From positions 16,767,501 through 16,831,500 of the forward strand of contig OX031072.1 in NCBI GenBank assembly GCA_943736015.1: a stretch of DNA of 64,000 bases, given 5' to 3'. This stretch comes from Tridacna crocea (Eukaryota > Mollusca > Bivalvia > Cardiida > Cardiidae). The translations under genes were made by a program, and so were the position numbers. A model generated the notes under the pieces. The model worked only from the letters and a program-made list of their open reading frames with translations. It was not told the DNA's origin and ran no database searches. Shown here one piece after another: positions 1-64,000 of the stretch (position 1 is the stretch's first letter; the number at the start of each line of letters is the position of its first letter).

Positions 1-68
1 TTAGATCGAAGCCATATCGAGGACGAGACTTTGAGACATTCCTCTTGGTACCAGGCTGGTATACCAAG
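1..68 (+). CDS. SH2 gene, exon (5' end at or beyond window start)
   Basis: The open frame from base 1 ends in SSWYQAGIP plus two bases (AG), followed by donor GTAAG at 69. It supplies the conserved Trp and first helix of the SH2 domain. The window opens with TTAG, so the true exon start could be a few bases in or outside the window. Confidence 0.75.
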
Positions 69-3000
69 GTAAGTTAACCCTCTACCACACTACCTTGGGA
101 TTGAATAACCCTGAGAAAGAGGCCTTTTGAAAGCATTGTTGGAAAATGAGAAAATACTGGTAACCAAGTACAATGGAGATGGGTGATTTTCCGGAAACTG
201 TTGCTTTATAAAGATAATCATTGGGACCTGTAACAAAACTTGTTTAAAAAAATCCTTTTCAAATGCTTTCGGAGTCAAACAGTAAAAAGACAAAATGATT
301 ATCAGCTATTGTTAAACAATACTCACATGTCAATGTGAATAATCGCTTGAAAATTTGTTTTCAGTATTTTCAAAGACGGTTCACAAACAGGAAGAGACCA
401 AATTAAGGCTTTCGGAATTTCTGTATCTGTTCTTAGTTATTTACTTTTGAAAACAATAGTAGTAATGTCTTCTTTACCCCATTGTGAGATGGAGGTAAAC
501 CAGATGTCGCAATTGGTTTTTGATTGTCCCACGGGCGTCATTTTTGACAAAGTCAGAATGATAGAAAAGGAAAAAATGGAATGGACTTAAAACCAGGCTA
601 GGTTTGGGCAGAAGTGACGAGCTGTAAATATCAAAATGCTTCTAATATGACTGCATAGTTTCATGCTTTGCTAAACATAATTTTAGACTCACTCATTTTG
701 GAAGAAATTACAAACTTGAATTTTTTTGTCAAATGATAATAATTCTTTCTGTAGAAAACATTGTGGGAAAAGGAGTAAAATCTGGCTACCAGCATTTTCT
801 TCTATTCCCACAACATTTTCAAAAGGCTGTCTTTCAAAGCAGCAACTTAAGACAAAGAACAAAATACATCTTTAAAAATGAAATTATCTTAGTCACATTT
901 CAATGACAGTTCCTTTGTCGTGGGAACCCTGACATGGGGCGTCAGCACAGATTAAAGGATTTAGAGATAATCCTTACTGGATTTCCATAGCTTTTATGTT
1001 GACATTTTGCATTCTTGTCTTTTTAACCCTTTACCAAACAATCCATGGTTTTCGACCCTGCAATAAAAACTTTTTGAAAACAATGTGGGAAAAGGAAAAA
1101 ATGCTGGTAACCAGTATTTTCTCCTTTTCTCAATATGTGTTTCACCCTGCTAGAAACAAATTTCAAATTTTGATTTACATTATGTTATCGTCTGCAAATG
1201 CTTTCGATTTGGACATGTCTGAAATTCTGTTGTTTGGTAAAGAGTTGAAATGTTATTTATACTAACAGGACTAGAAATGACCTGTTGAAGAACATCTAAT
1301 TTGATTAAATAGATGCGATCTTTTTTCTCAGAATAATGAAATGGAGAAAATGCTGGTTAAGAGCAATGAACAGGTGTGATGTTTTCCCCACTATTGGAAA
1401 TGGAAAAAAAGCTGGTTACCAGCATGTTCTTCCTATCCCATAAGCTCTTTATCCTACCAAAGACAAATTTCAATTTTTGTGTCACATTATTTTGTCGTGT
1501 GCAACTACTTATTATTTTGACAGGTCGAAAATATTGTTATTTAAAGAACCAATGCCTATTTGGTAACTTTTTTCACTATTTTAACTCTACTTTTAGCTGT
1601 ACTGGCTGAAAGGCAGCAGAGCTTATGTCATAGTGTGGTTTCCTTTGTCAATCAGTCTGTTAGTCTTTTACATGTGTCTGCAATGGAAGTCTGCATTTGT
1701 GCTCAGATTTTTTATTAAACTTGGATGAATTGAAAGCATTTGCAGACAAAATGAATTTAATTGAAATTTCTGTTGGGAAGGGAAGAAAACTTTGTGGGAA
1801 AAGGAGAAAATGCTGGTTACCAAGATGTTTATACTATTTGGTTACAATGATTTCTACAATACTTTGATTTCTACTTTCTCCTCATGTTTCAGGGATGTAG
1901 CCTTGGAGATATTGCAGCAGGAGGATATTGGTTCGTTTATAGTTCGGGACAGTACCACCCATCCAGGGTGTTACGCCCTGTCTGTCAGGGTGCCCAAGTT
2001 TGAAAACCCAACAGGAATCTCTCATTACCTGATACTGAAAACTTCCAGAGGAGTCAAATTAAAGGTAATACTGCTTTCATCATCAAATCTTAACCAGAGA
2101 ACAACATTTAGTGTGGACCGAATTGAAAGCAATTTTGCAGACGACAAATGTCGCTTAAATGTCAATTTCTGTCTCTGGTAAGGTAGAAAACAAAGAGGGA
2201 AAAAAGGAGAAAAAGCTGGTTATCAGCATTTTCTCCTTTTCCCAAAATGTTTTGAACATGTGGTAATGTGCAAACCAAAAAATATTTGAGTTTTAATGAC
2301 CCTGAAGAAAACAGATTTTGAAAACATTGCAGAAAAAAGGAGATAATAGCAGGTCTCCAGCATTTTGTTTCTTTCACACAATGTTTTCTACCCAATTAAA
2401 TCATTTTCAAAGGACAGAATTCAAGGTTTGTCCAAATCAAAAGCATTTGCAGACGACAAACTAAAAGTGACTGAAAATTTGAAAATTGTTTTGTGAAGGA
2501 TAGAAAACATTGCGGGAAAAGCAGAAAATGCTGGTTACCAGCATTTTCTCCTTTCCCTACAATATTTTCAGAGGTTTCCTTTCTCAGGGTCGTCAAAAGT
2601 CAGGATTGTGTGGTAATTGATACACCCAATCACTTGATCCAAATTGTCATTTGCGAATTCTTTTCATTTGGATTATTCTAAAATGATGTTTTTCGGTAAA
2701 GAATAAAAAGAAACATCAGTAATGCCATCAGAAACTTCAAAACATTTTAGCTGGTTATCACAATTAACTTCTGAAAAGTACTTACCTGAAGATTACTGTA
2801 TTTGGAAATCAAGACTAGAATCAATCTACATTGCTGCCTGTGGTGATTTTGCTGAAGGACAGAAGGGCTTTTGTCTCGGTTTGGTTTCTTGCTGTTTGTT
2901 AGTCTTTTTTCTATTTGACATGTATGTTTTTGTTTCCCATTAGTAAAACTTACACTTTTAAGCACAGGAAGGACAAATGCCCACTTTAGGGACTGGAATC

Positions 3001-3917
3001 CATGAAACTTGTTTTTGAAAAATTTCAATTTCAATTCCCATATTCCCCTTTCATGCATACTCATTTGGCTGTCACCTGAGAAGAGGCAGTTTTTTCCCCT
3101 CTTTCTTTCTCTCTCTTTCATTGTATGTCATGATGATGGTAAGATTAGCAATTTTATTTTGAAGAAAACTTCGATGAATTAACTTGTTACTGTATAATCT
3201 TTAATTTTATTTGACCTTTAACCACACAATCCTGACTTTTAATGAAGCCCACCCCCTCACCCCCCACCCCCTCCCCCGTCCTACACCAAAAAAAAAAACC
3301 AAGTAGAAAACATTGTCGGAAAAGGAGAAAATGCTGTGTTACCAGCATTTTCTCCTTTTCCATTCAATGTTTTCTGTCCTTCCTAAAATAAATTTCTTAA
3401 TTTGACGTCACATCTATTTAGTCTGCAAATGCTTTTAGTTTGGAAATGTCTAAAATCTTGTCTTTTGGTAAAGAGTTTAACACCCAATGGAGAATGAGAA
3501 GGCCTTTGAAAACATTGTCTGAAATGGAAAAATTTCTAGTCACCAACCTCCACTATGTTTTTCCACTCTTGATAGACTGATCTGATCTCATCACATTTAA
3601 TTTCATTGTCTGCAGTAATTGAATGTAATTGGGACCAGTCTAAAATTATAGGAACCAGTCTAACATTTTGTCATCTGGTAAAGTGTTGACATCATTATGA
3701 ATTTATTTTCCAGGGTTTAGACAAGGAATGGACCAGTCTACACTCTCTAGTCACTCATCATTCAGTCATGCCAGAAATGTTGCCGTGTACGTTACGACTG
3801 CCACGTGATACAAACAATCCCACTTTTAAGGACAGTGATAAAGATGAAAAAGATGAAGATCCTGATTATCAGAGACTTGCGGACTTTCAATCTATGATGG
3901 ACGCACTCAAAAAATGA
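1..3917 (+). CDS. SH2-domain protein, C-terminal end (tensin-like SH2), 3 exons, 5' partial
   Basis: Three exons join in phase at 1..68, 1893..2064 and 3714..3917 and encode the last 147 residues of a protein that begins outside the window. The joined product is one SH2 domain, a phosphotyrosine-binding module of signalling adaptors. It has the aromatic start (SSWYQAGIPRD), the phosphate-binding strand FIVRDS with its arginine, the HYLI strand, and the end SVMPEMLPCTLRLP. RGVKLKG and the MP-LPC-L-LP ending most resemble tensin SH2 domains as I know them. Tensins normally continue into a PTB domain, but here an acidic tail (DKDEKDEDPDYQ) of about 35 residues leads to a stop, so this is not a standard tensin. 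The family name is inference; the SH2 call is firm. Introns are 1824 and 1649 bp, both GT-AG and full of THM copies. Confidence 0.85.
74..172 (+). repeat. THM form A, truncated
   Basis: Left arm (TTAACCCTCTACCACACT, CCCTGAGAAAGAGGCC) and the first hairpin half; the sequence diverges after CTGGTAACCA. It lies 5 bp inside the first intron of the SH2 gene. Confidence 0.7.
744..830 (-). repeat. THM form B, hairpin core only
   Basis: Imperfect stem GAAAACATTGTGGGAAAAGG around CTGGCTACCAG, with the outer arms lost. Confidence 0.65.
1023..1248 (+). repeat. THM form A, full length
   Basis: TTAACCCTTTACCAAACAAT at the left and TTGTTTGGTAAAGAGTTGA at the right, with the central stem around GCTGGTAACCAG. 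It is 226 bp long, close to the consensus. Confidence 0.85.
1395..1832. repeat. Two degraded THM copies
   Basis: 1395..1550 is a form A copy without its left arm. 1720..1832 is the left part of a form B copy (TTGAAAGCATTTGCAGACAA, then the hairpin start) and ends 60 bp before the SH2 exon acceptor. Confidence 0.65.
1893..2064 (+). CDS. SH2 gene, central SH2 exon
   Basis: This 172-bp exon lies between acceptor TTTCAG and donor GTAATA. It completes the split Arg codon and encodes the FIVRDS and SHYLI strands through GVKLK. A truncated THM ends about 60 bp before the acceptor. Confidence 0.9.
2110..2620. repeat. Three THM copies in a row
   Basis: 2110..2272 is form B, 2290..2396 is form A and 2410..2620 is form B, the last with an intact GCTGGTTACCAGC stem and a GTGTGGTAATTGA end. 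All lie in the second SH2-gene intron. Confidence 0.7.
3213..3690 (+). repeat. Two THM form A copies, one with a C-rich insert
   Basis: 3213..3480 contains an expanded C-rich and A-rich tract at 3249..3299 in its left arm. 3490..3690 is a decayed copy ending GTCATCTGGTAAAGTGTTGA, 23 bp before the last SH2 exon. Confidence 0.7.
3714..3917 (+). CDS. SH2 gene, last coding exon
   Basis: The acceptor is TTTTCCAG. The exon starts in phase 0 with GLDKEW, encodes the end of the SH2 domain (THHSVMPEMLPC) and an acidic tail, and stops with TGA at 3915..3917. A weak ATTAAA at 4500..4505 is the nearest polyadenylation-like signal seen. Confidence 0.88.
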   Translation, partial: GLDKEWTSLHSLVTHHSVMPEMLPCTLRLPRDTNNPTFKDSDKDEKDEDPDYQRLADFQSMMDALKK

Positions 3918-3991
3918 TTTTACGCAGTATGGTGTCTGAACATTGCTAGATCATTGTGTTAGCCCGCAATATTGTCTCTATGTTGTATTCA

Positions 3992-4185
3992 CTTTTTACC
4001 AAACAACAGAATGTTAGGCTGTTCCATATTGAAAGCATTTACAAATGAAAAATGTGGCACAAACAATGGGATTTGTTTTTTGAAGGGTTGAAAATATTGT
4101 GGGAAAGAAAGAAAATGCTGGTTAGCAGCATTTTCTCACTTTCCCTCAATGTTTCAAGAGCATTTTATCTCAGTGTTGTTATAAC
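3992..4185 (-). repeat. THM form B
   Basis: CTTTTTACCAAACAACAGAA at the left and a stem around GCTGGTTAGCAGC; the right end is decayed. Confidence 0.65.
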
Positions 4186-4648
4186 AATTGTTTGGGAAAA
4201 GATTGTCACAAGGAAATAGATAAAAGTGATTGTGTTTGATTCCTGTATGTGGGCAAATACAATGTTAAACTGATTGGTCATGATACAGAAGAGATTCAGA
4301 CAGATGGGGCTTAGTTTTACAGCTGTGGACGGCTGGACAAACTTGCAAAATAGGCTAACCTGTATTTACCGGTAGTTCTTGATGGATTGTTGTAGTTTTA
4401 CAGGCAAATGTTAGCTTATTCTAAGGATAGTTGTTACATCGTAACAAAATGGACTTTAACATTTTCAGCCCAGGATGATCTGAGAGTGTTTTTTGTGATA
4501 TTAAAGTTCTTGTGAGTCGACTTCATAGAACATTGTGGGCCAGTGTTCCAATTGTCTCACAAAACTTCTTTGCCTGCTAGACTGAAATAGTGCAACATTT
4601 TGGCTCTTTCTCCTGAGTAATCATCTAGTTCTTCTGTTTGTTGCATTT
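4186..4648. other. No gene seen
   Basis: Unique-looking AT-rich sequence after the SH2 gene, probably its 3' UTR and flank. ATTAAA at 4500 is the only polyadenylation-like signal noted. Confidence 0.3.
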
Positions 4649-5301
4649 AAACCTTTACCAGTTTGCAACTCTGATGAAGAAACCTTTGAATACATAGTGG
4701 GAAAAGGAAAAACAAGAAGCATTTTTCCCTTTTCCCCACAATGTTTTCTACCCAACCAAAGACCAGTTCCATGATATATGCTGGATTTCATCTGTTGCTA
4801 GCTGATTCTTTTATGTTGAACATGTCAAAAATTTGTTGTCTGGTAAAGAGTTAATATGCAAGGAACTTTTGAAAAGCCTAATAATGATTATATGACCAGA
4901 AAACAAGCAATATTTACACAATGTATGTGCATGGATTAGTGTTGTTCATACTCTGAGACTATTAGTGACGCTTAGTTTAACAAAGGTTGGATATATGTGC
5001 TTCAAGAGTGTGCAATATGCAGATTTTTACTGAAAGTCATTCAGACTGATATGACTTACCAGTAGGTGCCATAGACCTGAATTCTTTACTAAACAATGCT
5101 GACTTTTAATGATCCCTGGGACAGAAACCTTTCAAAACATTGTGGAAAAAGGAGAAAAGGCTGGTAACCAGCTTTTTCTCCTTTTTCCACAATGTTTTCT
5201 ATCTTATCAAGGAAAGTTTGTACTTTTCAGCCACATTGAAATTGTCTTCTACCATAGCTTTCCATATTGACAAGGCTAAAATTTTGTCAGTTTATAGTTA
5301 A
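4649..5301 (+). repeat. Two THM form A copies
   Basis: 4649..4855 has a shortened hairpin. 5081..5301 has a good stem around GCTGGTAACCAGC. The 225 bp between them show no gene. Confidence 0.7.
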
Positions 5302-5302
5302 G

Positions 5303-5880
5303 ATTTAATTCTATACCAAACAGCCACTGGTTTAAACAAACCAGAGAGTTAAGGCTTTTGAAATATTGTGGAAAAAAGAGAAAATACTGGTAATTGGCAC
5401 TTTCTCTTATTTCCCCAAATTTTGTATGACCTTGCAGAGGCAAATCCGTTGTTTGAGTTGCTATTGTGCGTCACCCTACAACTGCTTTTAATACAGACAA
5501 GTTTAACCCATTACCACATGAACCCTACTTTTCACGACCCTGAGAAAGAAGCAGAAGCCTTTAGAAAACATTGTTGGAGAAGGAGAAAATGCTGCAAATG
5601 CTATCAATTAGGACAAGCTTAAAATTTTGTCGTTTGGTAAAGAGTTAAGGTTTCATCATTTTGATAACGGGCAAAATCTTTATCAGACAAGAGAATTTCA
5701 AACTGAAAGTGTTTGTAGATGACAAATTAGCCCAGACTCAGAGGCCAAAGTTTGTCTGTAATAGGTTAGAAAACAGTATGGGATATCAGAGAAAATTCTG
5801 GTTGCATATGTTTTCTCTATTTCGAACAGAATTTTCAAAAGGGTTTGTAAAACAGGATTATGTAGTTAAAAGGGTTAGGA
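5303..5880. repeat. Chain of three THM copies
   Basis: 5303..5501 (A) is joined directly to 5502..5648 (A), which begins and ends in TTAA but has lost the second half of its hairpin. 5659..5880 is a diverged form B. Confidence 0.7.
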
Positions 5881-6187
5881 GCGAAAAATTTAGTCCTTAG
5901 GAGTGACTGATAAATTATATACTTTTGTTAAGTTATTAATGTCAAAATTTTAGAAATTTTCACATTGTAACAGAGCTCCAGATAAAAAGGAGTAATGGTA
6001 TTCTAAATCCATTATTTTTCTTCCAAACCTCATCGAGACGATTATTATGAATACCCACTACATAGGGTTTAGTGGAGAATAACCAGTATTTGCAGTTTTG
6101 ATGTCAAAATCACCCCCTCTATCTGGAGCTCTGTATAATCACTTGCAGACAATGAAGTGCACCTCAAGCAATGTGAGTTATCTGTGA

Positions 6188-6995
6188 ATGGATAGAGAAC
6201 ATTTTGGGAACATTTTGGGGAAAGGAGAAAACTCTAATTACCAGCATTTTCTCCTTTTCCTACTTTGTGAAATTTCAAATCTGAAATTGTGTGAACAATG
6301 CCCAGATACCTCTTTCCCAGTTTCTCAATTACAGGCTGCATCGCGGAAAAAGGGCACTTCATGTAAAAAAAAAATGTTTTTCTCTAATACCTTTTAGGAT
6401 AAAAGAAGGGAATTTATATTAATTTCATACATTTTATGACAAGCACTTGTTCAGAGAGCATAACCCGTCTCTGACGGCTCTTGTCTTTTTTTGTCTAAGG
6501 AGGAAAAATATACTTCACACCTTGTTCTGTGTGATATTCATTTACTTGCCTTGGATATAATTATGTATAGATCTGTGATAGTAAAGTTGGTTAGAATTGT
6601 GAATGGCCATTTTAATCATTCATAAAATGTAATTATTCTTGTGTATACTATCAGAAGTTGTCAATTTACCATACAATCCCATGTTGAGGAGAATGCCTTT
6701 TGAAAACATTGTGGGCCAAGGAGAAAATGCTGGTAACCAGCATATTCTCCTTTCCCTTCAATGTTTTCCATCCTAAGACCTTTAGTTCAATAGTATCACA
6801 CTTGGCAATTTCATGTGCAGATACTTTTAATTTGGAACAGTCTAAAATTGGAGGTTAACCCTTTACCTGACTTTTGATGAACCTAAGAACGAAAGCTTTT
6901 TAAAACATTGTGGGAAAAGGAGAAAATGCTGGTAACCAGCTTTTTCTCCTTTTTTCACAATCTTTTCTATCCTTTCAAAATCCAAAATTTTAAGC
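6188..6995. repeat. Three THM copies
   Basis: 6188..6270 is a hairpin remnant. 6663..6858 and 6855..6995 are form A copies sharing one TTAA at 6855. Between 6271 and 6662 I see no gene. Confidence 0.65.
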
Positions 6996-7101
6996 TAAAT
7001 CTGATGATTTATTTTATACAGAAACAAAGGTTGATTTAATTAGCAGAGATTCTGTATATCATGTTTTTCTTTGTGATTGTGACTTTTTACATTAAGACAT
7101 T

Positions 7102-7330
7102 TTAACCCTTTACCAGACAACCAAATTTTATCCTCATCCAAGTTGAAAGCATTTGCAGACGACAATTTCAATGTGACTCAAATGGTAAAGCTGTAGATGG
7201 ATGGAGTAGAAAACATTGTAGGAAAAGGAGAAAATGCTGGTTACCAGCATTTTCTCCTTTTCCCACAATTTTTTCATAACGCTTCTTTCCTTGGGGCATC
7301 AAAACTCAAAACTGTGTGGGAAAGGGTTAA
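7102..7330 (-). repeat. THM form B, full length with TTAA at both ends
   Basis: TTAACCCTTTACCAGACAAC at the left and GTGTGGGAAAGGGTTAA at the right; 229 bp with a near-perfect central stem. One of the best intact copies. Confidence 0.9.
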
Positions 7331-7383
7331 CTTTTTATGATATGAAAAAAATTAGCACTGGTCTAAGTCACTAGCTTTTGCAA

Positions 7384-7525
7384 TCTTTTTCAATTTTTGG
7401 GATCGTATTTAAAGGGTAGAAAAACTTTGTGGAAAAGGAGAAATGCTGTGTGTACCAGCATTTTCTCCTTTGTTCACAATGTTTTCAAAATCCCTTCTCC
7501 TGAAGGTTGTTAAAAACTCAGGATA
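7384..7525 (-). repeat. THM form B, partial
   Basis: Hairpin and right arm only; the loop is expanded (GCTGTGTGTACCAGC). Confidence 0.6.
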
Positions 7526-7599
7526 ACTTAATTAAGAGTGAATTCAGTAGATGGTGTGGCAATTTTCGCAGCCAATAACTTGTCAAACAACTCTGTATT

Positions 7600-7868
7600 A
7601 TATGGCCTGCAACATGTGAAAAGGGACATTCAGACATCTGCCTAAAGTGTCATCTCGGATCAGCTTGCGCAGTCAGCGCAGGCTAATCCGAGATGGCACT
7701 TTACGTCTACATTAGATTTTCTTCCTCAGTAGACTTCCACAAAACAAAAAAAATGATAAAAACTGAAAGTGCCGTCTTTGATCAGCCTGCGCGGACTGTG
7801 CAGGCTGATCCGGGACGGCACTTTACACAGATGTCCGAATGTCCCTTTTCGCGTGTTGCAAGCCATAT
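7600..7868. mobile_element. Palindromic MITE with 41-bp terminal inverted repeats
   Basis: The ends are inverted copies of ATATGGC-TGCAAC followed by GAAAAGGGACATTC and GACATCTG. Inside are two smaller palindromes, each built on GATCAGCCTGCGC and GCAGGCTGATC. No coding capacity. Of a type I associate with bivalve genomes. Confidence 0.75.
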
Positions 7869-7989
7869 GAGAAATCATCCTGAATTAGCTTGTATTGTCT
7901 GAATACTTGTGATAAAATGCTGCAAATAAACAAAAAATTTATTACCAGCAATTCTTCATTAAATTTTGTCAACATAGTTTAAATTTTTT

Positions 7990-8302
7990 TCTAAAATTGT
8001 TTCTTAAGTTTTTAATGTTGTCTGTTGCATGATACTGACAGTTATAAGGTAGATTTTGTCCAAATGTTGGGTCACTTCTAAAATATCTTCATGTGCTTTC
8101 AAAACTCAGATATGTAATATTAGAGTTTTTTTGACAAAATCTGCCTTATAAAGCATGATTTTTTTTTGTACGATGCTTTGAAAAGCTGTTGTCCTTAACA
8201 CTAGATTGTTTGGTAATGGAATAAACGTATCACATCCTATAGATAACTTGGTGTCATGCAACAGACATTAAAAAATTAACAAACAATTTTAGAAACAGTT
8301 TG
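7990..8302. mobile_element. Foldback element
   Basis: The outer inverted arms carry AAAATTGTTT and GTCTGTTGCATGA. An inner inverted pair is AAGGTAGATTTTGTC against GACAAAATCTGCCTT. Non-coding. Confidence 0.6.
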
Positions 8303-8304
8303 AA

Positions 8305-9003
8305 GTCTTTACCAAATGACAAAATTTCAGACTTCTTCAAATTGAAAGCATTTGCAGATGACAAAATTTATGTGGCTAAAAAAATTGAAATTTTTGTTGG
8401 GAAGGGTTGAAACCGTTGTGAGAATAGAAGAAAATGCTGGTTACCAGCATTTTCTCCTTTTCCTACAATGTTTTCAAGGGCTTATTTTTCTCATTTGTGT
8501 GGTAAATAATTAAACAATTTATATGCTGAATTTATCTTTGAAAGGGTAGAAGATATTTTGGGTTAAGTGTATTTTCCTTTTCCCAAAAAGTTTTCTAAGA
8601 TCTTCTTTCTTCAAGGTTGTTCATACTCAAGATTCTTTGATAAATTGTTAAAAGAAAAAAGATGAAATCCAGTATGAAGCTTTATAACTTACAATGTCTT
8701 TATTTTGTTTTTGTAAGGTGGGAACTTGGTAGATCTTCAAAGATAATGGTAATATACATGAACTTTTTCTGAAAGAACTCTTTACCAGACGACAAAATTT
8801 TAGACTTGTTCAAATTGAAACCATTGGCATATGACAATATAAGCATGACTCAAAAAGTGAAACTTCGCTTTAGAATAATAGAAAACATTGTTTGAAAAGG
8901 AGAAAATGCTGGTTACCAGCATTTTCTCCTTTTCCCACAATGTTTTCAAAAAAGCTTCTATCTTAGGGTTGTGCAAACCAAATATTGTTTGGTTAAGAGT
9001 TTA
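8305..9003 (-). repeat. Three THM form B copies
   Basis: 8305..8512 has a shortened right arm, 8530..8652 is partial, and 8776..9003 is nearly full length with an excellent stem. Confidence 0.75.
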
Positions 9004-9112
9004 AGTTAAAAGTTTATGTTGGACAGCACAGATAAAGAGCAGACTGAACATTTCATCTGACCTTTGACCTGTACTGTCCATACATGTGAACCATGCCCTG
9101 TAAAGAGGGGGC

Positions 9113-9225
9113 TTAATGCATCTGCGAAAAGTATCAACCCAGGTCAAACTTGCAGCCGGCGCAGGCTTACCTGGGCCAAAACCTCTCGCATTTGGTGAAT
9201 TTTCTGTACGTGAAAGGCATTGTCC
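9113..9225. mobile_element. Small palindromic MITE (GCATCTGCGAAAAGT type)
   Basis: GCATCTGCGAAAAGTATCAA, a short CAGGTC..GCGCAGGC palindrome, then GGTGAATTTTCTGTACGT. Related to 29881..29985, which is in the opposite orientation. Confidence 0.55.
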
Positions 9226-9234
9226 ATCTCATGA

Positions 9235-9462
9235 TTAACCCTTTACCACACAATCCGGACTTTTAATTACCCTGAGAAGGAAGCCTTCTGTAAGCATTGG
9301 GGGAAAAGGAGAAAATGCTGGTGACCAGCATTTTCTCCTTATCCCACAATGTTTTCATTCCTTCCCAATAGAAATTTCACATTTTCAGTCACTTTTATTT
9401 TGTCATCTGCACATGCTTTCAATCGGGACCAGTCTAGAATTTTGTCATTCGGTAAAGAGTTA
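9235..9462 (+). repeat. THM form A, full length
   Basis: TTAACCCTTTACCACACAAT at the left and TTCGGTAAAGAGTTA at the right; 228 bp. Confidence 0.88.
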
Positions 9463-9709
9463 CAACAGTTATTAAAAGAAGTGGCTATTACGGATTGGTA
9501 AGTTTTTTATGCCTTTGGTACTTTGGATCTCAGAGATACATTAAGCCTCCCTTTGCTAGAGCATGGTTCATGTATTATATGATCTAATTGCACAAAAATA
9601 GCTTTGAATTCTCGGTATTGTGGTCTTACTGACAGTCTGGGACCTTTTATTTTTTTTACAATGTAGTTAGACCTGTACAATATAATTCTGTTGTTGTATG
9701 ACAAATGGG

Positions 9710-10340
9710 GTATAAAAAACACTGCAGGAATAGGAGGAAAGCTTTATCTCCTTTTCACACAATGTTTTTTTTACCTTTCTAAAGAGAAATTGTTTGATTC
9801 TAGTCTCTATTTTTCTGTTTTATATATTCATGGACTTTATTTATATTGCATGTGTTTCTTTGTGTTGTAGAAAGTTTTACTTTTCTGATTTGGTTGAGGT
9901 TTTTTATGTCTGCTTTGTTTTGTAGGAAGTTAACTTTGGTTTACCCAATAATTTACAACTGCAAAGGCAAAGGTTTTTCTAAACATTGTTGGAAAAGGAG
10001 AAAATGCTGATAATCAGCAATTTCTCCATGAGTAAGAATGTTTCCTTAACCCATTACCACACAATCCCTACTTTTGACGACCCTGAGAAAGAAGTTTTGA
10101 GAAAACATTGTGGGAAAAGGAGAAAATGCTGGAATCAGCATTTTCTCCTTTTCTCACAATGTTTTCTACTCTTCACAAAACAAATTTCAAATTTTAAAGT
10201 CACTTTTATTTTGTCGTCTGCATTTGCTTTTGATTTGGACCAGTCTAAGGTTTTGTGGTTTTCAATTTTTCAGTCATATTTATTTTGTCATCTCTTTCAA
10301 TTTGGACCGGTCTAAAATTTTGTCATTTGCTATATAGTAA
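9710..10340 (+). repeat. Three THM form A copies, last with internal duplication
   Basis: 9710..9835 and 9970..10048 are partial. 10046..10340 begins TTAACCCATTACCACACAAT, and its right arm (TTCAGTCA..TTATTTTGTC..GGACCAGTCTA) is present twice in tandem. Confidence 0.7.
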
Positions 10341-10995
10341 ACAAGGGAGGTTATGTGATAAAATTTAATATTGCACAAGACATATGGTTGAGTAAAATGT
10401 TAAAATTTTCCATACACAGTGTAAAACAAATACAAGCACTTAGAAAATTACAGCAACATATTATTCCTTTTATCATATAGAGTACCTTCAACTTTCTACT
10501 GCAACATATTGCATGTATTGACATTTTGTAGGAAAATGGTAAACAAAATAAAACAAATACATGTAGTCGGTTTACTTCAAAAACCTCACAGCTACAGCTT
10601 GTTTCAAGCTGTAGTTATGAGGTTTTTGAAGTAAACAGACAAAATATTGGCACTGTGGATAGTAACTTCATTTTTATGAGTGAAAGATGATTGTTTTAGC
10701 CTAACATTTTGACTAATGTTTTTCACACGCTAGAAACATCATTTTACCAAATTTGAAACCATATTTATTTGATACTATAAAGATACGTTTGTTTTTTGCA
10801 TGTGTGATATGAATGAATCCGTATTTTTCTTGCCTTATTTGTTACTAAAATTGAGTATAAGTAACTTAGTATTAGTTCAAGTTATGTGTTGGTATTCTGG
10901 GGAATGTTTTCGTTCTTAGAATTCCATTTAATGATTTTGTGTAGTTTTATGATTTTGAGATCTGCAAGGACAGAACATGCATTCTTATCTTTTTA
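10341..10995. other. No gene; one perfect-arm palindrome at 10566..10640
   Basis: AT-rich sequence. At 10566..10640 two arms of about 35 bp (GTTTACTTCAAAAACCTCA and its complement) flank a very short loop. Nothing else identified. Confidence 0.5.
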
Positions 10996-12014
10996 TTAGC
11001 TCACCTGAGCACAACATGCTCAAGGGGAGCTTTTAGGATCACCTGGTGTCCATCATCCGTCGTGCATCGTCAACAATTCTTTAAACATCAACTCCTCCTA
11101 AGCCGCTGGGCCAATTTGGACCAAACTTGGCTGGAATGTTCCTTGGGAGGTCCTCTTTAAAAATTGTTCACAGGATTTGATTCTGTCAAAAACTCTAGTT
11201 GCCATGGCAATCAAATGAAATTTTCTAAGGAATTCTTTAAAAGCCTTCTTCTCTGAAACTGCTGGCCAGATTTTGAAATAATGTCATAGAGGTGTTCCCT
11301 GGATGACCCTTTTCAAAAAGTGTTTGCGAAATTTTGATCTATCAAGAAACATGGCTCTGGTGAATTGGGGCTACTTGCCCTATACAGAAATTAAGAAATT
11401 CTTAAAAATTCTTCTTCTCTGAAACCCCTGGTCAGATTTTGAAATAATTTCACAGAGATGTTCCTTGAGTAACCCTTTCCAAAAATTGTTTGTGGAATTT
11501 TGATTCGTCAAGAAACATGCCTCTGGTGAATGGGGGCTACTTGCAGTACAGGGAAATGAAGAAATTCTTGAAAATTCTTCTCTGGAACGGCAGATCAGAT
11601 TTTGAAGTAATTTCACAGAAATGTTCCTTGAATAATTGTTCACGAAATTTGGACAGGTCAAGAAACATGGCTCTGGTGAATGGGGGCTACTTGCACAATA
11701 TGGACATGTAGAAATTCTTGAAAATTCTTCTCTGAAACCCCTGGTCAGATTTTAAAACAATTTCATAGAAATGTTCCTCAAATGACTCTTTTCAAAAGTT
11801 GTTAGCAAAATTTCGTTTGATAGGTCAAGAAACATGGCTCTAGTGAATTGGGGCTACTTGCACTTTATGGAAATTAAGAAACAGGTGACCTTTTGAAAAT
11901 TCATTGGCAAAATAATTATTTTGTTTACAGTGTTTCAATACCTGAGAAAAAAATGGCAATGGTCCTCTCAAAAATTCAGGTGAGCAATCCAGGGCCATCT
12001 TTGCCCTCTTGTTT
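10996..12014. mobile_element. Element with GCTCACCTGAGC end, tandem core and CCTCTTGTTTT end
   Basis: The left end is TTAGCTCACCTGAGC and the right end CAGGTGAGCAATCCAGGGCC then GCCCTCTTGTTTTT. The core is about five diverged tandem units of 150-160 bp, each with AAATTCTT..CTGGTCAGATTTT and CAAGAAACATGGCTCTGG. The right end is the inverse of the left end of 31622..32708, so the two are related elements in opposite orientation. The layout recalls bivalve MITE-like elements with tandem cores. No ORF. Confidence 0.65.
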
Positions 12015-12164
12015 TTCATGAGCTGTTCAAATTTTTTTTTGTCCGATATTTAAGATGAACATAAAGCTTTGAAATATTGATTTTGCCACACAATTTTAGG
12101 GTCGTTGATTCATTTGCTGACATGTAATTGAGTATGATTTGAATGCTGGGATTAGTCTATGATT

Positions 12165-12450
12165 GGATAGAAACATTGTTGGAACAAGAGAAAATACTGA
12201 TTCTCCTTTTACCACATAGATAAATATATCATCCTTTGATAAATAAATCGCATAATCAGTGCCACATTGTAAATTTTGCCCTAAAATGCTTCCAGTTTAG
12301 CAAAGCCAAAAATGTTCTTGTCTGGAAAAGAGTGAATTTTAGGTTTGTCCAAATTGAAAGCATTTGCATAGGACAAAATAAGAGACTGAAATTTGTTTTG
12401 TGAAGGGTGGAAAACATTGTGGTAAAACGAGAAAATGCTGGTTACCTGTT
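12165..12450. repeat. Two degraded THM copies (A then B)
   Basis: 12165..12336 is a decayed form A. 12336..12450 is the left half of a form B cut at GCTGGTTACCTG by the adjoining MITE. Confidence 0.6.
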
Positions 12451-12451
12451 C

Positions 12452-12627
12452 TTCAACATTATCTGGCTGTGAAAGTAATAGAACTTCTGATTGGCTAAAC
12501 CATTTTTGGCTAAACCAAATGGTTTAGCTAATCAGAAGTTCTGTTACTTTCACATTGGCAAAATTTTGAAGTATAAGACTAAGAATGTTCTCAAGAATGG
12601 ATTGTGAATACAGACCCAGATTCTTGA
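12452..12627. mobile_element. GTATTCACC-type palindromic MITE
   Basis: A long inverted pair around AGAACTTCTGATTGGCTAAA, and the right end AAGAATGGATTGTGAATAC. Other copies are at 29071, 40484 and 60645. Confidence 0.65.
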
Positions 12628-12664
12628 ATTTAGAAAAGCCGAAATTTTGTCATTTGGGAAAGGG

Positions 12665-12892
12665 TTAATCCATTACCACACAATCCCTGCTTTTGACGCC
12701 CCTGAGAAAGAAGCCTTATAAAACATTGTGGGAAAAGGAGAAAATGCTGGTAACCAGCATTTTCTCCTTATCCCACAATGTTTTCTACCCTTCACAAAAC
12801 AAATTTCAAATTTTCAGTCACTTTTATTTTGTCTTCTGAAAATGCTTTCAATTTGGACCAGTCTAAAATATTGTGGTTTGGTAATGAGTTAA
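12665..12892 (+). repeat. THM form A, full length with TTAA at both ends
   Basis: 228 bp from TTAATCCATTACCACACAAT to GGTTTGGTAATGAGTTAA. Very close to the copies at 30646, 40042, 45894 and 47168, so it belongs to a recent subfamily. Confidence 0.92.
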
Positions 12893-13046
12893 GCAAACAG
12901 TGAGGTGGAAAAAAAAACTTACATTTTCTAAGCTCTCTGTCATGTCTATAGAATTTTTCTTCAAACTTTGTTTGTTACCTTTCTGTAGAGTATCCCACAC
13001 AAGAAGGGCAGGTAACCCTGAAATATTTTTGACAGGTATGCCCCTG

Positions 13047-13486
13047 AACTCTTCACCACACAATACCGACTTCAAACAACACTGAGAAAGAAGCCTTTTA
13101 AAAACATTGTGGGAAAAGGAGAAAATACTGGTAACCAGCATTTTCTCCTTTTCCCACAGTATTTTTTACCCTTCGCAAAACAAATTTCAATTTTTCAGCC
13201 ACATTTATATTGGCGTCTGCAAATGCTTTCGATTTGGACCAGTCTAAAATGTTGTTGTTTGGTAAAAACTCACTACCAAACAACAGTATTTTAGGTTTAT
13301 TCAAATTGAAAGCATTTGCAGACGACAGAAGTGACTTAAAATCTGAAATTCGTTTTTGTGGAGGGTTGAAAACATTGTGGGAAAAGGAGAAAATGCTGGT
13401 TACCAGTATTTTCTCCTTTTCCCACAATGTTATCTAAAGGCTTCTTACAGTCGTCAAAAGTAGAGATTGTGTGGTAATGGGTTTAA
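13047..13486. repeat. Tail-to-tail THM pair (A then B)
   Basis: 13047..13271 (A) and 13268..13486 (B) share one terminus, so the pair forms a larger palindrome of about 440 bp with two strong hairpins. Confidence 0.85.
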
Positions 13487-13750
13487 CAAGATAATTTTTA
13501 CTGAAAGGTAAGCAGGTGTTGGCACGTGGATGCTATGATGTTGATTTATTTCTAATGATTTCTGAGTGTTCATTACTTGTACATGTGTATGTTACTGATT
13601 TTAAAAGTCGGACTGTCTGTTTGTTTATGAACTGCATTGAAATATCCTTATAGCATGTTAAAGTATTGAAATAAAGAAAGATTTATTAACTTTAAAGTTT
13701 CTGTTTTCTACTCATTCCGGTGTGAGTAGCTGAGATTTTCAGAGTAATTC

Positions 13751-14058
13751 ATACCCCCCACAATGAAGAGGAGTGGAGGTATACTGGAATCACCATAGCT
13801 GTCTGTAATTCTGTCTGTCTGTCCATAGACACAAATTTGCACAGCAAAATACTCTGACACTTTTTAAGGTACCAAACTCAAATTTACACACAGTGTTCAT
13901 AGATATATATGAAGTTGTGCATGTGCAATTTTCATGATCCTGCAGTGGTTTGTGGTGGAATTATCTCCCTTTTTGCAACTCTTACTTAACTCATACTTAA
14001 CCATTCTGGGTTCTGTGACAAAGACCTGTTTTTGTGACGAGGAGCAGGTAGGGGGTAT
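13751..14058. mobile_element. ATACCCCCC-ended MITE
   Basis: ATACCCCCCAC at the left and GTAGGGGGTAT at the right, with TGTCTGTCTGTCC inside. About 308 bp, non-coding. Confidence 0.5.
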
Positions 14059-14174
14059 AATCATGTTTACTGATAGCTCTACTTTGGATAACTGTTACAG
14101 TTATCATTTTCGCTAAAGCAGACAAATTCCTAGTCTTTTTCTATCATCCTGTGGCATTTTTTGAAACCCCTGCA

Positions 14175-14272
14175 GCTTAACCCTTAACAAGCAATACTGG
14201 GTTTTCATGACCCGAGAGAGAATCCTCTTTCTCGGGGCCATTAAAAATTGGGATTGTGTGGTAAAGATTTAG
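14175..14272. repeat. Core-less palindromic THM derivative
   Basis: The left arm (TTAACCCTTAACAAGCAATA..GACCCGAGAGAG) is followed at once by its own inverse (CTCTTTCTCGGGGCC..GATTGTGTGGTAAAGATTTA). The usual hairpin and the other arm are absent. Confidence 0.6.
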
Positions 14273-15690
14273 GGAAAAAGAGGTATTTTAGAACCTTTGG
14301 CATATTTATCATTTTCTGCAAGTGCCACAATGTTTTCTTTAAGTCTTTATCAATCAAGATTTTTATCATCAATATCTCTTCATCAATCTCTCATTTTTCA
14401 GTGACTGCTGCTCTGAATACAAGTTATTACAAAGAAAAAGATGTTAACCTCTAAACCCAACGACAAAATTTTAGATTGGTCAAAATTGAAAGGACTTAAA
14501 GACCACGAAATAAACTTAAATGATAAAATTTATTTCTAGCAGAGTAGAAGACATTGTGGAAAAAAGAAGAAAATGCTGGTTACCAGCATTTTCCTTTTTC
14601 CACGTTTTCAAAAGGCTTTCTCTCAAGGTCATCAAAACTGGGAACTGCATGGAGTGAAAAACTTCAAATATTTTCTATCAAAGAAATAATTTAATTGTTT
14701 TTGATATTTCTGCTATTAGGAATGGTCAGATTATCTCCCTTTGAAAATCAACAAAATCAGCTTATTTCCATTTATCACACAATTTCTAGATTTTTTCTCA
14801 CTTGAATGTTACTCACCATAATTGAAAGCTTCTTTTCCATTGAACAAATTCATGATAACTAGCCTGTATCTAAAACCTTGCAAAAATGGAGTTACCTCCC
14901 TTAAAACTTAATCAACTTCATCTTGTTGCATTGCTGTTAGAATGGATGGTTTAACCCTTTACTATTCAATTAAACCAAGGGAATCTTTATGAAATCATTG
15001 AGGGAAAAGGAAAAAGTGCTGGTTACTAGCATTTTCGCCTTTAAACACAATGTTTTTTACCCTATTAAAGACAAATTTCATGTAACTCTATACCTCACAA
15101 TCTGACCAAGTGCAAAGAAACCTTTTAGAAACATTGTGGGAAAAGGAGAAAATGCTGATCACCAGAATTTTCTCTTTTTCCTACAATATTGTCTACCACA
15201 TTTAAGGAAGAAATCATGATTTGAGCTATGGTTATTTAGTTGTCCGCAAATGCTTTGAATTTGGTCAAGTTCAAAGAGAGAGAAAGATTTCCAGATTGCC
15301 CAAAATGTTTTCAGAGACTGTTTCTTCAATGCTTTAGCAAACAACAATTTTTTGGACTGGACCAAATTCAAAGCATCTGCAGGCAACAAATTCATTCTTA
15401 TCAATATGGCGATTTCTAACTTTGATAGGGTAAAAATATTGTTGGAAAAGGAGAAAATGCTATTTACCAAAATTTTCTCCTTTTCCAACAATGTTTTCTA
15501 TAGGCTTCTTTCTCAGAGCTGTTAAAAGTTGAGATTGTGTGGTAAATAATTCAAGGAAAAAGAGGTATTTTACACCGTTTGGCATATAAATCATTTTCTT
15601 CAAGCACCACAATGTTTTCTTCAAGTCTTTCTCAAGATTTATATCATCAATATCTCTTCACCAGTTTGTCATTTTTCTTCAGTCCATTCT
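14270..15690. repeat. Segmental repeat block with four THM copies
   Basis: Contains GAATACAAGTTATTACAAAG (14416) and the block GGTCAGATTATCTCCCTTTG to ATTGCTGTTAGAATGGATGG (14722..14952), both repeated near 22.8-23.2 kb and 23.6-24.1 kb. THM copies: 14444..14660 (B), 14951..15090 (A), 15090..15272 (A), 15333..15552 (B). 14270..14400 recurs at 15550..15690. Confidence 0.7.
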
Positions 15691-15925
15691 CGCCTTCATA
15701 TGTCAACGCTCGGCAGCTTGCTGCAAACGCCCCTGAACAGCATTATCAAAACACATTTCAAATAGTTCGATACTTCTCGAGTACATTAGAACAAAATAAT
15801 TTCGAGACCATTGTACATTTAATCAGAACAGCAAGAAGAAACTTCAAGTTTCTAGAAGGAATGAAATCGAATTCTTTAAAAGCATCGTTTTTGAAAAATA
15901 CAAAATACTTTGGATCAATTCATTG
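15683..15925 (+). CDS. Orphan coding-like segment (unrecognised)
   Basis: After an acceptor-like TTTTTCTTCAG, an open frame of about 80 codons (NARQLAANAPEQHYQNTFQI to LKNTKYFGSIH, TGA at 15923..15925) has ordinary composition rather than repeat character. It could be a terminal exon of an unseen gene or a fragment of a decayed element. The 100 bp before it are a diverged copy of 14270..14400. Confidence 0.25.
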
Positions 15926-16286
15926 ATACAATCACGTTGCTACAGCAACAAATAAACCGTAGCTATTGTAAGCAAATCGAAACTACGAACATGACGTCAT
16001 TCGGACCTACTTCCACTTCACAACGCATAAACAACTAACCAGTGGGATCGTATATGTAAATTTAAGATCCCTGAACTAACCAATCGGATAGCTTCTTTGA
16101 ATGACTTATCGCTGATAGACATCTTTTGTGATTGGTATTATCAGATCTCAAGCTAGGATTTCAAGTTCAATACCCATGGCAAGAACAATCCCAAATAAAA
16201 CTTGAAGCCTGAAATGTAGATCAAACCCAAGACTCCTGGCTTACCAACCCTTCTCTTTCCTCATAGATTGGCAAGACCGTACAAAA
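15926..16286. other. No gene seen
   Basis: Balanced-composition DNA with a TGACGTCA site at 15991, possibly flank of the orphan ORF before it. Nothing firm. Confidence 0.25.
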
Positions 16287-17362
16287 TATGAATTTCTCCT
16301 TTTCCCACAATGTTTTCTACCTTGCTTTAAAACAAATTTTCAATGTTTGATTTTTGTCATCTTCATGTGCTTTCAATTTTGGACCAATCTAAAATTTTGT
16401 TTACCAAACAATAAAATTTTAGAATAGTCCAAATTCGAAAAAGGACCAGACTACAAAATAATTGTGACTGAAAAATTGAAATTTAGTTTGGGAAGGGTAG
16501 AAATATTGTGGTAAAAGGAAATGATGCTGGTTACCACCATTTTCTCCTTTTCCCACAATGCTTTTAAAAAGTCTTCTTTCTCAGGGTCATTAAAAGTCAG
16601 CATTGTGTGGTAAAGGGTTAAGACAAAAATGGTTTCATGTATTTACTCAGTGTCCAAAGCATGCAAGGCTAGGGATTTGTTGTTATTGTCAACCCTCGAA
16701 TTTCGTACCCCACTTCAAAATTTTAGACTGGCCTAAATTTGAAAGCAAATGCAGACGACAATTTAATTGTTACACAAATTAGAGACTTTTCTTTGAAAGG
16801 GTTAAAAACATTGTGGGGAAAAGTGGAAAATCTTGGTCACCAGCATTTCCTCCTTTGTCAACATTGTTTTTAAACCCTTTTTCATAGGTACGGACATCAT
16901 AAAAAAAAAAAGTATTGTATAATGTGGTCAAGGGTTAACTGCACGAAATTCTCACTTTCATGAAATCTGCCCCCCCCCCATTTTGTGTTCAGTGTGATGG
17001 GGGTGGGCTTATCTGGATGAATCTATTTATGTTGAATGGGTTTAACTCTTTCAGTATATTTGACCCTTTACCTTACAACAACAAAAAATAAAACTTGTCC
17101 AAAGTGAAAGAATTTGCAGAAAAATAACTCAAATGTTTCTCAAATTATGTAAGTTTGCTTTGATAGAATAGAAAACAATGTGGAAAAAGGCGAAAATGCT
17201 GGTTACCAGCATCCTCCTTTTCCCACAATGTTTTCAAAAGCTTCTTTCTCTTGACTGAAAAAAATTATTATTGTAATATAAAGGAGTATTTTCTCCTTTT
17301 TCTCACAATGTTTCAAAAAGGCTTCATTCTCATGATTTATACTGTAATATTTGTGAGGGTTA
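16287..17362. repeat. Cluster of THM copies
   Basis: 16287..16399 is a form A right half joined to 16400..16621 (form B, ending GTGTGGTAAAGGGTTAA). 16707..16940 and 17064..17283 are form B, and 17285..17362 is partial. A C8 tract lies at 16970. Confidence 0.75.
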
Positions 17363-17380
17363 AGAAGTCAGTCCATTGAA

Positions 17381-18400
17381 CTTGGAAGGTTCCATTTATC
17401 ATTTCGCAATGCCTGTATATTCATATTAAATTCTACCTCTGGAACAGTTCACTTTATTGAAATGTGGAAGAGTTCATTTATTGTTTACCCTTTCAGACTA
17501 GAAAAAACTTGGACTTGACCAAATTCTAAGCTTTTGACATAAAAAAAAAAACTTGGAAGAGTCCATAAGTTGGAAGAGTCCATTCTTTCTAAATTTATAG
17601 CTTACTCTTCATTGAGTTTGGAAGAGTCCATTATATTCATTTATAGTTTTTTTTAAAAGATAGAAGAGTCCATATTACTTTTTGTATGGTCTCACAATCA
17701 ACTGAAATTGGAAGAGTCTATTATTTATTTTCAGGGTTTTTTTTAAATATGAAAGAGTCCATTCTACTTATTTTTTGGGGGTCTCAGCATTCATTCAATT
17801 TGGAAGAGTTGATTTCATTTTTAACAAGTTTTAGTATAGAAATTATTGAAATTGGAAGGGTCCATTCAAGCTTTTTTCAATTCCATTGCTTATCATTGAA
17901 TTTGGAAGAGTCCATTCCACTGAAATGCAGTTTCTCATCATTCTTTGAATTGGGACTCGTCCATTTCATAGAAAAAATTAATTTCTCTTACAATTTCTCA
18001 ATTTAGAAGTGTCCATTATTCACTTTGGGTTACTTTTTTATCTTTCAAGTTGGAAGAGTCCATTTTAAATTGATTCTGTTGACTTGGAATTCATTGAATT
18101 TGGAAGGGTCCACTTAATTTTATCTGAAATTTTCTCTAAAAATCAAATATTCTGGAAGAGTCCATTTAATATATTTCTAGTTCTTTTACAAATCATTGAA
18201 TTTTGGAAATTCCATTTCAAGTGAATGAATTTGGATAAATCCATTCAATCATGTTTCAGACCCCCCCCTTACAATTCACTGAAATTGGAAGAGTCCATTT
18301 ATTTTCAGTGAGTCTATTTTTGTAAAAACTGTCTGAGTTGCCTTTTTTTCCCGCCTTGAAAAAATGATGTTTTAATTTCTTAGATTTGGACGAGTCTACT
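17381..18400 (+). repeat. Irregular cluster of about 20 GGAAGAGTCCATT motifs
   Basis: The motif TTGAATTTGGAAGAGTCCAT recurs about 20 times with small changes, for example at 17551, 17613, 17703, 17895, 18045, 18149 and 18278, nearly all on the same strand. Spacing varies from about 20 to 90 bp and the AT-rich spacers do not match one another, so this is not a simple tandem repeat. The copy at 18383 (GATTTGGACGAGTCTA) is intermediate with the THM arm GATTTGGACCAGTCTA. Confidence 0.8.
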
Positions 18401-18534
18401 TATTCTGATTTATTTCTCTCTCCCTCTTTTTTTTTTAACCCTTCTCATAGTAGCTTGTAAACGTCTGATATTTGGATAAACCATATACTACACTGTAAAA
18501 TCTTAGACTTGCCCACTTGAAAAGCATGTACTGA

Positions 18535-19180
18535 TGACCCTTTACCACACAATGACTTTTATTACCCCTGAAAGAGAAGGCTGAAAACATTGTGAGAAAA
18601 GGAGAAAATGCTGGTTGCCAGCATTTTCTCCTTTTCCCAAAATGTTTTCTATCCTAAGAAAAATATTTTTATATGAGCCACATTGAAACTTTCATTAGCA
18701 AATGCTTTCAATTGGGACTGGTCTAAAATTTGTTTGTGTGGTAAAGGGTTGAAAATATGCTCCAAAGATGGAAAGCTTTTTGGAAATGATGGAAAACATT
18801 GTGGGCGAAGGAGAAAATGCTGTTTAACAGATCTCCTTTTCCATCGATGATTTCTAAACCTTCCATCATGGGTGGAAAAACACTATCATTGTATTAGTGA
18901 TCGACCTAATTTTTTGTCCAATCAGAGAAGAGTATTTGTGGAAATTTTCTACCTCTAAAAGTCCATAAAATTTTGTCTGCTTGAAATAAAGACAGCCGTT
19001 CCGCACGTATGAATTCTACAGGCTCCTCCCACATCTACGTAAAATTAATTCATGCTCCTCCCAACCATTTAAAGCACGATTTGAAACTTGTTACAACACA
19101 ACCTAAACCCTTTACCAAGTAATCCTGTATGTTATCGGTGAAAGTTTGATTGTAGAAAATATTGCAGAAAAAGGGGAAAT
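18535..19180. repeat. THM form A plus two fragments
   Basis: 18535..18751 is a good form A copy (stem around GCTGGTTGCCAGC, end GTGTGGTAAAGGGTT). 18775..18875 and 19104..19180 are fragments. Between them CTCCTCCCA occurs twice (19021-19065). Confidence 0.65.
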
Positions 19181-19645
19181 TGCATTAGAGGAATTGAGTA
19201 ATAAAACAAAATCTGATTTTTCTTCTCCATATTTTTACCCCCAATAAATTTTAGACCCAAATGGACGACCCAAGTAGCTTTTGCGTACTTTAACGATCAA
19301 TCTGCAGAGAAGGTGTAGTCTGATCATGAATTGAAACATTGTGCTAAACAGCGCAATGTTAAAATTTATGGATTGATTGCACGTTGTTCGTTCTGTATCA
19401 TGACAAAAATTTAACAAAAAGAAATGACATTTGAAAATCTAGAAAGTAAAAAAGATTATCTACAGCAAGAGCCAACTGATTAGTTTTTAGAAAAGTTCAA
19501 CTTGTCCTTTTGTTTTCTTTTAAAAATAACCCTAAAAAAGATAGTATTTAGCAAGTACAGGTTTAAAGGAAAGTCCGAAAATGCTTGCTATGCACTCTTT
19601 ACAAGATGCCAAAACTTAAGCCCGGCTCTAGCATATTAAAAGCAG

Positions 19646-19850
19646 CCCAGCCACGTATAATGGTAAGTATATCTGACTCGTAATCTGGAGGTTACGGGTT
19701 CGATTCCTGGTTGCGCCGAACTCTCTTTCCGGTAAACTTTTGCATCTCACCTCTCATGCATGTGAGAAAATTAGACAGTGGCTTTGGAAAGAAAGTTGTG
19801 TCAGTACAGGTGTGAAAAAGCCAGGAAACAGAAGCGGTGTAAAATAACAA
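19646..19850 (+). mobile_element. tRNA-derived SINE
   Basis: The tRNA-like head has box A (ATGGTAAGTATATC), a CTCGTAA anticodon-like loop and box B (GGGTTCGATTCC). The body has GTGGCTTTGGAAAGAAAGTT and GTCAGTACAGGTGTG, shared with the SINE at 45362. It lacks a proper 3' trailer, so it is not a tRNA gene. Confidence 0.6.
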
Positions 19851-20132
19851 TGTGATAACAATTGATAACGCGGAACAACAACAATTGAGATGGTAGATTG
19901 TTTACAAATGTCATATCTAGATTATCTTATATATCCAAGGACAACGCATTTATAAATGAAAAGTGGATACATTTGTGATACCTAAATTGTTGACATTGAA
20001 AAATTAAACATATACTAAAATTAATAGTGTTTTGCATGTACCCTAAAGAACGAAATCTATTGATAAACATACGAACTTGTATTATTTGAAAAAAAGAAAA
20101 GAAGGACTGCAATCATAAATCATATCAGTTAC

Positions 20133-20250
20133 CTGTTTTTACAAGTTCTTGTGTGAGCAATTGCAACAATTGCGTACATGATATATCCTTGCAAATTTCG
20201 TCTAAGTCATTTCCTAAGAAAAGGTCAAAATGTGGTTTGGCTTCCGCCAT
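20133..20250 (-). CDS. Orphan candidate first exon (unrecognised)
   Basis: On the minus strand an ATG in good context (ACAATGGCG) opens 39 codons (MAEAKPHFDLFLGND to LLTQELVKT plus one base), then an AAAACAG/GTAACT donor. The product is balanced and helix-like, unlike the low-complexity frames around it. The frame also stays open upstream to 20391. I did not recognise the protein and could not find an in-phase partner exon in the window. Confidence 0.3.
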
Positions 20251-20559
20251 TGTAAAGACAGCAAAGCTGTGCACTTTTCTTTCGCAAAAGTTTGGCTTGG
20301 AGACACGCATAACATGAGGGTACTGAGGAAATCCACGTGATAGTGCTGTTTTCTCGTGTTTCGGGCGTGTCTTTACAATAAAACAAAACAATGAAATTTG
20401 ATGAAAGTCATGTTTCTTGATATACTTATGTCATGTGGGCGTGTTTATAGGGTCATGCGGTAATGAAGGCATGTCTTTGCATAATATCTAGGACAAACTT
20501 TATAGAGAATGCAGTCTGTATAAAATGATTTATATAAAACCCCAGTCGATCACTAAGTT

Positions 20560-20661
20560 GGTTAGAGCACAAAAAGAGAATTCTTCGAGAAAATAAAAGC
20601 TACGGCGCAGAGCGCCTTCGCTTTTATTTTCTCGAAGAATTCTCTTTTTTGTGCTCTAACC
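20560..20661. repeat. 102-bp near-perfect palindrome
   Basis: Arms of about 45-48 bp (GGTTAGAGCACAAAAAGAG, AATTCTTCGAGAAAATAAAA and complements) flank a short GC-rich centre. Possibly the middle of a foldback MITE. Confidence 0.7.
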
Positions 20662-20784
20662 ATTACATGGGCTAGTTCATTTTGGAAAAATAAGACATTT
20701 CATTGTTTTCTTTGCATGTGTGTTTATTTTAGAATGTGAGTGAATGTCAAATGTTTGTTGAGCCAGTCCAAATATTTTCCCTTT

Positions 20785-21476
20785 ATACCTTCACCACACA
20801 ATACCAGGTTTTAACGATATCAAAAAAGAACACTTTGGAAACTATTGTGGGAAAAGGAGAAAATGCTGCATATTCTCCATTTTCCCAAAATATGTTTTCC
20901 CCTTAGCGAATGAATTCCAATGTTTGATTCATGTTAATTTTGTTACTGCATGTGCTTTGAGTTTGGACAGGTCCATAACGTTGCCTTCTAAGAAAGATTT
21001 AACTTTGTGTACATGTATTGGATAGGTCCATTTGATTATTGTGTGCCTGACAAAATATTGCGACATGTTTGCAGTTTGCATTTGTCATATTCCCACAATA
21101 TTTTCGAAAGAATTTAAAAAAATTACATATGCACGCCTCACAACATTTTCTTTCTCTCAGTGACTAAATTTCAGTGTTAGATTCATGTTCACTCTGTCAT
21201 GTGGAAGCGCTTTGCGTTTGGGCAGGTCCATAATTTTGTTGTCTGGTAGTGATATAATTTTAACCCTTTACCAAACGACAAAATTTTAGACTGGTCAAAA
21301 TTGAAAGTACTTTCAGACAAGAAAATAAACATAACTCAAAAATTGAAATTTGTTCCCAGCAGGGTAGAAAACATTGTGGATAAAGGAGAAAATACATTTC
21401 TCCTTTTCACACAATGTTTTTAAAAGGATTCCATCTCTAGGTCGCAAAAGCCAGGGATTGTTTCGGAGAGCGTTAA
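20785..21476. repeat. Three THM copies
   Basis: 20785..21003 is form A with a shortened hairpin, 21140..21255 is a form A right half, and 21260..21476 is form B from TTAACCCTTTACCAAACGAC to GAGAGCGTTAA. Confidence 0.7.
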
Positions 21477-21539
21477 GATATTGGATAGGCTGGTGACCTG
21501 CATTTTTCCCTTTTCCCACTATGTTTTATATATTGGTAT

Positions 21540-22780
21540 TTAGAATTTTTACATCTCACCAAATTAAAGAATATAATATATGTCACTGAAATTAAAACAA
21601 ATCATCGATAATTAAGACTCATAAGATATTTTTAGATTTCGCGCCAAAAATCAATAAAGCATTGTGGGAATGTCAAGTGACTGACATGTGATTTATAACG
21701 CTTAAATTCCATTACATCATTATCTCCCGCTAGATGGCATTCTATAAATACTCATCTATCTGATATGGGCATCTGGGTACAGAACCGAACCACTTTCCTA
21801 CGCGACAACCGTTACTTTGAATTTAAAACAAAAAAAACAAAGGTTTACCCAATAAAACGCTACCTCGTGCAATTCATTCAACTATGACCACCAGTTTAGA
21901 GAAATCTGTTGCTAAAGCCGGTCTCATTTCTCCTCAAATGTATTGATATGTAAAAGCTATTTTCAACATTGCTACTTTATAGAGCGTAATATAACAGTCA
22001 GCCCGCGTTCGGGGCTAGTAGTGATGCGTCATATAAGACAGTCGAATCTTCGAAGAATATGACATGCGCAGACAACTCCATTACATAACAAACATGTAAT
22101 AATTATTTTCCATCATGTCTTCTTCGGACGCTATGTTTGAAACTTCGTCTGTGTACATGTACAGTTTTAACAACTCTGAGAAACAGGTTATTTAAAAACT
22201 TAATTTTGAAAAGGAGAAACTTTCTTGACTCTTTACACGAAGAAAAAAATCAGACTTTCCTAAATTGAATGCATTTTCAGGTAGCAACTTTTTGATCTGG
22301 CACCATTGATGGAACCTGTCTAAAATAGGAAGGAAGACATTTTAGGAAGGAAAAGGAAAACATGTCAATTAGCACCGTATTCTCCTTTTCAGACCAAAAG
22401 TTTTCTAGCCTTCTTCCGAGAACTTTTAAACTCATTATTGCCGCAAAAGAGGGTTAGATCTAAGTTTCTATACAGCGAAAAAACATATACGGGTAACGGT
22501 AAATCAAACTCTTTGCTATCACATGAAATGTTTCCTTCAAATGAATTGGAAAGGAGTTTCAGAAAAGTCAATTCGTTTTAATTTTTCACAAGCCTTCTTC
22601 AAGTTTGTTAAAACTCAAGATAGTAAACTGGTCCTCATTGCACAGGAACATTGCACAATTCTATCGACTTTTCTGTATCAGGAGATGCGATTTAAGTACA
22701 GGAAAATGTATCGCATTATGTTATGCCCAAATTCTAAACTCGCCTTCTAACAGTACTTTCAGTACTTTGATTTTTCTTCA
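21540..22780. other. No proven gene; promoter-like stretch
   Basis: CTATAAATACTC at 21742 is TATA-like and AATAAAACG follows about 110 bp later, an order seen in LTRs, but no paired LTR or target duplication was found. A 20-codon ATG frame starts at 21883. A weak THM fragment (22190..22450) is also present. Confidence 0.2.
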
Positions 22781-22781
22781 G

Positions 22782-23600
22782 TGACCACTGGTGTGAATAC
22801 AAGTTATTACAAAGAGAAAGATGTTAACCTGCTGGTTACCAGCCTTTCTTTTTTCTTTTTCCACATTGTTTTCCAATGGCATCTTCTCTCAAGGTCATCA
22901 AAATTGGGAACTATGTGGAGTGAAAACTTCACAAAGTCAACTTTTTCACTGTCAAAGAAAGAATTTAATTGTTTTTGATATTTCTACTAACTAAAAGGAA
23001 TGGTCAGATTATCTCCCTTTGAAAATCAACAAAATCAGCTTTTTTCCATTTATCGCACAATTTCTAGATTTTTTCTCACTTGGACGTTACTCACCATTAT
23101 TGAAAGCTTCTTTTCCTCTGAACAAATTCATGAAATCTAGCCTGTATCTAAAACCTTGCAAAAATGGAGTTACCTCCCTTAAAACTTATTCAACAGTCAT
23201 CTTGTTGCATCACTGTCAGAATGGATGGTTTAACTCTTTACTATTCAATTAAACCAGGAGAATCTTTATGAAATCATTGAGGGAAAAGGAGAAAGTGCTG
23301 GTTACTAGCATTTTCTCCTATAAATACAATGTTTCCTATACTATTAAAGACAAATTCTATTAATTCATGTAACTCTTATATACACAATCTGACCAAGTCC
23401 AAGAAGCCTTTTGAAAATATTGTGGGAGAAAGAGAAAATTCTGGTAGCCTGCATTACCTCCTTTTCGTACAATGTTTTCTACCATATTTAAGGAAGATAT
23501 CAAAATTTAGCTATGGTTATTTTATCATCTGCAAATGCTTTGAATTTGGTCAAGTCTGGTGCTCTGAATACAAGTTATTACAAAGAAAAAGATTTTAACC
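22782..23600. repeat. Second copy of the segmental repeat with THMs
   Basis: GAATACAAGTTATTACAAAG and the GGTCAGATTATCTCCCTTTG block (23001..23233) match 14.4-15.0 kb. THM fragments are at 22826..22925, 23228..23360 and 23380..23560. The 77-codon frame at 23019 starts with TTG and is not a gene. Confidence 0.7.
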
Positions 23601-24530
23601 TCTGAACTATATGACAAAATTTTAGACTGGTCAGAATTGAAAGCACTTATGGACCACAAAATAAACAAAACTCAAAAATTGAAATTTGTTTCCAACTGGG
23701 TACGTAACATTGGGGGAATAAGATAAAATGTTGGTTACCAGTATATTTTCCTTTTTCTACAATGCTTCCCAACAGCGTCTTCTCTCAAGGTCATCAAAAC
23801 TGTGAACTGAGCGGAATGAAAAACTTCAGAAAGTCAGTTTTTTTACTGTCAAAAAAATAATTTTATTCTTGGTGATATTTCTGCCAATTGTAAGGAATGG
23901 TCAGATTATCTCCCTTTGAAAATCAACAAAATCGGCTTTTTTCCATTTATCACACAATTTCTAGAATTTTTCACACTTGGATGTTACTCACCATTATTGA
24001 AAGCTTCTTTTCCATTAAACAAATTCAAGGTAACTAGCCTGTATTTAAGACCTTCCAAAAATGGAGTTACCTCCCTTAAAACTTATCTAACAGTCATCTT
24101 GTTGCATCGCTGTCAGAATGGATGGTTTAACCCTTTACTATTCAATTAAACCATGGGAATCTTTATGAAATCATTGAGGGAAAAGGAGAAAGTGCTAGTT
24201 ACTAGCATTTTCTCCCTTAAACACAATGTTTTATACCCTATCAAAAACCAATTCTATTAATCAAATGTTTTAAATTCATCATCTCATTTAACCTTTTACA
24301 ACATCTATACCACACAATCAGACCAACTTCAAAAAGACTTTTGAAAACATTGTGGGAAAAGGAGAAAATGCTTGTAATTCTTTATGAAATCATTAAGGGA
24401 AGAGGAGAATTTGCTGGTAACCTGCATTTTCTCCTTTTCCAACGAAGTTTTCTACCCTATTAAAGATAAATTCATTTGTATCATTTAACTTTTTATTACA
24501 CAATCTGACCCAGAGCAAGAAGCCTTGGAT
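23550..24530. repeat. Third copy of the segmental repeat with THMs
   Basis: The same two blocks recur (23567 and 23896..24128). THMs: 23605..23825 (B), 24126..24245 (A), and 24290..24470, in which two hairpin starts are fused. Confidence 0.7.
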
Positions 24531-24561
24531 AGAAGATATTACAAAGAAAAAAAAGATAAAC

Positions 24562-25361
24562 TCTTTTAAAGGGCAACGAATTTAGACTGGTCCAAATTGA
24601 AAGCACTTGCAGATAACAAAATAATCCTAACTCAAAAATTTAAAGTTGTTTCCTGCAGGGTAATATCATTGTGGGAAAAGGAGAAAAGTGACCAGCATTT
24701 TCTTCTTTTCAAACAATGATCTTAAAAGGCTATTATTCCGGGTCATAAAAACCAGGGATTGTTTGGGAAAGGGTTATCCACCAACTAACTGCTGGGCCAG
24801 TTTTAAGGGAGATAACTCCAAATTTGCAAGGTTTCATACAGAAGCCTGATGTCAACAATTTTGTTGTTGGAAAAGTAGCTTCCACTCATGGTGAGTGATG
24901 TCCAAGCAAAATGACATTTGAAGAAATCATGCAATTTGTAAAATTTAAGATTTTGATAAATTTCGAAGGGAGATAATTTTAAGGGTTTGTGCTGACCATA
25001 TAATTATCATGATGATGGCTTTTAAGCTTGACGTCTAAACGTAGTGGAAAAGAGAGAGGGTTTAAGCATTTTTTCTTTGTCTACAATATTTTTTAATTTA
25101 GTGACCCTGGGTAGAAAGCTTTTAACTCTATACCAAACAACAAAATTTTACATTGGTCCAAAACAAAAGCATTTGCAGAGAACTAAATACACATAAATTT
25201 GAAATAGACACGAAATTCAAAATTTGTTTTCAGCAAGGTAGAAAACATTGTGCGAAAAGGAAGAAATGCTGGTTACCAGCATTTTCTCCATTTCCTAAAA
25301 TGATTTTAAAAGGCTTCATTCTCAAAGTTGTAAAAACCAGGGAATATTTGGTAAAGGTTTA
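24562..25361. repeat. THM pair around an inverted diverged segment
   Basis: 24562..24775 and 25122..25361 are form B THMs. Between them, TTTTAAGGGAGATAACTCC and GAAGGGAGATAATTTTAAG look like an inverted, diverged version of the segmental block. Confidence 0.55.
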
Positions 25362-25944
25362 AAAATAATTTTGGTAGCAACAATTTTCTTCTTTTCCTAC
25401 AATGTTCATGGTGTCCAGAATTTCAATAACATATTACATATCAGCCACTTGCGCTTTCAATTCTAGAAGATTTTGTTGACAAATAAAAATTTGATCAATA
25501 TACTCGTATAACTGCTTGTCTGCATGATCCATCTTTTTTTGGTTCTGTTCATTACAAAGTACATGTAATGAGACCATAACAAAAGCAATTTCTCTTTAAA
25601 TTTCTGTTTATTTCATAAATTCAAAAAGACTGGAAAATAAAAAGAAGAAAAAATTATTAATGTTACAATGTAAAGTCATATAAGTGAATAAATATGAATC
25701 TGTAACAATCTAAAACTGATTAGACAAAAGGCACCAATTCCCAACTTTGTACATGATCTTGTGGAAAAACCCTTACATGTAGTTACATGTAAGAGTATCA
25801 AAATCGTGTCTCATTTTGTTACTATTAATAGTATCCCCCCCACTCAAAAATTTGGTCCATATCATACTAAACTGAAAATTTGGTTTGAGAAAAAAATACA
25901 CATCTTCATCTTTTTACTTTGAATAAAGGTGCAGAATTGCTTAT

Positions 25945-26166
25945 TTAACCATTTACCACATAATCCCTGCTTTTTAGGACCCTAAAAGCCTTTTGAAAAC
26001 ATTGTGGGAAAAGGAGAAAATGCTGAAAACCAGCATTTTCTCCTTTTCCCACAATGCTTTGTATCGTAACACATTTTCATTTTGGAGTCATATTTATTTT
26101 GTTATCTGCAAATGCTTTCTTTCAATTTGAACAAATCTAGAATTTTGTCATTTGGTAAGGACTTAA
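25945..26166 (+). repeat. THM form A, full length
   Basis: TTAACCATTTACCACATAAT at the left and ATTTGGTAAGGACTTAA at the right; the long stem is nearly perfect. Confidence 0.88.
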
Positions 26167-26187
26167 GCAAGCAACCTGTACCACTCC

Positions 26188-26410
26188 TTAACCCTATACC
26201 AAATAATCACTGGTTTTTATGACCCTGAGATAGAGCCCTTTTGAAAACACTATTGGAATAGGAGAAAATGCTGATAACCAACATTTTCTCCTTTTCCCAC
26301 AATGTTTTCTACCCTGCTGGAAACAAATTTCAATTTTTGAGTTACGGTTATTTTATCGTCTGCAACTGCTTTCAATTTGGATAAGTCTACAATTTTGTCG
26401 TTTGGTAAAG
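26188..26410 (+). repeat. THM form A
   Basis: Starts TTAACCCTATACCAAATAAT and runs to GTCGTTTGGTAAAG, where the next element begins. Confidence 0.82.
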
Positions 26411-27942
26411 TAGTGTTTATTCTAGAGCGGAATAGCAGGGCGCGCCGCCCTGCCCCTTTTTCACTCCGCCCTTTTGCCCTCGAACACCCGCCCTGTTGCC
26501 CTTATCATATGCATACAAAACTTGTCTGTGTATTGTTCTGGTTTCAGAGAAAGAGAAACTAGCCTACATGGGCAAAAAACTCGTCTTCAGTGTCTCGGCT
26601 ACGTCTCGTCAAGCTTGCACAGTCACAAAAGTTCGCGATAAATTTCTTCCGATCTGACTATATTCATGAAATACAGCCAATCTAAGTCTAAGGGTGACAC
26701 TAATTATCCTTTATCAACTTCGTCAATTAAGACAGGACAGCAGGGTGTAATGATCCTTATCTATCACTAACTTGCTAAACCATCCCTTTATCCCTCGAAA
26801 CCCTGACTAATTTCCCCCAACAGGTAAATAGCGTCTGCTAATTTCTTTGAATGACGTCACACAATCAGTGATATTTCTCAGTACATGAGTAGTTTTGAAA
26901 TAAAGCAGAATTACCTCTTCTTACAGCTGAAGATTATCATTCGTATATTTTTTTAATAAATTGCAAGTATGGATGGTGAATCAGACTTGCCAACAGTCTT
27001 GAAAATACTCGATGTTTGCTATTCAAGCATCGGCAATTTTTTGAAAGCAAAATCTGCATTGCAGTATTCTATTTTTAGCAGTCTATTTATAGAATGGTTA
27101 TGCAGTAGTACACTACACCATCAGAAGGCCTACACTTTAGTTATTCTTTCTATACATGTAATAATTTAGTCTTTTGATGTTTCTTAATCAAAATTATTGT
27201 TATTTCTTAAAACAGCTGAGAAGAAGTTTTCTTTTATAATTACTCTGGACATTTTTTGTTATCTGATGAGATGTTAGGTAGTGGGCCTGCAATAGAAAAC
27301 AGCTATTTCCACAATATTATTATCATCCTACAAAATTTGCTACTATTAAAATGAGTATTATTGTACTACTTTAACCAAGCCATTTTTTCCTTTTTTTCCT
27401 CCCTATAATTATCATTTACAAATCTAAAACCACTGCATTCTCATTAGAAAGCAGATTAATAATTACCTCCCTTTTCTGAAAAATAACAAAAGTATCAACA
27501 ATTGTTTATAGACATCAAAGGAATTTCTGATCAATTAAAAATGTGCAAAATTATTATATCTGTATAAATCTGTATTTATCGACTATCTAGAACTTTTATT
27601 CCATGCTGCACTAGAAGTGTTACAGGTCTGCTACCTTAAAGCTAAGTGTGACTGTGCATCATGGGATCATAAATTACATGGCAATCAAAACCTGTAAAGT
27701 CAGATTGTGTTGCTTTGAGTCTATGAGTTGATAAGAATCTTTTCTAATTCTTTTTTTTAAATATGTAATTTATATCCAAAGTTATACTTAGAACTTGTTT
27801 CGAAAAGAGTAAAGGACTCTGTTTTGTGTTTGTCTGATATAAGAAGTCATTCATCAAGGCACTGTTCCTCCCTGCCCCTTTTTTCTGCCTCCCTGCCCCT
27901 TTTTCCTGCCTCCCTGCCCTTTTGCCTTGTCTAGAATAATCA
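26411..27942. mobile_element. 1.5-kb element with short terminal inverted repeats
   Basis: TAGTGTTTATTCTAGA at the left and TCTAGAATAATCACTA at the right, each followed inward by related CCCTGCCC / TTTTGCCC tracts. It holds no convincing gene. GGTAAAG sits against both ends. Confidence 0.45.
26969..27169 (+). CDS. Doubtful exon-like ORF inside an element
   Basis: The ATG opens MDGESDLPTVLKILDVCYSS and GNFLKAKSALQ, then a possible donor (GCA/GTATTC). It lies inside the 26411..27942 element. Beyond the possible donor the frame looks non-coding. Product unknown. Confidence 0.15.
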   Translation: MDGESDLPTVLKILDVCYSSIGNFLKAKSALQYSIFSSLFIEWLCSSTLHHQKAYTLVILSIHVII

Positions 27943-27954
27943 CTAGGTAAAGGG

Positions 27955-28150
27955 ATAATAGAAAGGCAAAATTTCATTCTCATCCAAATTCAAAACAGTT
28001 GCAAACAACTGTGGCTAAATGACATGATTCGTCTCTTAAAAGGGCAGAAAAGTTAATGAGAAAATGCTGGTATTTTCTCCTTATCCCGAAATGTTTACAA
28101 AAGCCTCATTTCTCGAAGTCTTTAACACTCGAGTTTGGTATGTATTTGAA
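27955..28150 (-). repeat. THM form B, diverged
   Basis: CATCCAAATTCAAAACAGTT, then a short hairpin GAGAAAATGCTGGTATTTTC and a decayed right arm. Confidence 0.5.
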
Positions 28151-28384
28151 AGACAGCTTAGGCAATTTTCAGACACGCCAAAGAATTTATTCAGAATTAC
28201 ACAGGGGCCGTATATTTGAATGAAAGAATTTCTTTGACGTAACAATGAAAGACACTGTCGGAAAAGTAGGTGTAGGGGTAATCACTTGTTACAAATGCCA
28301 AATGAAGGGTTGTTTTTTAATGCCCATATCTGTACTGTTGTAAGCAAAAATGGTAACTGTTTATTAACCCTGTAACAAATAAGT

Positions 28385-28700
28385 GGCCGAGTCTTGGTAG
28401 CTCAGTCGGTAGCGTGAAGGACTCATGAACATGGGCTCCATGGCTCTATCCCTGGCTCGGCCAATTTCTCTCCGAGGATTGATGATAGTCATTCCGACAG
28501 GATTCATTCCTCTCCAACCACTGACATTTTTTTGACATTTACCTGGGAAAGCAGTCAGTAGCTTGAAAAGAAAATTGTGCAAAGTACTGGTAAAAGAGAC
28601 TCCAGGAACACATGGATAGGTGCACTGGTAATCATAATATAACTGAAATAATGTTGCTAATGGCATTAAACACCATACAATCAATCCATCAATTAATCAC
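28385..28700 (+). mobile_element. tRNA-derived SINE, degraded
   Basis: Box A-like TGGTAGCTCAGTCGGTAG and a CTCATGA anticodon-like loop; box B is degenerate (GGCTCTATCCC). The tail has ATGGCATTAAACACCATAC then ATCAATCCATCAATTAATC. Confidence 0.55.
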
Positions 28701-29070
28701 TAACAAATAAGTCTGCATTTTTACAGTATAGAGGAAGAACATTTTGAAAAAATAGATGGGAACAATGAAATGCAACTGATTAGCATCATTCCCTTTGCCC
28801 GTAATGTTCTCAACTGTTTCAAAGACAACCTCACCCATTTGTTTCCCATAGTTTCTACAAACTATTTTAATATGGAAAACACAAGACAGTGTAGATGCAG
28901 ACTGCATATACATAACAGCATTATCAAAGTCTACACTGTTCACAACTTGTGAAAAAAGAGGCCTAATACTCTAAGATATAATTTCTTTCTCTTTTTCCAA
29001 GATGAGACAATCTATATGAGCCATACTCTATAAAAACATTTTTAATGTCCCAGCAAAAAGCATCCATCCA

Positions 29071-29268
29071 GGGCCTGTATTCACCAACCATTCTTGAAAG
29101 CATTCTTTCTCTTACTCTTCATGATATTGTCAGTGTGAAAGTAACAGAACTTCTGATTGGCTAAACCATTCGGTTTAGCCAATCAGAAGTTCTGTTACTT
29201 TCAAACAGACAAAATTCTCAAGAATAAGACTAAGAATGTTCTTAAGAATGGTTGGTGAATACGGCCCC
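29071..29268. mobile_element. GTATTCACC-type palindromic MITE
   Basis: GGGCCTGTATTCACCAACCA at the left and GGTTGGTGAATACGGCCCC at the right; the centre is an inverted AACAGAACTTCTGATTGGCT pair. It sits inside a GCATCTGC-type MITE, whose parts lie on both sides (GCAAAAAGCATCC and GATCAGCCTGC). Confidence 0.8.
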
Positions 29269-29408
29269 AGATCAGCCTGCATCGTTCACTTAGGCTGACC
29301 TGGGTTAAAATTTTTTGTTACTGCAATTTTCTGTATGTCTAAGGACTTAGTCAACTGTTAGACCTAAAATGAATTTCATGGGTCAAGAATTATGTGACAT
29401 CCTGCTTG

Positions 29409-29792
29409 TTTAACTCTTTACCACACTATTCCTGACTTTTAACCAAACAATGCTTGGTTTTTACGATCCTGAGATAGAAGCCTTTTAAAAGACATTGTGG
29501 GAAAAGGAGAAAATCCTGGTAACCAGCATATTCTCCTTTTCCCACAATGTTTTCTACCCTGCTGGATACAAATTTCAATTTTTGAGTTACCTTCATTTTG
29601 CGGTCTTCAAGTGCTTTCACTTTGGACCTGTCTAAAATTTTATCATGTGGTAAAGAGTTAACAACCCTGAGAAAGAAGCTTTTTGAAAAGGAGAAAATGC
29701 TGGTTACCATCATTTTCTCCCTTTCCCACAATGTTTTCTACAGGCTTCTTTCTCATGGTTGTCAAAAGTAGGGATTGTGTGGAATGGGTTAA
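29409..29792. repeat. THM copy split by a second THM (nested)
   Basis: The outer copy is 29409..29438 plus 29662..29792 (CAACCCTGAGAAAGAAGC to GTGTGGAATGGGTTAA). The break is exactly at the TTAA of its arm (GACTTTTAA/CAACCCTGAG). Confidence 0.85.
29439..29661 (+). repeat. Inner THM form A inserted at TTAA
   Basis: Flanked by TTAA at 29439 and 29658. Starts TTAACCAAACAATGC (a few terminal bases lost) and ends CATGTGGTAAAGAGTTAA, with a strong stem. Confidence 0.88.
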
Positions 29793-29880
29793 TACACATT
29801 TAAAAAACAGCAAGCAAGTCATCTTGTAAAAATTTCATGAATCCATAGAAACCATTTTGTTTACCAATCAACTGGTTCTT

Positions 29881-29985
29881 TGACATACAGAAAATTCACC
29901 AAAAGCAAAAATGTTTCGGCGCAGGTCAGCCTGCGCAAACTGCGCAGGCTGACCTGGGTTGAAACTTTTTGCAGATGCATTTAGC
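29881..29985. mobile_element. GCATCTGC-type palindromic MITE near the FECH 3' end
   Basis: ACATACAGAAAATTCACC, then a palindrome GGTCAGCCTGCGC / GCGCAGGCTGACC, then AACTTTTTGCAGATGC. It lies 77-181 bp after the FECH stop, so it may be part of the 3' UTR. Confidence 0.65.
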
Positions 29986-30061
29986 CTGCCTTTTACCAGA
30001 ACGTAACTCTTAAATGTATCAAGGAGAAATCTGTTAACAACGCATTCAGGTGTCTATATCT

Positions 30062-30262
30062 TCATGCCTGTGCCTCTGCAGCCTGCTGTTGTTTGAGTGT
30101 TTCAGGGTGAGATTTAGGTTCATTGATGTATCGCTGTTGGTTTTTGAAGAATTCCTTCGTCTTCTCGCAAACGATGTTGGTACACATTGGACAACGTAGA
30201 GTATTCTGTGTGGAACATGACCTGCCTGAGTCGAGATGTTTTTTAACCAGATCTGCTAGTGT
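30062..30262 (-). CDS. FECH: FECH exon 11 (C-terminal Fe-S cysteines, stop)
   Basis: 201 bp, acceptor CCTTTCAG, stop TGA at 30062..30064. Encodes [12 protein letters not shown], then the cluster motif CPMCTNIVC (C-x2-C-x4-C), then a Gln/Ala-rich tail slightly longer than in vertebrates. No clear AATAAA was found downstream; a MITE (29881..29985) may lie in the 3' UTR. Confidence 0.96.
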   Translation of the reverse strand, partial: TLADLVKKHLDSGRSCSTQNTLRCPMCTNIVCEKTKEFFKNQQRYINEPKSHPETLKQQQAAEAQA

Positions 30263-33200
30263 CTGAAAGGATAAAAAATGTTGAGTTTCTTTTAAGTCTT
30301 TATCAAATGATGAAATGTCAGAATGTCCAATTTAAAAACAGGTGCAGATGACAATTTTATTGTGGTTCAAATGCAGTAAATATTCCTAGAAATGGTTGAA
30401 AATATTGTTGGAAAAGAAGAAAATGCTGGTAACCAGCATTTCCTCCTTTCCCACAGTGTTTTCAAAAGGCTTTCTTCTTCAGGGTCTTTAAAACTAGAGA
30501 TTGTGTGGTACAGAGTTCAGTATCCCCATAGACCTATCTGGAGACTGTGGTGTGGTCAGAGAGCATTGGCTTCTCACAATACAGGTTCTAAGCTTGAAGC
30601 CCATGATCAGCAGGATCAGCCTTCAGAACCATACACATCACAGTGTTAACCCATTACCACACAATCCCTACTTTTGACACCCCTGGAAAAGAAGCCTTTT
30701 GAAAACATTGTGGGAAAAGGAGTAAATGCTGGTAACCAGCATTTTCTCCTTTTCCCACAATGTTTTCTACCTTTCATAAAACTAATTTCAAATTTTCAGT
30801 CACTTTCATTTTGTCATCTGCAAATGCTTTCGGTTTGGAAAAGCCTAAAATATTGTTGTTTGGTAATGAGTTAAAGGGTGATTTAAGTTTCCAGGAAGAT
30901 ATCACCTACAACCGTTAAATATTTCAGCCCCATGGACAATATTATCTTGTAATGTGAGCTCTTTCCTTAGCCAGGAGACTCCTAAATTAACCAAACAACA
31001 ATATTATAGACTTGTCCAAATTGAAAGCTTTTGCAGACGACAAAATAAAAGTGACTGGAAATTTGAAATTTGTTTTGTGAAGGGTAGAAAACATTGTGGG
31101 AAAAGGAGAAAATGCTTGTTACCAGCATGTTCTCCTTTTCCCACAATGTTTTCTACAGGCTTCTTTCTCAAGGGCGTCAAAAGTAGGGATTGTGTGGTAA
31201 TGGATTAAAATTAGGTTTGTTCCACATAAGTCGAGTCTATAACAACCACAGACAAAAGACAATCACAAACACACATCCCATAATGTTATGCTCAAGCATT
31301 CTAGAGAGATGAATGGAGATTAAGCTTTTTTATTAGGATGACAGAAAGTAAAAGAAAACATTGTGGCGTAAGAAAACATGCTTGATCACAGTGTTATCTA
31401 TACTTGTTTCAAATGCGTCTTGCCTCAGAATGATAAAAAGCCTGGTTGTATTCACTAAGTAATATTTACATAAATATATATTACATATATTTTTAATATA
31501 TATATATATTTTTAATGTATTTGAGACCCATCACACAAAAAAGGACCATCTCGTAAGTATGTACATCAATTAGATGAAAACAGATCAACAATAGTGCAGG
31601 TCAGTTAAAGCTGATAATTCAAAAACAAGAGGACCATGATGGTACTATATCGCTCACCTGAGTACTAAGTTGTAAAATCAAACTTGTGACCCCTGGGCAG
31701 GGCCAGTTTTGACCCCTGAGGCATCCTAAGAAAAAAACTTGGTAGAAGTCCACTAGGAGATGCTACTTACAAAATATCGAAGCTCTACAGCTTCTAGTTA
31801 CAGAGAAGTAGAATTTTAAGTTTCCTTCTTTGTTCCTTTGTTTCGAACTTGTGACCCCTGGGGCAGGGCAAGTTTTGACCCCAGGGGCATCCTATAAAGA
31901 AACTTTGTAGAAGTCAACTAAGAGATGCTGCATCCCAAATATCAAAGCTCTACACCTTCTAGTTTCAGAGAAGAAGAGTTCTAAAGTTTTCCTTCTTTGT
32001 TCCTATGTTTCAAACTTGTCACCCACGGGGCAGGGCAAGTTTTGACCCCTGAGGCATCATATGAACAAACATTGTAGAAATCCACTAGGAGATCCTTCTT
32101 CCTACATATCAAAGCTCTACATCTTCTAACTTCAGAGAAGAAGAATCTTAAAGTTTTCCTTTTTCATTTCTATGTATTAACCTTCTGACCCCTGGGGCGG
32201 GGCCAGTTTTGACCCCAGGGACATCATAAATCTTGGTAGAAGTCCACTAGTAGATGCTACAAACCAAATTCCAAAGCTCTACACCTTCTAGTTTAAGAGA
32301 AGAAGAATATTAAAGTTTTCCTTCTTTGTTCCTATGTTTCAAACTTGTGACCCCCAGGGCAGGGCATGTTTTGACCCCAGGGGCATCATATGAACAATCT
32401 TAATAGAGGTCCACTAGGAGATGCTACATACCAAATATGAAAGCTCTACACCTTCTTGTTTCAGAGAAGAAGATTTTCAAAGATTTTGCTATTTTTTTCC
32501 TTTTGGTTGCCATGGCAACCAGAGTTATGGGTGGAATTCAATCTCTTGAACAACTTTGGTAGAGCTTCACCCAAGGAACATCCTTGCCAAGTTTCATCAA
32601 GATTTGCTCAGCGGTTTAGGAGGAGAAGATGTTTAAAGGAATTGTGGACGACAGACATTAGGCGATTACAAAAGCTCACCATGAGCACTTCGTGCTCAGG
32701 TGAGCTAATGATTGTATAACAAGGTACAATAACCACTTTTCATACAGAAAATATCATTAAAGTGAAAAGTGTCAACCCTTTTCGCAGTTCCCAGAAGGTC
32801 CCTTTTAGCATGATAGGTCACATTTGTATTCACTTATTGCATTGTTAGTTTATGCGCTATAAATTTAGAAGAAACACAATTTCTGACTGACTGAACCATT
32901 GTGTTTAGCAAATCAGAAATTGTTGGCTTAAAATTAGGACAATTCTACAGAGAGTAACCCATCACGCAAAAAGGGACCCTCTGGGAACTGCAAAAAATGT
33001 CAACCCCGGTCAGACTGCGCGAATTTCTAATGACATTTTCTGTATGAAAAGTGGTCACTGTACTTTGTTAAATAATAATTTTTGAACTATCAACTTACGC
33101 TGACCTGCAATATCTTTGATCTGTTTCCATCTAATTGATGTATTAAAGAATTCCCAGATGGCCCCTTTTTTGTGTGACGGGTCACAATTTGACAAAGAGT

Positions 33201-36200
33201 GACACATAGAGTGATTGGTGAATATAGGCCCAGGTTGTTCAGAAAAGTAATAAACTGATAACACATTACAACTTACCTCTATGAAAATTGGATTTCCATT
33301 TGGTGCAGCAGAACGACGTATAGTGGCACCCACCTGAAATAAAAGGTTGATAACAATCATAATTCAGTCATTACATTAGTTTACCCAATTCCTTAGCCAC
33401 AATGTTTTCTGATATTTTTACTGACCAAATCTTATGCCATATTAGCCATTTACCATATTATTCTGTGTTTTAATGACCCTGGGGAATAAGCCTAACATAT
33501 ACATTGTTGAAAAGCAGAAAATAAATATTTTCACACTTTTAAACAAAATGTCTCTTCTTTGGTGAAGCCAGGCTTCCAACTGTATCCTATTTAAACCCAA
33601 GTGAAAATGAATATATAAAATGTACATTTTCAGTCAGTCATACTGATGCATTAAAAAAAGCTTAATTTTTTTTCAAAATACCTCACAAAGAAGTCATCAA
33701 CATAGTTCAAAGATCGGACGTCACATTTTGTGTAGTATGGTCTTGATCTTCATTGTCCATATCAACAAAAAGGAATCTAGATCAATACCATAAGGGTTAG
33801 GGCATTTTGGCATCAACCCCTTACCACACAGCTGGTTACCAGTATTTTCTCCTTTTCCCACGAAGTTTTCAAAAGGCCTCTTCCACAGGGTCGTTAAAAG
33901 TTGTCATTGTTTCGTAATGGATTAAGTAAGCCCTAAATCTGTAGTAATTAGTTTTGAATTATGGACATTTCGTACCATAACCATTTCGTACCAGTCATTT
34001 CGTACCATAGGACTGGTCATTTAGTACCATGAAATTACCATTTCGTACCATAGGATTGGTCATTTCGTACCATGATATATCCATTTCGTACCATATGTGT
34101 GGTCATTTTTTATCATGATTTCACCAAGAAAATCTATTTGAATATAGAAAATAATAGTCGAATTTAGATGTAAAAAAAGAGTGTTTGATTAATAATCCTC
34201 GAAATATAAGATAAAATTATAATAGATATAAAGGAAACATTATGGATGAATGTATGGATGATAAATGCAGTGATGATGTTTTTTGCATTCGGCGTTTCTA
34301 TTTCAATTTTGTAACAAATATAATTAAAAGCAAACACCAAACAAATTATTTTCAAATTGTAATTATCAATCTTGTAACAAACATTAACCAAACAATATAA
34401 TTAAAACAAATTATTTTCAAATTGTAATTATCAATCTTGTAACAAACATTAACCAAACAATATAATTATCTATCAACTGTGTCAAAAATCGATTGCTTCC
34501 TTTAATTGATTAGCGAATATTAGTTTATAAGTATGCAACAAATGCAACTATAAAACTTTTGGCAATTATAAAAGCAACATTTTTTTAAAAATTCATCGAA
34601 GAATACATTTTAATAATCGTTAGAAATAAACTATCAACTTGGTACGAATTCGTAAGTTATGTACGAAATCATAATATTATGGTACGAAATGGTCAATGCA
34701 TGGTACGAAATGGTAATTCTTTGGTACGAAATGGTAATATGATATATGGTATGAAATGGTTATGGTACGAAATGACTGTATACCTTAGTTTTCCTGTCAG
34801 AAAGAAAAAAAAAAACAACGAATAGTTCAGTGACTCTGCTGAAGAGAACCGCTTGATATGGTGGAACATAAGCTTTGCAGGGCTGCACATATACACCCGT
34901 AGGACCGTGTGAATGAAATGGGATAAAATCTAGAACAACGACAGAGATCCAAATTTGAAGAGTTACATACACAACAATATATCATAGAGATTCATTGTGG
35001 CACGGTCTAAGTTATTCTGATGGAAACTGTAGGAGGAGTGGAGCACACAAAAGATTACTAACAGACACGCGGACAGATGACTGGGGAAATTACATAATAC
35101 AACCCTTCGGGGCTATAAAAAGAAGAGCATGCTTGTAATCAACATTTTTTCCATATCTTGATATGTGTTCTACTCTTTCTAAAGACAAATTTCGCTATTT
35201 GAGCCACATTTAGTTTTTGGCAATGCTTTCAATTTGCACAGGTGAAAATTTTGTCAGCTGATAGGGGATAAATATCCACCTTAAACATATACAATAGCCC
35301 TCAGGTTCTAACACTATCTATTCATAAACATGTAAACACCTTTTTAGATTCATCTGCAGGAATCAGTTCCCACACCAGTGTTTTGAAAAAAAAAAAACCC
35401 AAACAAATCTGATGTTCAACCCTAGCACTACTGGTTTGCATTATTTACTAGAAGGCCCTGAAGGGCCTGAAATGGCTCTACCGGCAGAGATTTTGCTTTT
35501 ATGCTAGCACACACTATGAATTCATGAAGCAAAAAGAAAACAAGTAGAATCAGCGGGAAGGAAAGCACTTATAAACAAGAGGGCGCTGTACCGCTCCACT
35601 GGCTCTTTAACCCTTTACCACACAAACTGAAGTGTTCATGACCCTGAAAAAGAGGGCCTTTGAAAACAGTGAACACTGTCAGGCAATACAAGTAGGTTAA
35701 TTCATTGGCATGAAAGGTAAAGTTCTTGGAAAAAAACCTAAATGATAGAAACCTTACTCTGGATTTAATATTCTAATCGTGTCAGTATACTATTAGCACC
35801 AAAATAAATCACTCTCCCTGAAAACAGAATATTTTCTACCAAACAACTTTAATATCTAGCATCCATCATGTCACTGCAATTTGATAATCAAGGGAGGTAA
35901 ATAGTAACAAACTTTATCCTTTACAAAAAGTTATTTCCCTTGATTAATGTTTGAATAGAAATGACTATATTTTGAAGCCCATGATAAACTTGTGATCCCT
36001 TGAATGGAGCCTATTTTGACCCCAGGCCTTTAATATGAGGATGTGTTAAAGGTCCATTAGATAAAGCTACGTGCCTAGTTCAGTAGCCCTGGGTCTTGTG
36101 GTTTCAGAGAAGATTTTTAAAAATGTTAACTTTTTTCAGTTTTGTACCCATGGCAGCCAGATTTTTTTAAGGCATTAAATTCTTTCACAGATGGACGGAC

Positions 36201-39200
36201 GCATGACGGACACCGGGCCATGACATAAGCCCGCTGGTCTTCGGCCAGTGGAGCTAAAAAATAAGAAAAATTGTAAGAACAATGCACCTCTTCTCCCAGT
36301 TCCTTGGCATATTCCAAGTCCATCTCAAACAGTGTTTCAATGTGATCACTAGTAAAAGCAATGGGCACCAATAATAGATTCTTTTTTCCTCTCTCTGCTA
36401 GACCCTTGATGGCATCATCTGTCTGTGGGGCTAGCCAAGGTAAGGGGCCCACCTACAGTAAAATAGATAGGTTCACTTCTTACCATTAACAAATTTTTGG
36501 GCATCTATAACCTCATATTTTTAATGACTTACCCCTTAACCAAACAACCTCTGGTTTTTACCACCTTGAGATAGAAGCCTTTTGAAAACATTGTAGGGAA
36601 AAGGAGAAAATGCTGGTAACCAGCATTTTCTCTTCTTCCCACAACGTTTTCTACCCTGCAGGAAACAAATTTCAATTTTTGAGTTTCATTTGTTTTGTCG
36701 TCTGCAAGTGCTTTCAATTTGGACCAGTCTAAAGAGTGAAGCCATCTTTTCCTCTAAAACCTGAAGGCGTCGGGCTTTGATATTTGGTATGTAGCATCTC
36801 CTAGTGGACCTCTACCAAGTAGAGGAGAAGTTTTTTTTTTAAGTTTTCCTTCTTTGTTCCTGCGCTCAAACTTGTGATCCCCTGGGCAGGGCCAGTTTTG
36901 ACCCCAGGGGCATCACTTGAACAAACTTGCTAAAGGTCCATTAGGAAATGCTACATACCAAATATCAAAGCTCTACGCCTTCTAGTTTCAGAGAGGAAGA
37001 TTTTTCAAGTTTTCCTTCTTTGTTCCTATGCTCAAACTTGTGACCCCCAGGGTGGGGCCTGTTTTGACCCTAGGGTCATCATTTGAACAAACTTGGTAGG
37101 GATGCTACATACCAAATATCAAAGCTCTACACCTTCTAGTTTCAGAGAAGAAGATTTTCAAAGATTTCGCATCTTCTTCCTTTTTGTTGCTATGTATTTG
37201 AAATGGAAGACAAAATTGTTGGCAGTAAAGCCATTGCTAGTTACCTGCATTGTCTCCATTTTCAACCATGTTTTCAAAAGCTTTCTTTTTTCAGGCTGCT
37301 GAGACAATCAATTGCTTGGAAAAGGGTCAAGGTACATAATCATGTGAAAATGTGAAATAAACAAAATCCAGATACTAAAACTCATATATTTTGAGTCAAA
37401 GCATAGAAAATGCAGTTTTCATCTCTTGAATTATATAAAATGCTATTCCAAGCTTTTTTGTCTAGAATGTCTCAGCAAGGCCATGTACATGAAAGAGCAG
37501 ACTTAAAACTCCGACCTTGATCTACACTGGTCACAAAATGTACTGAACATGTTACTACAGTCGAACATCCTTAGCTCGAACCTCCCTTAGTCAAACTTAT
37601 CCCTACGTCGAAGTTTTTTTCAGGTCCCGATCTCATTGCTCTTTATTTCAATATAATTCAACCTCCATACGTCGTTATCCGTACCTCGAAATTTATCCAT
37701 ACGTCGAATGAATTTCAAGGTCCAATCACCATTGTTTGAACGTATTCACACATCTTTACCACGAAGTTAATTTGTAAAGGACGATGTTTGCTGTCAATCA
37801 GGTTTTTCACACCTTTCGACTTGTCAACTCCGGTAATTAACAAGTGTATTACAGTATTGATTATCGATTGTTTGTTTGATTTTGGATTGACTGTTTGACT
37901 GTAAGATTAAAACTTCAAAGTTTGCGTGATTTGAGTGAAAGGGTCGGAAAAGTTTTTTTAGTGTCACATTTGTAATTTACATCGACGAGTGAAGAACCCA
38001 ACGCTAATTCCATACAGAACTTGTTTGGTGAAGGACCCGGTCAATGTGCAATTTTTATGTTTATTGTTCATAGTAGTTGTAGAATTTGTATAAAAACAAT
38101 GTTTCTTAATGAATAAATAAATAATAATAATAAAACTTATTTTATCTTATTTTTGTACTCGATTTTATCTTACTTTGTATTCGATTAGTCGAATGAAGAC
38201 AAATCAAATGATGCCTCCATTTACTTCCGGTATTTCGCCATCTATCTAATTCGTACCCAGTTTCGAGAACTCCGATGATCTACACGTCGAACTTTCTATA
38301 ACTCGAAGTTTTTACGAGTGTCCCCCGAACTTCGAGGTATAGAGATTCGACTGTACTATAATATCATCATTTATCCATGTTACCTTTGACTGCCAGGTGA
38401 GCCTATAGGGGTTTGTGTTGCCAAGTTCTTCCATTACAGCTATGACTGTGGAAGCTACCTCTGTACTGTAGGGATCTCCTCTGTTCTGACTCTATAACAA
38501 TGTAGAAAATAGCTCTATTAACCCTTTACGAAACGACAAAGTTTTAGACTGGTCCAAATTGAAAGCATTTACAGATGACAATTTCATTGTGGCTCAAATG
38601 GTGCAAATTTCCTTTATTATGGTACAAAACATTGTGGGAAAGGGAAAAAATGCTGGGTACCAGCATTTTCTCCTTTTCCCACAATATTTTCAAAAGGCCT
38701 CTTTTCCAGGGTCATCAAAAGTCGTCATTGTGTGACAAAGGGTCAACTCATGTTTTTACATGTGTTCGGTATATATCTTTTGAAAACAATGTGGGAAAAG
38801 AAAAAATTGCTCATGTTGAGCAATTTCTTCTCTTCCTGCAGTGCTTTTTACCCTACTGGAGAACACTCTGTCATTTTTTATCAACTTTAACATAATTGTC
38901 TGCAAACCCTTTCAGTTTGGAAAAGTCTAAAAATTTGCAGTTTAAGAAAGAGTCAACTGTTCACTAGACAACAAAATTTATGAATTCCTCAAATTGACAG
39001 CAATTACAGTCAATTATTATGAAGGGATTCAAATACTATGATTCGTGCTTTACAGGGAAGAAAAAATTGTGAGAAACAAAAACGCTGCTTACTGACAAAT
39101 TTTCCTTTTCCAACACATTTTTAAAAGCCTACCTTTTTCCCGATCATTAAAATACAGGATTGTTTGGTAAAGAATTTATGACTACAACATTGGATGCTCC

Positions 39201-42200
39201 ATTACAATGCAACACTCTGGGCACTAATCAAGCAAACATTGTAAAAAAAGGGAAATTAATCGAGTATCATTGTAAAAAGGATAACATTGGAAAATTATAT
39301 CCTTCCAACAGTTTATACTTGACCTAGTCACTTACCTATGTTGAGTACAATGTAGCAAAAGAACTAGAGCTCAGAATGCAAGTGCCAATTTTCTACTGCC
39401 CATGCTTTTTCAGTGGAAATTCTACCACGAAGTTAGGACATAACTGTGTCAAGAATGTGTTGAATGTTACAAGCCCTTCTGACAAATGATTTCCCTTTTT
39501 TGACAGTAACAAACTTTCACAAATTTGAAGTATATAATTTTGGTAATAACAAGGATATGAGAAAATATTGCTATGATGACATCAACATGGTTATGGCAAC
39601 AGCTGGATGTTTTATTTAAAATCAGGCAGGATAAAACAGGAAAATGCTGATGACCAGCACTGTTTTTGCCTTTTGCTACACCATTTTCTATTCTTTCAAA
39701 GGTGTCAATTTGTAATTGATAATAGGCTCACACATTAGCGCAAGTACTGGTGTAGTTATCAGGAAACAGAATTGAGAGAGATAAGTAAAAATTGTATGAA
39801 CCTGCTTCTCCTTCCATGTAAATTAAAATACATTTAACCCATTACCACACAATCCCTACTTTTGACAACCGTGAGAAAGAAGCCTTTAGAAAACATTGCG
39901 GGAAAAGGAGAAAACCAGCATTTTCTCCTTTTCCCACAATGTTTTCTTTCCTTCCAAAAACAAACTTCAATTCTTTAGTCACTTTAACTTTGTCGTCTGC
40001 AAATACTTTCAATTTGGACTAGTCTAAGATTTTGTTGTTTGTTAACCCATTACCACACAATCCCTACTTTTGACGCCCCTGAGAAAGAAGCTTTTGGAAA
40101 ACATTGTGGGAAAAGGAGAAAATGCTGGTAACCACCATTTTCTCCTTTTCCCACAATGTTTTATACCCTTTACAAAACAAATTTCAAATTTTCAGTCACT
40201 TTTATTTTGTTGTCTGCAATTCCTTTCCATTTGGACAAGCCTAAAATTTTGTCATTTGGTAATGGGTTAAAGAGTTAAACTATTCTAATGCTTTAAATAT
40301 GGTCTGAAGTCTAAATGTTTTTTTATCTGGTAAAGAGTTAATACATAAAAACAAACACTCTCACCTTTAAGGGCAATGAATGGGCTGAGAACAAGATGAC
40401 AACTTTGTCTCTTTCTTCCTCTGGAAATTTCATAAGTTCTTCTCTGATATGTTGTGCGTGGGTCTGTAGAGTAAAAACATTTAGGCCTGCATTCACCAAT
40501 CATTCTTCAGAACGGTCTTTGTCTTATTCTCCAGCATTTTCTACATTTGTAAGAAACACAACTTCTGATGGGCTAAACCATTCGGTTTGGCCCATCAGAA
40601 GTTGTGTTACTTACAAATTTAGAAAACCTTGAAGAATAAGACTTAGAATATTCTCAAGAATGGTTGGTGAATACAGGCCTTAATTGATAAATTATCATTA
40701 TCAAACCCACCTTATTACACTTTAAGAGCATTAATCACAAGTCATCACATTGCATAAACTATTCTAACTGACCTCTTGTTTATTTCTTAGCATAAAAAAA
40801 AAAAAGATGTTCATCACTGAATGAGTAAAGCAATAGTATGTATGCAAAATATCCCTAAATAATAAAGATAATAAAAGAAAACATTTAAATGGTATTTCCA
40901 TAAAGAACTACATGTATGTAACCTCTCCATTAAATATGTTAAGGAAAAGAACATTATCTTTCTAAATAACATGGAAAACATTGTAGGAAAAGGAGCCCTT
41001 GATTGTTATAAGCAATTGCTTCTTTACTCACAATGTTTTTGATAAGTAATACTTGCATGAGGAAAGAACATCAACTAGCCTATTACCTTTACAAGTCCCG
41101 GTGCAGTGGGCCATCTATCAATAGAGCTCCATGTGATCTGACTGACTGTCCCTTTTTGGTGATAATGTTTGAAAATGGCATTCATACTACTTCCTGTGGT
41201 AGAACAGCTATAGTGTGGGTATTGTGTAAAGGCAATACCTCGTTCTACACCATCTCTGTTGAGAATCAAACATGGGGTAAACCAAAAGGACCAGAATGGC
41301 CCTTATGTTCACCTAAGATTATAGTCAATTTTTAACAGTAAGATTTTACTCTATATATTTCAGTGTGCTTATGTGAAACATGTGAAAACCCTGCTCCCAA
41401 CCATCTACTAACTCTTTACCAAACAACAAAATTTTGGACTGGTCCAAACTGACAGCATTTACAGATGACAAAATAAATATGACTGAAGCATTGAAAGTGG
41501 ATTTGGGAAGGGTGGTTTTTCTGTTTTTCCCACATTGTTTTCCAAAGGCCTTTTACTCAGGGTCGTTAAAAGTCGGGATTGTGTGGTAACAAGTTAATAC
41601 TTTTTCCCTTACTAATTTCCTAATTGTAACAATGTTTGAAAATGGTGCTCCTACTATTTCCTGTGGTAGAACAGCTGTATTGGCAAAACCAACTTAAAAG
41701 CAGCTTCCCTTTCGGGAACCCCGTATATGTGACTAAACTTTCAACACAACGTCCAAACTGGCAGCTTCTTTCAAGATTAAAATGAAGATTATAAGCCAAA
41801 CTGAATCAGTGACGTCAGTTCCCATTGATGTCAGCTTTCATTGAACTGGGCACTCAGAAAGAAAATTCCACTTCATCAGTGTATTCAATGTTTGAAAACA
41901 AAAAAATAAAATGTAAAATTAACTTAACACACTGCAATGGTAAAACTTTACAGTACAATAAATTTGTTGTACAGCCAGGTGGCAGGGGTTGTGGAATTTT
42001 GTTCATGACTGTGGTGAATAATGTAGTCAACTTCCCTTCGGCTCAGGGCAACATGATTCACTACAGCCAGGATCAAGTTTCCAAGTCCCCTGCCACCTGA
42101 CCGTACAAAATATAATATACATGCATTGAAGCCTCTGACATGCTTATATATTTCATGTATCATATGGGTAGTATTTTGTGTACTGACCTTTCCATTTCAT

Positions 42201-45200
42201 CTATAGCATCTTCTGTGAGTGGGTTTACATATCGAAAACCTATATAGAACTTGTGGGGAGCTAGGAAATGGGAAAAAGAAAATGTGAATATTGGTGAAAA
42301 CAATACACAAGACTTAACCCGTTACCACACAATCCCTACTTTTGACGCCCCTGAGAAAGAGGCCTTTTGAAAACACTGTGGGAAAGGGAGAAAATGCTGG
42401 TAACCAGCATTTTCTCCTTTTTCCACAGTGTTTTCTACCCTTCCCTGAACAAATTTCAATTTTTCAGTCACCTTTATTTTGTCGTCTGCAAATGCTTTCA
42501 ATTTGGACAAGTCTAAAATTTTCTTGTGTGGTAAAGGGTGAACCCGTTACCGCACAGCAAAATTTTAGACATATCCAAATTGAGAGCATTTGCAGATGAT
42601 AATTTCAAAGTGGCTCAAAAAGTGCGATTTGGCTTTGATAGGGTAGAAAACTTTGCAAGAAAAGGAGAAAATGCTGGTTAACAGCATTTTCTCCTTTTAC
42701 CACAATGTTTTCAAAAGGCTTTTTCCTCAGGGTGTTAAAAGTCATCATTGTTTGGTAAAGAATTAAAGCTAATTACCTTTAGCATGTTCCCTTTTTTTAA
42801 ATCTATCTAATACTGTTAACTCATTCCACAATCATTGCAGTAATCAAAATGACACAGCCATTGACTTTTTCTGTTCTTCAATCATAAACCATCTGTTGAA
42901 TCTCTATTTTATTAGAGAGAAGAGCTTCACTAAGTTTCATCTTTTTTCCAACATTGTTGGACTAGAAATTCCAAACCTTCATGTTTGTTACAAACAATAA
43001 CTATCATCTTAAGTCTGTATAAGACGATAAAAGTCAAATTGGAAGCATTTGTAGACAACAAATTAAATATCAATCTATAGACAGGGTTTGACTTTGATAG
43101 GATTAAAAAAATTGGAGGGGTAAAAAACTGCTGTTAGGCATCACTTTCTCCATTTCCACTGTATTTTCAAGGCTGTCTGTCTCAGAGTCTTTAAAACTCA
43201 TGACAGCTTTTTTTTTTCAGAAAGTAACATTTCCCATCAACAAACAAATACCTTCAAATGACTTTCCTGGTCAAGCTACAGACACATCTTGGTAATACTA
43301 TGAAGAGTAGAAATTGTTTGAAATGAGAACTTTTGTTATATTGTTTACATGTGCAAATATATAAAATCCTTATACATGTATTAACCCTTTACCACACAAT
43401 CCCAAACCTTGACATCCTTGAGGAACAATGCATCTGAAAACATTCCAGGAAAAAGAGGAAATCTGATTATCTATATTTTACATGGACATTTCAAAACTGT
43501 CAGCTAAATAATATGTCATGGGGTAATGGTATTTATTTTTTGGTAGGAAAAGAGAGCGAAAGCTACCTGTTTCAGGACTAATTTGGTCCAGAATTTTCAC
43601 CATCCCTTCACCCTGAATTTTTGTCCAACGCTTAATAGGAGATCCTCCCCCAATCTCATGGTACTGGTTTTGTATCTTGGGTGTTCTTCTTTTAGCAATA
43701 AGTGGTCCAAGCCGGCTGAAAATACATCATTAACTATATTCTCATAAGGTCGATTATGTCTAATACTTTCACCCTTTTCACAGGACCTCAAGTTTAAATG
43801 ACCCTGGGGAAGAAGTGCTTTTGAAAACACACAGGGAAAAGGAAAAAATGCTGGTAACCAGCATTTTCTCCATTTCCAACAATACTTCCTACCCTTTTAG
43901 AGTCAGGTTTTATCAGCTGAGCACCATTCAATGTGTTGTCTGAAACATCTTTTAATTTGCATCAGAAAATTTTGTTGTAAGTTACCGGTAGAATTAAATT
44001 TACATCATAAGTGAAACTGTTTAAGTTTGTTGAATGATTTTGAGTTCTTCGTTCACCATAATATTCATTTTATGGTGGTATAAAAAAGTGTTCTTATGCA
44101 TGTATAATAAGGCCTTTGTAAAAGGACTACATGGATAAAGACTTAATAACTCAATTCATTAGAAACATAATCTGCAAGATTATAACCAGCATTTTCTCCT
44201 TTTTCTAAATTGTTTCCTAGGCCTCCCAAAACAAATTTCACTTTCTAGGTCAACTTTATTTTATTGTCTACGATTGCTTTCAATACAGACAAATCTAAAA
44301 TTGTGTACTTTTATAAAGCATTAACCCTTTACCAGATGACGAAATCTTACCCTTGTCCAAACTGCAAGCATTTGCAGGCAATAATTTCAGTGTGGTTCAA
44401 ATGGTAAAATCTTGCTTTAATAGGGTAGAAAAAATTGTGGAAAAAGGAGAAAATGTTGGTTACCAGCATTTTCTCCTTTCCCACAATGTTTTCAAAAGGC
44501 CTCTTCCACAGGGTCATAAAAACCCTGAATTGTCTGGTGAAGGGTTAAGAAAAAACCATTAAGACATACTCACTCTTGTGCTGGAAGCTGTATCAAATCC
44601 CTGTCCTTGAACAAATTCAGCAAAAAGTCGTGAACTTCGTCTAGTTTCTCAGGCCCACCCATATTTAACATCAATATACCTGTCTTTGGCCTGTAAAACA
44701 AGCAGACAAGTGTTGTCTATGGCTTTGATAATTCAGCCATAAAGAAATTGTCAGTTCAAGCATGCATTTAATGTAACACATGTTTAAGGCCTTAAAAAAA
44801 TATCTGTGTTTGGGGTTTCCTTACTCTACCTAGAAAATGTTGCTGATACTAAACTGTTTATGCTACAATTAGAAAAAATTAAAACTGTTGGATGTGATTT
44901 CGGTCCATGGTCCATGTAAAAAATTTTGGAAAACAAAAAATCTCCACCAACCCTACCTACACTATCTTGGACGGAAACCATAAACACAGATATGTTTTGT
45001 TAGGCCTTATTAATAAAAACTACTGTACACAAATCTAGATTTGTCTCTGCAATTTCAGAAAAACTTTTTTCCCAAAACTTGATAAAAAATATCTTTTTGT
45101 AAGACAAAGGAATTTTAAGATAGCATTGTAGGAAGGCAATAGAATGTGTTTTTACCATTTCTTGAAAATAAACTTTTACATCCTTTCAAAGAGTACCAGT

Positions 45201-48200
45201 ATCTCACTATTTGAGCAAAAATCAAGTTTATCATCTACTAAAGCCTTATGAAGAATGAGAAAAAAAAAATCAGCATCACGTAAAACCCAAGTCAATAAAT
45301 GCATGTCTCTTTCTCTTAGCTACATAAACCCTTTATCAAACAATTCATGACCAAGAGGAAGTTGTTGTTGTTGTTGTATTAGGGTTTAATGCCACTTAAA
45401 CAGCTAAGGTCATATCATGGCGGTCGGTGATGCACATGTGTTTCCTGGCTTTCTCACACCAGTACTAACACAACTCTCTTTCCAAAGCCACCGACTACTT
45501 TTCTCACATGCTTCGGCAGAGGTGAGAGGCGAAAATACGCCGGAAAGAAAGTTCGCCTCAACCGGGTATCGAACTCACAACCATCAGGTCATGAGTCCGA
45601 CACACTCACCACTGAGCCACCCGGGCGGGCACCAAGAGGAAGAAGCATTCTGAAAACATTGTAGGAAAAGCAGAAAATGCTGGGAACCAGTCTTTTTTTC
45701 CATTTCCCACAATCATTTCTACTCTCTGAGTATTTCATATTTTGAGTCATGTTCATTTCATCGTTTGCCAATGCTTTGAATTTCGACAAGTCTAAAATTT
45801 TGTCGTTTGGTCAAGAGTTAATCTATAGAAACATCTATTTATAATCTAAAAACCATGAGAATTTCAGTTTGAATTTAGACAATTGGTCTTAGTTTAACCC
45901 ATTACCACACAATCCCTACTTTTGACGCCCCTGAGAAAGAAGCCTTTCGAAAACATTGTGGGAAAAGGAGAAAATGCTGGTAACCAGCATTTTCTCCTTT
46001 TCCAACGATGTTTTCTACCCTTCACAAAACAAATTTCAAATTTTCAGTCACTTTTATTTGTCGTCTGCAAATGCTTTCAATTTGGACCAGTCTAAAATAT
46101 TGTCGTTAGGTAATTGGTTAAAGATTTCCATGAAATGGCTTTATGAAAAGAGAGAGCAAGCAGTCAAATATAGTCTAAAAGACTAGTGATAAAGGCACTG
46201 GAGGATACAGTCAAGAGTGATACCTCTCTGTAGATGTAGAACTTGATCTGTGATTCATAACTGATCCAGCTATTGATACATGGTAATCTATAACACAAGA
46301 TCTCCCACCCTGAGTTAATTGCCTTGCCAATCCTGAAAGAAAAGTTGTTGAATTACAATATACAGTGCACAAGTTCTTTACCTTTGTAACCCACATTTAT
46401 ACAAAAAATTTGATCTGCCAATACTGCTTAGCTACTGTTTAGTCATGCACTTCTTTGTACCAACAATCCTATGCTTAAATAGCCTTAAGAAAAAAAGAAT
46501 TTGAATATACTGCTGCAAAATGAGAAAAAGATGGTAGCCAGAACTCGCTTACAACTCACAATTTTATTTTATCTACCCTTATGAAGGTATATCCCCTTAC
46601 AGCAGCTGAAATACATTTGTTATCTGCTGTTCAACCTGATAATAGCCATTTTTTTTTTATATATGGTAAAGAGCTGAGAATGAAGGTAGTAGAAAAATAA
46701 CAAAAGAATAGAGAGGTGTAGAGTGTTATTGGTTACAATTAAAATTGGAGAAACATCTCTTCAATGGTTAAGGAACCTTCCAACTGGACCACCACAACTG
46801 ATTAAACCGATGGTTATTTACATGAAAAAAAAAGAACTTGGTAGTATTAAGATGTCAGTAAACTTTGGCTTGAACGGATTGACTTGATATAGATTCAAAT
46901 TTTAAAAAGAAGACATAGGAATAAAATATTACACAGAAAATCTTCTACTCTCATTGATATATGTATGCATGGTAGCAAACATTCTTTGGTTATTAAAGAG
47001 GTTAAGATTTTCATCTCCAAATAGAATGGTTTGGAGTGTCAATCTTGTTATACCACTACAAAATAGTTCTACAAGCAATGTTTCTCAAATTGTTTTGTTC
47101 CACATCTTGTGGAACACAATTATTTAAGTCCAGTATACTCCCACAAATTCTCTGATTCCTTGTTTTGTTAACCCATTACCACACAATCCCTACTTTTGAC
47201 GCCCCTGAGAAAGAAGCCTTTTGAAAACACTGTGGGAAAAGGAGAAAATGCTGGTTACCAGCATTTTCTCCTTTTCCCACAGTGTTTTCTACCCTTCCCA
47301 GAACAATATTCAATTTTTCAGTCACCTTTATTTTGTCGTCTGCAAATGCTTTCAATTTGGACCAATCTAAAATTTTCTCGTGTGGTAAAGGGTTAAGTAG
47401 AATTTCAGCAAAAATAATTCAGGATGTTTTTCTCCATTTTGCAGGTAACTCTAGAGCATGAAACATAAGGATCATTTTTTGATGCCACAAATATGTTGCT
47501 TTATACAACATAATGAAGAAAAATAAGTGTGTTGTAAACTTGATACTGTTGTGTACGGTAATCTTGCATGTCCAGTAGTCTTGCGTACTTCGGTATTTTC
47601 CTGTTGTGAGACTATTTTCGACAATTCTGTCTGTTTCTGTAGTGTTTATTAGGTAATAGGAATTCGGAATAACAAAGCATATTTCCGAAGCATAATTCCG
47701 AAAGTAGCTTTAGCTACATTTTGTACCTGAGTGTGTCTATTACATCATCCTTACTAATTATTCTTAAAAACGTCCCATGACCCAATAAATGATGAGACTG
47801 GCCCTAACACTTTTTATCTGTAAATAAAACGAGGATTTCATGTCTCATCACAATGACAAATCAATTCTACACATATTTTACAAGTCTATTAGACATTAAG
47901 AAACACTATTAATATTATTTACTTTATTTCATACAAACCTTTTCAGATGACAAATTCAATACCTATTTACCACCATTCTGTCAAAGTTATGAATCGAAAG
48001 TCTGAACTGGGCATAACTACTTATTTTCTACAATTATTCCTAGTATTGGTCACAAATACTTAACAAATCCTTTGCAGTGATTTAATTAAATACCTGCGCG
48101 CAAGATCACAAGACATTTTTATGCATGACAAAATATTGCTGTGAGTGTTTACTTCTTGAATGTTTGTGTTTTTCAGGTATTATTTTTATCACTGTCTCAA

Positions 48201-51200
48201 GTTCAGAAGCTAGATGAAATGTTGCTCTAAACAGATAAATAGCTGTGATGATCTAGCAATTCTTGTTAGTGTCATAATTAAACAGTATTTTGCAAGGTTA
48301 TCAGACAGCATCATAACTACCTTCAGTCTGCTCCGATGCTATTTTTGTTTTGGTCTCCACAGGCCTTCATATCAGCCCTACTTAAACACTTCTGGAATTA
48401 ATATGATTTTACCCACATCTTTTCGAATGGCTCTATGCGACAAAGTTTCCAGTGACACCTTATAAAATGGGCATGGATCGTTAGATAAATGATTAATCTT
48501 TAAGAGCACACAAAATATGCTGCAAAATACCAATTAAATCAATGGGAATTTACCTTTTTCCCCAACATAAATAAATCCAGCGTAATTTGTAAACAACTAA
48601 CACTGCGACTTCCGTTAGTCAGGCATGCGCACTCAACGGAATTTGAATTTTGTACAGTCTGGTTCCCTAACCTATACGGCCAAATTCCATCAAGGTGTGT
48701 TTGTTTACAGCAAAATTTGCAACTAAACCGTCCTGTAGCGTGTCAGAGATACTGCGATTTCTGCTGAGACATGCACATTGATAAGATCACCATGTTTTGA
48801 TTTCTGGTGAAGTAGGTCAACAGTTATTTACGTTGAAAAGTACAGATTTGTGCAAAGGTAAGAGATGGATATTAACTAACACCAGTTTTTTAGTAAAGAT
48901 TAATCATTTATCTAACAATCCATGCCCAATTTATTAGCTGTCAGTGGAAATTTTGTCGCATAGAGCCGTTCGAAAAGATGTGGCTAAAATTGTATTTTTT
49001 CCAGATACTTTCAATGAAGGTTGGCCTGAAGGGGTATGCGGAGAACAGTAACAGAAATAGCATCGGAGCAGACACCTTCAGACTGAAGGTACATCATAAC
49101 ATGCTGTACAATGCAATTTTTGATCATGCATAAAAGTGGAATAACGTTGTTGATCTTCTGAACATTGTATCTTGTATCTTGCTAAAATAATGTGCTTCAT
49201 AGATGACTTCAGCTTGCTATATTTGATGTAACTGGCATTTTGCAAGTTTCCCAGTGCTAATTTCAACCTCTAAAACTGCAGGCAAGTGGCTAGTCCTGTC
49301 AGACCGGTTTTGGAACGTTGCTCTTTTATAATGGCACCTCATTCAAATAAACACAAACACTGTAAAAATGTCGCTCACATACATTTATTGAGACGTAATT
49401 AAAATAATGTTCACACTTTTGAAGAAAAATCTGGATGGCAGTCAAAATACTAAAACATCCTGTTTGCGTTGGTTGAACTAATATTCTATAGAGTGAGGGT
49501 ACGCTGTTTTGATATAGACTCGGTATAGACTCTAAAGAGCGAGGGTACGGTATGACAAAATGGAAACGCTGGCATATGTAGAAATATGTATCATATAGAA
49601 GATCTGCAGATCAAAATTAAAATTTAAATATCGTCCTAGATATCTGCAAATTAAGAAGAAAATGCCAATATTCAAGTTATTAAAATTGAACTAGAGTAAA
49701 TTCACCGTATATCGACACCTTAAGCATATACCTCTATTGAAAGGATACTGAGGAATGTATTTTAAGCTTACTTCTTGTCACTTTGAAAGACGACTTTTCA
49801 TTGGCTTAATTTTCAATACAAGGCTGTTATAGACGCATGTTTAAACCAATCACTAAGCCTTTTATAGAAGTAGGTGAAGTCGGTGTTTTTACTACTATCA
49901 CCCTATTACCGACACCCGCTTCCCATTTATCGACACCTCTTTGGTTTTACGGAAAAAACCTACAGAAACAATTATTGAATAATCTATACCTATTTCTACT
50001 GTCAGATATTTCATTTATCATATATTAATTGTTTAAAATGAATACGCTGGCGAAGAATGACAGTTGATTTTTTGGCATTTGGTATAGAGTAATATTTCCA
50101 AGGAAAAAATGTTTCTGAATCCATCTCTTCATTCAGATTTCGTTATATACATGTGTATAATGTACTTTGCCTCTTTGAAACCACCTAAACTAACATCTTG
50201 CAAGCGTTTTACCTTGGAAAAGCGGGCATACAATTGCCAGATGCATTGAGTGGCGCCATTGTTAATTGTTCATGTTTGTCACCACATTGTATACACGTGA
50301 CGTTATGTGAACTTTTTTTTTTTAAACATACACAGTACTAGTCTTTGCAGGCAGCAGAAAATTAGACTGAACAGTGTTGACACCGCCGAGATTTCTTTAG
50401 CAGACAGTAAATATCTGGATCATCTTTTAGTAAATAAACTTCATAACTCCATTAAACAAACCAGAAGTCCCATAAATCATTTTTTCTCGCTTGCTCAGGA
50501 CTAACTCTTGTATGAGTGTGCATGGTCATTAAAGGGTTGTATTTACAGAACAACTATGAGCGGGCGAATTGTTCTACAGGGAGGTTTCCCTAACATGGAT
50601 GAGGAGGATTTGTTTAAAATAAGTCACAATTTTCTGTCTTTAAAAGCAAAGAATATGCATTAGATAATTATACACTAACTTTGCTCTGCGCAACAAAGTA
50701 ACCTCCTCAGTGCATGTAAGAGCAGGTTTTGGGCCAGGTGAAATAGCAAGTTCAAGCACTCTACCTACCTGCTACCAGTGTGTGAAACACCTAAAGCCTT
50801 AGCAGATGCCTTCTTACTAAATTACCCCTATCTTACAGCAGAATTTTAGTGTGATATTTGCTCCACTGCATGTTTCACTTTTCTTTGATGATACTCGACC
50901 CTACATTTTACACTGATTTTTTTATTTCGAAAAATTCTCCTCATTTTACTCGAGACTGTGTTTGTTATGTCTTTCTATCTTTAATGCTATAAAAATGCCT
51001 GAGAGAACCATATATATGACCATGCATCCCCCTTGTGAATGTTAGAAATTTTTCAGCAGAAGGGACGTGTCGGTAATAGGGAACCTATCATTCACCTTTG
51101 CGAATTTTAGAGACTGCATTTCAATGCTTATATAGATCAAAGTCTTTTGTTAAAACATTGTTTTCACTTAAAGTTAACCCTTAAAATGCATGATCTTAAC

Positions 51201-54200
51201 AAATATTGTTACTGTGAGTAAAAGAAATGAATTTAATCGTCATGTATATATTCCACCATCCTTAACTCTGAGGTTTATACATAGCCCCATAAACATCAAT
51301 TAAGTCAATTACTAAAACGGGTGCTCAGTTTGGCACAAAAAGTTACAAAACATATTAATTTCATAACAGACAAAAATATTTTCTTATCCCAGGGCTACAG
51401 CAAGTATGCGTTAGGCTAAAACATTGGGGGTGTCGATATATAGGGGGTGTCGGTGTTAGGTGAATTTACTCTACTTTATGCCAACTTTAATATCATTGCG
51501 CTAAAGCCCGGGACCTTTCGGAAGTAGATTAATTTATCAATTTCATTGACAGGCGTCTTCTTCTGAAAAGGACTGTTAATACACTTGAAATTACGTTTTT
51601 CAGCCCGTCTGGCGTTTTTTGCGATAAAAGAGCATATAAAGATTGCTTTGTCTGTTTGTATGTGGTTAGGACAGAGAACGTAGTGATGATGTAGTCTACT
51701 CCAACGTGTTAAGGTATCTAGAAAGCAGTATAAACTGTAAAGCGTTTAGGTACATAAACAATATAAGCCAGGGTTCCCGCTGGGCTTCGCATTTGGCGCC
51801 ATTTGCGATAGATTTTTAAATTTGGCGCAAGAAATTGCTGATTGGCGAAAATGACTGGCGCCGATATTTCTCCTATTGGGGTGCCGTACATTGTGATATT
51901 GGTCCCTTTCACCGCATTGCATAGATGAAAGACCGCTAATTCATCGATAAGGTCAAGTAAGCAGGGATAAACTGCGGCATCGACGTAAAGCACGTTACTT
52001 TACAGTTCGGTAACAAATTTTCACTCGACTATCCGAATATACGTACGCTTCCGATAACACACTTCCGGCTAGTGTCAGTTAATTTGGGAAAAGGGTAAGA
52101 AAGTTAAAGACCAGAGTTCCATATAAATCGTGAATATTTCTCAATATCAAAATTAATCATAACCGCAGTAGAATCGATAGATTCTGTGTTAAATTAATAT
52201 TACCGCGGTTTCCAAAATGCCGGCCCCATCGGCACTGACTAAAACCCGAACGGCCATGTTATCGTCGTCCTCGCAGTGTTGTCGATGTCGTTTTTCCTGC
52301 ACTAATCGCCTACCTTTCGAAAAACTGTTTCAAAATGTAAAAAGTTCCCACATGAACATCTTTTTTAGATCTAGAAATTTCTCTAAATGAACAATTTCTA
52401 CTTTTGTAACATTTTTTCTCATGTTGACTTTGTTGTTTGATTTGAACTATTTAGACCTCTATCTGTTTCATAAAAGTCTTTCTTTAAAATTTTGTTACAA
52501 TAGATGAAATGGTTATCAATGACCTATTTCTGCTTTTGTCATAGTGGTTTTTCAAATTTCAATGACAAATCTACTGGTAGTGGTACTTAAACTTAATACA
52601 AAATGATTTATCATTGTTAACAAAACTAAGTTTTGGAATATATTCACACATTCAACATAGATATAAGTAATTAAATCAGATAAAAACAAATGTTTTCTTG
52701 TCTATATTATTGCTCCTGACACAACCATGCAGTGATAACTTATTGACCAATCCTTTGTGATTGTGTTTTTTCATGGATTAAATTCTCATTGACAGTTTGA
52801 ACAGACCTGCATGTAGATAGGACTGCATATCTGTGTCTTCTGATCTAGATCTGTTCCAACTGTCAATCATTTTACAAATACGTACCCAAACACACAATTG
52901 ATGATAAGCAAACAAAAAGTAAACTAAATTCTGTTTTCATTTATTATGAGAATGTCACTCATTATACAAAAATTGAATATTTTGTAAGTGTATATGGGCC
53001 AGAGGCCTAAATACTTGAATAAAGATACTGATTGATTGACTTTAAGATTGGCACCAACTGGCTCCAATTATTTCAATTTGGCGCAAACTTTTCTCATTTG
53101 GCGAAAGTGATGGCGCAAGAAAAAAAGCAGCCAGAGGGAACCCTGTAAGCATGTTTAAAATTTAAAAAAAAATGCATGTTTCCCTTTTGACAGCGACAAA
53201 ATAAATCGGCTAAAGCTTAATTGATAGTGTCCATGGTTGAGAGATAGAGCGTCTGCCACATAACCAAAGGGACTGGAGTTCAAGACACAGGAGCGGGGTT
53301 TTTTAAGTTTGGGATCTTTCATTGATCAACATATCCGGGTTAAGTACTGGTGTAGTTCCCAGGAAGCAGAATCAAGAGAGATTTGGATAATTTGTAGAAA
53401 TTTGTTTTTAAATCGCTGATAAATATATATGTTTAGTTGTTTTATGACCGAAATATGTTTAACATGCGCTTTAACCCATTACCACACACTACCTACTTCT
53501 GATGACCCTGATAAAGAAGACGTTAGAAAACATTGTGGGAAAAGGAGAAAATGATGGTAACAAGCAATTTTTCTCGTTCCCACATGAAGACTCTAAAGAG
53601 TTTAGGTACATACACAACAGAAATGAAGACTCTAAAGAGTAAAGGTACATACACAGCAGATATGACGATCCTAAAGATTAAAGGTACATACAGAACAGAA
53701 ATGAAGACTATAAAAGGTAAAGGGACATACAGAACAGAAATGAAGACTCTAAAGAGTAAAGGTACATAGACAGCAGATATGACGATCCTAAAGAGTAAAG
53801 GTACATACAGAACGGAAATGAAGACTCCAAAGAGTTAAGGTACATACACAGCAGATATGACAATTCTAAAGAGTGAAGGTACATACAGAACAGAAATGAA
53901 GACTCCAAAGAGTAAAGGTACATACACAGCAGTTATGACGATCCTAAAGAGTGAAGGTACATACAGAACAGAAATGAGGACTCCAAAGAGTAAAGGTACA
54001 TACACAGCAGATATGACGATCCTAAAGAGTGAAGGTACTTACAGAACAGAAATGAAGACTCCAAAGAGTAAAGGTACATACAGAACAGAAAAGAAGACTC
54101 TAAAGAGTGAAGGTACATACAGAACAGAAATGAAGACTCGAAAGAGTAAAGGTACATACACAGCAGATATGACGATCCTAAAGAGTGAAGGTACATACAG

Positions 54201-57200
54201 AACAGAAATGAAGACTCCAAAGAGTAAAGGTACATACAGAACAGAAAAGAAGACTCTAAAGAGTGAAGGTACATACAGAACAGAAATGAGACTCCAAAGA
54301 GTAAAGGTACATACAGAACAGAAAAGAAGACTCCAAAGAGCAAAGGTACATACAGAACAGAAAAGAAGACTCCAAAGAGTTAAGGTACAAACACAGCAGA
54401 TATGACGATCCTAAAGAGTGAAGGTACATGCAGAACAGAAATGAAGACTCCAAAGAGTAAAGGTACATACACAGCAGATATGACGATCCTAAAGAGTGAA
54501 GGTACATACAGAACGGAAATGAAGACTCCAAAGAGTAAAGGTACATACACAGCAGTTATGACGATCCTAAAGAGTGAAGGTACATACAGAACGGAAATGA
54601 AGACTCCAAAGAGTTAAGGTACATACACAGCAGATATGACGATCCTAAAGAGTGAAGGTACATACAGAACGGAAATGAAGACTCCAAAGAGTAAAGGTAC
54701 ATACACAGCAGATATGACGATCCTAAAGAGTGAAGGTACATACAGAACAGAAAAGAAGACTCCAAAGAGCGAAGGTACATACACAACAGAAATGAAGACT
54801 CCAAAGAGTAAAGGTACATACAGAACAGAAAAGAAGACTCCAAAGAGCGAAGGTACATACAGAACAGAAATGAAGACTCCAAAGAGTTAAGGTACATACA
54901 CAGCAGATATGACGATCCTAAAGAGTATAGGTACATACAGAACAGAATTGAAGAGTCTAAAGAGTAAAGGTACATACACAGCGTATATGACGATCCTAAA
55001 GAGTAAAAGTACATACAGAACAGAAATGAATAGTCTAAAGAGTAAAGGTACATACGCAACGGATATGACGATCCTAAAGAGTGAAGGTACATACAGAACA
55101 GAAATGAAGACTCCAAAGAGTAAAGGTACATACACAGCAGATATGACGATCCTAAAGAGAAAAGGTACATACAGAACCGAATTGAAGACTCTAAAGAGTA
55201 AGGGTACATACGCAACGGAAATGATGATCCTAAAGAGTAAAGGTACATACAGAAAAGAAATGAAGACTCTAAAGAGTTAAGGTACATACGCAACGGAAAT
55301 TACGATCCTAAAGAGTAAAGGTACATACAGAACAGAAAGGAAAGTCTAAAGAGTAAAGGTACATACGCAACGGATATGACGATCCTAAAGAGTAAAGGTA
55401 CATACAGAACAGAAAAGAAAACTCTAAAGAGTAAAGGTACATACACAGCAGATATGACGAACCTAAAGAGTAAAGGTACATACAGAAAAGAAATGAAGAC
55501 TCTAAAGAGTTAGGGTACATACGCAACGGAAATGACGATCCTAAAGAGTAAAGGTACATACAGAACAGAAAAGAAGACTCTAAAGAGAAAAGGTACATAC
55601 GCAACGGAAATGACGATCCTAAAGAGTAAAGGTACATACAGAACAGAAATGAAGACTCTAAAGAGTAAAGGTACATACACAGCAGATATGACGATCCTAA
55701 AGAGTAAAGGTACATACAAAACAGAAAGAAAGACTCTAAAGAGTTAAGGTACATACACAGCAGATATGACGATCCTAAAGAGTGAAGGTACATACAAAAT
55801 AGAAATGAAGACTCTAAAGAGTAAAGGTACATACTCTTCAGAGTCTTCTTTTCTGTTCTGTATGTACCTTTACTCTTTAGGATCGTCATATCCGTTGCGT
55901 ATGTACCTTAACTCTTTAGAGTCTTCATTTCTGTTCTGTATGTACCTTTACACTTTAGGATCGTCATATCTGTTGCGTATGTACCTTAACTCTTTAGAGT
56001 CTTCATTTCTGTTCTGTATGTACCTTTACTCTTTAGGATCGTCATATCCATTGGGTATGTACCTTTACTCTTTAGAGTCTTCAGTTCTGTTCTGTATGTA
56101 CCTTTACTCTTAAGGATCGTCATATCCGTTGCGTATGTACCTTTACTCTTTAGAGTCCTCTCAGCTGTTGTGTATGTACCTTAACTCTTTAGAGTCTTCA
56201 TTTCTGTTTTATATGTACCTTTACTCTTTAGGATCGTCATATCTGTTATGTATGTACCTTAACTCATTAGAGTCTTCATTTCTGTTTTTTATGTACCTTT
56301 ACTCTTTAAGATCTTCATATCTGTTGTGTATGTCCCTTAACTCTTTAGAGTCTTCATTTCTTTTCTATATGTACCTTTACTCTTTAGGATCGTCATATCT
56401 GTTGTGTATGTACCTAAACTCTTTAGAGTCTTCACTTCGGTTTTATATGTACCTAATCGCTTTAGAGTCTTCATTTCTGTTTTGATGTACCTATTCCCTT
56501 TAGAGTTGTCATCATTGTTGATAGGAACCTAATCTCATTACAGTCTTTATCATTGTTGTGTACGCACCGAATTTCTTTTAAGTCGTCAAGTCTGATGTGT
56601 ATGTACCTTAACTCTTTAGAGTCTTCATTTCTGTTTTGTATGTACCTTAACTCTTTAGAGTCCTCACAGCTGTTGTGTTTGTACCTTAACTCTTTAGAGT
56701 CTTCATTTCTGTTTTGTATGTACCTTAACTCTTTAGTTTGTGAAGAAGACTCTAAAGAGTTTAGGTACATACAAAACAGAAATTATTCTAAAGAGATTAG
56801 GTACATAGTTAACCATAATGCCGATTAGGCACATAGGCAACAGTGTTTTCTAGTCTTTCTGATTCAAATTTGAATAAATTTTTACACCTTTAATTTTTCG
56901 AAATTTTAAATTTGTATAAGGCTTGCCATTATTAATGTTTTTGTAATGTTTTCATGTCGTATTGATATGTCCCAATATAACTCTTTACCAAACAAGTCTG
57001 AGTTTTTTAGTTCTGATAACCAAGAGGAAGAAGCGTGAAAATCGCAAAATCATTGCGGGAAAAGAAGACAGTGCTGGTAACCAACAGTTTCTCCTTTTCC
57101 ATAACGTTTACTACACTTCAAAGACAATCCTGTCATTTGATATACATCTATCATAATTTGTCATCTGCAAATGCTTTCAGTATAGATAAATATAAAATGT

Positions 57201-58424
57201 GACCATCACAGGGACGTAGGAAGCAATTCAAGATGGGGGGGATGCTAACTCGTATTTTATGGAAAATTTTGCGTCGATTGAAACTATCCGCGACAAAGGG
57301 TAATTTGAATTACCATGATTGTCAAAATCATTTGGGGGGGGGGGGGGGCTTACCCCCTCTCTTCCCCCCCCCCCCCCCCGTTCCTACGGGCCTGCATCAG
57401 GTAACGAGTTAATTCTCTTCAAAACGAGAAAATTTAAGACATGTCGACATCGAAAGCATAAATTTGCAAGTGACATTTGAAATGTTATTCAATTTTTTTT
57501 TTAAATTTGTCTTTCAAAAGGTAGAAAACATTGCGGGAAAAGAAAAAAAAATGCTGGTTACCAGCATTTTATTCTTTTCCCACACTGTTTTTAAAAACCT
57601 TCTTTTTCGGGATCGTTAAGAGTCGACCCACGGTATGGTTTGTATAGAATTAGAAAACTTGTTGGCAATGACTTTATATATGTATACTACATGTCCTTTT
57701 TCTGCCCATGTAGATTCCAGTCATTTAATTAAAAGCATACATGTAGATCTATAATGAGTTTGAAATCCAAAGACTTAAAAAGCTTAGAAAATGACAATTG
57801 CTACATTTGGGATTTTTACTATTTTTGAAGACTAGTCAATTAACTCTTTAGCAGACAATTTCGAGTTTTCGCATTTAGCAAACCGATGAAAAAGTCTGTT
57901 TGAAAACATCGTGGAAAAAAGAGAAAATACAAGAAACGGCATTGTCTCGTTTTCTCACTATGTTTTCTAGCCTATCATACAAATTCTGTCAATTTAACCT
58001 GAATTAAATTGTCGTCTGCGAATCCTTTTGATTTGGACAAGTCGTTCTCGTGTGAGTTGAACTAAAATTCCAAAGCGTTTGAATCAGTTTCAAGCTACAA
58101 ACATACGGGATATTCCGGCAAAATTTAAGCCGGAACTACTTTAACCCTCGCTCATTCTACCGCTGTGTACCTTCACGCTATAGATTATTAGATCCACGGT
58201 TTGCGTTACGTAAGAAATTATAGATCACGTTTTGCTGTTCGTGAACAGATGTGTGTTTATTACGTCGAAAAAGAAACATTGTCTAGGGTATTCAGTGCTA
58301 CAAATTGTGACATCAAATTCAATCAAATAATTACATCCATAAAGTCACAAAAGTCAGTTTCCCGTTAATCTTTCTGCAGCAAAAAGGACTTACCGGTGAC
58401 AGCTCTCTGACACAACGTCGCCAT
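30062..58424 (-). CDS. FECH: Ferrochelatase, mitochondrial; 11 coding exons, complete
   Basis: Ferrochelatase inserts Fe2+ into protoporphyrin IX, the last step of haem synthesis, on the matrix face of the inner mitochondrial membrane. Eleven exons with GT-AG introns join without a frame break into 425 codons, against about 420 in vertebrates. Residues 1-47 are rich in Arg, Ser and Thr and poor in acid, as in a mitochondrial presequence. The mature part begins near [14 protein letters not shown] (48-61). Visible motifs are [28 protein letters not shown] (His244, equivalent to the catalytic His of animal enzymes) and TSDHIETL (His322, Glu324). Cys177 with Cys383, Cys386 and Cys391 match the four [2Fe-2S] ligands of metazoan ferrochelatase. 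Intron 1 is 12.06 kb; the others are 0.6-3.0 kb, mostly repeats. No frameshift or premature stop was seen, so the gene looks functional. Confidence 0.97.
30287..31208. repeat. FECH: Three THM copies in FECH intron 10
   Basis: 30287..30515 (B), 30646..30874 (A, TTAA both ends, young-looking) and 30987..31208 (B, TTAA both ends). The first starts about 25 bp upstream of exon 11's acceptor. Confidence 0.88.
31465..31520. repeat. AT microsatellite
   Basis: (TA)n and ATATTTTTAATATAT runs. Confidence 0.7.
31622..32708. mobile_element. Element with AACAAGAGG end, 165-bp tandem core and CTCAGGTGAGCTAA end
   Basis: AAAACAAGAGGACCATGATGG and CGCTCACCTGAG at the left; GCTCAGGTGAGCTAA at the right. The core is five tandem units of 163-167 bp starting near 31683, 31848, 32015, 32181 and 32344, each with CTTGTGACCCCTGGG and TCAAAGCTCTACACCTTCTA. 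Related termini, inverted, occur at 10996..12014; core fragments recur at 36745..37195. Confidence 0.75.
32718..33069. mobile_element. Element with about 39-bp terminal inverted repeats
   Basis: AACAAGGTACAATAACCACT and TTCATACAGAAAATATCATT at the left, inverted at the right (AATGACATTTTCTGTATG..CACTGTACTTTGTT). A degraded palindrome (32871..32931) sits inside. Confidence 0.65.
33277..33333 (-). CDS. FECH: FECH exon 10
   Basis: 57 bp, phase 0, acceptor TATTTCAG, donor GTAAGT. Encodes [19 protein letters not shown], matching the family's IRRAESLNGNP segment. Confidence 0.94.
33818..33926. repeat. THM with left half of hairpin deleted
   Basis: CCCTTACCACACAG runs directly into CTGGTTACCAGTATTTTC and the right arm, ending GTAATGGATTAA. 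Confidence 0.6.
33957..34785. mobile_element. Foldback element built from CATTTCGTACCAT repeats
   Basis: At the left end CATTTCGTACCAT recurs about seven times between 33967 and 34110. At the right end its complement ATGGTACGAAATG recurs about six times between 34640 and 34785. The AT-rich middle holds a tandem duplication of about 68 bp (ACAAATTATTTTCAAATTGT) near 34343 and 34408. No credible gene. Confidence 0.75.
35118..35272 (+). repeat. THM form A, decayed
   Basis: Degraded hairpin, then a right arm with AAAGACAAATTTCGC and ATTTTGTCAGCTGATAGGG. Confidence 0.45.
35572..36257. mobile_element. Element with AACAAGAGGGCGCTGTACCG end
   Basis: ACAAGAGGGCGCTGTACCGC and CCACTGGCTC at the left; GGTCTTCGGCCAGTGGAGC at the right. 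A GACGGACGCATGACGGAC tract lies near the right end. A truncated THM (35609..35690) is inserted near the left end. It ends 30 bp from the FECH exon 9 boundary. Confidence 0.55.
36288..36452 (-). CDS. FECH: FECH exon 9 (PWL-PQTD and SDHIE motifs)
   Basis: 165 bp, phase 0, acceptor TACTGTAG, donor GTGCAT. Encodes [20 protein letters not shown] then [20 protein letters not shown]. His322 and Glu324 match conserved active-site residues. Confidence 0.97.
36530..36738 (+). repeat. THM form A, right end truncated
   Basis: CCTTAACCAAACAACC, a good stem and the GGACCAGTCTAAAG arm; the last TTTGGTAAAG is lost. Confidence 0.75.
36745..37330. repeat. Tandem-core fragment plus THM fragment
   Basis: Two and a half units of the 165-bp core of the 31.6 kb element (CTTGTGACCCCCAGGGTGGG), then a form B THM remnant at 37195..37330. 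Confidence 0.6.
37558..38353. mobile_element. pogo-like non-autonomous element, TA duplication
   Basis: CAGTCGAACATCC at the left and GAGATTCGACTG at the right, both next to TA. Repeated ACGTCGAA / CTCGAA motifs follow inward. CAGTCGA ends with TA targets are typical of pogo/Tigger elements of the Tc1/mariner superfamily. 796 bp, no transposase frame. It lies 30 bp from exon 8. Confidence 0.7.
38384..38491 (-). CDS. FECH: FECH exon 8
   Basis: 108 bp, phase 0, acceptor GTTATAG, donor GTAACA. Encodes [20 protein letters not shown] to [11 protein letters not shown] pogo-like MITE ends at 38353, 30 bp beyond the donor boundary. Confidence 0.95.
38518..39180. repeat. FECH: Three THM copies in FECH intron 7/8 region
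   Basis: 38518..38745 (B, near full length, 26 bp upstream of the exon 8 acceptor), 38765..38955 (A, decayed) and 38955..39180 (B, decayed). Confidence 0.75.
39181..39833. other. No gene; SINE-core fragment at 39735..39790
   Basis: CAAGTACTGGTGTAGTTATC and CAGAATTGAGAGAG match the SINE body at 53345. The rest of this FECH intron 7 stretch shows only a THM hairpin remnant near 39620..39700. Confidence 0.45.
39834..40342 (+). repeat. Head-to-tail THM form A copies
   Basis: 39834..40045, then 40042..40270 (TTAA both ends, 229 bp), then a right-arm remnant at 40271..40342. The series ends 23 bp from exon 7. Confidence 0.85.
40365..40463 (-). CDS. FECH: FECH exon 7 (catalytic SAHSLP)
   Basis: 99 bp, phase 0 at both ends, acceptor CTCTACAG, donor GTGAGA. 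Encodes [20 protein letters not shown] then FSAHSLP, with the active-site histidine. Confidence 0.95.
40484..40679. mobile_element. GTATTCACC-type MITE with TTA duplication
   Basis: GGCCTGCATTCACCAATCAT at the left, GGTTGGTGAATACAGGCC at the right, and TTA on both sides. A 3-bp TTA target suggests PIF/Harbinger. The central inverted pair is CACAACTTCTGATGGGCTAA. Confidence 0.75.
41087..41255 (-). CDS. FECH: FECH exon 6 (substrate loop and first Fe-S cysteine)
   Basis: 169 bp, acceptor CTCAACAG, donor GTAATA. Encodes [20 protein letters not shown] through [14 protein letters not shown]. Cys177 in YSCSTTG is the distant fourth cluster ligand. A damaged partial copy of this exon lies about 370 bp upstream in intron 5. 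The 100-codon open frame on the other strand (41033..41335) is its antisense shadow. Confidence 0.96.
41407..41597 (-). repeat. THM form B, hairpin half deleted
   Basis: ACTCTTTACCAAACAACAAA to GTGTGGTAACAAGTTAA; the first hairpin half is missing. Confidence 0.7.
41624..41692 (-). pseudogene. Damaged partial copy of FECH exon 6
   Basis: On the minus strand AGCTGTTCTACCACAGGAA and ACCATTTTCAAACATTG match exon 6 (41160..41236) nearly base for base. The copy keeps the Fe-S Cys codon but lacks about 18 bp upstream of it and soon meets a stop (TAG). It lies in intron 5. Confidence 0.75.
41965..42110. mobile_element. Palindromic MITE
   Basis: TTTGTTGTACAGCCAGGTGG and CAGGGG at the left, inverted at the right (CCCCTGCCACCTGACCGTAC). 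Imperfect stem, no coding capacity. Confidence 0.55.
42188..42260 (-). CDS. FECH: FECH exon 5
   Basis: 73 bp, acceptor TTTCCTAG, donor GTCAGT. Encodes [20 protein letters not shown] and DEMER, matching the family's GFRYVHPLTE segment. Confidence 0.94.
42314..42766. repeat. Tail-to-tail THM pair (A then B)
   Basis: 42314..42542 (A) and 42539..42766 (B) share one terminus, as at 13047..13486. Both hairpins are nearly perfect. Confidence 0.88.
42990..43500. repeat. Decayed THM remnants
   Basis: 42990..43210 is a weak form B. 43380..43500 starts TTAACCCTTTACCACACAAT but loses similarity after the first hairpin half. Confidence 0.5.
43567..43715 (-). CDS. FECH: FECH exon 4 (IGGGSPIK motif)
   Basis: 149 bp, acceptor ATTTTCAG, donor GTAGCT. 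Encodes [20 protein letters not shown] through [10 protein letters not shown], among the most conserved stretches of the enzyme. Confidence 0.95.
43770..44548. repeat. Three THM copies in FECH intron 3
   Basis: 43770..43985 (A), 44150..44320 (A, right half) and 44321..44548 (B, TTAA both ends, strong stem). Confidence 0.8.
44574..44690 (-). CDS. FECH: FECH exon 3 (NMGGPE motif)
   Basis: 117 bp, acceptor TTTTACAG, donor GTGAGT. Encodes [14 protein letters not shown] and the [14 protein letters not shown] helix. A THM copy ends at 44548, only 25 bp beyond the donor boundary. Confidence 0.95.
45327..45824 (+). repeat. THM form A interrupted by a SINE
   Basis: The left arm 45327..45361 and the rest 45631..45824 (GAAGAAGCATTCTGAAAACA to GTTTGGTCAAGAGTTAA) are separated by the SINE at 45362..45630. 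Confidence 0.82.
45362..45630 (-). mobile_element. Complete tRNA-derived SINE with 12-bp target duplication
   Basis: On the minus strand: tRNA head with box A (GTGGCTCAGTGGTGAG), CTCATGA loop and box B (GAGTTCGATACCC), body GTGGCTTTGGAAAGAGAG and TTAGTACTGGTGTGAGAAAG, then ATGGCATTAAACC..-type end and (CAA)n tail. ACCAAGAGGAAG flanks it on both sides (45350..45361, 45631..45642). The body may belong to the V-SINE type reported in molluscs. Confidence 0.88.
45894..46121 (+). repeat. THM form A, full length with TTAA at both ends
   Basis: 228 bp, TTAACCCATTACCACACAAT to GTCGTTAGGTAATTGGTTAA. Young-looking; 102 bp from exon 2. Confidence 0.92.
46224..46332 (-). CDS. FECH: FECH exon 2
   Basis: 109 bp between acceptor TTTCTTTCAG and donor GTATCA. 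It encodes residues 11-47, a Ser/Thr/Arg-rich stretch of the presequence (LARQLTQGG to SSSTSTER). It follows the 12 kb intron 1. Confidence 0.88.
46449..46676 (+). repeat. THM form A, very decayed
   Basis: CTTTGTACCAACAATCCTA at the left and ATATATGGTAAAGAGCTGA at the right, with little of the hairpin left. Confidence 0.4.
47168..47396 (+). repeat. THM form A, full length with TTAA at both ends
   Basis: 229 bp, TTAACCCATTACCACACAAT to CTCGTGTGGTAAAGGGTTAA, with a perfect central stem. Near-identical to the A half of 42314..42542. Confidence 0.93.
48298..49085. mobile_element. Large inverted repeat (about 200-bp arms)
   Basis: The left arm 48298..48504 and right arm 48890..49085 are inverted copies (CTGCTCCGATGCTATTT, ACATCTTTTCGAA, GGCTCTATGCGACAAA, GGGCATGGAT), with about 390 bp between. 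Non-coding; an old foldback element. Confidence 0.7.
49486..49560 (+). repeat. Short relatives of the 39-bp satellite unit
   Basis: CTATAGAGTGAGGGTACG and ACTCTAAAGAGCGAGGGTAC resemble the satellite unit ACTCTAAAGAGTGAAGGTAC found 4 kb away. Confidence 0.5.
49693..51472. mobile_element. 1.8-kb element with ACT duplication
   Basis: AGAGTAAATTCACCGTATAT at the left and AGGTGAATTTACTCT at the right, flanked by ACT on both sides. Subterminal CCGACACC motifs occur near both ends (49908, 51430-51456). No transposase frame. A 3-bp target fits PIF/Harbinger or CACTA groups. Confidence 0.7.
51769..53145. mobile_element. hAT-like 1.4-kb element with TAAGC duplication
   Basis: CAGGGTTCCCGCTGG at the left, CCAGAGGGAACCCTG at the right, TAAGC on both sides. 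Inverted TTTGGCGC / TTGGCG motifs follow inward. CAGGG ends with a 5-bp target fit the hAT5 group. It holds a minus-strand ORF near 51718..51993 ([20 protein letters not shown]) and a GC-richer patch at 52200-52320, neither recognised. Confidence 0.7.
53235..53400 (+). mobile_element. tRNA-derived SINE, degraded
   Basis: Box A-like TGGTTGAGAGATAGAGC, box B-like GGAGTTCAAGACAC, then TTAAGTACTGGTGTAGTTCC and CAGAATCAAGAGAGATTTGG. Confidence 0.55.
53471..53583 (+). repeat. THM form A cut by the satellite
   Basis: TTAACCCATTACCACACACT through the hairpin to CGTTCCCACATG, where the 39-bp array begins. Confidence 0.75.
53584..55834 (+). repeat. 39-bp tandem array, forward block
   Basis: About 58 units of the type ATGAAGACTC(T/C)AAAGAGTAAAGGTACATACA + CAGCAGAT or GAACAGAA, alternating in two main variants (AAGACT.. 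and ACGATCCT..). As 39 is a multiple of three, frames stay open over several units on both strands ([13 protein letters not shown] / [13 protein letters not shown]), but TAA in GAGTTAAGG units breaks them. Not a gene. It lies in FECH intron 1. Confidence 0.92.
55835..56745 (-). repeat. 39-bp tandem array, inverted block
   Basis: The same unit in reverse complement (GTACCTTTACTCTTTAGG, TCGTCATATC), about 23 units. The switch falls in GGTACATACTCTTCAGAGTC at about 55836. Units degrade towards 56600. Confidence 0.9.
56746..56830 (+). repeat. 39-bp array, terminal forward units
   Basis: Two decayed forward units (ACTCTAAAGAGTTTAGGTAC, TTCTAAAGAGATTAGGTAC) after a second strand switch. Confidence 0.75.
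56977..57412 (+). repeat. THM form A interrupted by a G/C-tract MITE
   Basis: ACTCTTTACCAAACAAGTCT at the left; the last bases (GGTAACGAGTTAA) lie beyond the insertion at 57209..57394. Confidence 0.75.
57209..57394. mobile_element. 186-bp MITE with CATCA duplication
   Basis: CAGGGACGTAGGAAG at the left and GTTCCTACGGGCCTG at the right, with CATCA on both sides (57204..57208, 57395..57399). A run of about 14 G and a run of about 16 C near the right end can pair. CAGGG ends and a 5-bp target again fit hAT5. Confidence 0.72.
57415..58060. repeat. Two THM copies (B, A)
   Basis: 57415..57640 (B, stem around GCTGGTTACCAGC) and 57840..58060 (A, decayed). Confidence 0.65.
58394..58424 (-). CDS. FECH: FECH exon 1 (start codon, presequence)
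   Basis: The ATG at 58422..58424 opens [10 protein letters not shown] plus one base, followed by donor GTAAGT. It is chosen because it joins in phase to exon 2, the product looks like a mitochondrial presequence, and a TATA box lies upstream. Confidence 0.88.
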
Positions 58425-58496
58425 GATTCTTTGTTGTTGTCGTATGAAGTTGTTGTTGTCTCTGTAAAGGACCGGATTTAGAAAGAAGGGAGGTAA

Positions 58497-58505
58497 CCTT
58501 TTATA
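58497..58505 (-). promoter_or_regulatory. Probable FECH TATA box
   Basis: Reading the minus strand, TATAAAAGG lies about 75 bp before the FECH ATG. A start site some 30 bp downstream would give a 5' UTR of about 45 bp that includes CAACAACAAC runs. Sequence-only inference. Confidence 0.55.
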
Positions 58506-59097
58506 CTACAACAGAATATCTATAGTATAATATTATGCTATTTGAATGAAACCCCGATGCCAAAAGTTAAAACATCAAAAACCTAAATGTTACTAGATCT
58601 ATTTCAAAGTTTTTAATTGAGGTGGAGGAGAGAAGGGGATGGCCTTCTTACCGAACAGTGTAGTACAAGATCGAGCCACAATTAATTTGTCGTCTGCAGA
58701 TGCTTACAAAAATGTTAGCGTCCGGTTGAGAGTTATACAATGAAACCTTTATATGAAATATAATGGACACTAGTCGTCAAAATTTTAAACACTGACATAT
58801 GACATATTTTCCGATTTTTTTTTATTACACAGTAGATCTAGATCTATATGATCTCTAAAAGTACCTGGACTGTGTAGATAGGCGACCAGACTGCATGTTC
58901 TGTGAAGTATGATCTTGATCTATACAGTCCGTAAAATCGCATGAAGTTCTCCCTAACAGCATAAGGGTGTATAACTACTGTATAGGAATGGCAATCACAT
59001 ATGTGTCTTCCTCGTTCAAAGCACAACAGCGTAACGCGAAAAACAGGTTTTGAATAACCTACCTTATGTTTGACATGTAATATCCAGTTACAATATT
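58506..59097. other. FECH 5' flank, no gene seen
   Basis: AT-rich upstream DNA with one THM-arm fragment (AATTTGTCGTCTGCAGATGC, 58684). No coding exon identified. Confidence 0.4.
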
Positions 59098-59479
59098 TTA
59101 ACTCTTTCCCGAACTATACTTCTGAGAAAGAAGGCGTTTGAAAACATGGTAGGAAAAAAAGGACAAACGTGCTGGTAACTGCCGTTCTCTCTTTTTCCCA
59201 CAATGTTTGCGATCTATCCAAACAAAAACAGAAAAAAAAACTTTAATTTGGGTGATATCTTTATTTTGTCGTCTATAAATGCCTTCAATATTCACAATTC
59301 AGTATATATACAGAATGTCATATGCTCAAAAATGGCATTTTTGTCTTTGAATGGGGGATAAAATATTGTGGATAAAGGAGAAAATGCTGGTCACCAGCAT
59401 TTTCTCCTTTAACCACAATGTTTTCAAAAGTTACTTTTAACTATCAGACTTAACACTAGAGTGCCTGGTGCAGGGTTAA
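59098..59479. repeat. THM form A and partial form B
   Basis: 59098..59310 (A) and 59330..59479 (B, left arm shortened, ends CAGGGTTAA). Confidence 0.7.
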
Positions 59480-59822
59480 AAGAAAATTAGATTGTAATTT
59501 GAACCATTCAGGTTGCAGTGAATAACGATTTTATGCACAATACTAAAAGGCACACGGAATAAAGTGTGACAAATTGAAATGTGTATACCGTGAATTTTAG
59601 AAACTGTTATACGGACTATTTTGACTTCCTTCTTTCGCACTGTTTGTGACAGATATATTAATGCCACATAAAAATATGAAATACTTTTTAACAACAGGCT
59701 TTCTTGTTCTTCTTAAACTAATTGAATCAAGTACGTATCTTTTATTTTTATTTCTTTTATTTAGAATAGATATGCTGTACAATGCTTTCTGTTTAGCCAG
59801 ACCACGTAAAAAGCCCAGTGTT

Positions 59823-60175
59823 TTAACTCACTACTGCACAACCCCTTCTTTTGACGACCCTGAGAAAGAAGCCTTCTGAAAACATTGTGGGAAAATGAGA
59901 AAATGCTGGTAACCAGCATTTTCTCCTTTTTTCCATAATGTTTTCTACCATTTTATTATATTTTATCATTACTAAAGTAAACAATTATAAACAATTGTTA
60001 TATATATGTATGATGTTTTGCATTGTATATTATGAAGAGAGTAGAAATAAAGTTAAAAAAATGTTTTCTACCCTTCACAAAACAAATTTCAAATTTTCAG
60101 TCATTTTTAGTTTGTCGTCTGCAAATGCTTACAATTTGGACAAGTCTAAAATTTTGTCGTTTGGTAATGGTTTAA
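59823..60175 (+). repeat. THM form A interrupted by a 111-bp retroposed insert
   Basis: TTAACTCACTACTGCACAAC to GTCGTTTGGTAATGGTTTAA; the right arm is split at ATGTTTTCTACC. Confidence 0.85.
59950..60060 (+). mobile_element. 111-bp retroposed sequence with poly(A) and 12-bp duplication
   Basis: Flanked by ATGTTTTCTACC on both sides (59938..59949, 60061..60072). It ends AGAAATAAAGTTAAAAAA, a polyadenylation signal plus short A tail. Looks like a cDNA tail inserted by LINE machinery; the source transcript is unknown. Confidence 0.75.
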
Positions 60176-60240
60176 GGGGGACTCGAACCCGGGGTCTGCA
60201 GGTTGTGATTCCCACACTTTACCACTGAACCACGTAGTGC
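60176..60240 (-). mobile_element. tRNA-like head remnant
   Basis: On the minus strand: TGGTTCAGTGGTAAAG (box A) and GGGTTCGAGTCCC (box B) with no proper cloverleaf; probably a SINE remnant. Confidence 0.4.
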
Positions 60241-60644
60241 CATGGAAACATTGACGAGTAACGAATGAATGTCTAGTCCATTTGAATGTTTACCAGGATT
60301 TCTTTCTTTTACCACACTGTTTTCGATAGTGTTATCATTCATAGCCGTTTAACTCTTTACCACACAATGACGACTTTTGACGACCTTGAGATAGAAGCCT
60401 ATTGAAAACACTGGGGAAAAAGCTTCTCGTAGACCTGGCAAAGATATTGTTTCAACACTTTTTTACAGTCAAGGATTTTACTGTCCCTTGCACATATTTC
60501 TGTTCGAAATTTTTATGTTGTTTAAAAATAAAAAAATCTGGACTCCATAGTGTCAAATATAGATCCACAGATCTTGTACTCAGGTGATATACATGTAATT
60601 TAGGCGATTCCAGTGATTGTTAGATCTGTATTTTGTAAAATCTG

Positions 60645-60975
60645 CGTCTGTATTCACCAACCACGTTGAACGTTCATTGTCTTATCATCCAGAATTTTCT
60701 AAACTTGAAAGTAACACAACTTCAGGGCCCGTATTCACCAACAATTCTTTAGAACATTCTTTGTTTTATTCTCCAGAGTTTACTGCATTTGTAAATAACA
60801 CAACTTCTGATTGGCTAAAACATTCGGTTTAAGAATATTCTCAAGAATGGTTAGTGAATACGGGCCCTGATTTACTACACCATTTGGTGTAGCGAATCAG
60901 GAAGTTTTGTAACTTTAAAATTTGAAAATCTTGGAGAATGAGACTAAAACTCCTAAGAGCGGTTGGAGAATATGA
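60645..60975. mobile_element. GTATTCACC-type MITE nested inside another
   Basis: The outer copy (CTGTATTCACCAACCAC to GCGGTTGGAGAATATG) is split by an inner copy at 60722..60870 (GGGCCCGTATTCACCAAC to GGTTAGTGAATACGGGCCC). Confidence 0.7.
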
Positions 60976-61006
60976 AACATGGTCTTTTTTTAACATGAGT
61001 GTCGTG

Positions 61007-61243
61007 TTAACCCATTACCACACAATCCCTACTTTTGACGCCCCTGAGAAAGAAGCCTTTAGAAAACATTGTGGGAAAAGGAGAAAATGCTGGTAACCAG
61101 CATTTTCTCATTTTCCCACAATGTTTTCTGCCTTTCATGAAACAAATTTCAAATTTTCAAATTTTGGGTCACTTTTATTTTGTCGTCTGCAAATGCTTTC
61201 GATTTGGACCAACCCAAAGTTTTGTCGTTTGGTAATGAGTTAA
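61007..61243 (+). repeat. THM form A, full length with TTAA at both ends
   Basis: 237 bp, TTAACCCATTACCACACAAT to GTCGTTTGGTAATGAGTTAA, with a small duplication in the right arm (CAAATTTTCAAATTTT). The second satellite starts right after it. Confidence 0.9.
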
Positions 61244-64000
61244 GATGGTCACCGTGTCGTGTTTAGAGTGACACCGTTTCGTGTTTAGAATGACACTGTG
61301 TCACGTTTAGAATGGCACTATGTCGTTTATGGAATGGCATTGTGTCACGTTTAGAAAGGTGGTGTTTGGATGGCATTGTGTCATGTTTGGATGAACACTG
61401 TGTCATATTACGAAGGGCACTGTGCCATGTTTAGAATGGCACTGGTCACGTTTAGAAGGATACTGTGTCGTGTTTAGAATAGCACTGTGTCGGATGGACG
61501 CGGTGTTTAATGTTTAGACTGGCATTGTGTCACGTTTAAAGGGGCACTGAGTCTTGTTTAGAATGGCACTATGTGGCAATTAGAAAGGCACTGTGTCGTA
61601 TTTAAAATGGCACTGTGATGTGTTTGGAAAAGCACTGTGTCCTATTTGGATGGGTATTTTGTCATGTTTGGAAGAACACTGTGCTGTGTTTAGAAGGGCA
61701 CTGTGTCGTGTTCAGAATAGCACTGTGACACTTTTAGAAGGGCAATGTTTCGTGTTTAGAAGTGCACTCTGTCTGTTTAGAAAGTCACTGTGTCGTGTTC
61801 AGAAGGGCTCTTTTTTGTGTTTAGAGTGGCACTATATTAGAAGGGCACTGTGTCGCGTTTAGAAGGAGACTGTTTCATCTCTAGAATGGCACTGTGCCGT
61901 GTTTAGGCAGGCATTGTGTCACATTTAGAAGGGCATCGTGTCATGTTTAGAAAGACACTGTTTCGTGTTAAGAATGGTACTGTGTGGCATGTTTAAAAGT
62001 GCACTGCTTCCTGTTTGGAAGGGCACTGTGCCATGTCTAGAATGGCACTGTGTCATATTTAGAAGGGCATTTTAGAAAAACACCGTTTTGTGTTTAGAAT
62101 GGCACTGCGTGGTATTTTGAAGTTCACTGTATTGTGTTTCGAAGGGCAGTCTGTCGCGCTGAAGGGCACTGTGTATTGTATAGAATGGCACTGTTTCGTA
62201 TTTTGAGTGGCACTGTGTCGCGTTCAGAAAGGTACTGTGTCGTGTTTGAATGGGCATTTTGTCATGTTTGGAAGAACACTGTGTTGTGTTTAGAACTGCA
62301 CTGTGTTATGTTTGAATGGGCACTGTGTCATGTTTAGAGTGGCACTGTGTCACATTGAGAAGGGCACTGTTTCATGTTTAGAATGGCACTATATCACTTT
62401 TAAGATGGCACTGTGTTGTGTTTAGAATGGCACTGGACTGTGTCGTGTTCAGAAGGGCACCGTGTCGCCTTTATAATGGCATGTTTTGTTTAGAACACCC
62501 TTGTGGCCTGTTAAGAAAGACATTGAGGCATGTTAAGAATGGCACTGTGTCGTGTTTGGATGAGCATAGTGTCTTGTTTGGAAAGGCACTATTTTGTGTT
62601 TGGTTTTGCATTTTGTCATGTTTGGAAGGGCACTGTGTCTTGTTTGGAAATGCACTGTGTCACGTTTGGAAGGGTACTGTGTCACATTTGCAATAGCATT
62701 GTGGAAGGGAACTGTGTTGCATTTAGAAGGGCACTGTGGTGCGTTTAAAAAAGGCACTATGTGGGTAGTAGGCACTGTGTCGCGTTTAGAAGGGCACTGT
62801 GTCGCATTTCGGTGGGCACTGTGTCCCGTGTGGAAGGGCACGGTGTCATGTTTGACGGGCACTGTGTCTGGTTTGGAAGGGCACTGTGTTGTGTTTGGAT
62901 TGGCGCACTGTCGTGCTTGAATGGGCACTGTGTCTTGTTTGGAAATGCACTGTGTCACGTTTGGATGGGCACTGTGTCGCGTATGGATGGGTACTGTGTC
63001 ACGTTTGGAAGATCTCTGTGTCGTGTTTAGAATGGGATTATGTTTTGTTTAAAAGGGCACTGTAGCGTGTTAAGAAAGACATTGAGGCATGTTAAAAAGG
63101 GCACTGTGTTGTGTTTGGATGGGCACTGTGTTTTGTTTGAAAATGCTCTATGTCGTGTTTTGAAATGCACTGAGTTACGTTTGGAACGGTAATGTGTCAT
63201 GTTGAGAGGAGCACCGTGTTAAATTAACATAGGCACTGTGTCGTGTTTTCAGAAGGGCACTTTGTCGGTTTTGGAGGAACACTGTGTTGCTTTCAGAAGG
63301 GCACTGTGTCACCTCTGCCATAGCATTGTGTCGCGTATGGAAGGGCACAGTGTCAAGTTTAAAAGATCACTGTATCTCATTTAAAAGGGACACTGTGTCG
63401 GGTTATAGAACGCACTGTGTCGTGTTAAGAAGGGCACGGTGTTGTGTTTGGATCATCCTCGGATACCCCGGGGTCTCCCTATTTGCTACGCTACATCGAC
63501 CCCTGGGACAATTAATTGAATTTCCTTCGCTTTACCGCTGGCCGAATGCTGGCTTTTCATTGGTTCCATCATCATTTTGTGATGGGCGAATGTACTGTAC
63601 GCTATGACGTTTCGTATCGATTTTCGGCGGCTGATTCAAAGTTTTATGAGTCAATTGTCCCAGGGTTCGATGTAGCGTAGCAAATAGGGAGACCCCGGGG
63701 TATCCGAGGATGTGTTTGGATGGGCACTGTGTGACCTTTGGAAGGGCACTGAGATCCATTTGGATTGGCACTGTGTCCCGTTAGAAAGGGCACTGTGGCA
63801 CATTTGGATAAGCATTGTATGGCATAAGGAAGGGCACTGTGTCGTGTTTGGAAAGGCATTGTGTCATATTGAAAGGGTTTGAAAGGATACTGTATCATGT
63901 TTTGAAGAGCTTTGTGTCGTGTTTTGGAGAGCATTGTGTTGTTTTTAGATGAACACTGTGTCCTGTTTAGATGGGCACTGTGCCATGTTTAGAAGGCCAC
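61244..64000 (+). repeat. About 22-bp satellite (GGCACTGTGTCGTGTTTAGA), runs off the window
   Basis: More than 100 variable units of roughly 20-24 bp, for example GGCACTGTGTCGTGTTTAGA and GGGCACTGTGTCATGTTTGG. Unit length is irregular, so the many short frames on both strands (Cys/Val/Trp- or Thr/Gln/Cys-rich) are accidental. Interrupted at 63454..63712. Confidence 0.92.
63454..63712. mobile_element. 259-bp MITE with 60-bp inverted ends and 9-bp duplication
   Basis: CATCCTCGGATACCCCGGGG and TCTCCCTATTTGCTACGCTA at the left are repeated inverted at the right with one mismatch in about 60 bp. TGTTTGGAT flanks both sides (63445..63453, 63713..63721), and the satellite normally has it once. A 9-bp target with long inverted ends fits Mutator-like elements. 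Non-coding. Confidence 0.85.

Follow-up and report, generated by a model that had tools for sequence, protein, structure and literature searches.

The family in the window and in the genome

The window, by which we mean the whole 64,000-bp stretch of DNA analysed here, carries 107–109 non-overlapping copies and fragments of a single MITE family, which cover about 28–29% of it in nhmmer profile searches (Table 1). A first profile model (threshold E ≤ 1e-3, overlaps resolved) returned 109 copies and fragments, 64 on the forward and 45 on the reverse strand, occupying 18,031 of 64,000 bp (28%), and a refined model returned 107 (29.0% of the window). Forty copies were near full length in the first-pass search, and the reversed, uncomplemented window, searched as a control, gave no matches to the MITE profile. 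These counts bear out the dense family of about 90–100 copies that a sequence-only reading of this DNA had claimed. The span it gave, 1023 to 61243, does contain the family, and copies also lie outside it, starting at position 75. The six copies it had called young (at 12665, 30646, 40042, 45894, 47168 and 61007) were located correctly and measure 228–237 bp, while their ends deviate slightly from the letters it had quoted: the left end is TTAACCCATTACC in five and TTAATCCATTACC in one, and the right end is GGTAATGAGTTAA in three of the six, with GGTAAAGGGTTAA found solely in the copy at 47168.

Table 1 Positions of the MITE family and of selected copies in the window
Feature	Position	Strand	Basis
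Family span, interspersed, both orientations	75..61243	.	nhmmer, overlaps resolved
Copy adjoining a second copy (7327-7542, -), 4-bp overlap	7102..7330	-	
Near-full copy	12665..12892	+	profile search
Near-full copy, end type CCCATTACC	30646..30874	+	profile search, end reading
Copy adjoining the 40042 copy via a common TTAA	39834..40045	+	profile search
Near-full copy, TTAA common with the preceding copy (39834..40045)	40042..40270	+	profile search
Copy, top score under the second model; symmetric stem change at pair 63/115	42314..42542	+	profile search
Inverted copy, overlap with the 42314..42542 copy is exactly the 4-bp target site	42539..42766	-	
Near-full copy	45894..46121	+	profile search
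Central palindrome of the 45894 copy	45948..46017	.	model matches opposite strand
Near-full copy, matching change in both hairpin halves at pair 63/115	47168..47396	+	
Near-full copy, 237 bp, right arm lengthened by an 8-bp insertion	61007..61243	+	profile search

The majority sequence is 229 bp long, with inverted ends of 13 bp that are alike at 12 of 13 positions. The family has the features of a MITE, being short, bounded by terminal inverted repeats and present in high copy number, and its length and palindrome point to a non-coding element. Across the genome, MITE coverage was 17.5–18.6% in twenty sampled 10-kb stretches. Extrapolated to the 1.05-Gb genome, these twenty samples give a total of roughly a million, fragments counted along with copies, and from the same stretches this short, gene-less element occupies roughly a sixth of the genome. 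The copy number of this ~230-bp family is on the scale of that of human Alu, in a genome one third the size. The majority left end family-wide, TTAACCCTTTACC, has 66,634 + 66,849 exact matches in the genome, whereas the reversed pattern, used as a control, has 28 + 20. No description of this MITE family appeared among the papers listed in literature searches, and those listed for its end and stem sequences had unrelated titles; MITEs are left unclassified in the available part of a survey of bivalve transposable elements (PMC10294476), and neither piggyBac nor TTAA appears in the portion of the main text available of a paper on scallop repeats (PMC5874043).

Ends, target site and candidate transposases

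Left ends of the family read CCC[T/A]TTACC, starting CCCTT or CCCAT, and the majority right end reads CTC. Both CCCTT and CCCAT are piggyBac end motifs in the accessible sections of a published account (PMC10813416). Among the 40 copies of the highest-scoring quarter, TTAA is present at the left end in 93% and at the right end in 82%; among all 159 copies the numbers are 105 and 98. TTAA duplication was seen at two insertions for which empty sites were found, and nine of ten near-full pairs that abut share exactly 4 bp. In this sample, then, empty sites and abutting copies confirm the TTAA-flanked insertion proposed from the letters, and terminal CCC together with TTAA duplication supports the accompanying piggyBac-type reading. 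Judged by target site and ends, the family would be non-autonomous and of piggyBac type. The target site is identical in Kolobok, the other superfamily that duplicates TTAA, and long-lived, abundant MITEs of this kind are known from Xenopus; the ends of Kolobok elements, however, are purines, AG or AGGRR, in the sections of the source available (PMC6004289), against CCC or CTC here. On these terminal bases we set Kolobok membership aside as highly improbable.

The genome contains at least 118 matches to the piggyBac transposase domain PF13843, and some of its piggyBac transposase frames are open and flanked by TTAACCC inverted repeats. In the 17 loci examined of these 118 matches, both inverted ends could be placed in seven, one end in three and none in seven, and five piggyBac families with TTAACCC ends were recognised. 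CCC[T/A]TTACC ends were not found in any of the ten loci with placeable ends (17 examined of 118). A piggyBac-type transposase acting in trans is a putative partner of the MITE. One 492-aa piggyBac-like frame (L039) beside MITE copies was considered for this role and dropped, as its own ends were not located, because the frame is part of a larger unit, 4.1 kb or more in length and itself containing MITEs, that recurs on five contigs with a rounded identity of 100%.

Divergence and two-sided change of the central palindrome

Between its two different arms the element carries a near-perfect palindrome, as the sequence-only reading had recognised: element positions 56–122, 67 bp, form two 33-base halves around one base. 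That reading's further observation, that the hairpin is kept better than the arms, also holds, with stem divergence about half that of the arms and the hairpin less diverged in 150 of 158 near-full copies. In the material covered, nothing that the sequence-only reading had named as a refutation of its account came up. Outside CpG/TpG/CpA sites, divergence is 0.079 in the stem and 0.19–0.20 in the arms. Divergence changes in a step at the palindrome edges, and in nearest-neighbour pairs the stem/arm ratio is 0.45–0.54 over five age classes. The terminal repeats (0.149 and 0.158 outside CpG-type sites) are much less conserved than the stem and show no clear gain in conservation over the arms, which sits oddly with selection for mobilisation as the cause of stem conservation. 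Derivation of the stem from the element ends was considered and rejected, since the similarity of CCTTTACCACACAAT and CCTTTTCCCACAAT does not go beyond that of shuffles (best p 0.08).

Ordinary decay could imitate such a pattern if base composition, alignment or detection bias mimicked stem conservation and subfamilies accounted for the rest. A clustered variant occurs at 50 of 128 arm sites, so that subfamily variation raises arm divergence, and in this sample that variation is not fully separable from decay after insertion. The difference between stem and arms nevertheless holds for every base taken separately and in nearest neighbours; it persists when copies are detected by their arms only (150 of 185 arm pairs measured), and it is found within a young CCCAT-type subset (51 copies; 0.049 in the stem, 0.107 and 0.121 in the arms). 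We therefore regard ordinary decay as an unlikely account. Counted on their own, very rare variants show no deficit in the stem. Such counting, intended to separate old from new changes, was replaced by neighbour, clustering and tree tests, its cut-off being unsuited to the more variable arms.

Stem changes in the sample comprise 634 confined to the left half, 669 confined to the right and 156 that are symmetric. In an arms-only tree, all five symmetric two-sided stem variants cluster by lineage (p ≤ 0.01), as against two of 53 one-sided variants, the support of this test consisting of five symmetric lineage changes, several of them nested in one subfamily. In a distance test for clustering the corresponding figures were 4/5 and 1/53, with 61/308 for arm variants. 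Since symmetric variants follow lineages and one-sided variants rarely do, spreading lineages stay palindromic, whereas decay in resident copies mostly affects one half at a time. Selection on the structure had been a guess of the sequence-only reading; the two-sidedness of stem changes at the lineage level supports it by a stronger test, and the matched change of both halves in multiplying lineages suggests a contribution of the mirror shape itself to the element's spread. Genome-wide, the central 35-mer, searched with two states allowed at each of three pairs, has 201,974 matches, and among 100 matches listed all are symmetric at these three pairs, in three versions. Asymmetry at pair 81/97 occurs at 1,439 places, about twice the one-sided background of 597 places at site 79, an excess that may reflect a small intermediate lineage asymmetric at 81/97; among 100 such places listed, 12 are on the derived C86/G92 background.

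The same changes bear on a possible RNA hairpin as the reason for stem conservation, either a precursor of small or miRNA-like RNAs or a silencing decoy. As RNA, the palindrome has a highly stable predicted fold (-53.2 kcal/mol, z -14.9). Of the five symmetric changes that mark lineages, however, four flip A-T to T-A or G-C to C-G, a route on which no G-U intermediate is possible, and in Rfam nothing in the window reached the gathering thresholds; an RNA role seems to us improbable.

Symmetry could also arise by default, through mechanism without selection, if hairpin-templated copying or gene conversion homogenised the two halves in replication or transposition. In keeping with this, the symmetric double A79>T + T99>A is found at seven places genome-wide, against three over two non-partner combinations. 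The seven places lie on five contigs, and the copies are dispersed through the family, although they resemble one another slightly more than do random sets of matched age. With the five lineage pairs set aside, partner doubles number 71 against about 48 expected (256 stems, non-partner corrected). Mutations that extend identity between imperfect inverted-repeat arms have been attributed to template switching in yeast, in the sections available of that study (PMC3820800). Set against these observations, one-sided changes dominate in the counts given above, arm-to-arm copying is estimated at about 1–2% of mutations, and the substitution rate in the stem is halved, which by our reasoning unbiased copying should not bring about. 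We consider copying without selection a rather doubtful explanation, if less so than an RNA role.

A proposed role for the palindrome and comparison with known systems

Taken together, and as far as sequence allows, the best explanation overall is probably a piggyBac-type MITE in which the palindrome is selected as a cis-acting part of source copies and arm-to-arm copying takes place rarely. A piggyBac-type transposase cutting at TTAA would move the non-autonomous element in trans, and long amplification would have led to the roughly one million copies and fragments. The cis-acting part would be the central palindrome of 67 bp, in which source copies would have to stay symmetric: a copy with a one-sided stem change would rarely found a lineage, a copy with a matching change in both halves would do so, and resident copies would decay mostly one side at a time. 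Rare arm-to-arm copying, presumably by template switching in the hairpin, would yield some of the symmetric variants. The palindrome would most likely work at the DNA level, by folding into a hairpin or cruciform or by offering a protein a site of two-fold symmetry, and in this way may favour mobilisation or replication of the element. A more far-reaching proposal, which we put forward tentatively, is that the palindrome is a selected, mobility-enhancing DNA structure in a selfish element, in which efficient sources are confined to copies with matched halves and new hairpin versions arise through one-step copying between the arms, and that this device lies behind the approximately one million copies in a 1-Gb genome.

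The family is of interest as a case in which one 230-bp family accounts for at least a sixth of a genome. If the hairpin is selected, this would bear on why near-palindromic form is common among MITEs. Its copies also form a natural record of inverted-repeat mutation, in which some 200,000 near-perfect 35-bp palindromes in one genome would permit direct counting of arm-to-arm copying.

Among known systems, mPok1 and mPok2 of Daphnia are reportedly piggyBac-derived MITEs and, like the family described here, non-autonomous members of a TTAA-targeting superfamily; the present family differs in its central 67-bp palindrome with two-sided lineage changes, and its share of the genome is far larger. 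MADE1 and zebrafish Angel are near-palindromic hairpin MITEs in which the palindrome spans most of the element, and a fold-back amplification model is said to have been proposed for Angel, whereas the palindrome here is a separate unit between two unlike arms, and its symmetric evolution has been measured. The T2-MITEs of Xenopus, which belong to Kolobok, likewise target TTAA and form a predominant, long-lived family, but have purine AGGRR ends and belong to another superfamily, as described in the accessible part of the source (PMC6004289). The quasi-palindromes of yeast undergo the same kind of mutation, by which inverted-repeat arms become more alike; there, such mutations were seen in reporter assays (PMC3820800), whereas here the process was inferred from repeat copies in one genome. 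In this company, the family is an extreme MITE, with a separate central palindrome that evolves symmetrically.

The family is abundant in the sampled genome and duplicates TTAA

The window lies on contig 17 of a 31-contig genome of 1,048,827,098 bp. Using a MITE profile made first from five copies and then from 40 near-full copies (cut-off E<=1e-3), we found 109 copies or fragments covering 18,031 bp of the window (64 on the plus and 45 on the minus strand), and zero matches in the reversed window as a control; a refined model gave 107 copies or fragments and 29.0% coverage. The majority element is 229 bp long and comprises the left end TTAACCCTTTACC, an arm, a 67-bp palindrome (the stem, element positions 56-122), a longer unlike arm and the right end GGTAAAGAGTTAA. 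Genome-wide, TTAACCCTTTACC has 66,634 + 66,849 exact matches, and the reversed pattern 28 + 20.

Twenty stretches of 10 kb, which we chose at round coordinates over 17 contigs, held 197 copies or fragments (0 to 26 per stretch), occupying 35,053 of 200,000 bp (17.5%), or 199 and 18.6% under the refined model. The first of these two results extrapolates to about 1.03 million copies or fragments and 184 Mb genome-wide, with a standard error of about 15% estimated by hand from the spread of the 20 values. An independent count used the central 35 bp, allowing either of two states at three pairs, and gave 201,974 genome places. At that density the window and stretches (264 kb together) should hold 51; they hold 44.

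The sequence-only reading had taken TTAA to be the duplicated target, and empty sites for at least two insertions, together with abutting copies, bear this out. Of the 159 near-full copies in the window and stretches, TTAA adjoins the left end of 105, the right end of 98 and both ends of 74; in the highest-scoring quarter (n=40) these shares rise to 93%, 82% and 78%. One copy (on L004) is nested within another repeat. When its flanks are joined, they align with five places lacking the insertion (91%, 86%, 83%, 79% and 76% identity), which carry one target site, as opposed to two in the filled copy; this site is TTAA in four of the five and TTGA in the other. In addition, nine of ten abutting near-full pairs overlap by exactly 4 bp. 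The MITE inserts at TTAA and duplicates it, also at the TTAA of older copies.

Further features of the sequence are listed in the table. The MITE-free region may have been inserted recently or may be protected, and the region around the SH2-like frame probably lies in a host gene, because of that match. At four places (L025), MITE arms with an equal left-arm score enclose an 18-bp centre that replaces the palindrome; these are perhaps units of a longer repeat.

Coordinates of individual features in the window and elsewhere in the genome
Feature	Location	Observation
Frame matching SH2 domains	window 1792-2181	weak but significant match
MITE copy with empty site	window 9235-9463	one uninterrupted relative, 77% identity
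MITE-free region	window 47399-53469	6.1 kb, vs 107 copies across 64 kb; no frame of at least 100 aa
Inverted repeat in MITE-free region	window 48326-48502 / 48894-49073	82%
Tandem array, 39-bp unit	window 53584-56736	starts at the exact end of a truncated MITE copy; unit orientation flips beyond about 55.83 kb
Satellite-like array, 22-bp unit	window 61245-63995	immediately after a full MITE copy
Nested MITE copy	L004:1501-1730	five empty sites
Clusters of piggyBac-like transposase fragments	G000 C13:4.48-4.61 Mb; C8:56.71-56.76 Mb	most broken

The stem changes more slowly than the arms

That the hairpin is better kept than the arms, as had been proposed, was confirmed by an alignment of 158 near-full copies. 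Leaving out CpG/TpG/CpA positions, divergence was 0.079 in the stem, compared with 0.204 in the left arm and 0.192 in the right, while the element ends stood at 0.149 and 0.158; the stem was below the arms in 150 of the copies and above in 7. With nearest neighbours picked on half the arm sites, the stem/arm ratio was 0.45-0.54 over five age classes, and the stem was slower for all four bases taken separately in the nearest-neighbour comparison. The same was seen in a young CCCAT-type subset (51 copies; stem 0.049, arms 0.107 and 0.121). When arms were located without the stem and paired, and the intervening sequence was measured (150 of 185 pairs), stem divergence ranged from 0.039 in the best quarter to 0.127 in the worst. 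Five-base means change in a step where the palindrome begins and ends: at its left edge they fall from 0.157 to 0.072, and at its right edge they rise from 0.063 via 0.136 to 0.250.

Selection for mobilisation sits less well with the terminal repeats, which show no special conservation in these 158 copies, and with variants present in at most four copies, which are not rarer in the stem, although we judged this latter test unsuitable.

Symmetric stem changes mark lineages

Across 256 stems (48 from loci chosen for other reasons, 208 unbiased), we counted 634 left-only and 669 right-only changes, 156 symmetric complementary doubles and 93 other doubles. All five prominent symmetric variants (63/115 T>C, 69/109 G>C, 76/102 A>T, 81/97 A>T and 86/92 G>C) follow an arms-only tree of 158 copies, which needs 1-4 changes per variant to place its 5-14 carriers (p=0.0033 each, the lowest value possible with 300 shuffles); for one-sided stem variants with at least four carriers, p<=0.01 was reached in 2/53 and p<=0.05 in 5/53. 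In a distance test, 4/5 symmetric, 1/53 one-sided stem and 61/308 arm variants were clustered. The comparison of one-sided stem with arm variants (p=0.0006) is the fairer one, because symmetric variants with four carriers are likelier to be lineages than one-sided ones.

Of 44 central 35-bp matches in the window and stretches, 37 + 4 + 2 were symmetric and one asymmetric. Among the matches listed (100 of 201,974, all near the start of contig C1), only three symmetric versions occur, with T81/A97 in 13, counted by eye. Places asymmetric at 81/97 number 1,439, whereas the equivalent one-sided change at 79 occurs at 597. Symmetric derived copies number about 26,000, a crude figure obtained by applying the 13% among the 100 listed to all 201,974; 81/97 intermediates are therefore at most a small lineage.

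Spreading lineages stay palindromic and accept symmetry-keeping changes, while resident copies mostly lose symmetry one side at a time, the pattern expected if selection acted on the palindrome as such and not on its particular bases. Among the five lineage changes, four flip a pair without a G-U intermediate, which speaks for DNA over RNA and for a one-step origin. The palindrome would act as a hairpin, a cruciform or a symmetric protein site.

Copying from arm to arm, presumably by template switching, seems to take place at low frequency. We found A79>T + T99>A, a symmetric double, at 7 genome places on five contigs, compared with 3 + 0 for two non-partner combinations of like type (p about 0.02, from ten events only). 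Comparing all seven copies, two of which lack one end through the coordinates chosen, we found arm distances of 0.13-0.44; each has a nearer relative in the 158-copy sample than in the other six, a comparison tilted towards the sample by its 158 candidates against 6. Compared with age-matched random sets, the seven resemble one another slightly more (0.266 vs 0.290, a value as low being reached by 1% of 300 sets), so they need not all be independent. In the stem sample, outside the five lineage pairs, 71 partner doubles were observed where columns predict 33.3. Same-type non-partner doubles reached 1.45 times expectation, which leaves partner doubles about 1.5-fold in excess (p=0.001); this excess persists without carriers of T81 or C86 (2.05 vs 1.46). 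Among the 90 stems with the lowest divergence the excess is absent (1 observed where 1.5 were expected). Such copying alone does not account for the slower stem change.

Candidate transposases and relation to known elements

The genome contains at least 118 matches to PF13843 (piggyBac), several in open frames of up to 668 aa. At 17 loci inspected for ends, both inverted ends were placed in 7 and one in 3, and at 7 they could not be placed. Loci with placed ends form five families: TTAACCCTTTATATAC; TTAACCCTTTCAG[T/C]GC; TTAACCCT[A/T]GTCATGC; TTAACCCTATCCTCCAC; and TTAACCCATTTATGCCT. The MITE end CCC[T/A]TTACC is absent from all ends placed, at 10 of the 17 loci. The family fits the proposed piggyBac superfamily, but a transposase with matching ends was found at none of these ten loci. 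Mobilisation is presumably by piggyBac; the family may be cross-mobilised, have lost its partner, or have it among the remaining PF13843 matches.

A unit of at least 4.1 kb (L039), whose ends lie beyond the stretch covered, carries a 492-aa piggyBac-like frame with MITE copies inside; its copies, including those on C10, C9, C5 and C3, show a rounded identity of 100% on five contigs, and of 98% on one more. The transposase-fragment clusters on C13 and C8 may be graveyards or may have arisen by local duplication.

MITEs as such are known, and so are those of the piggyBac and hairpin kinds. In open-licence papers we found no description of the present family; what is new relative to known MITEs is its share of the genome and the measured two-sided evolution of its palindrome.
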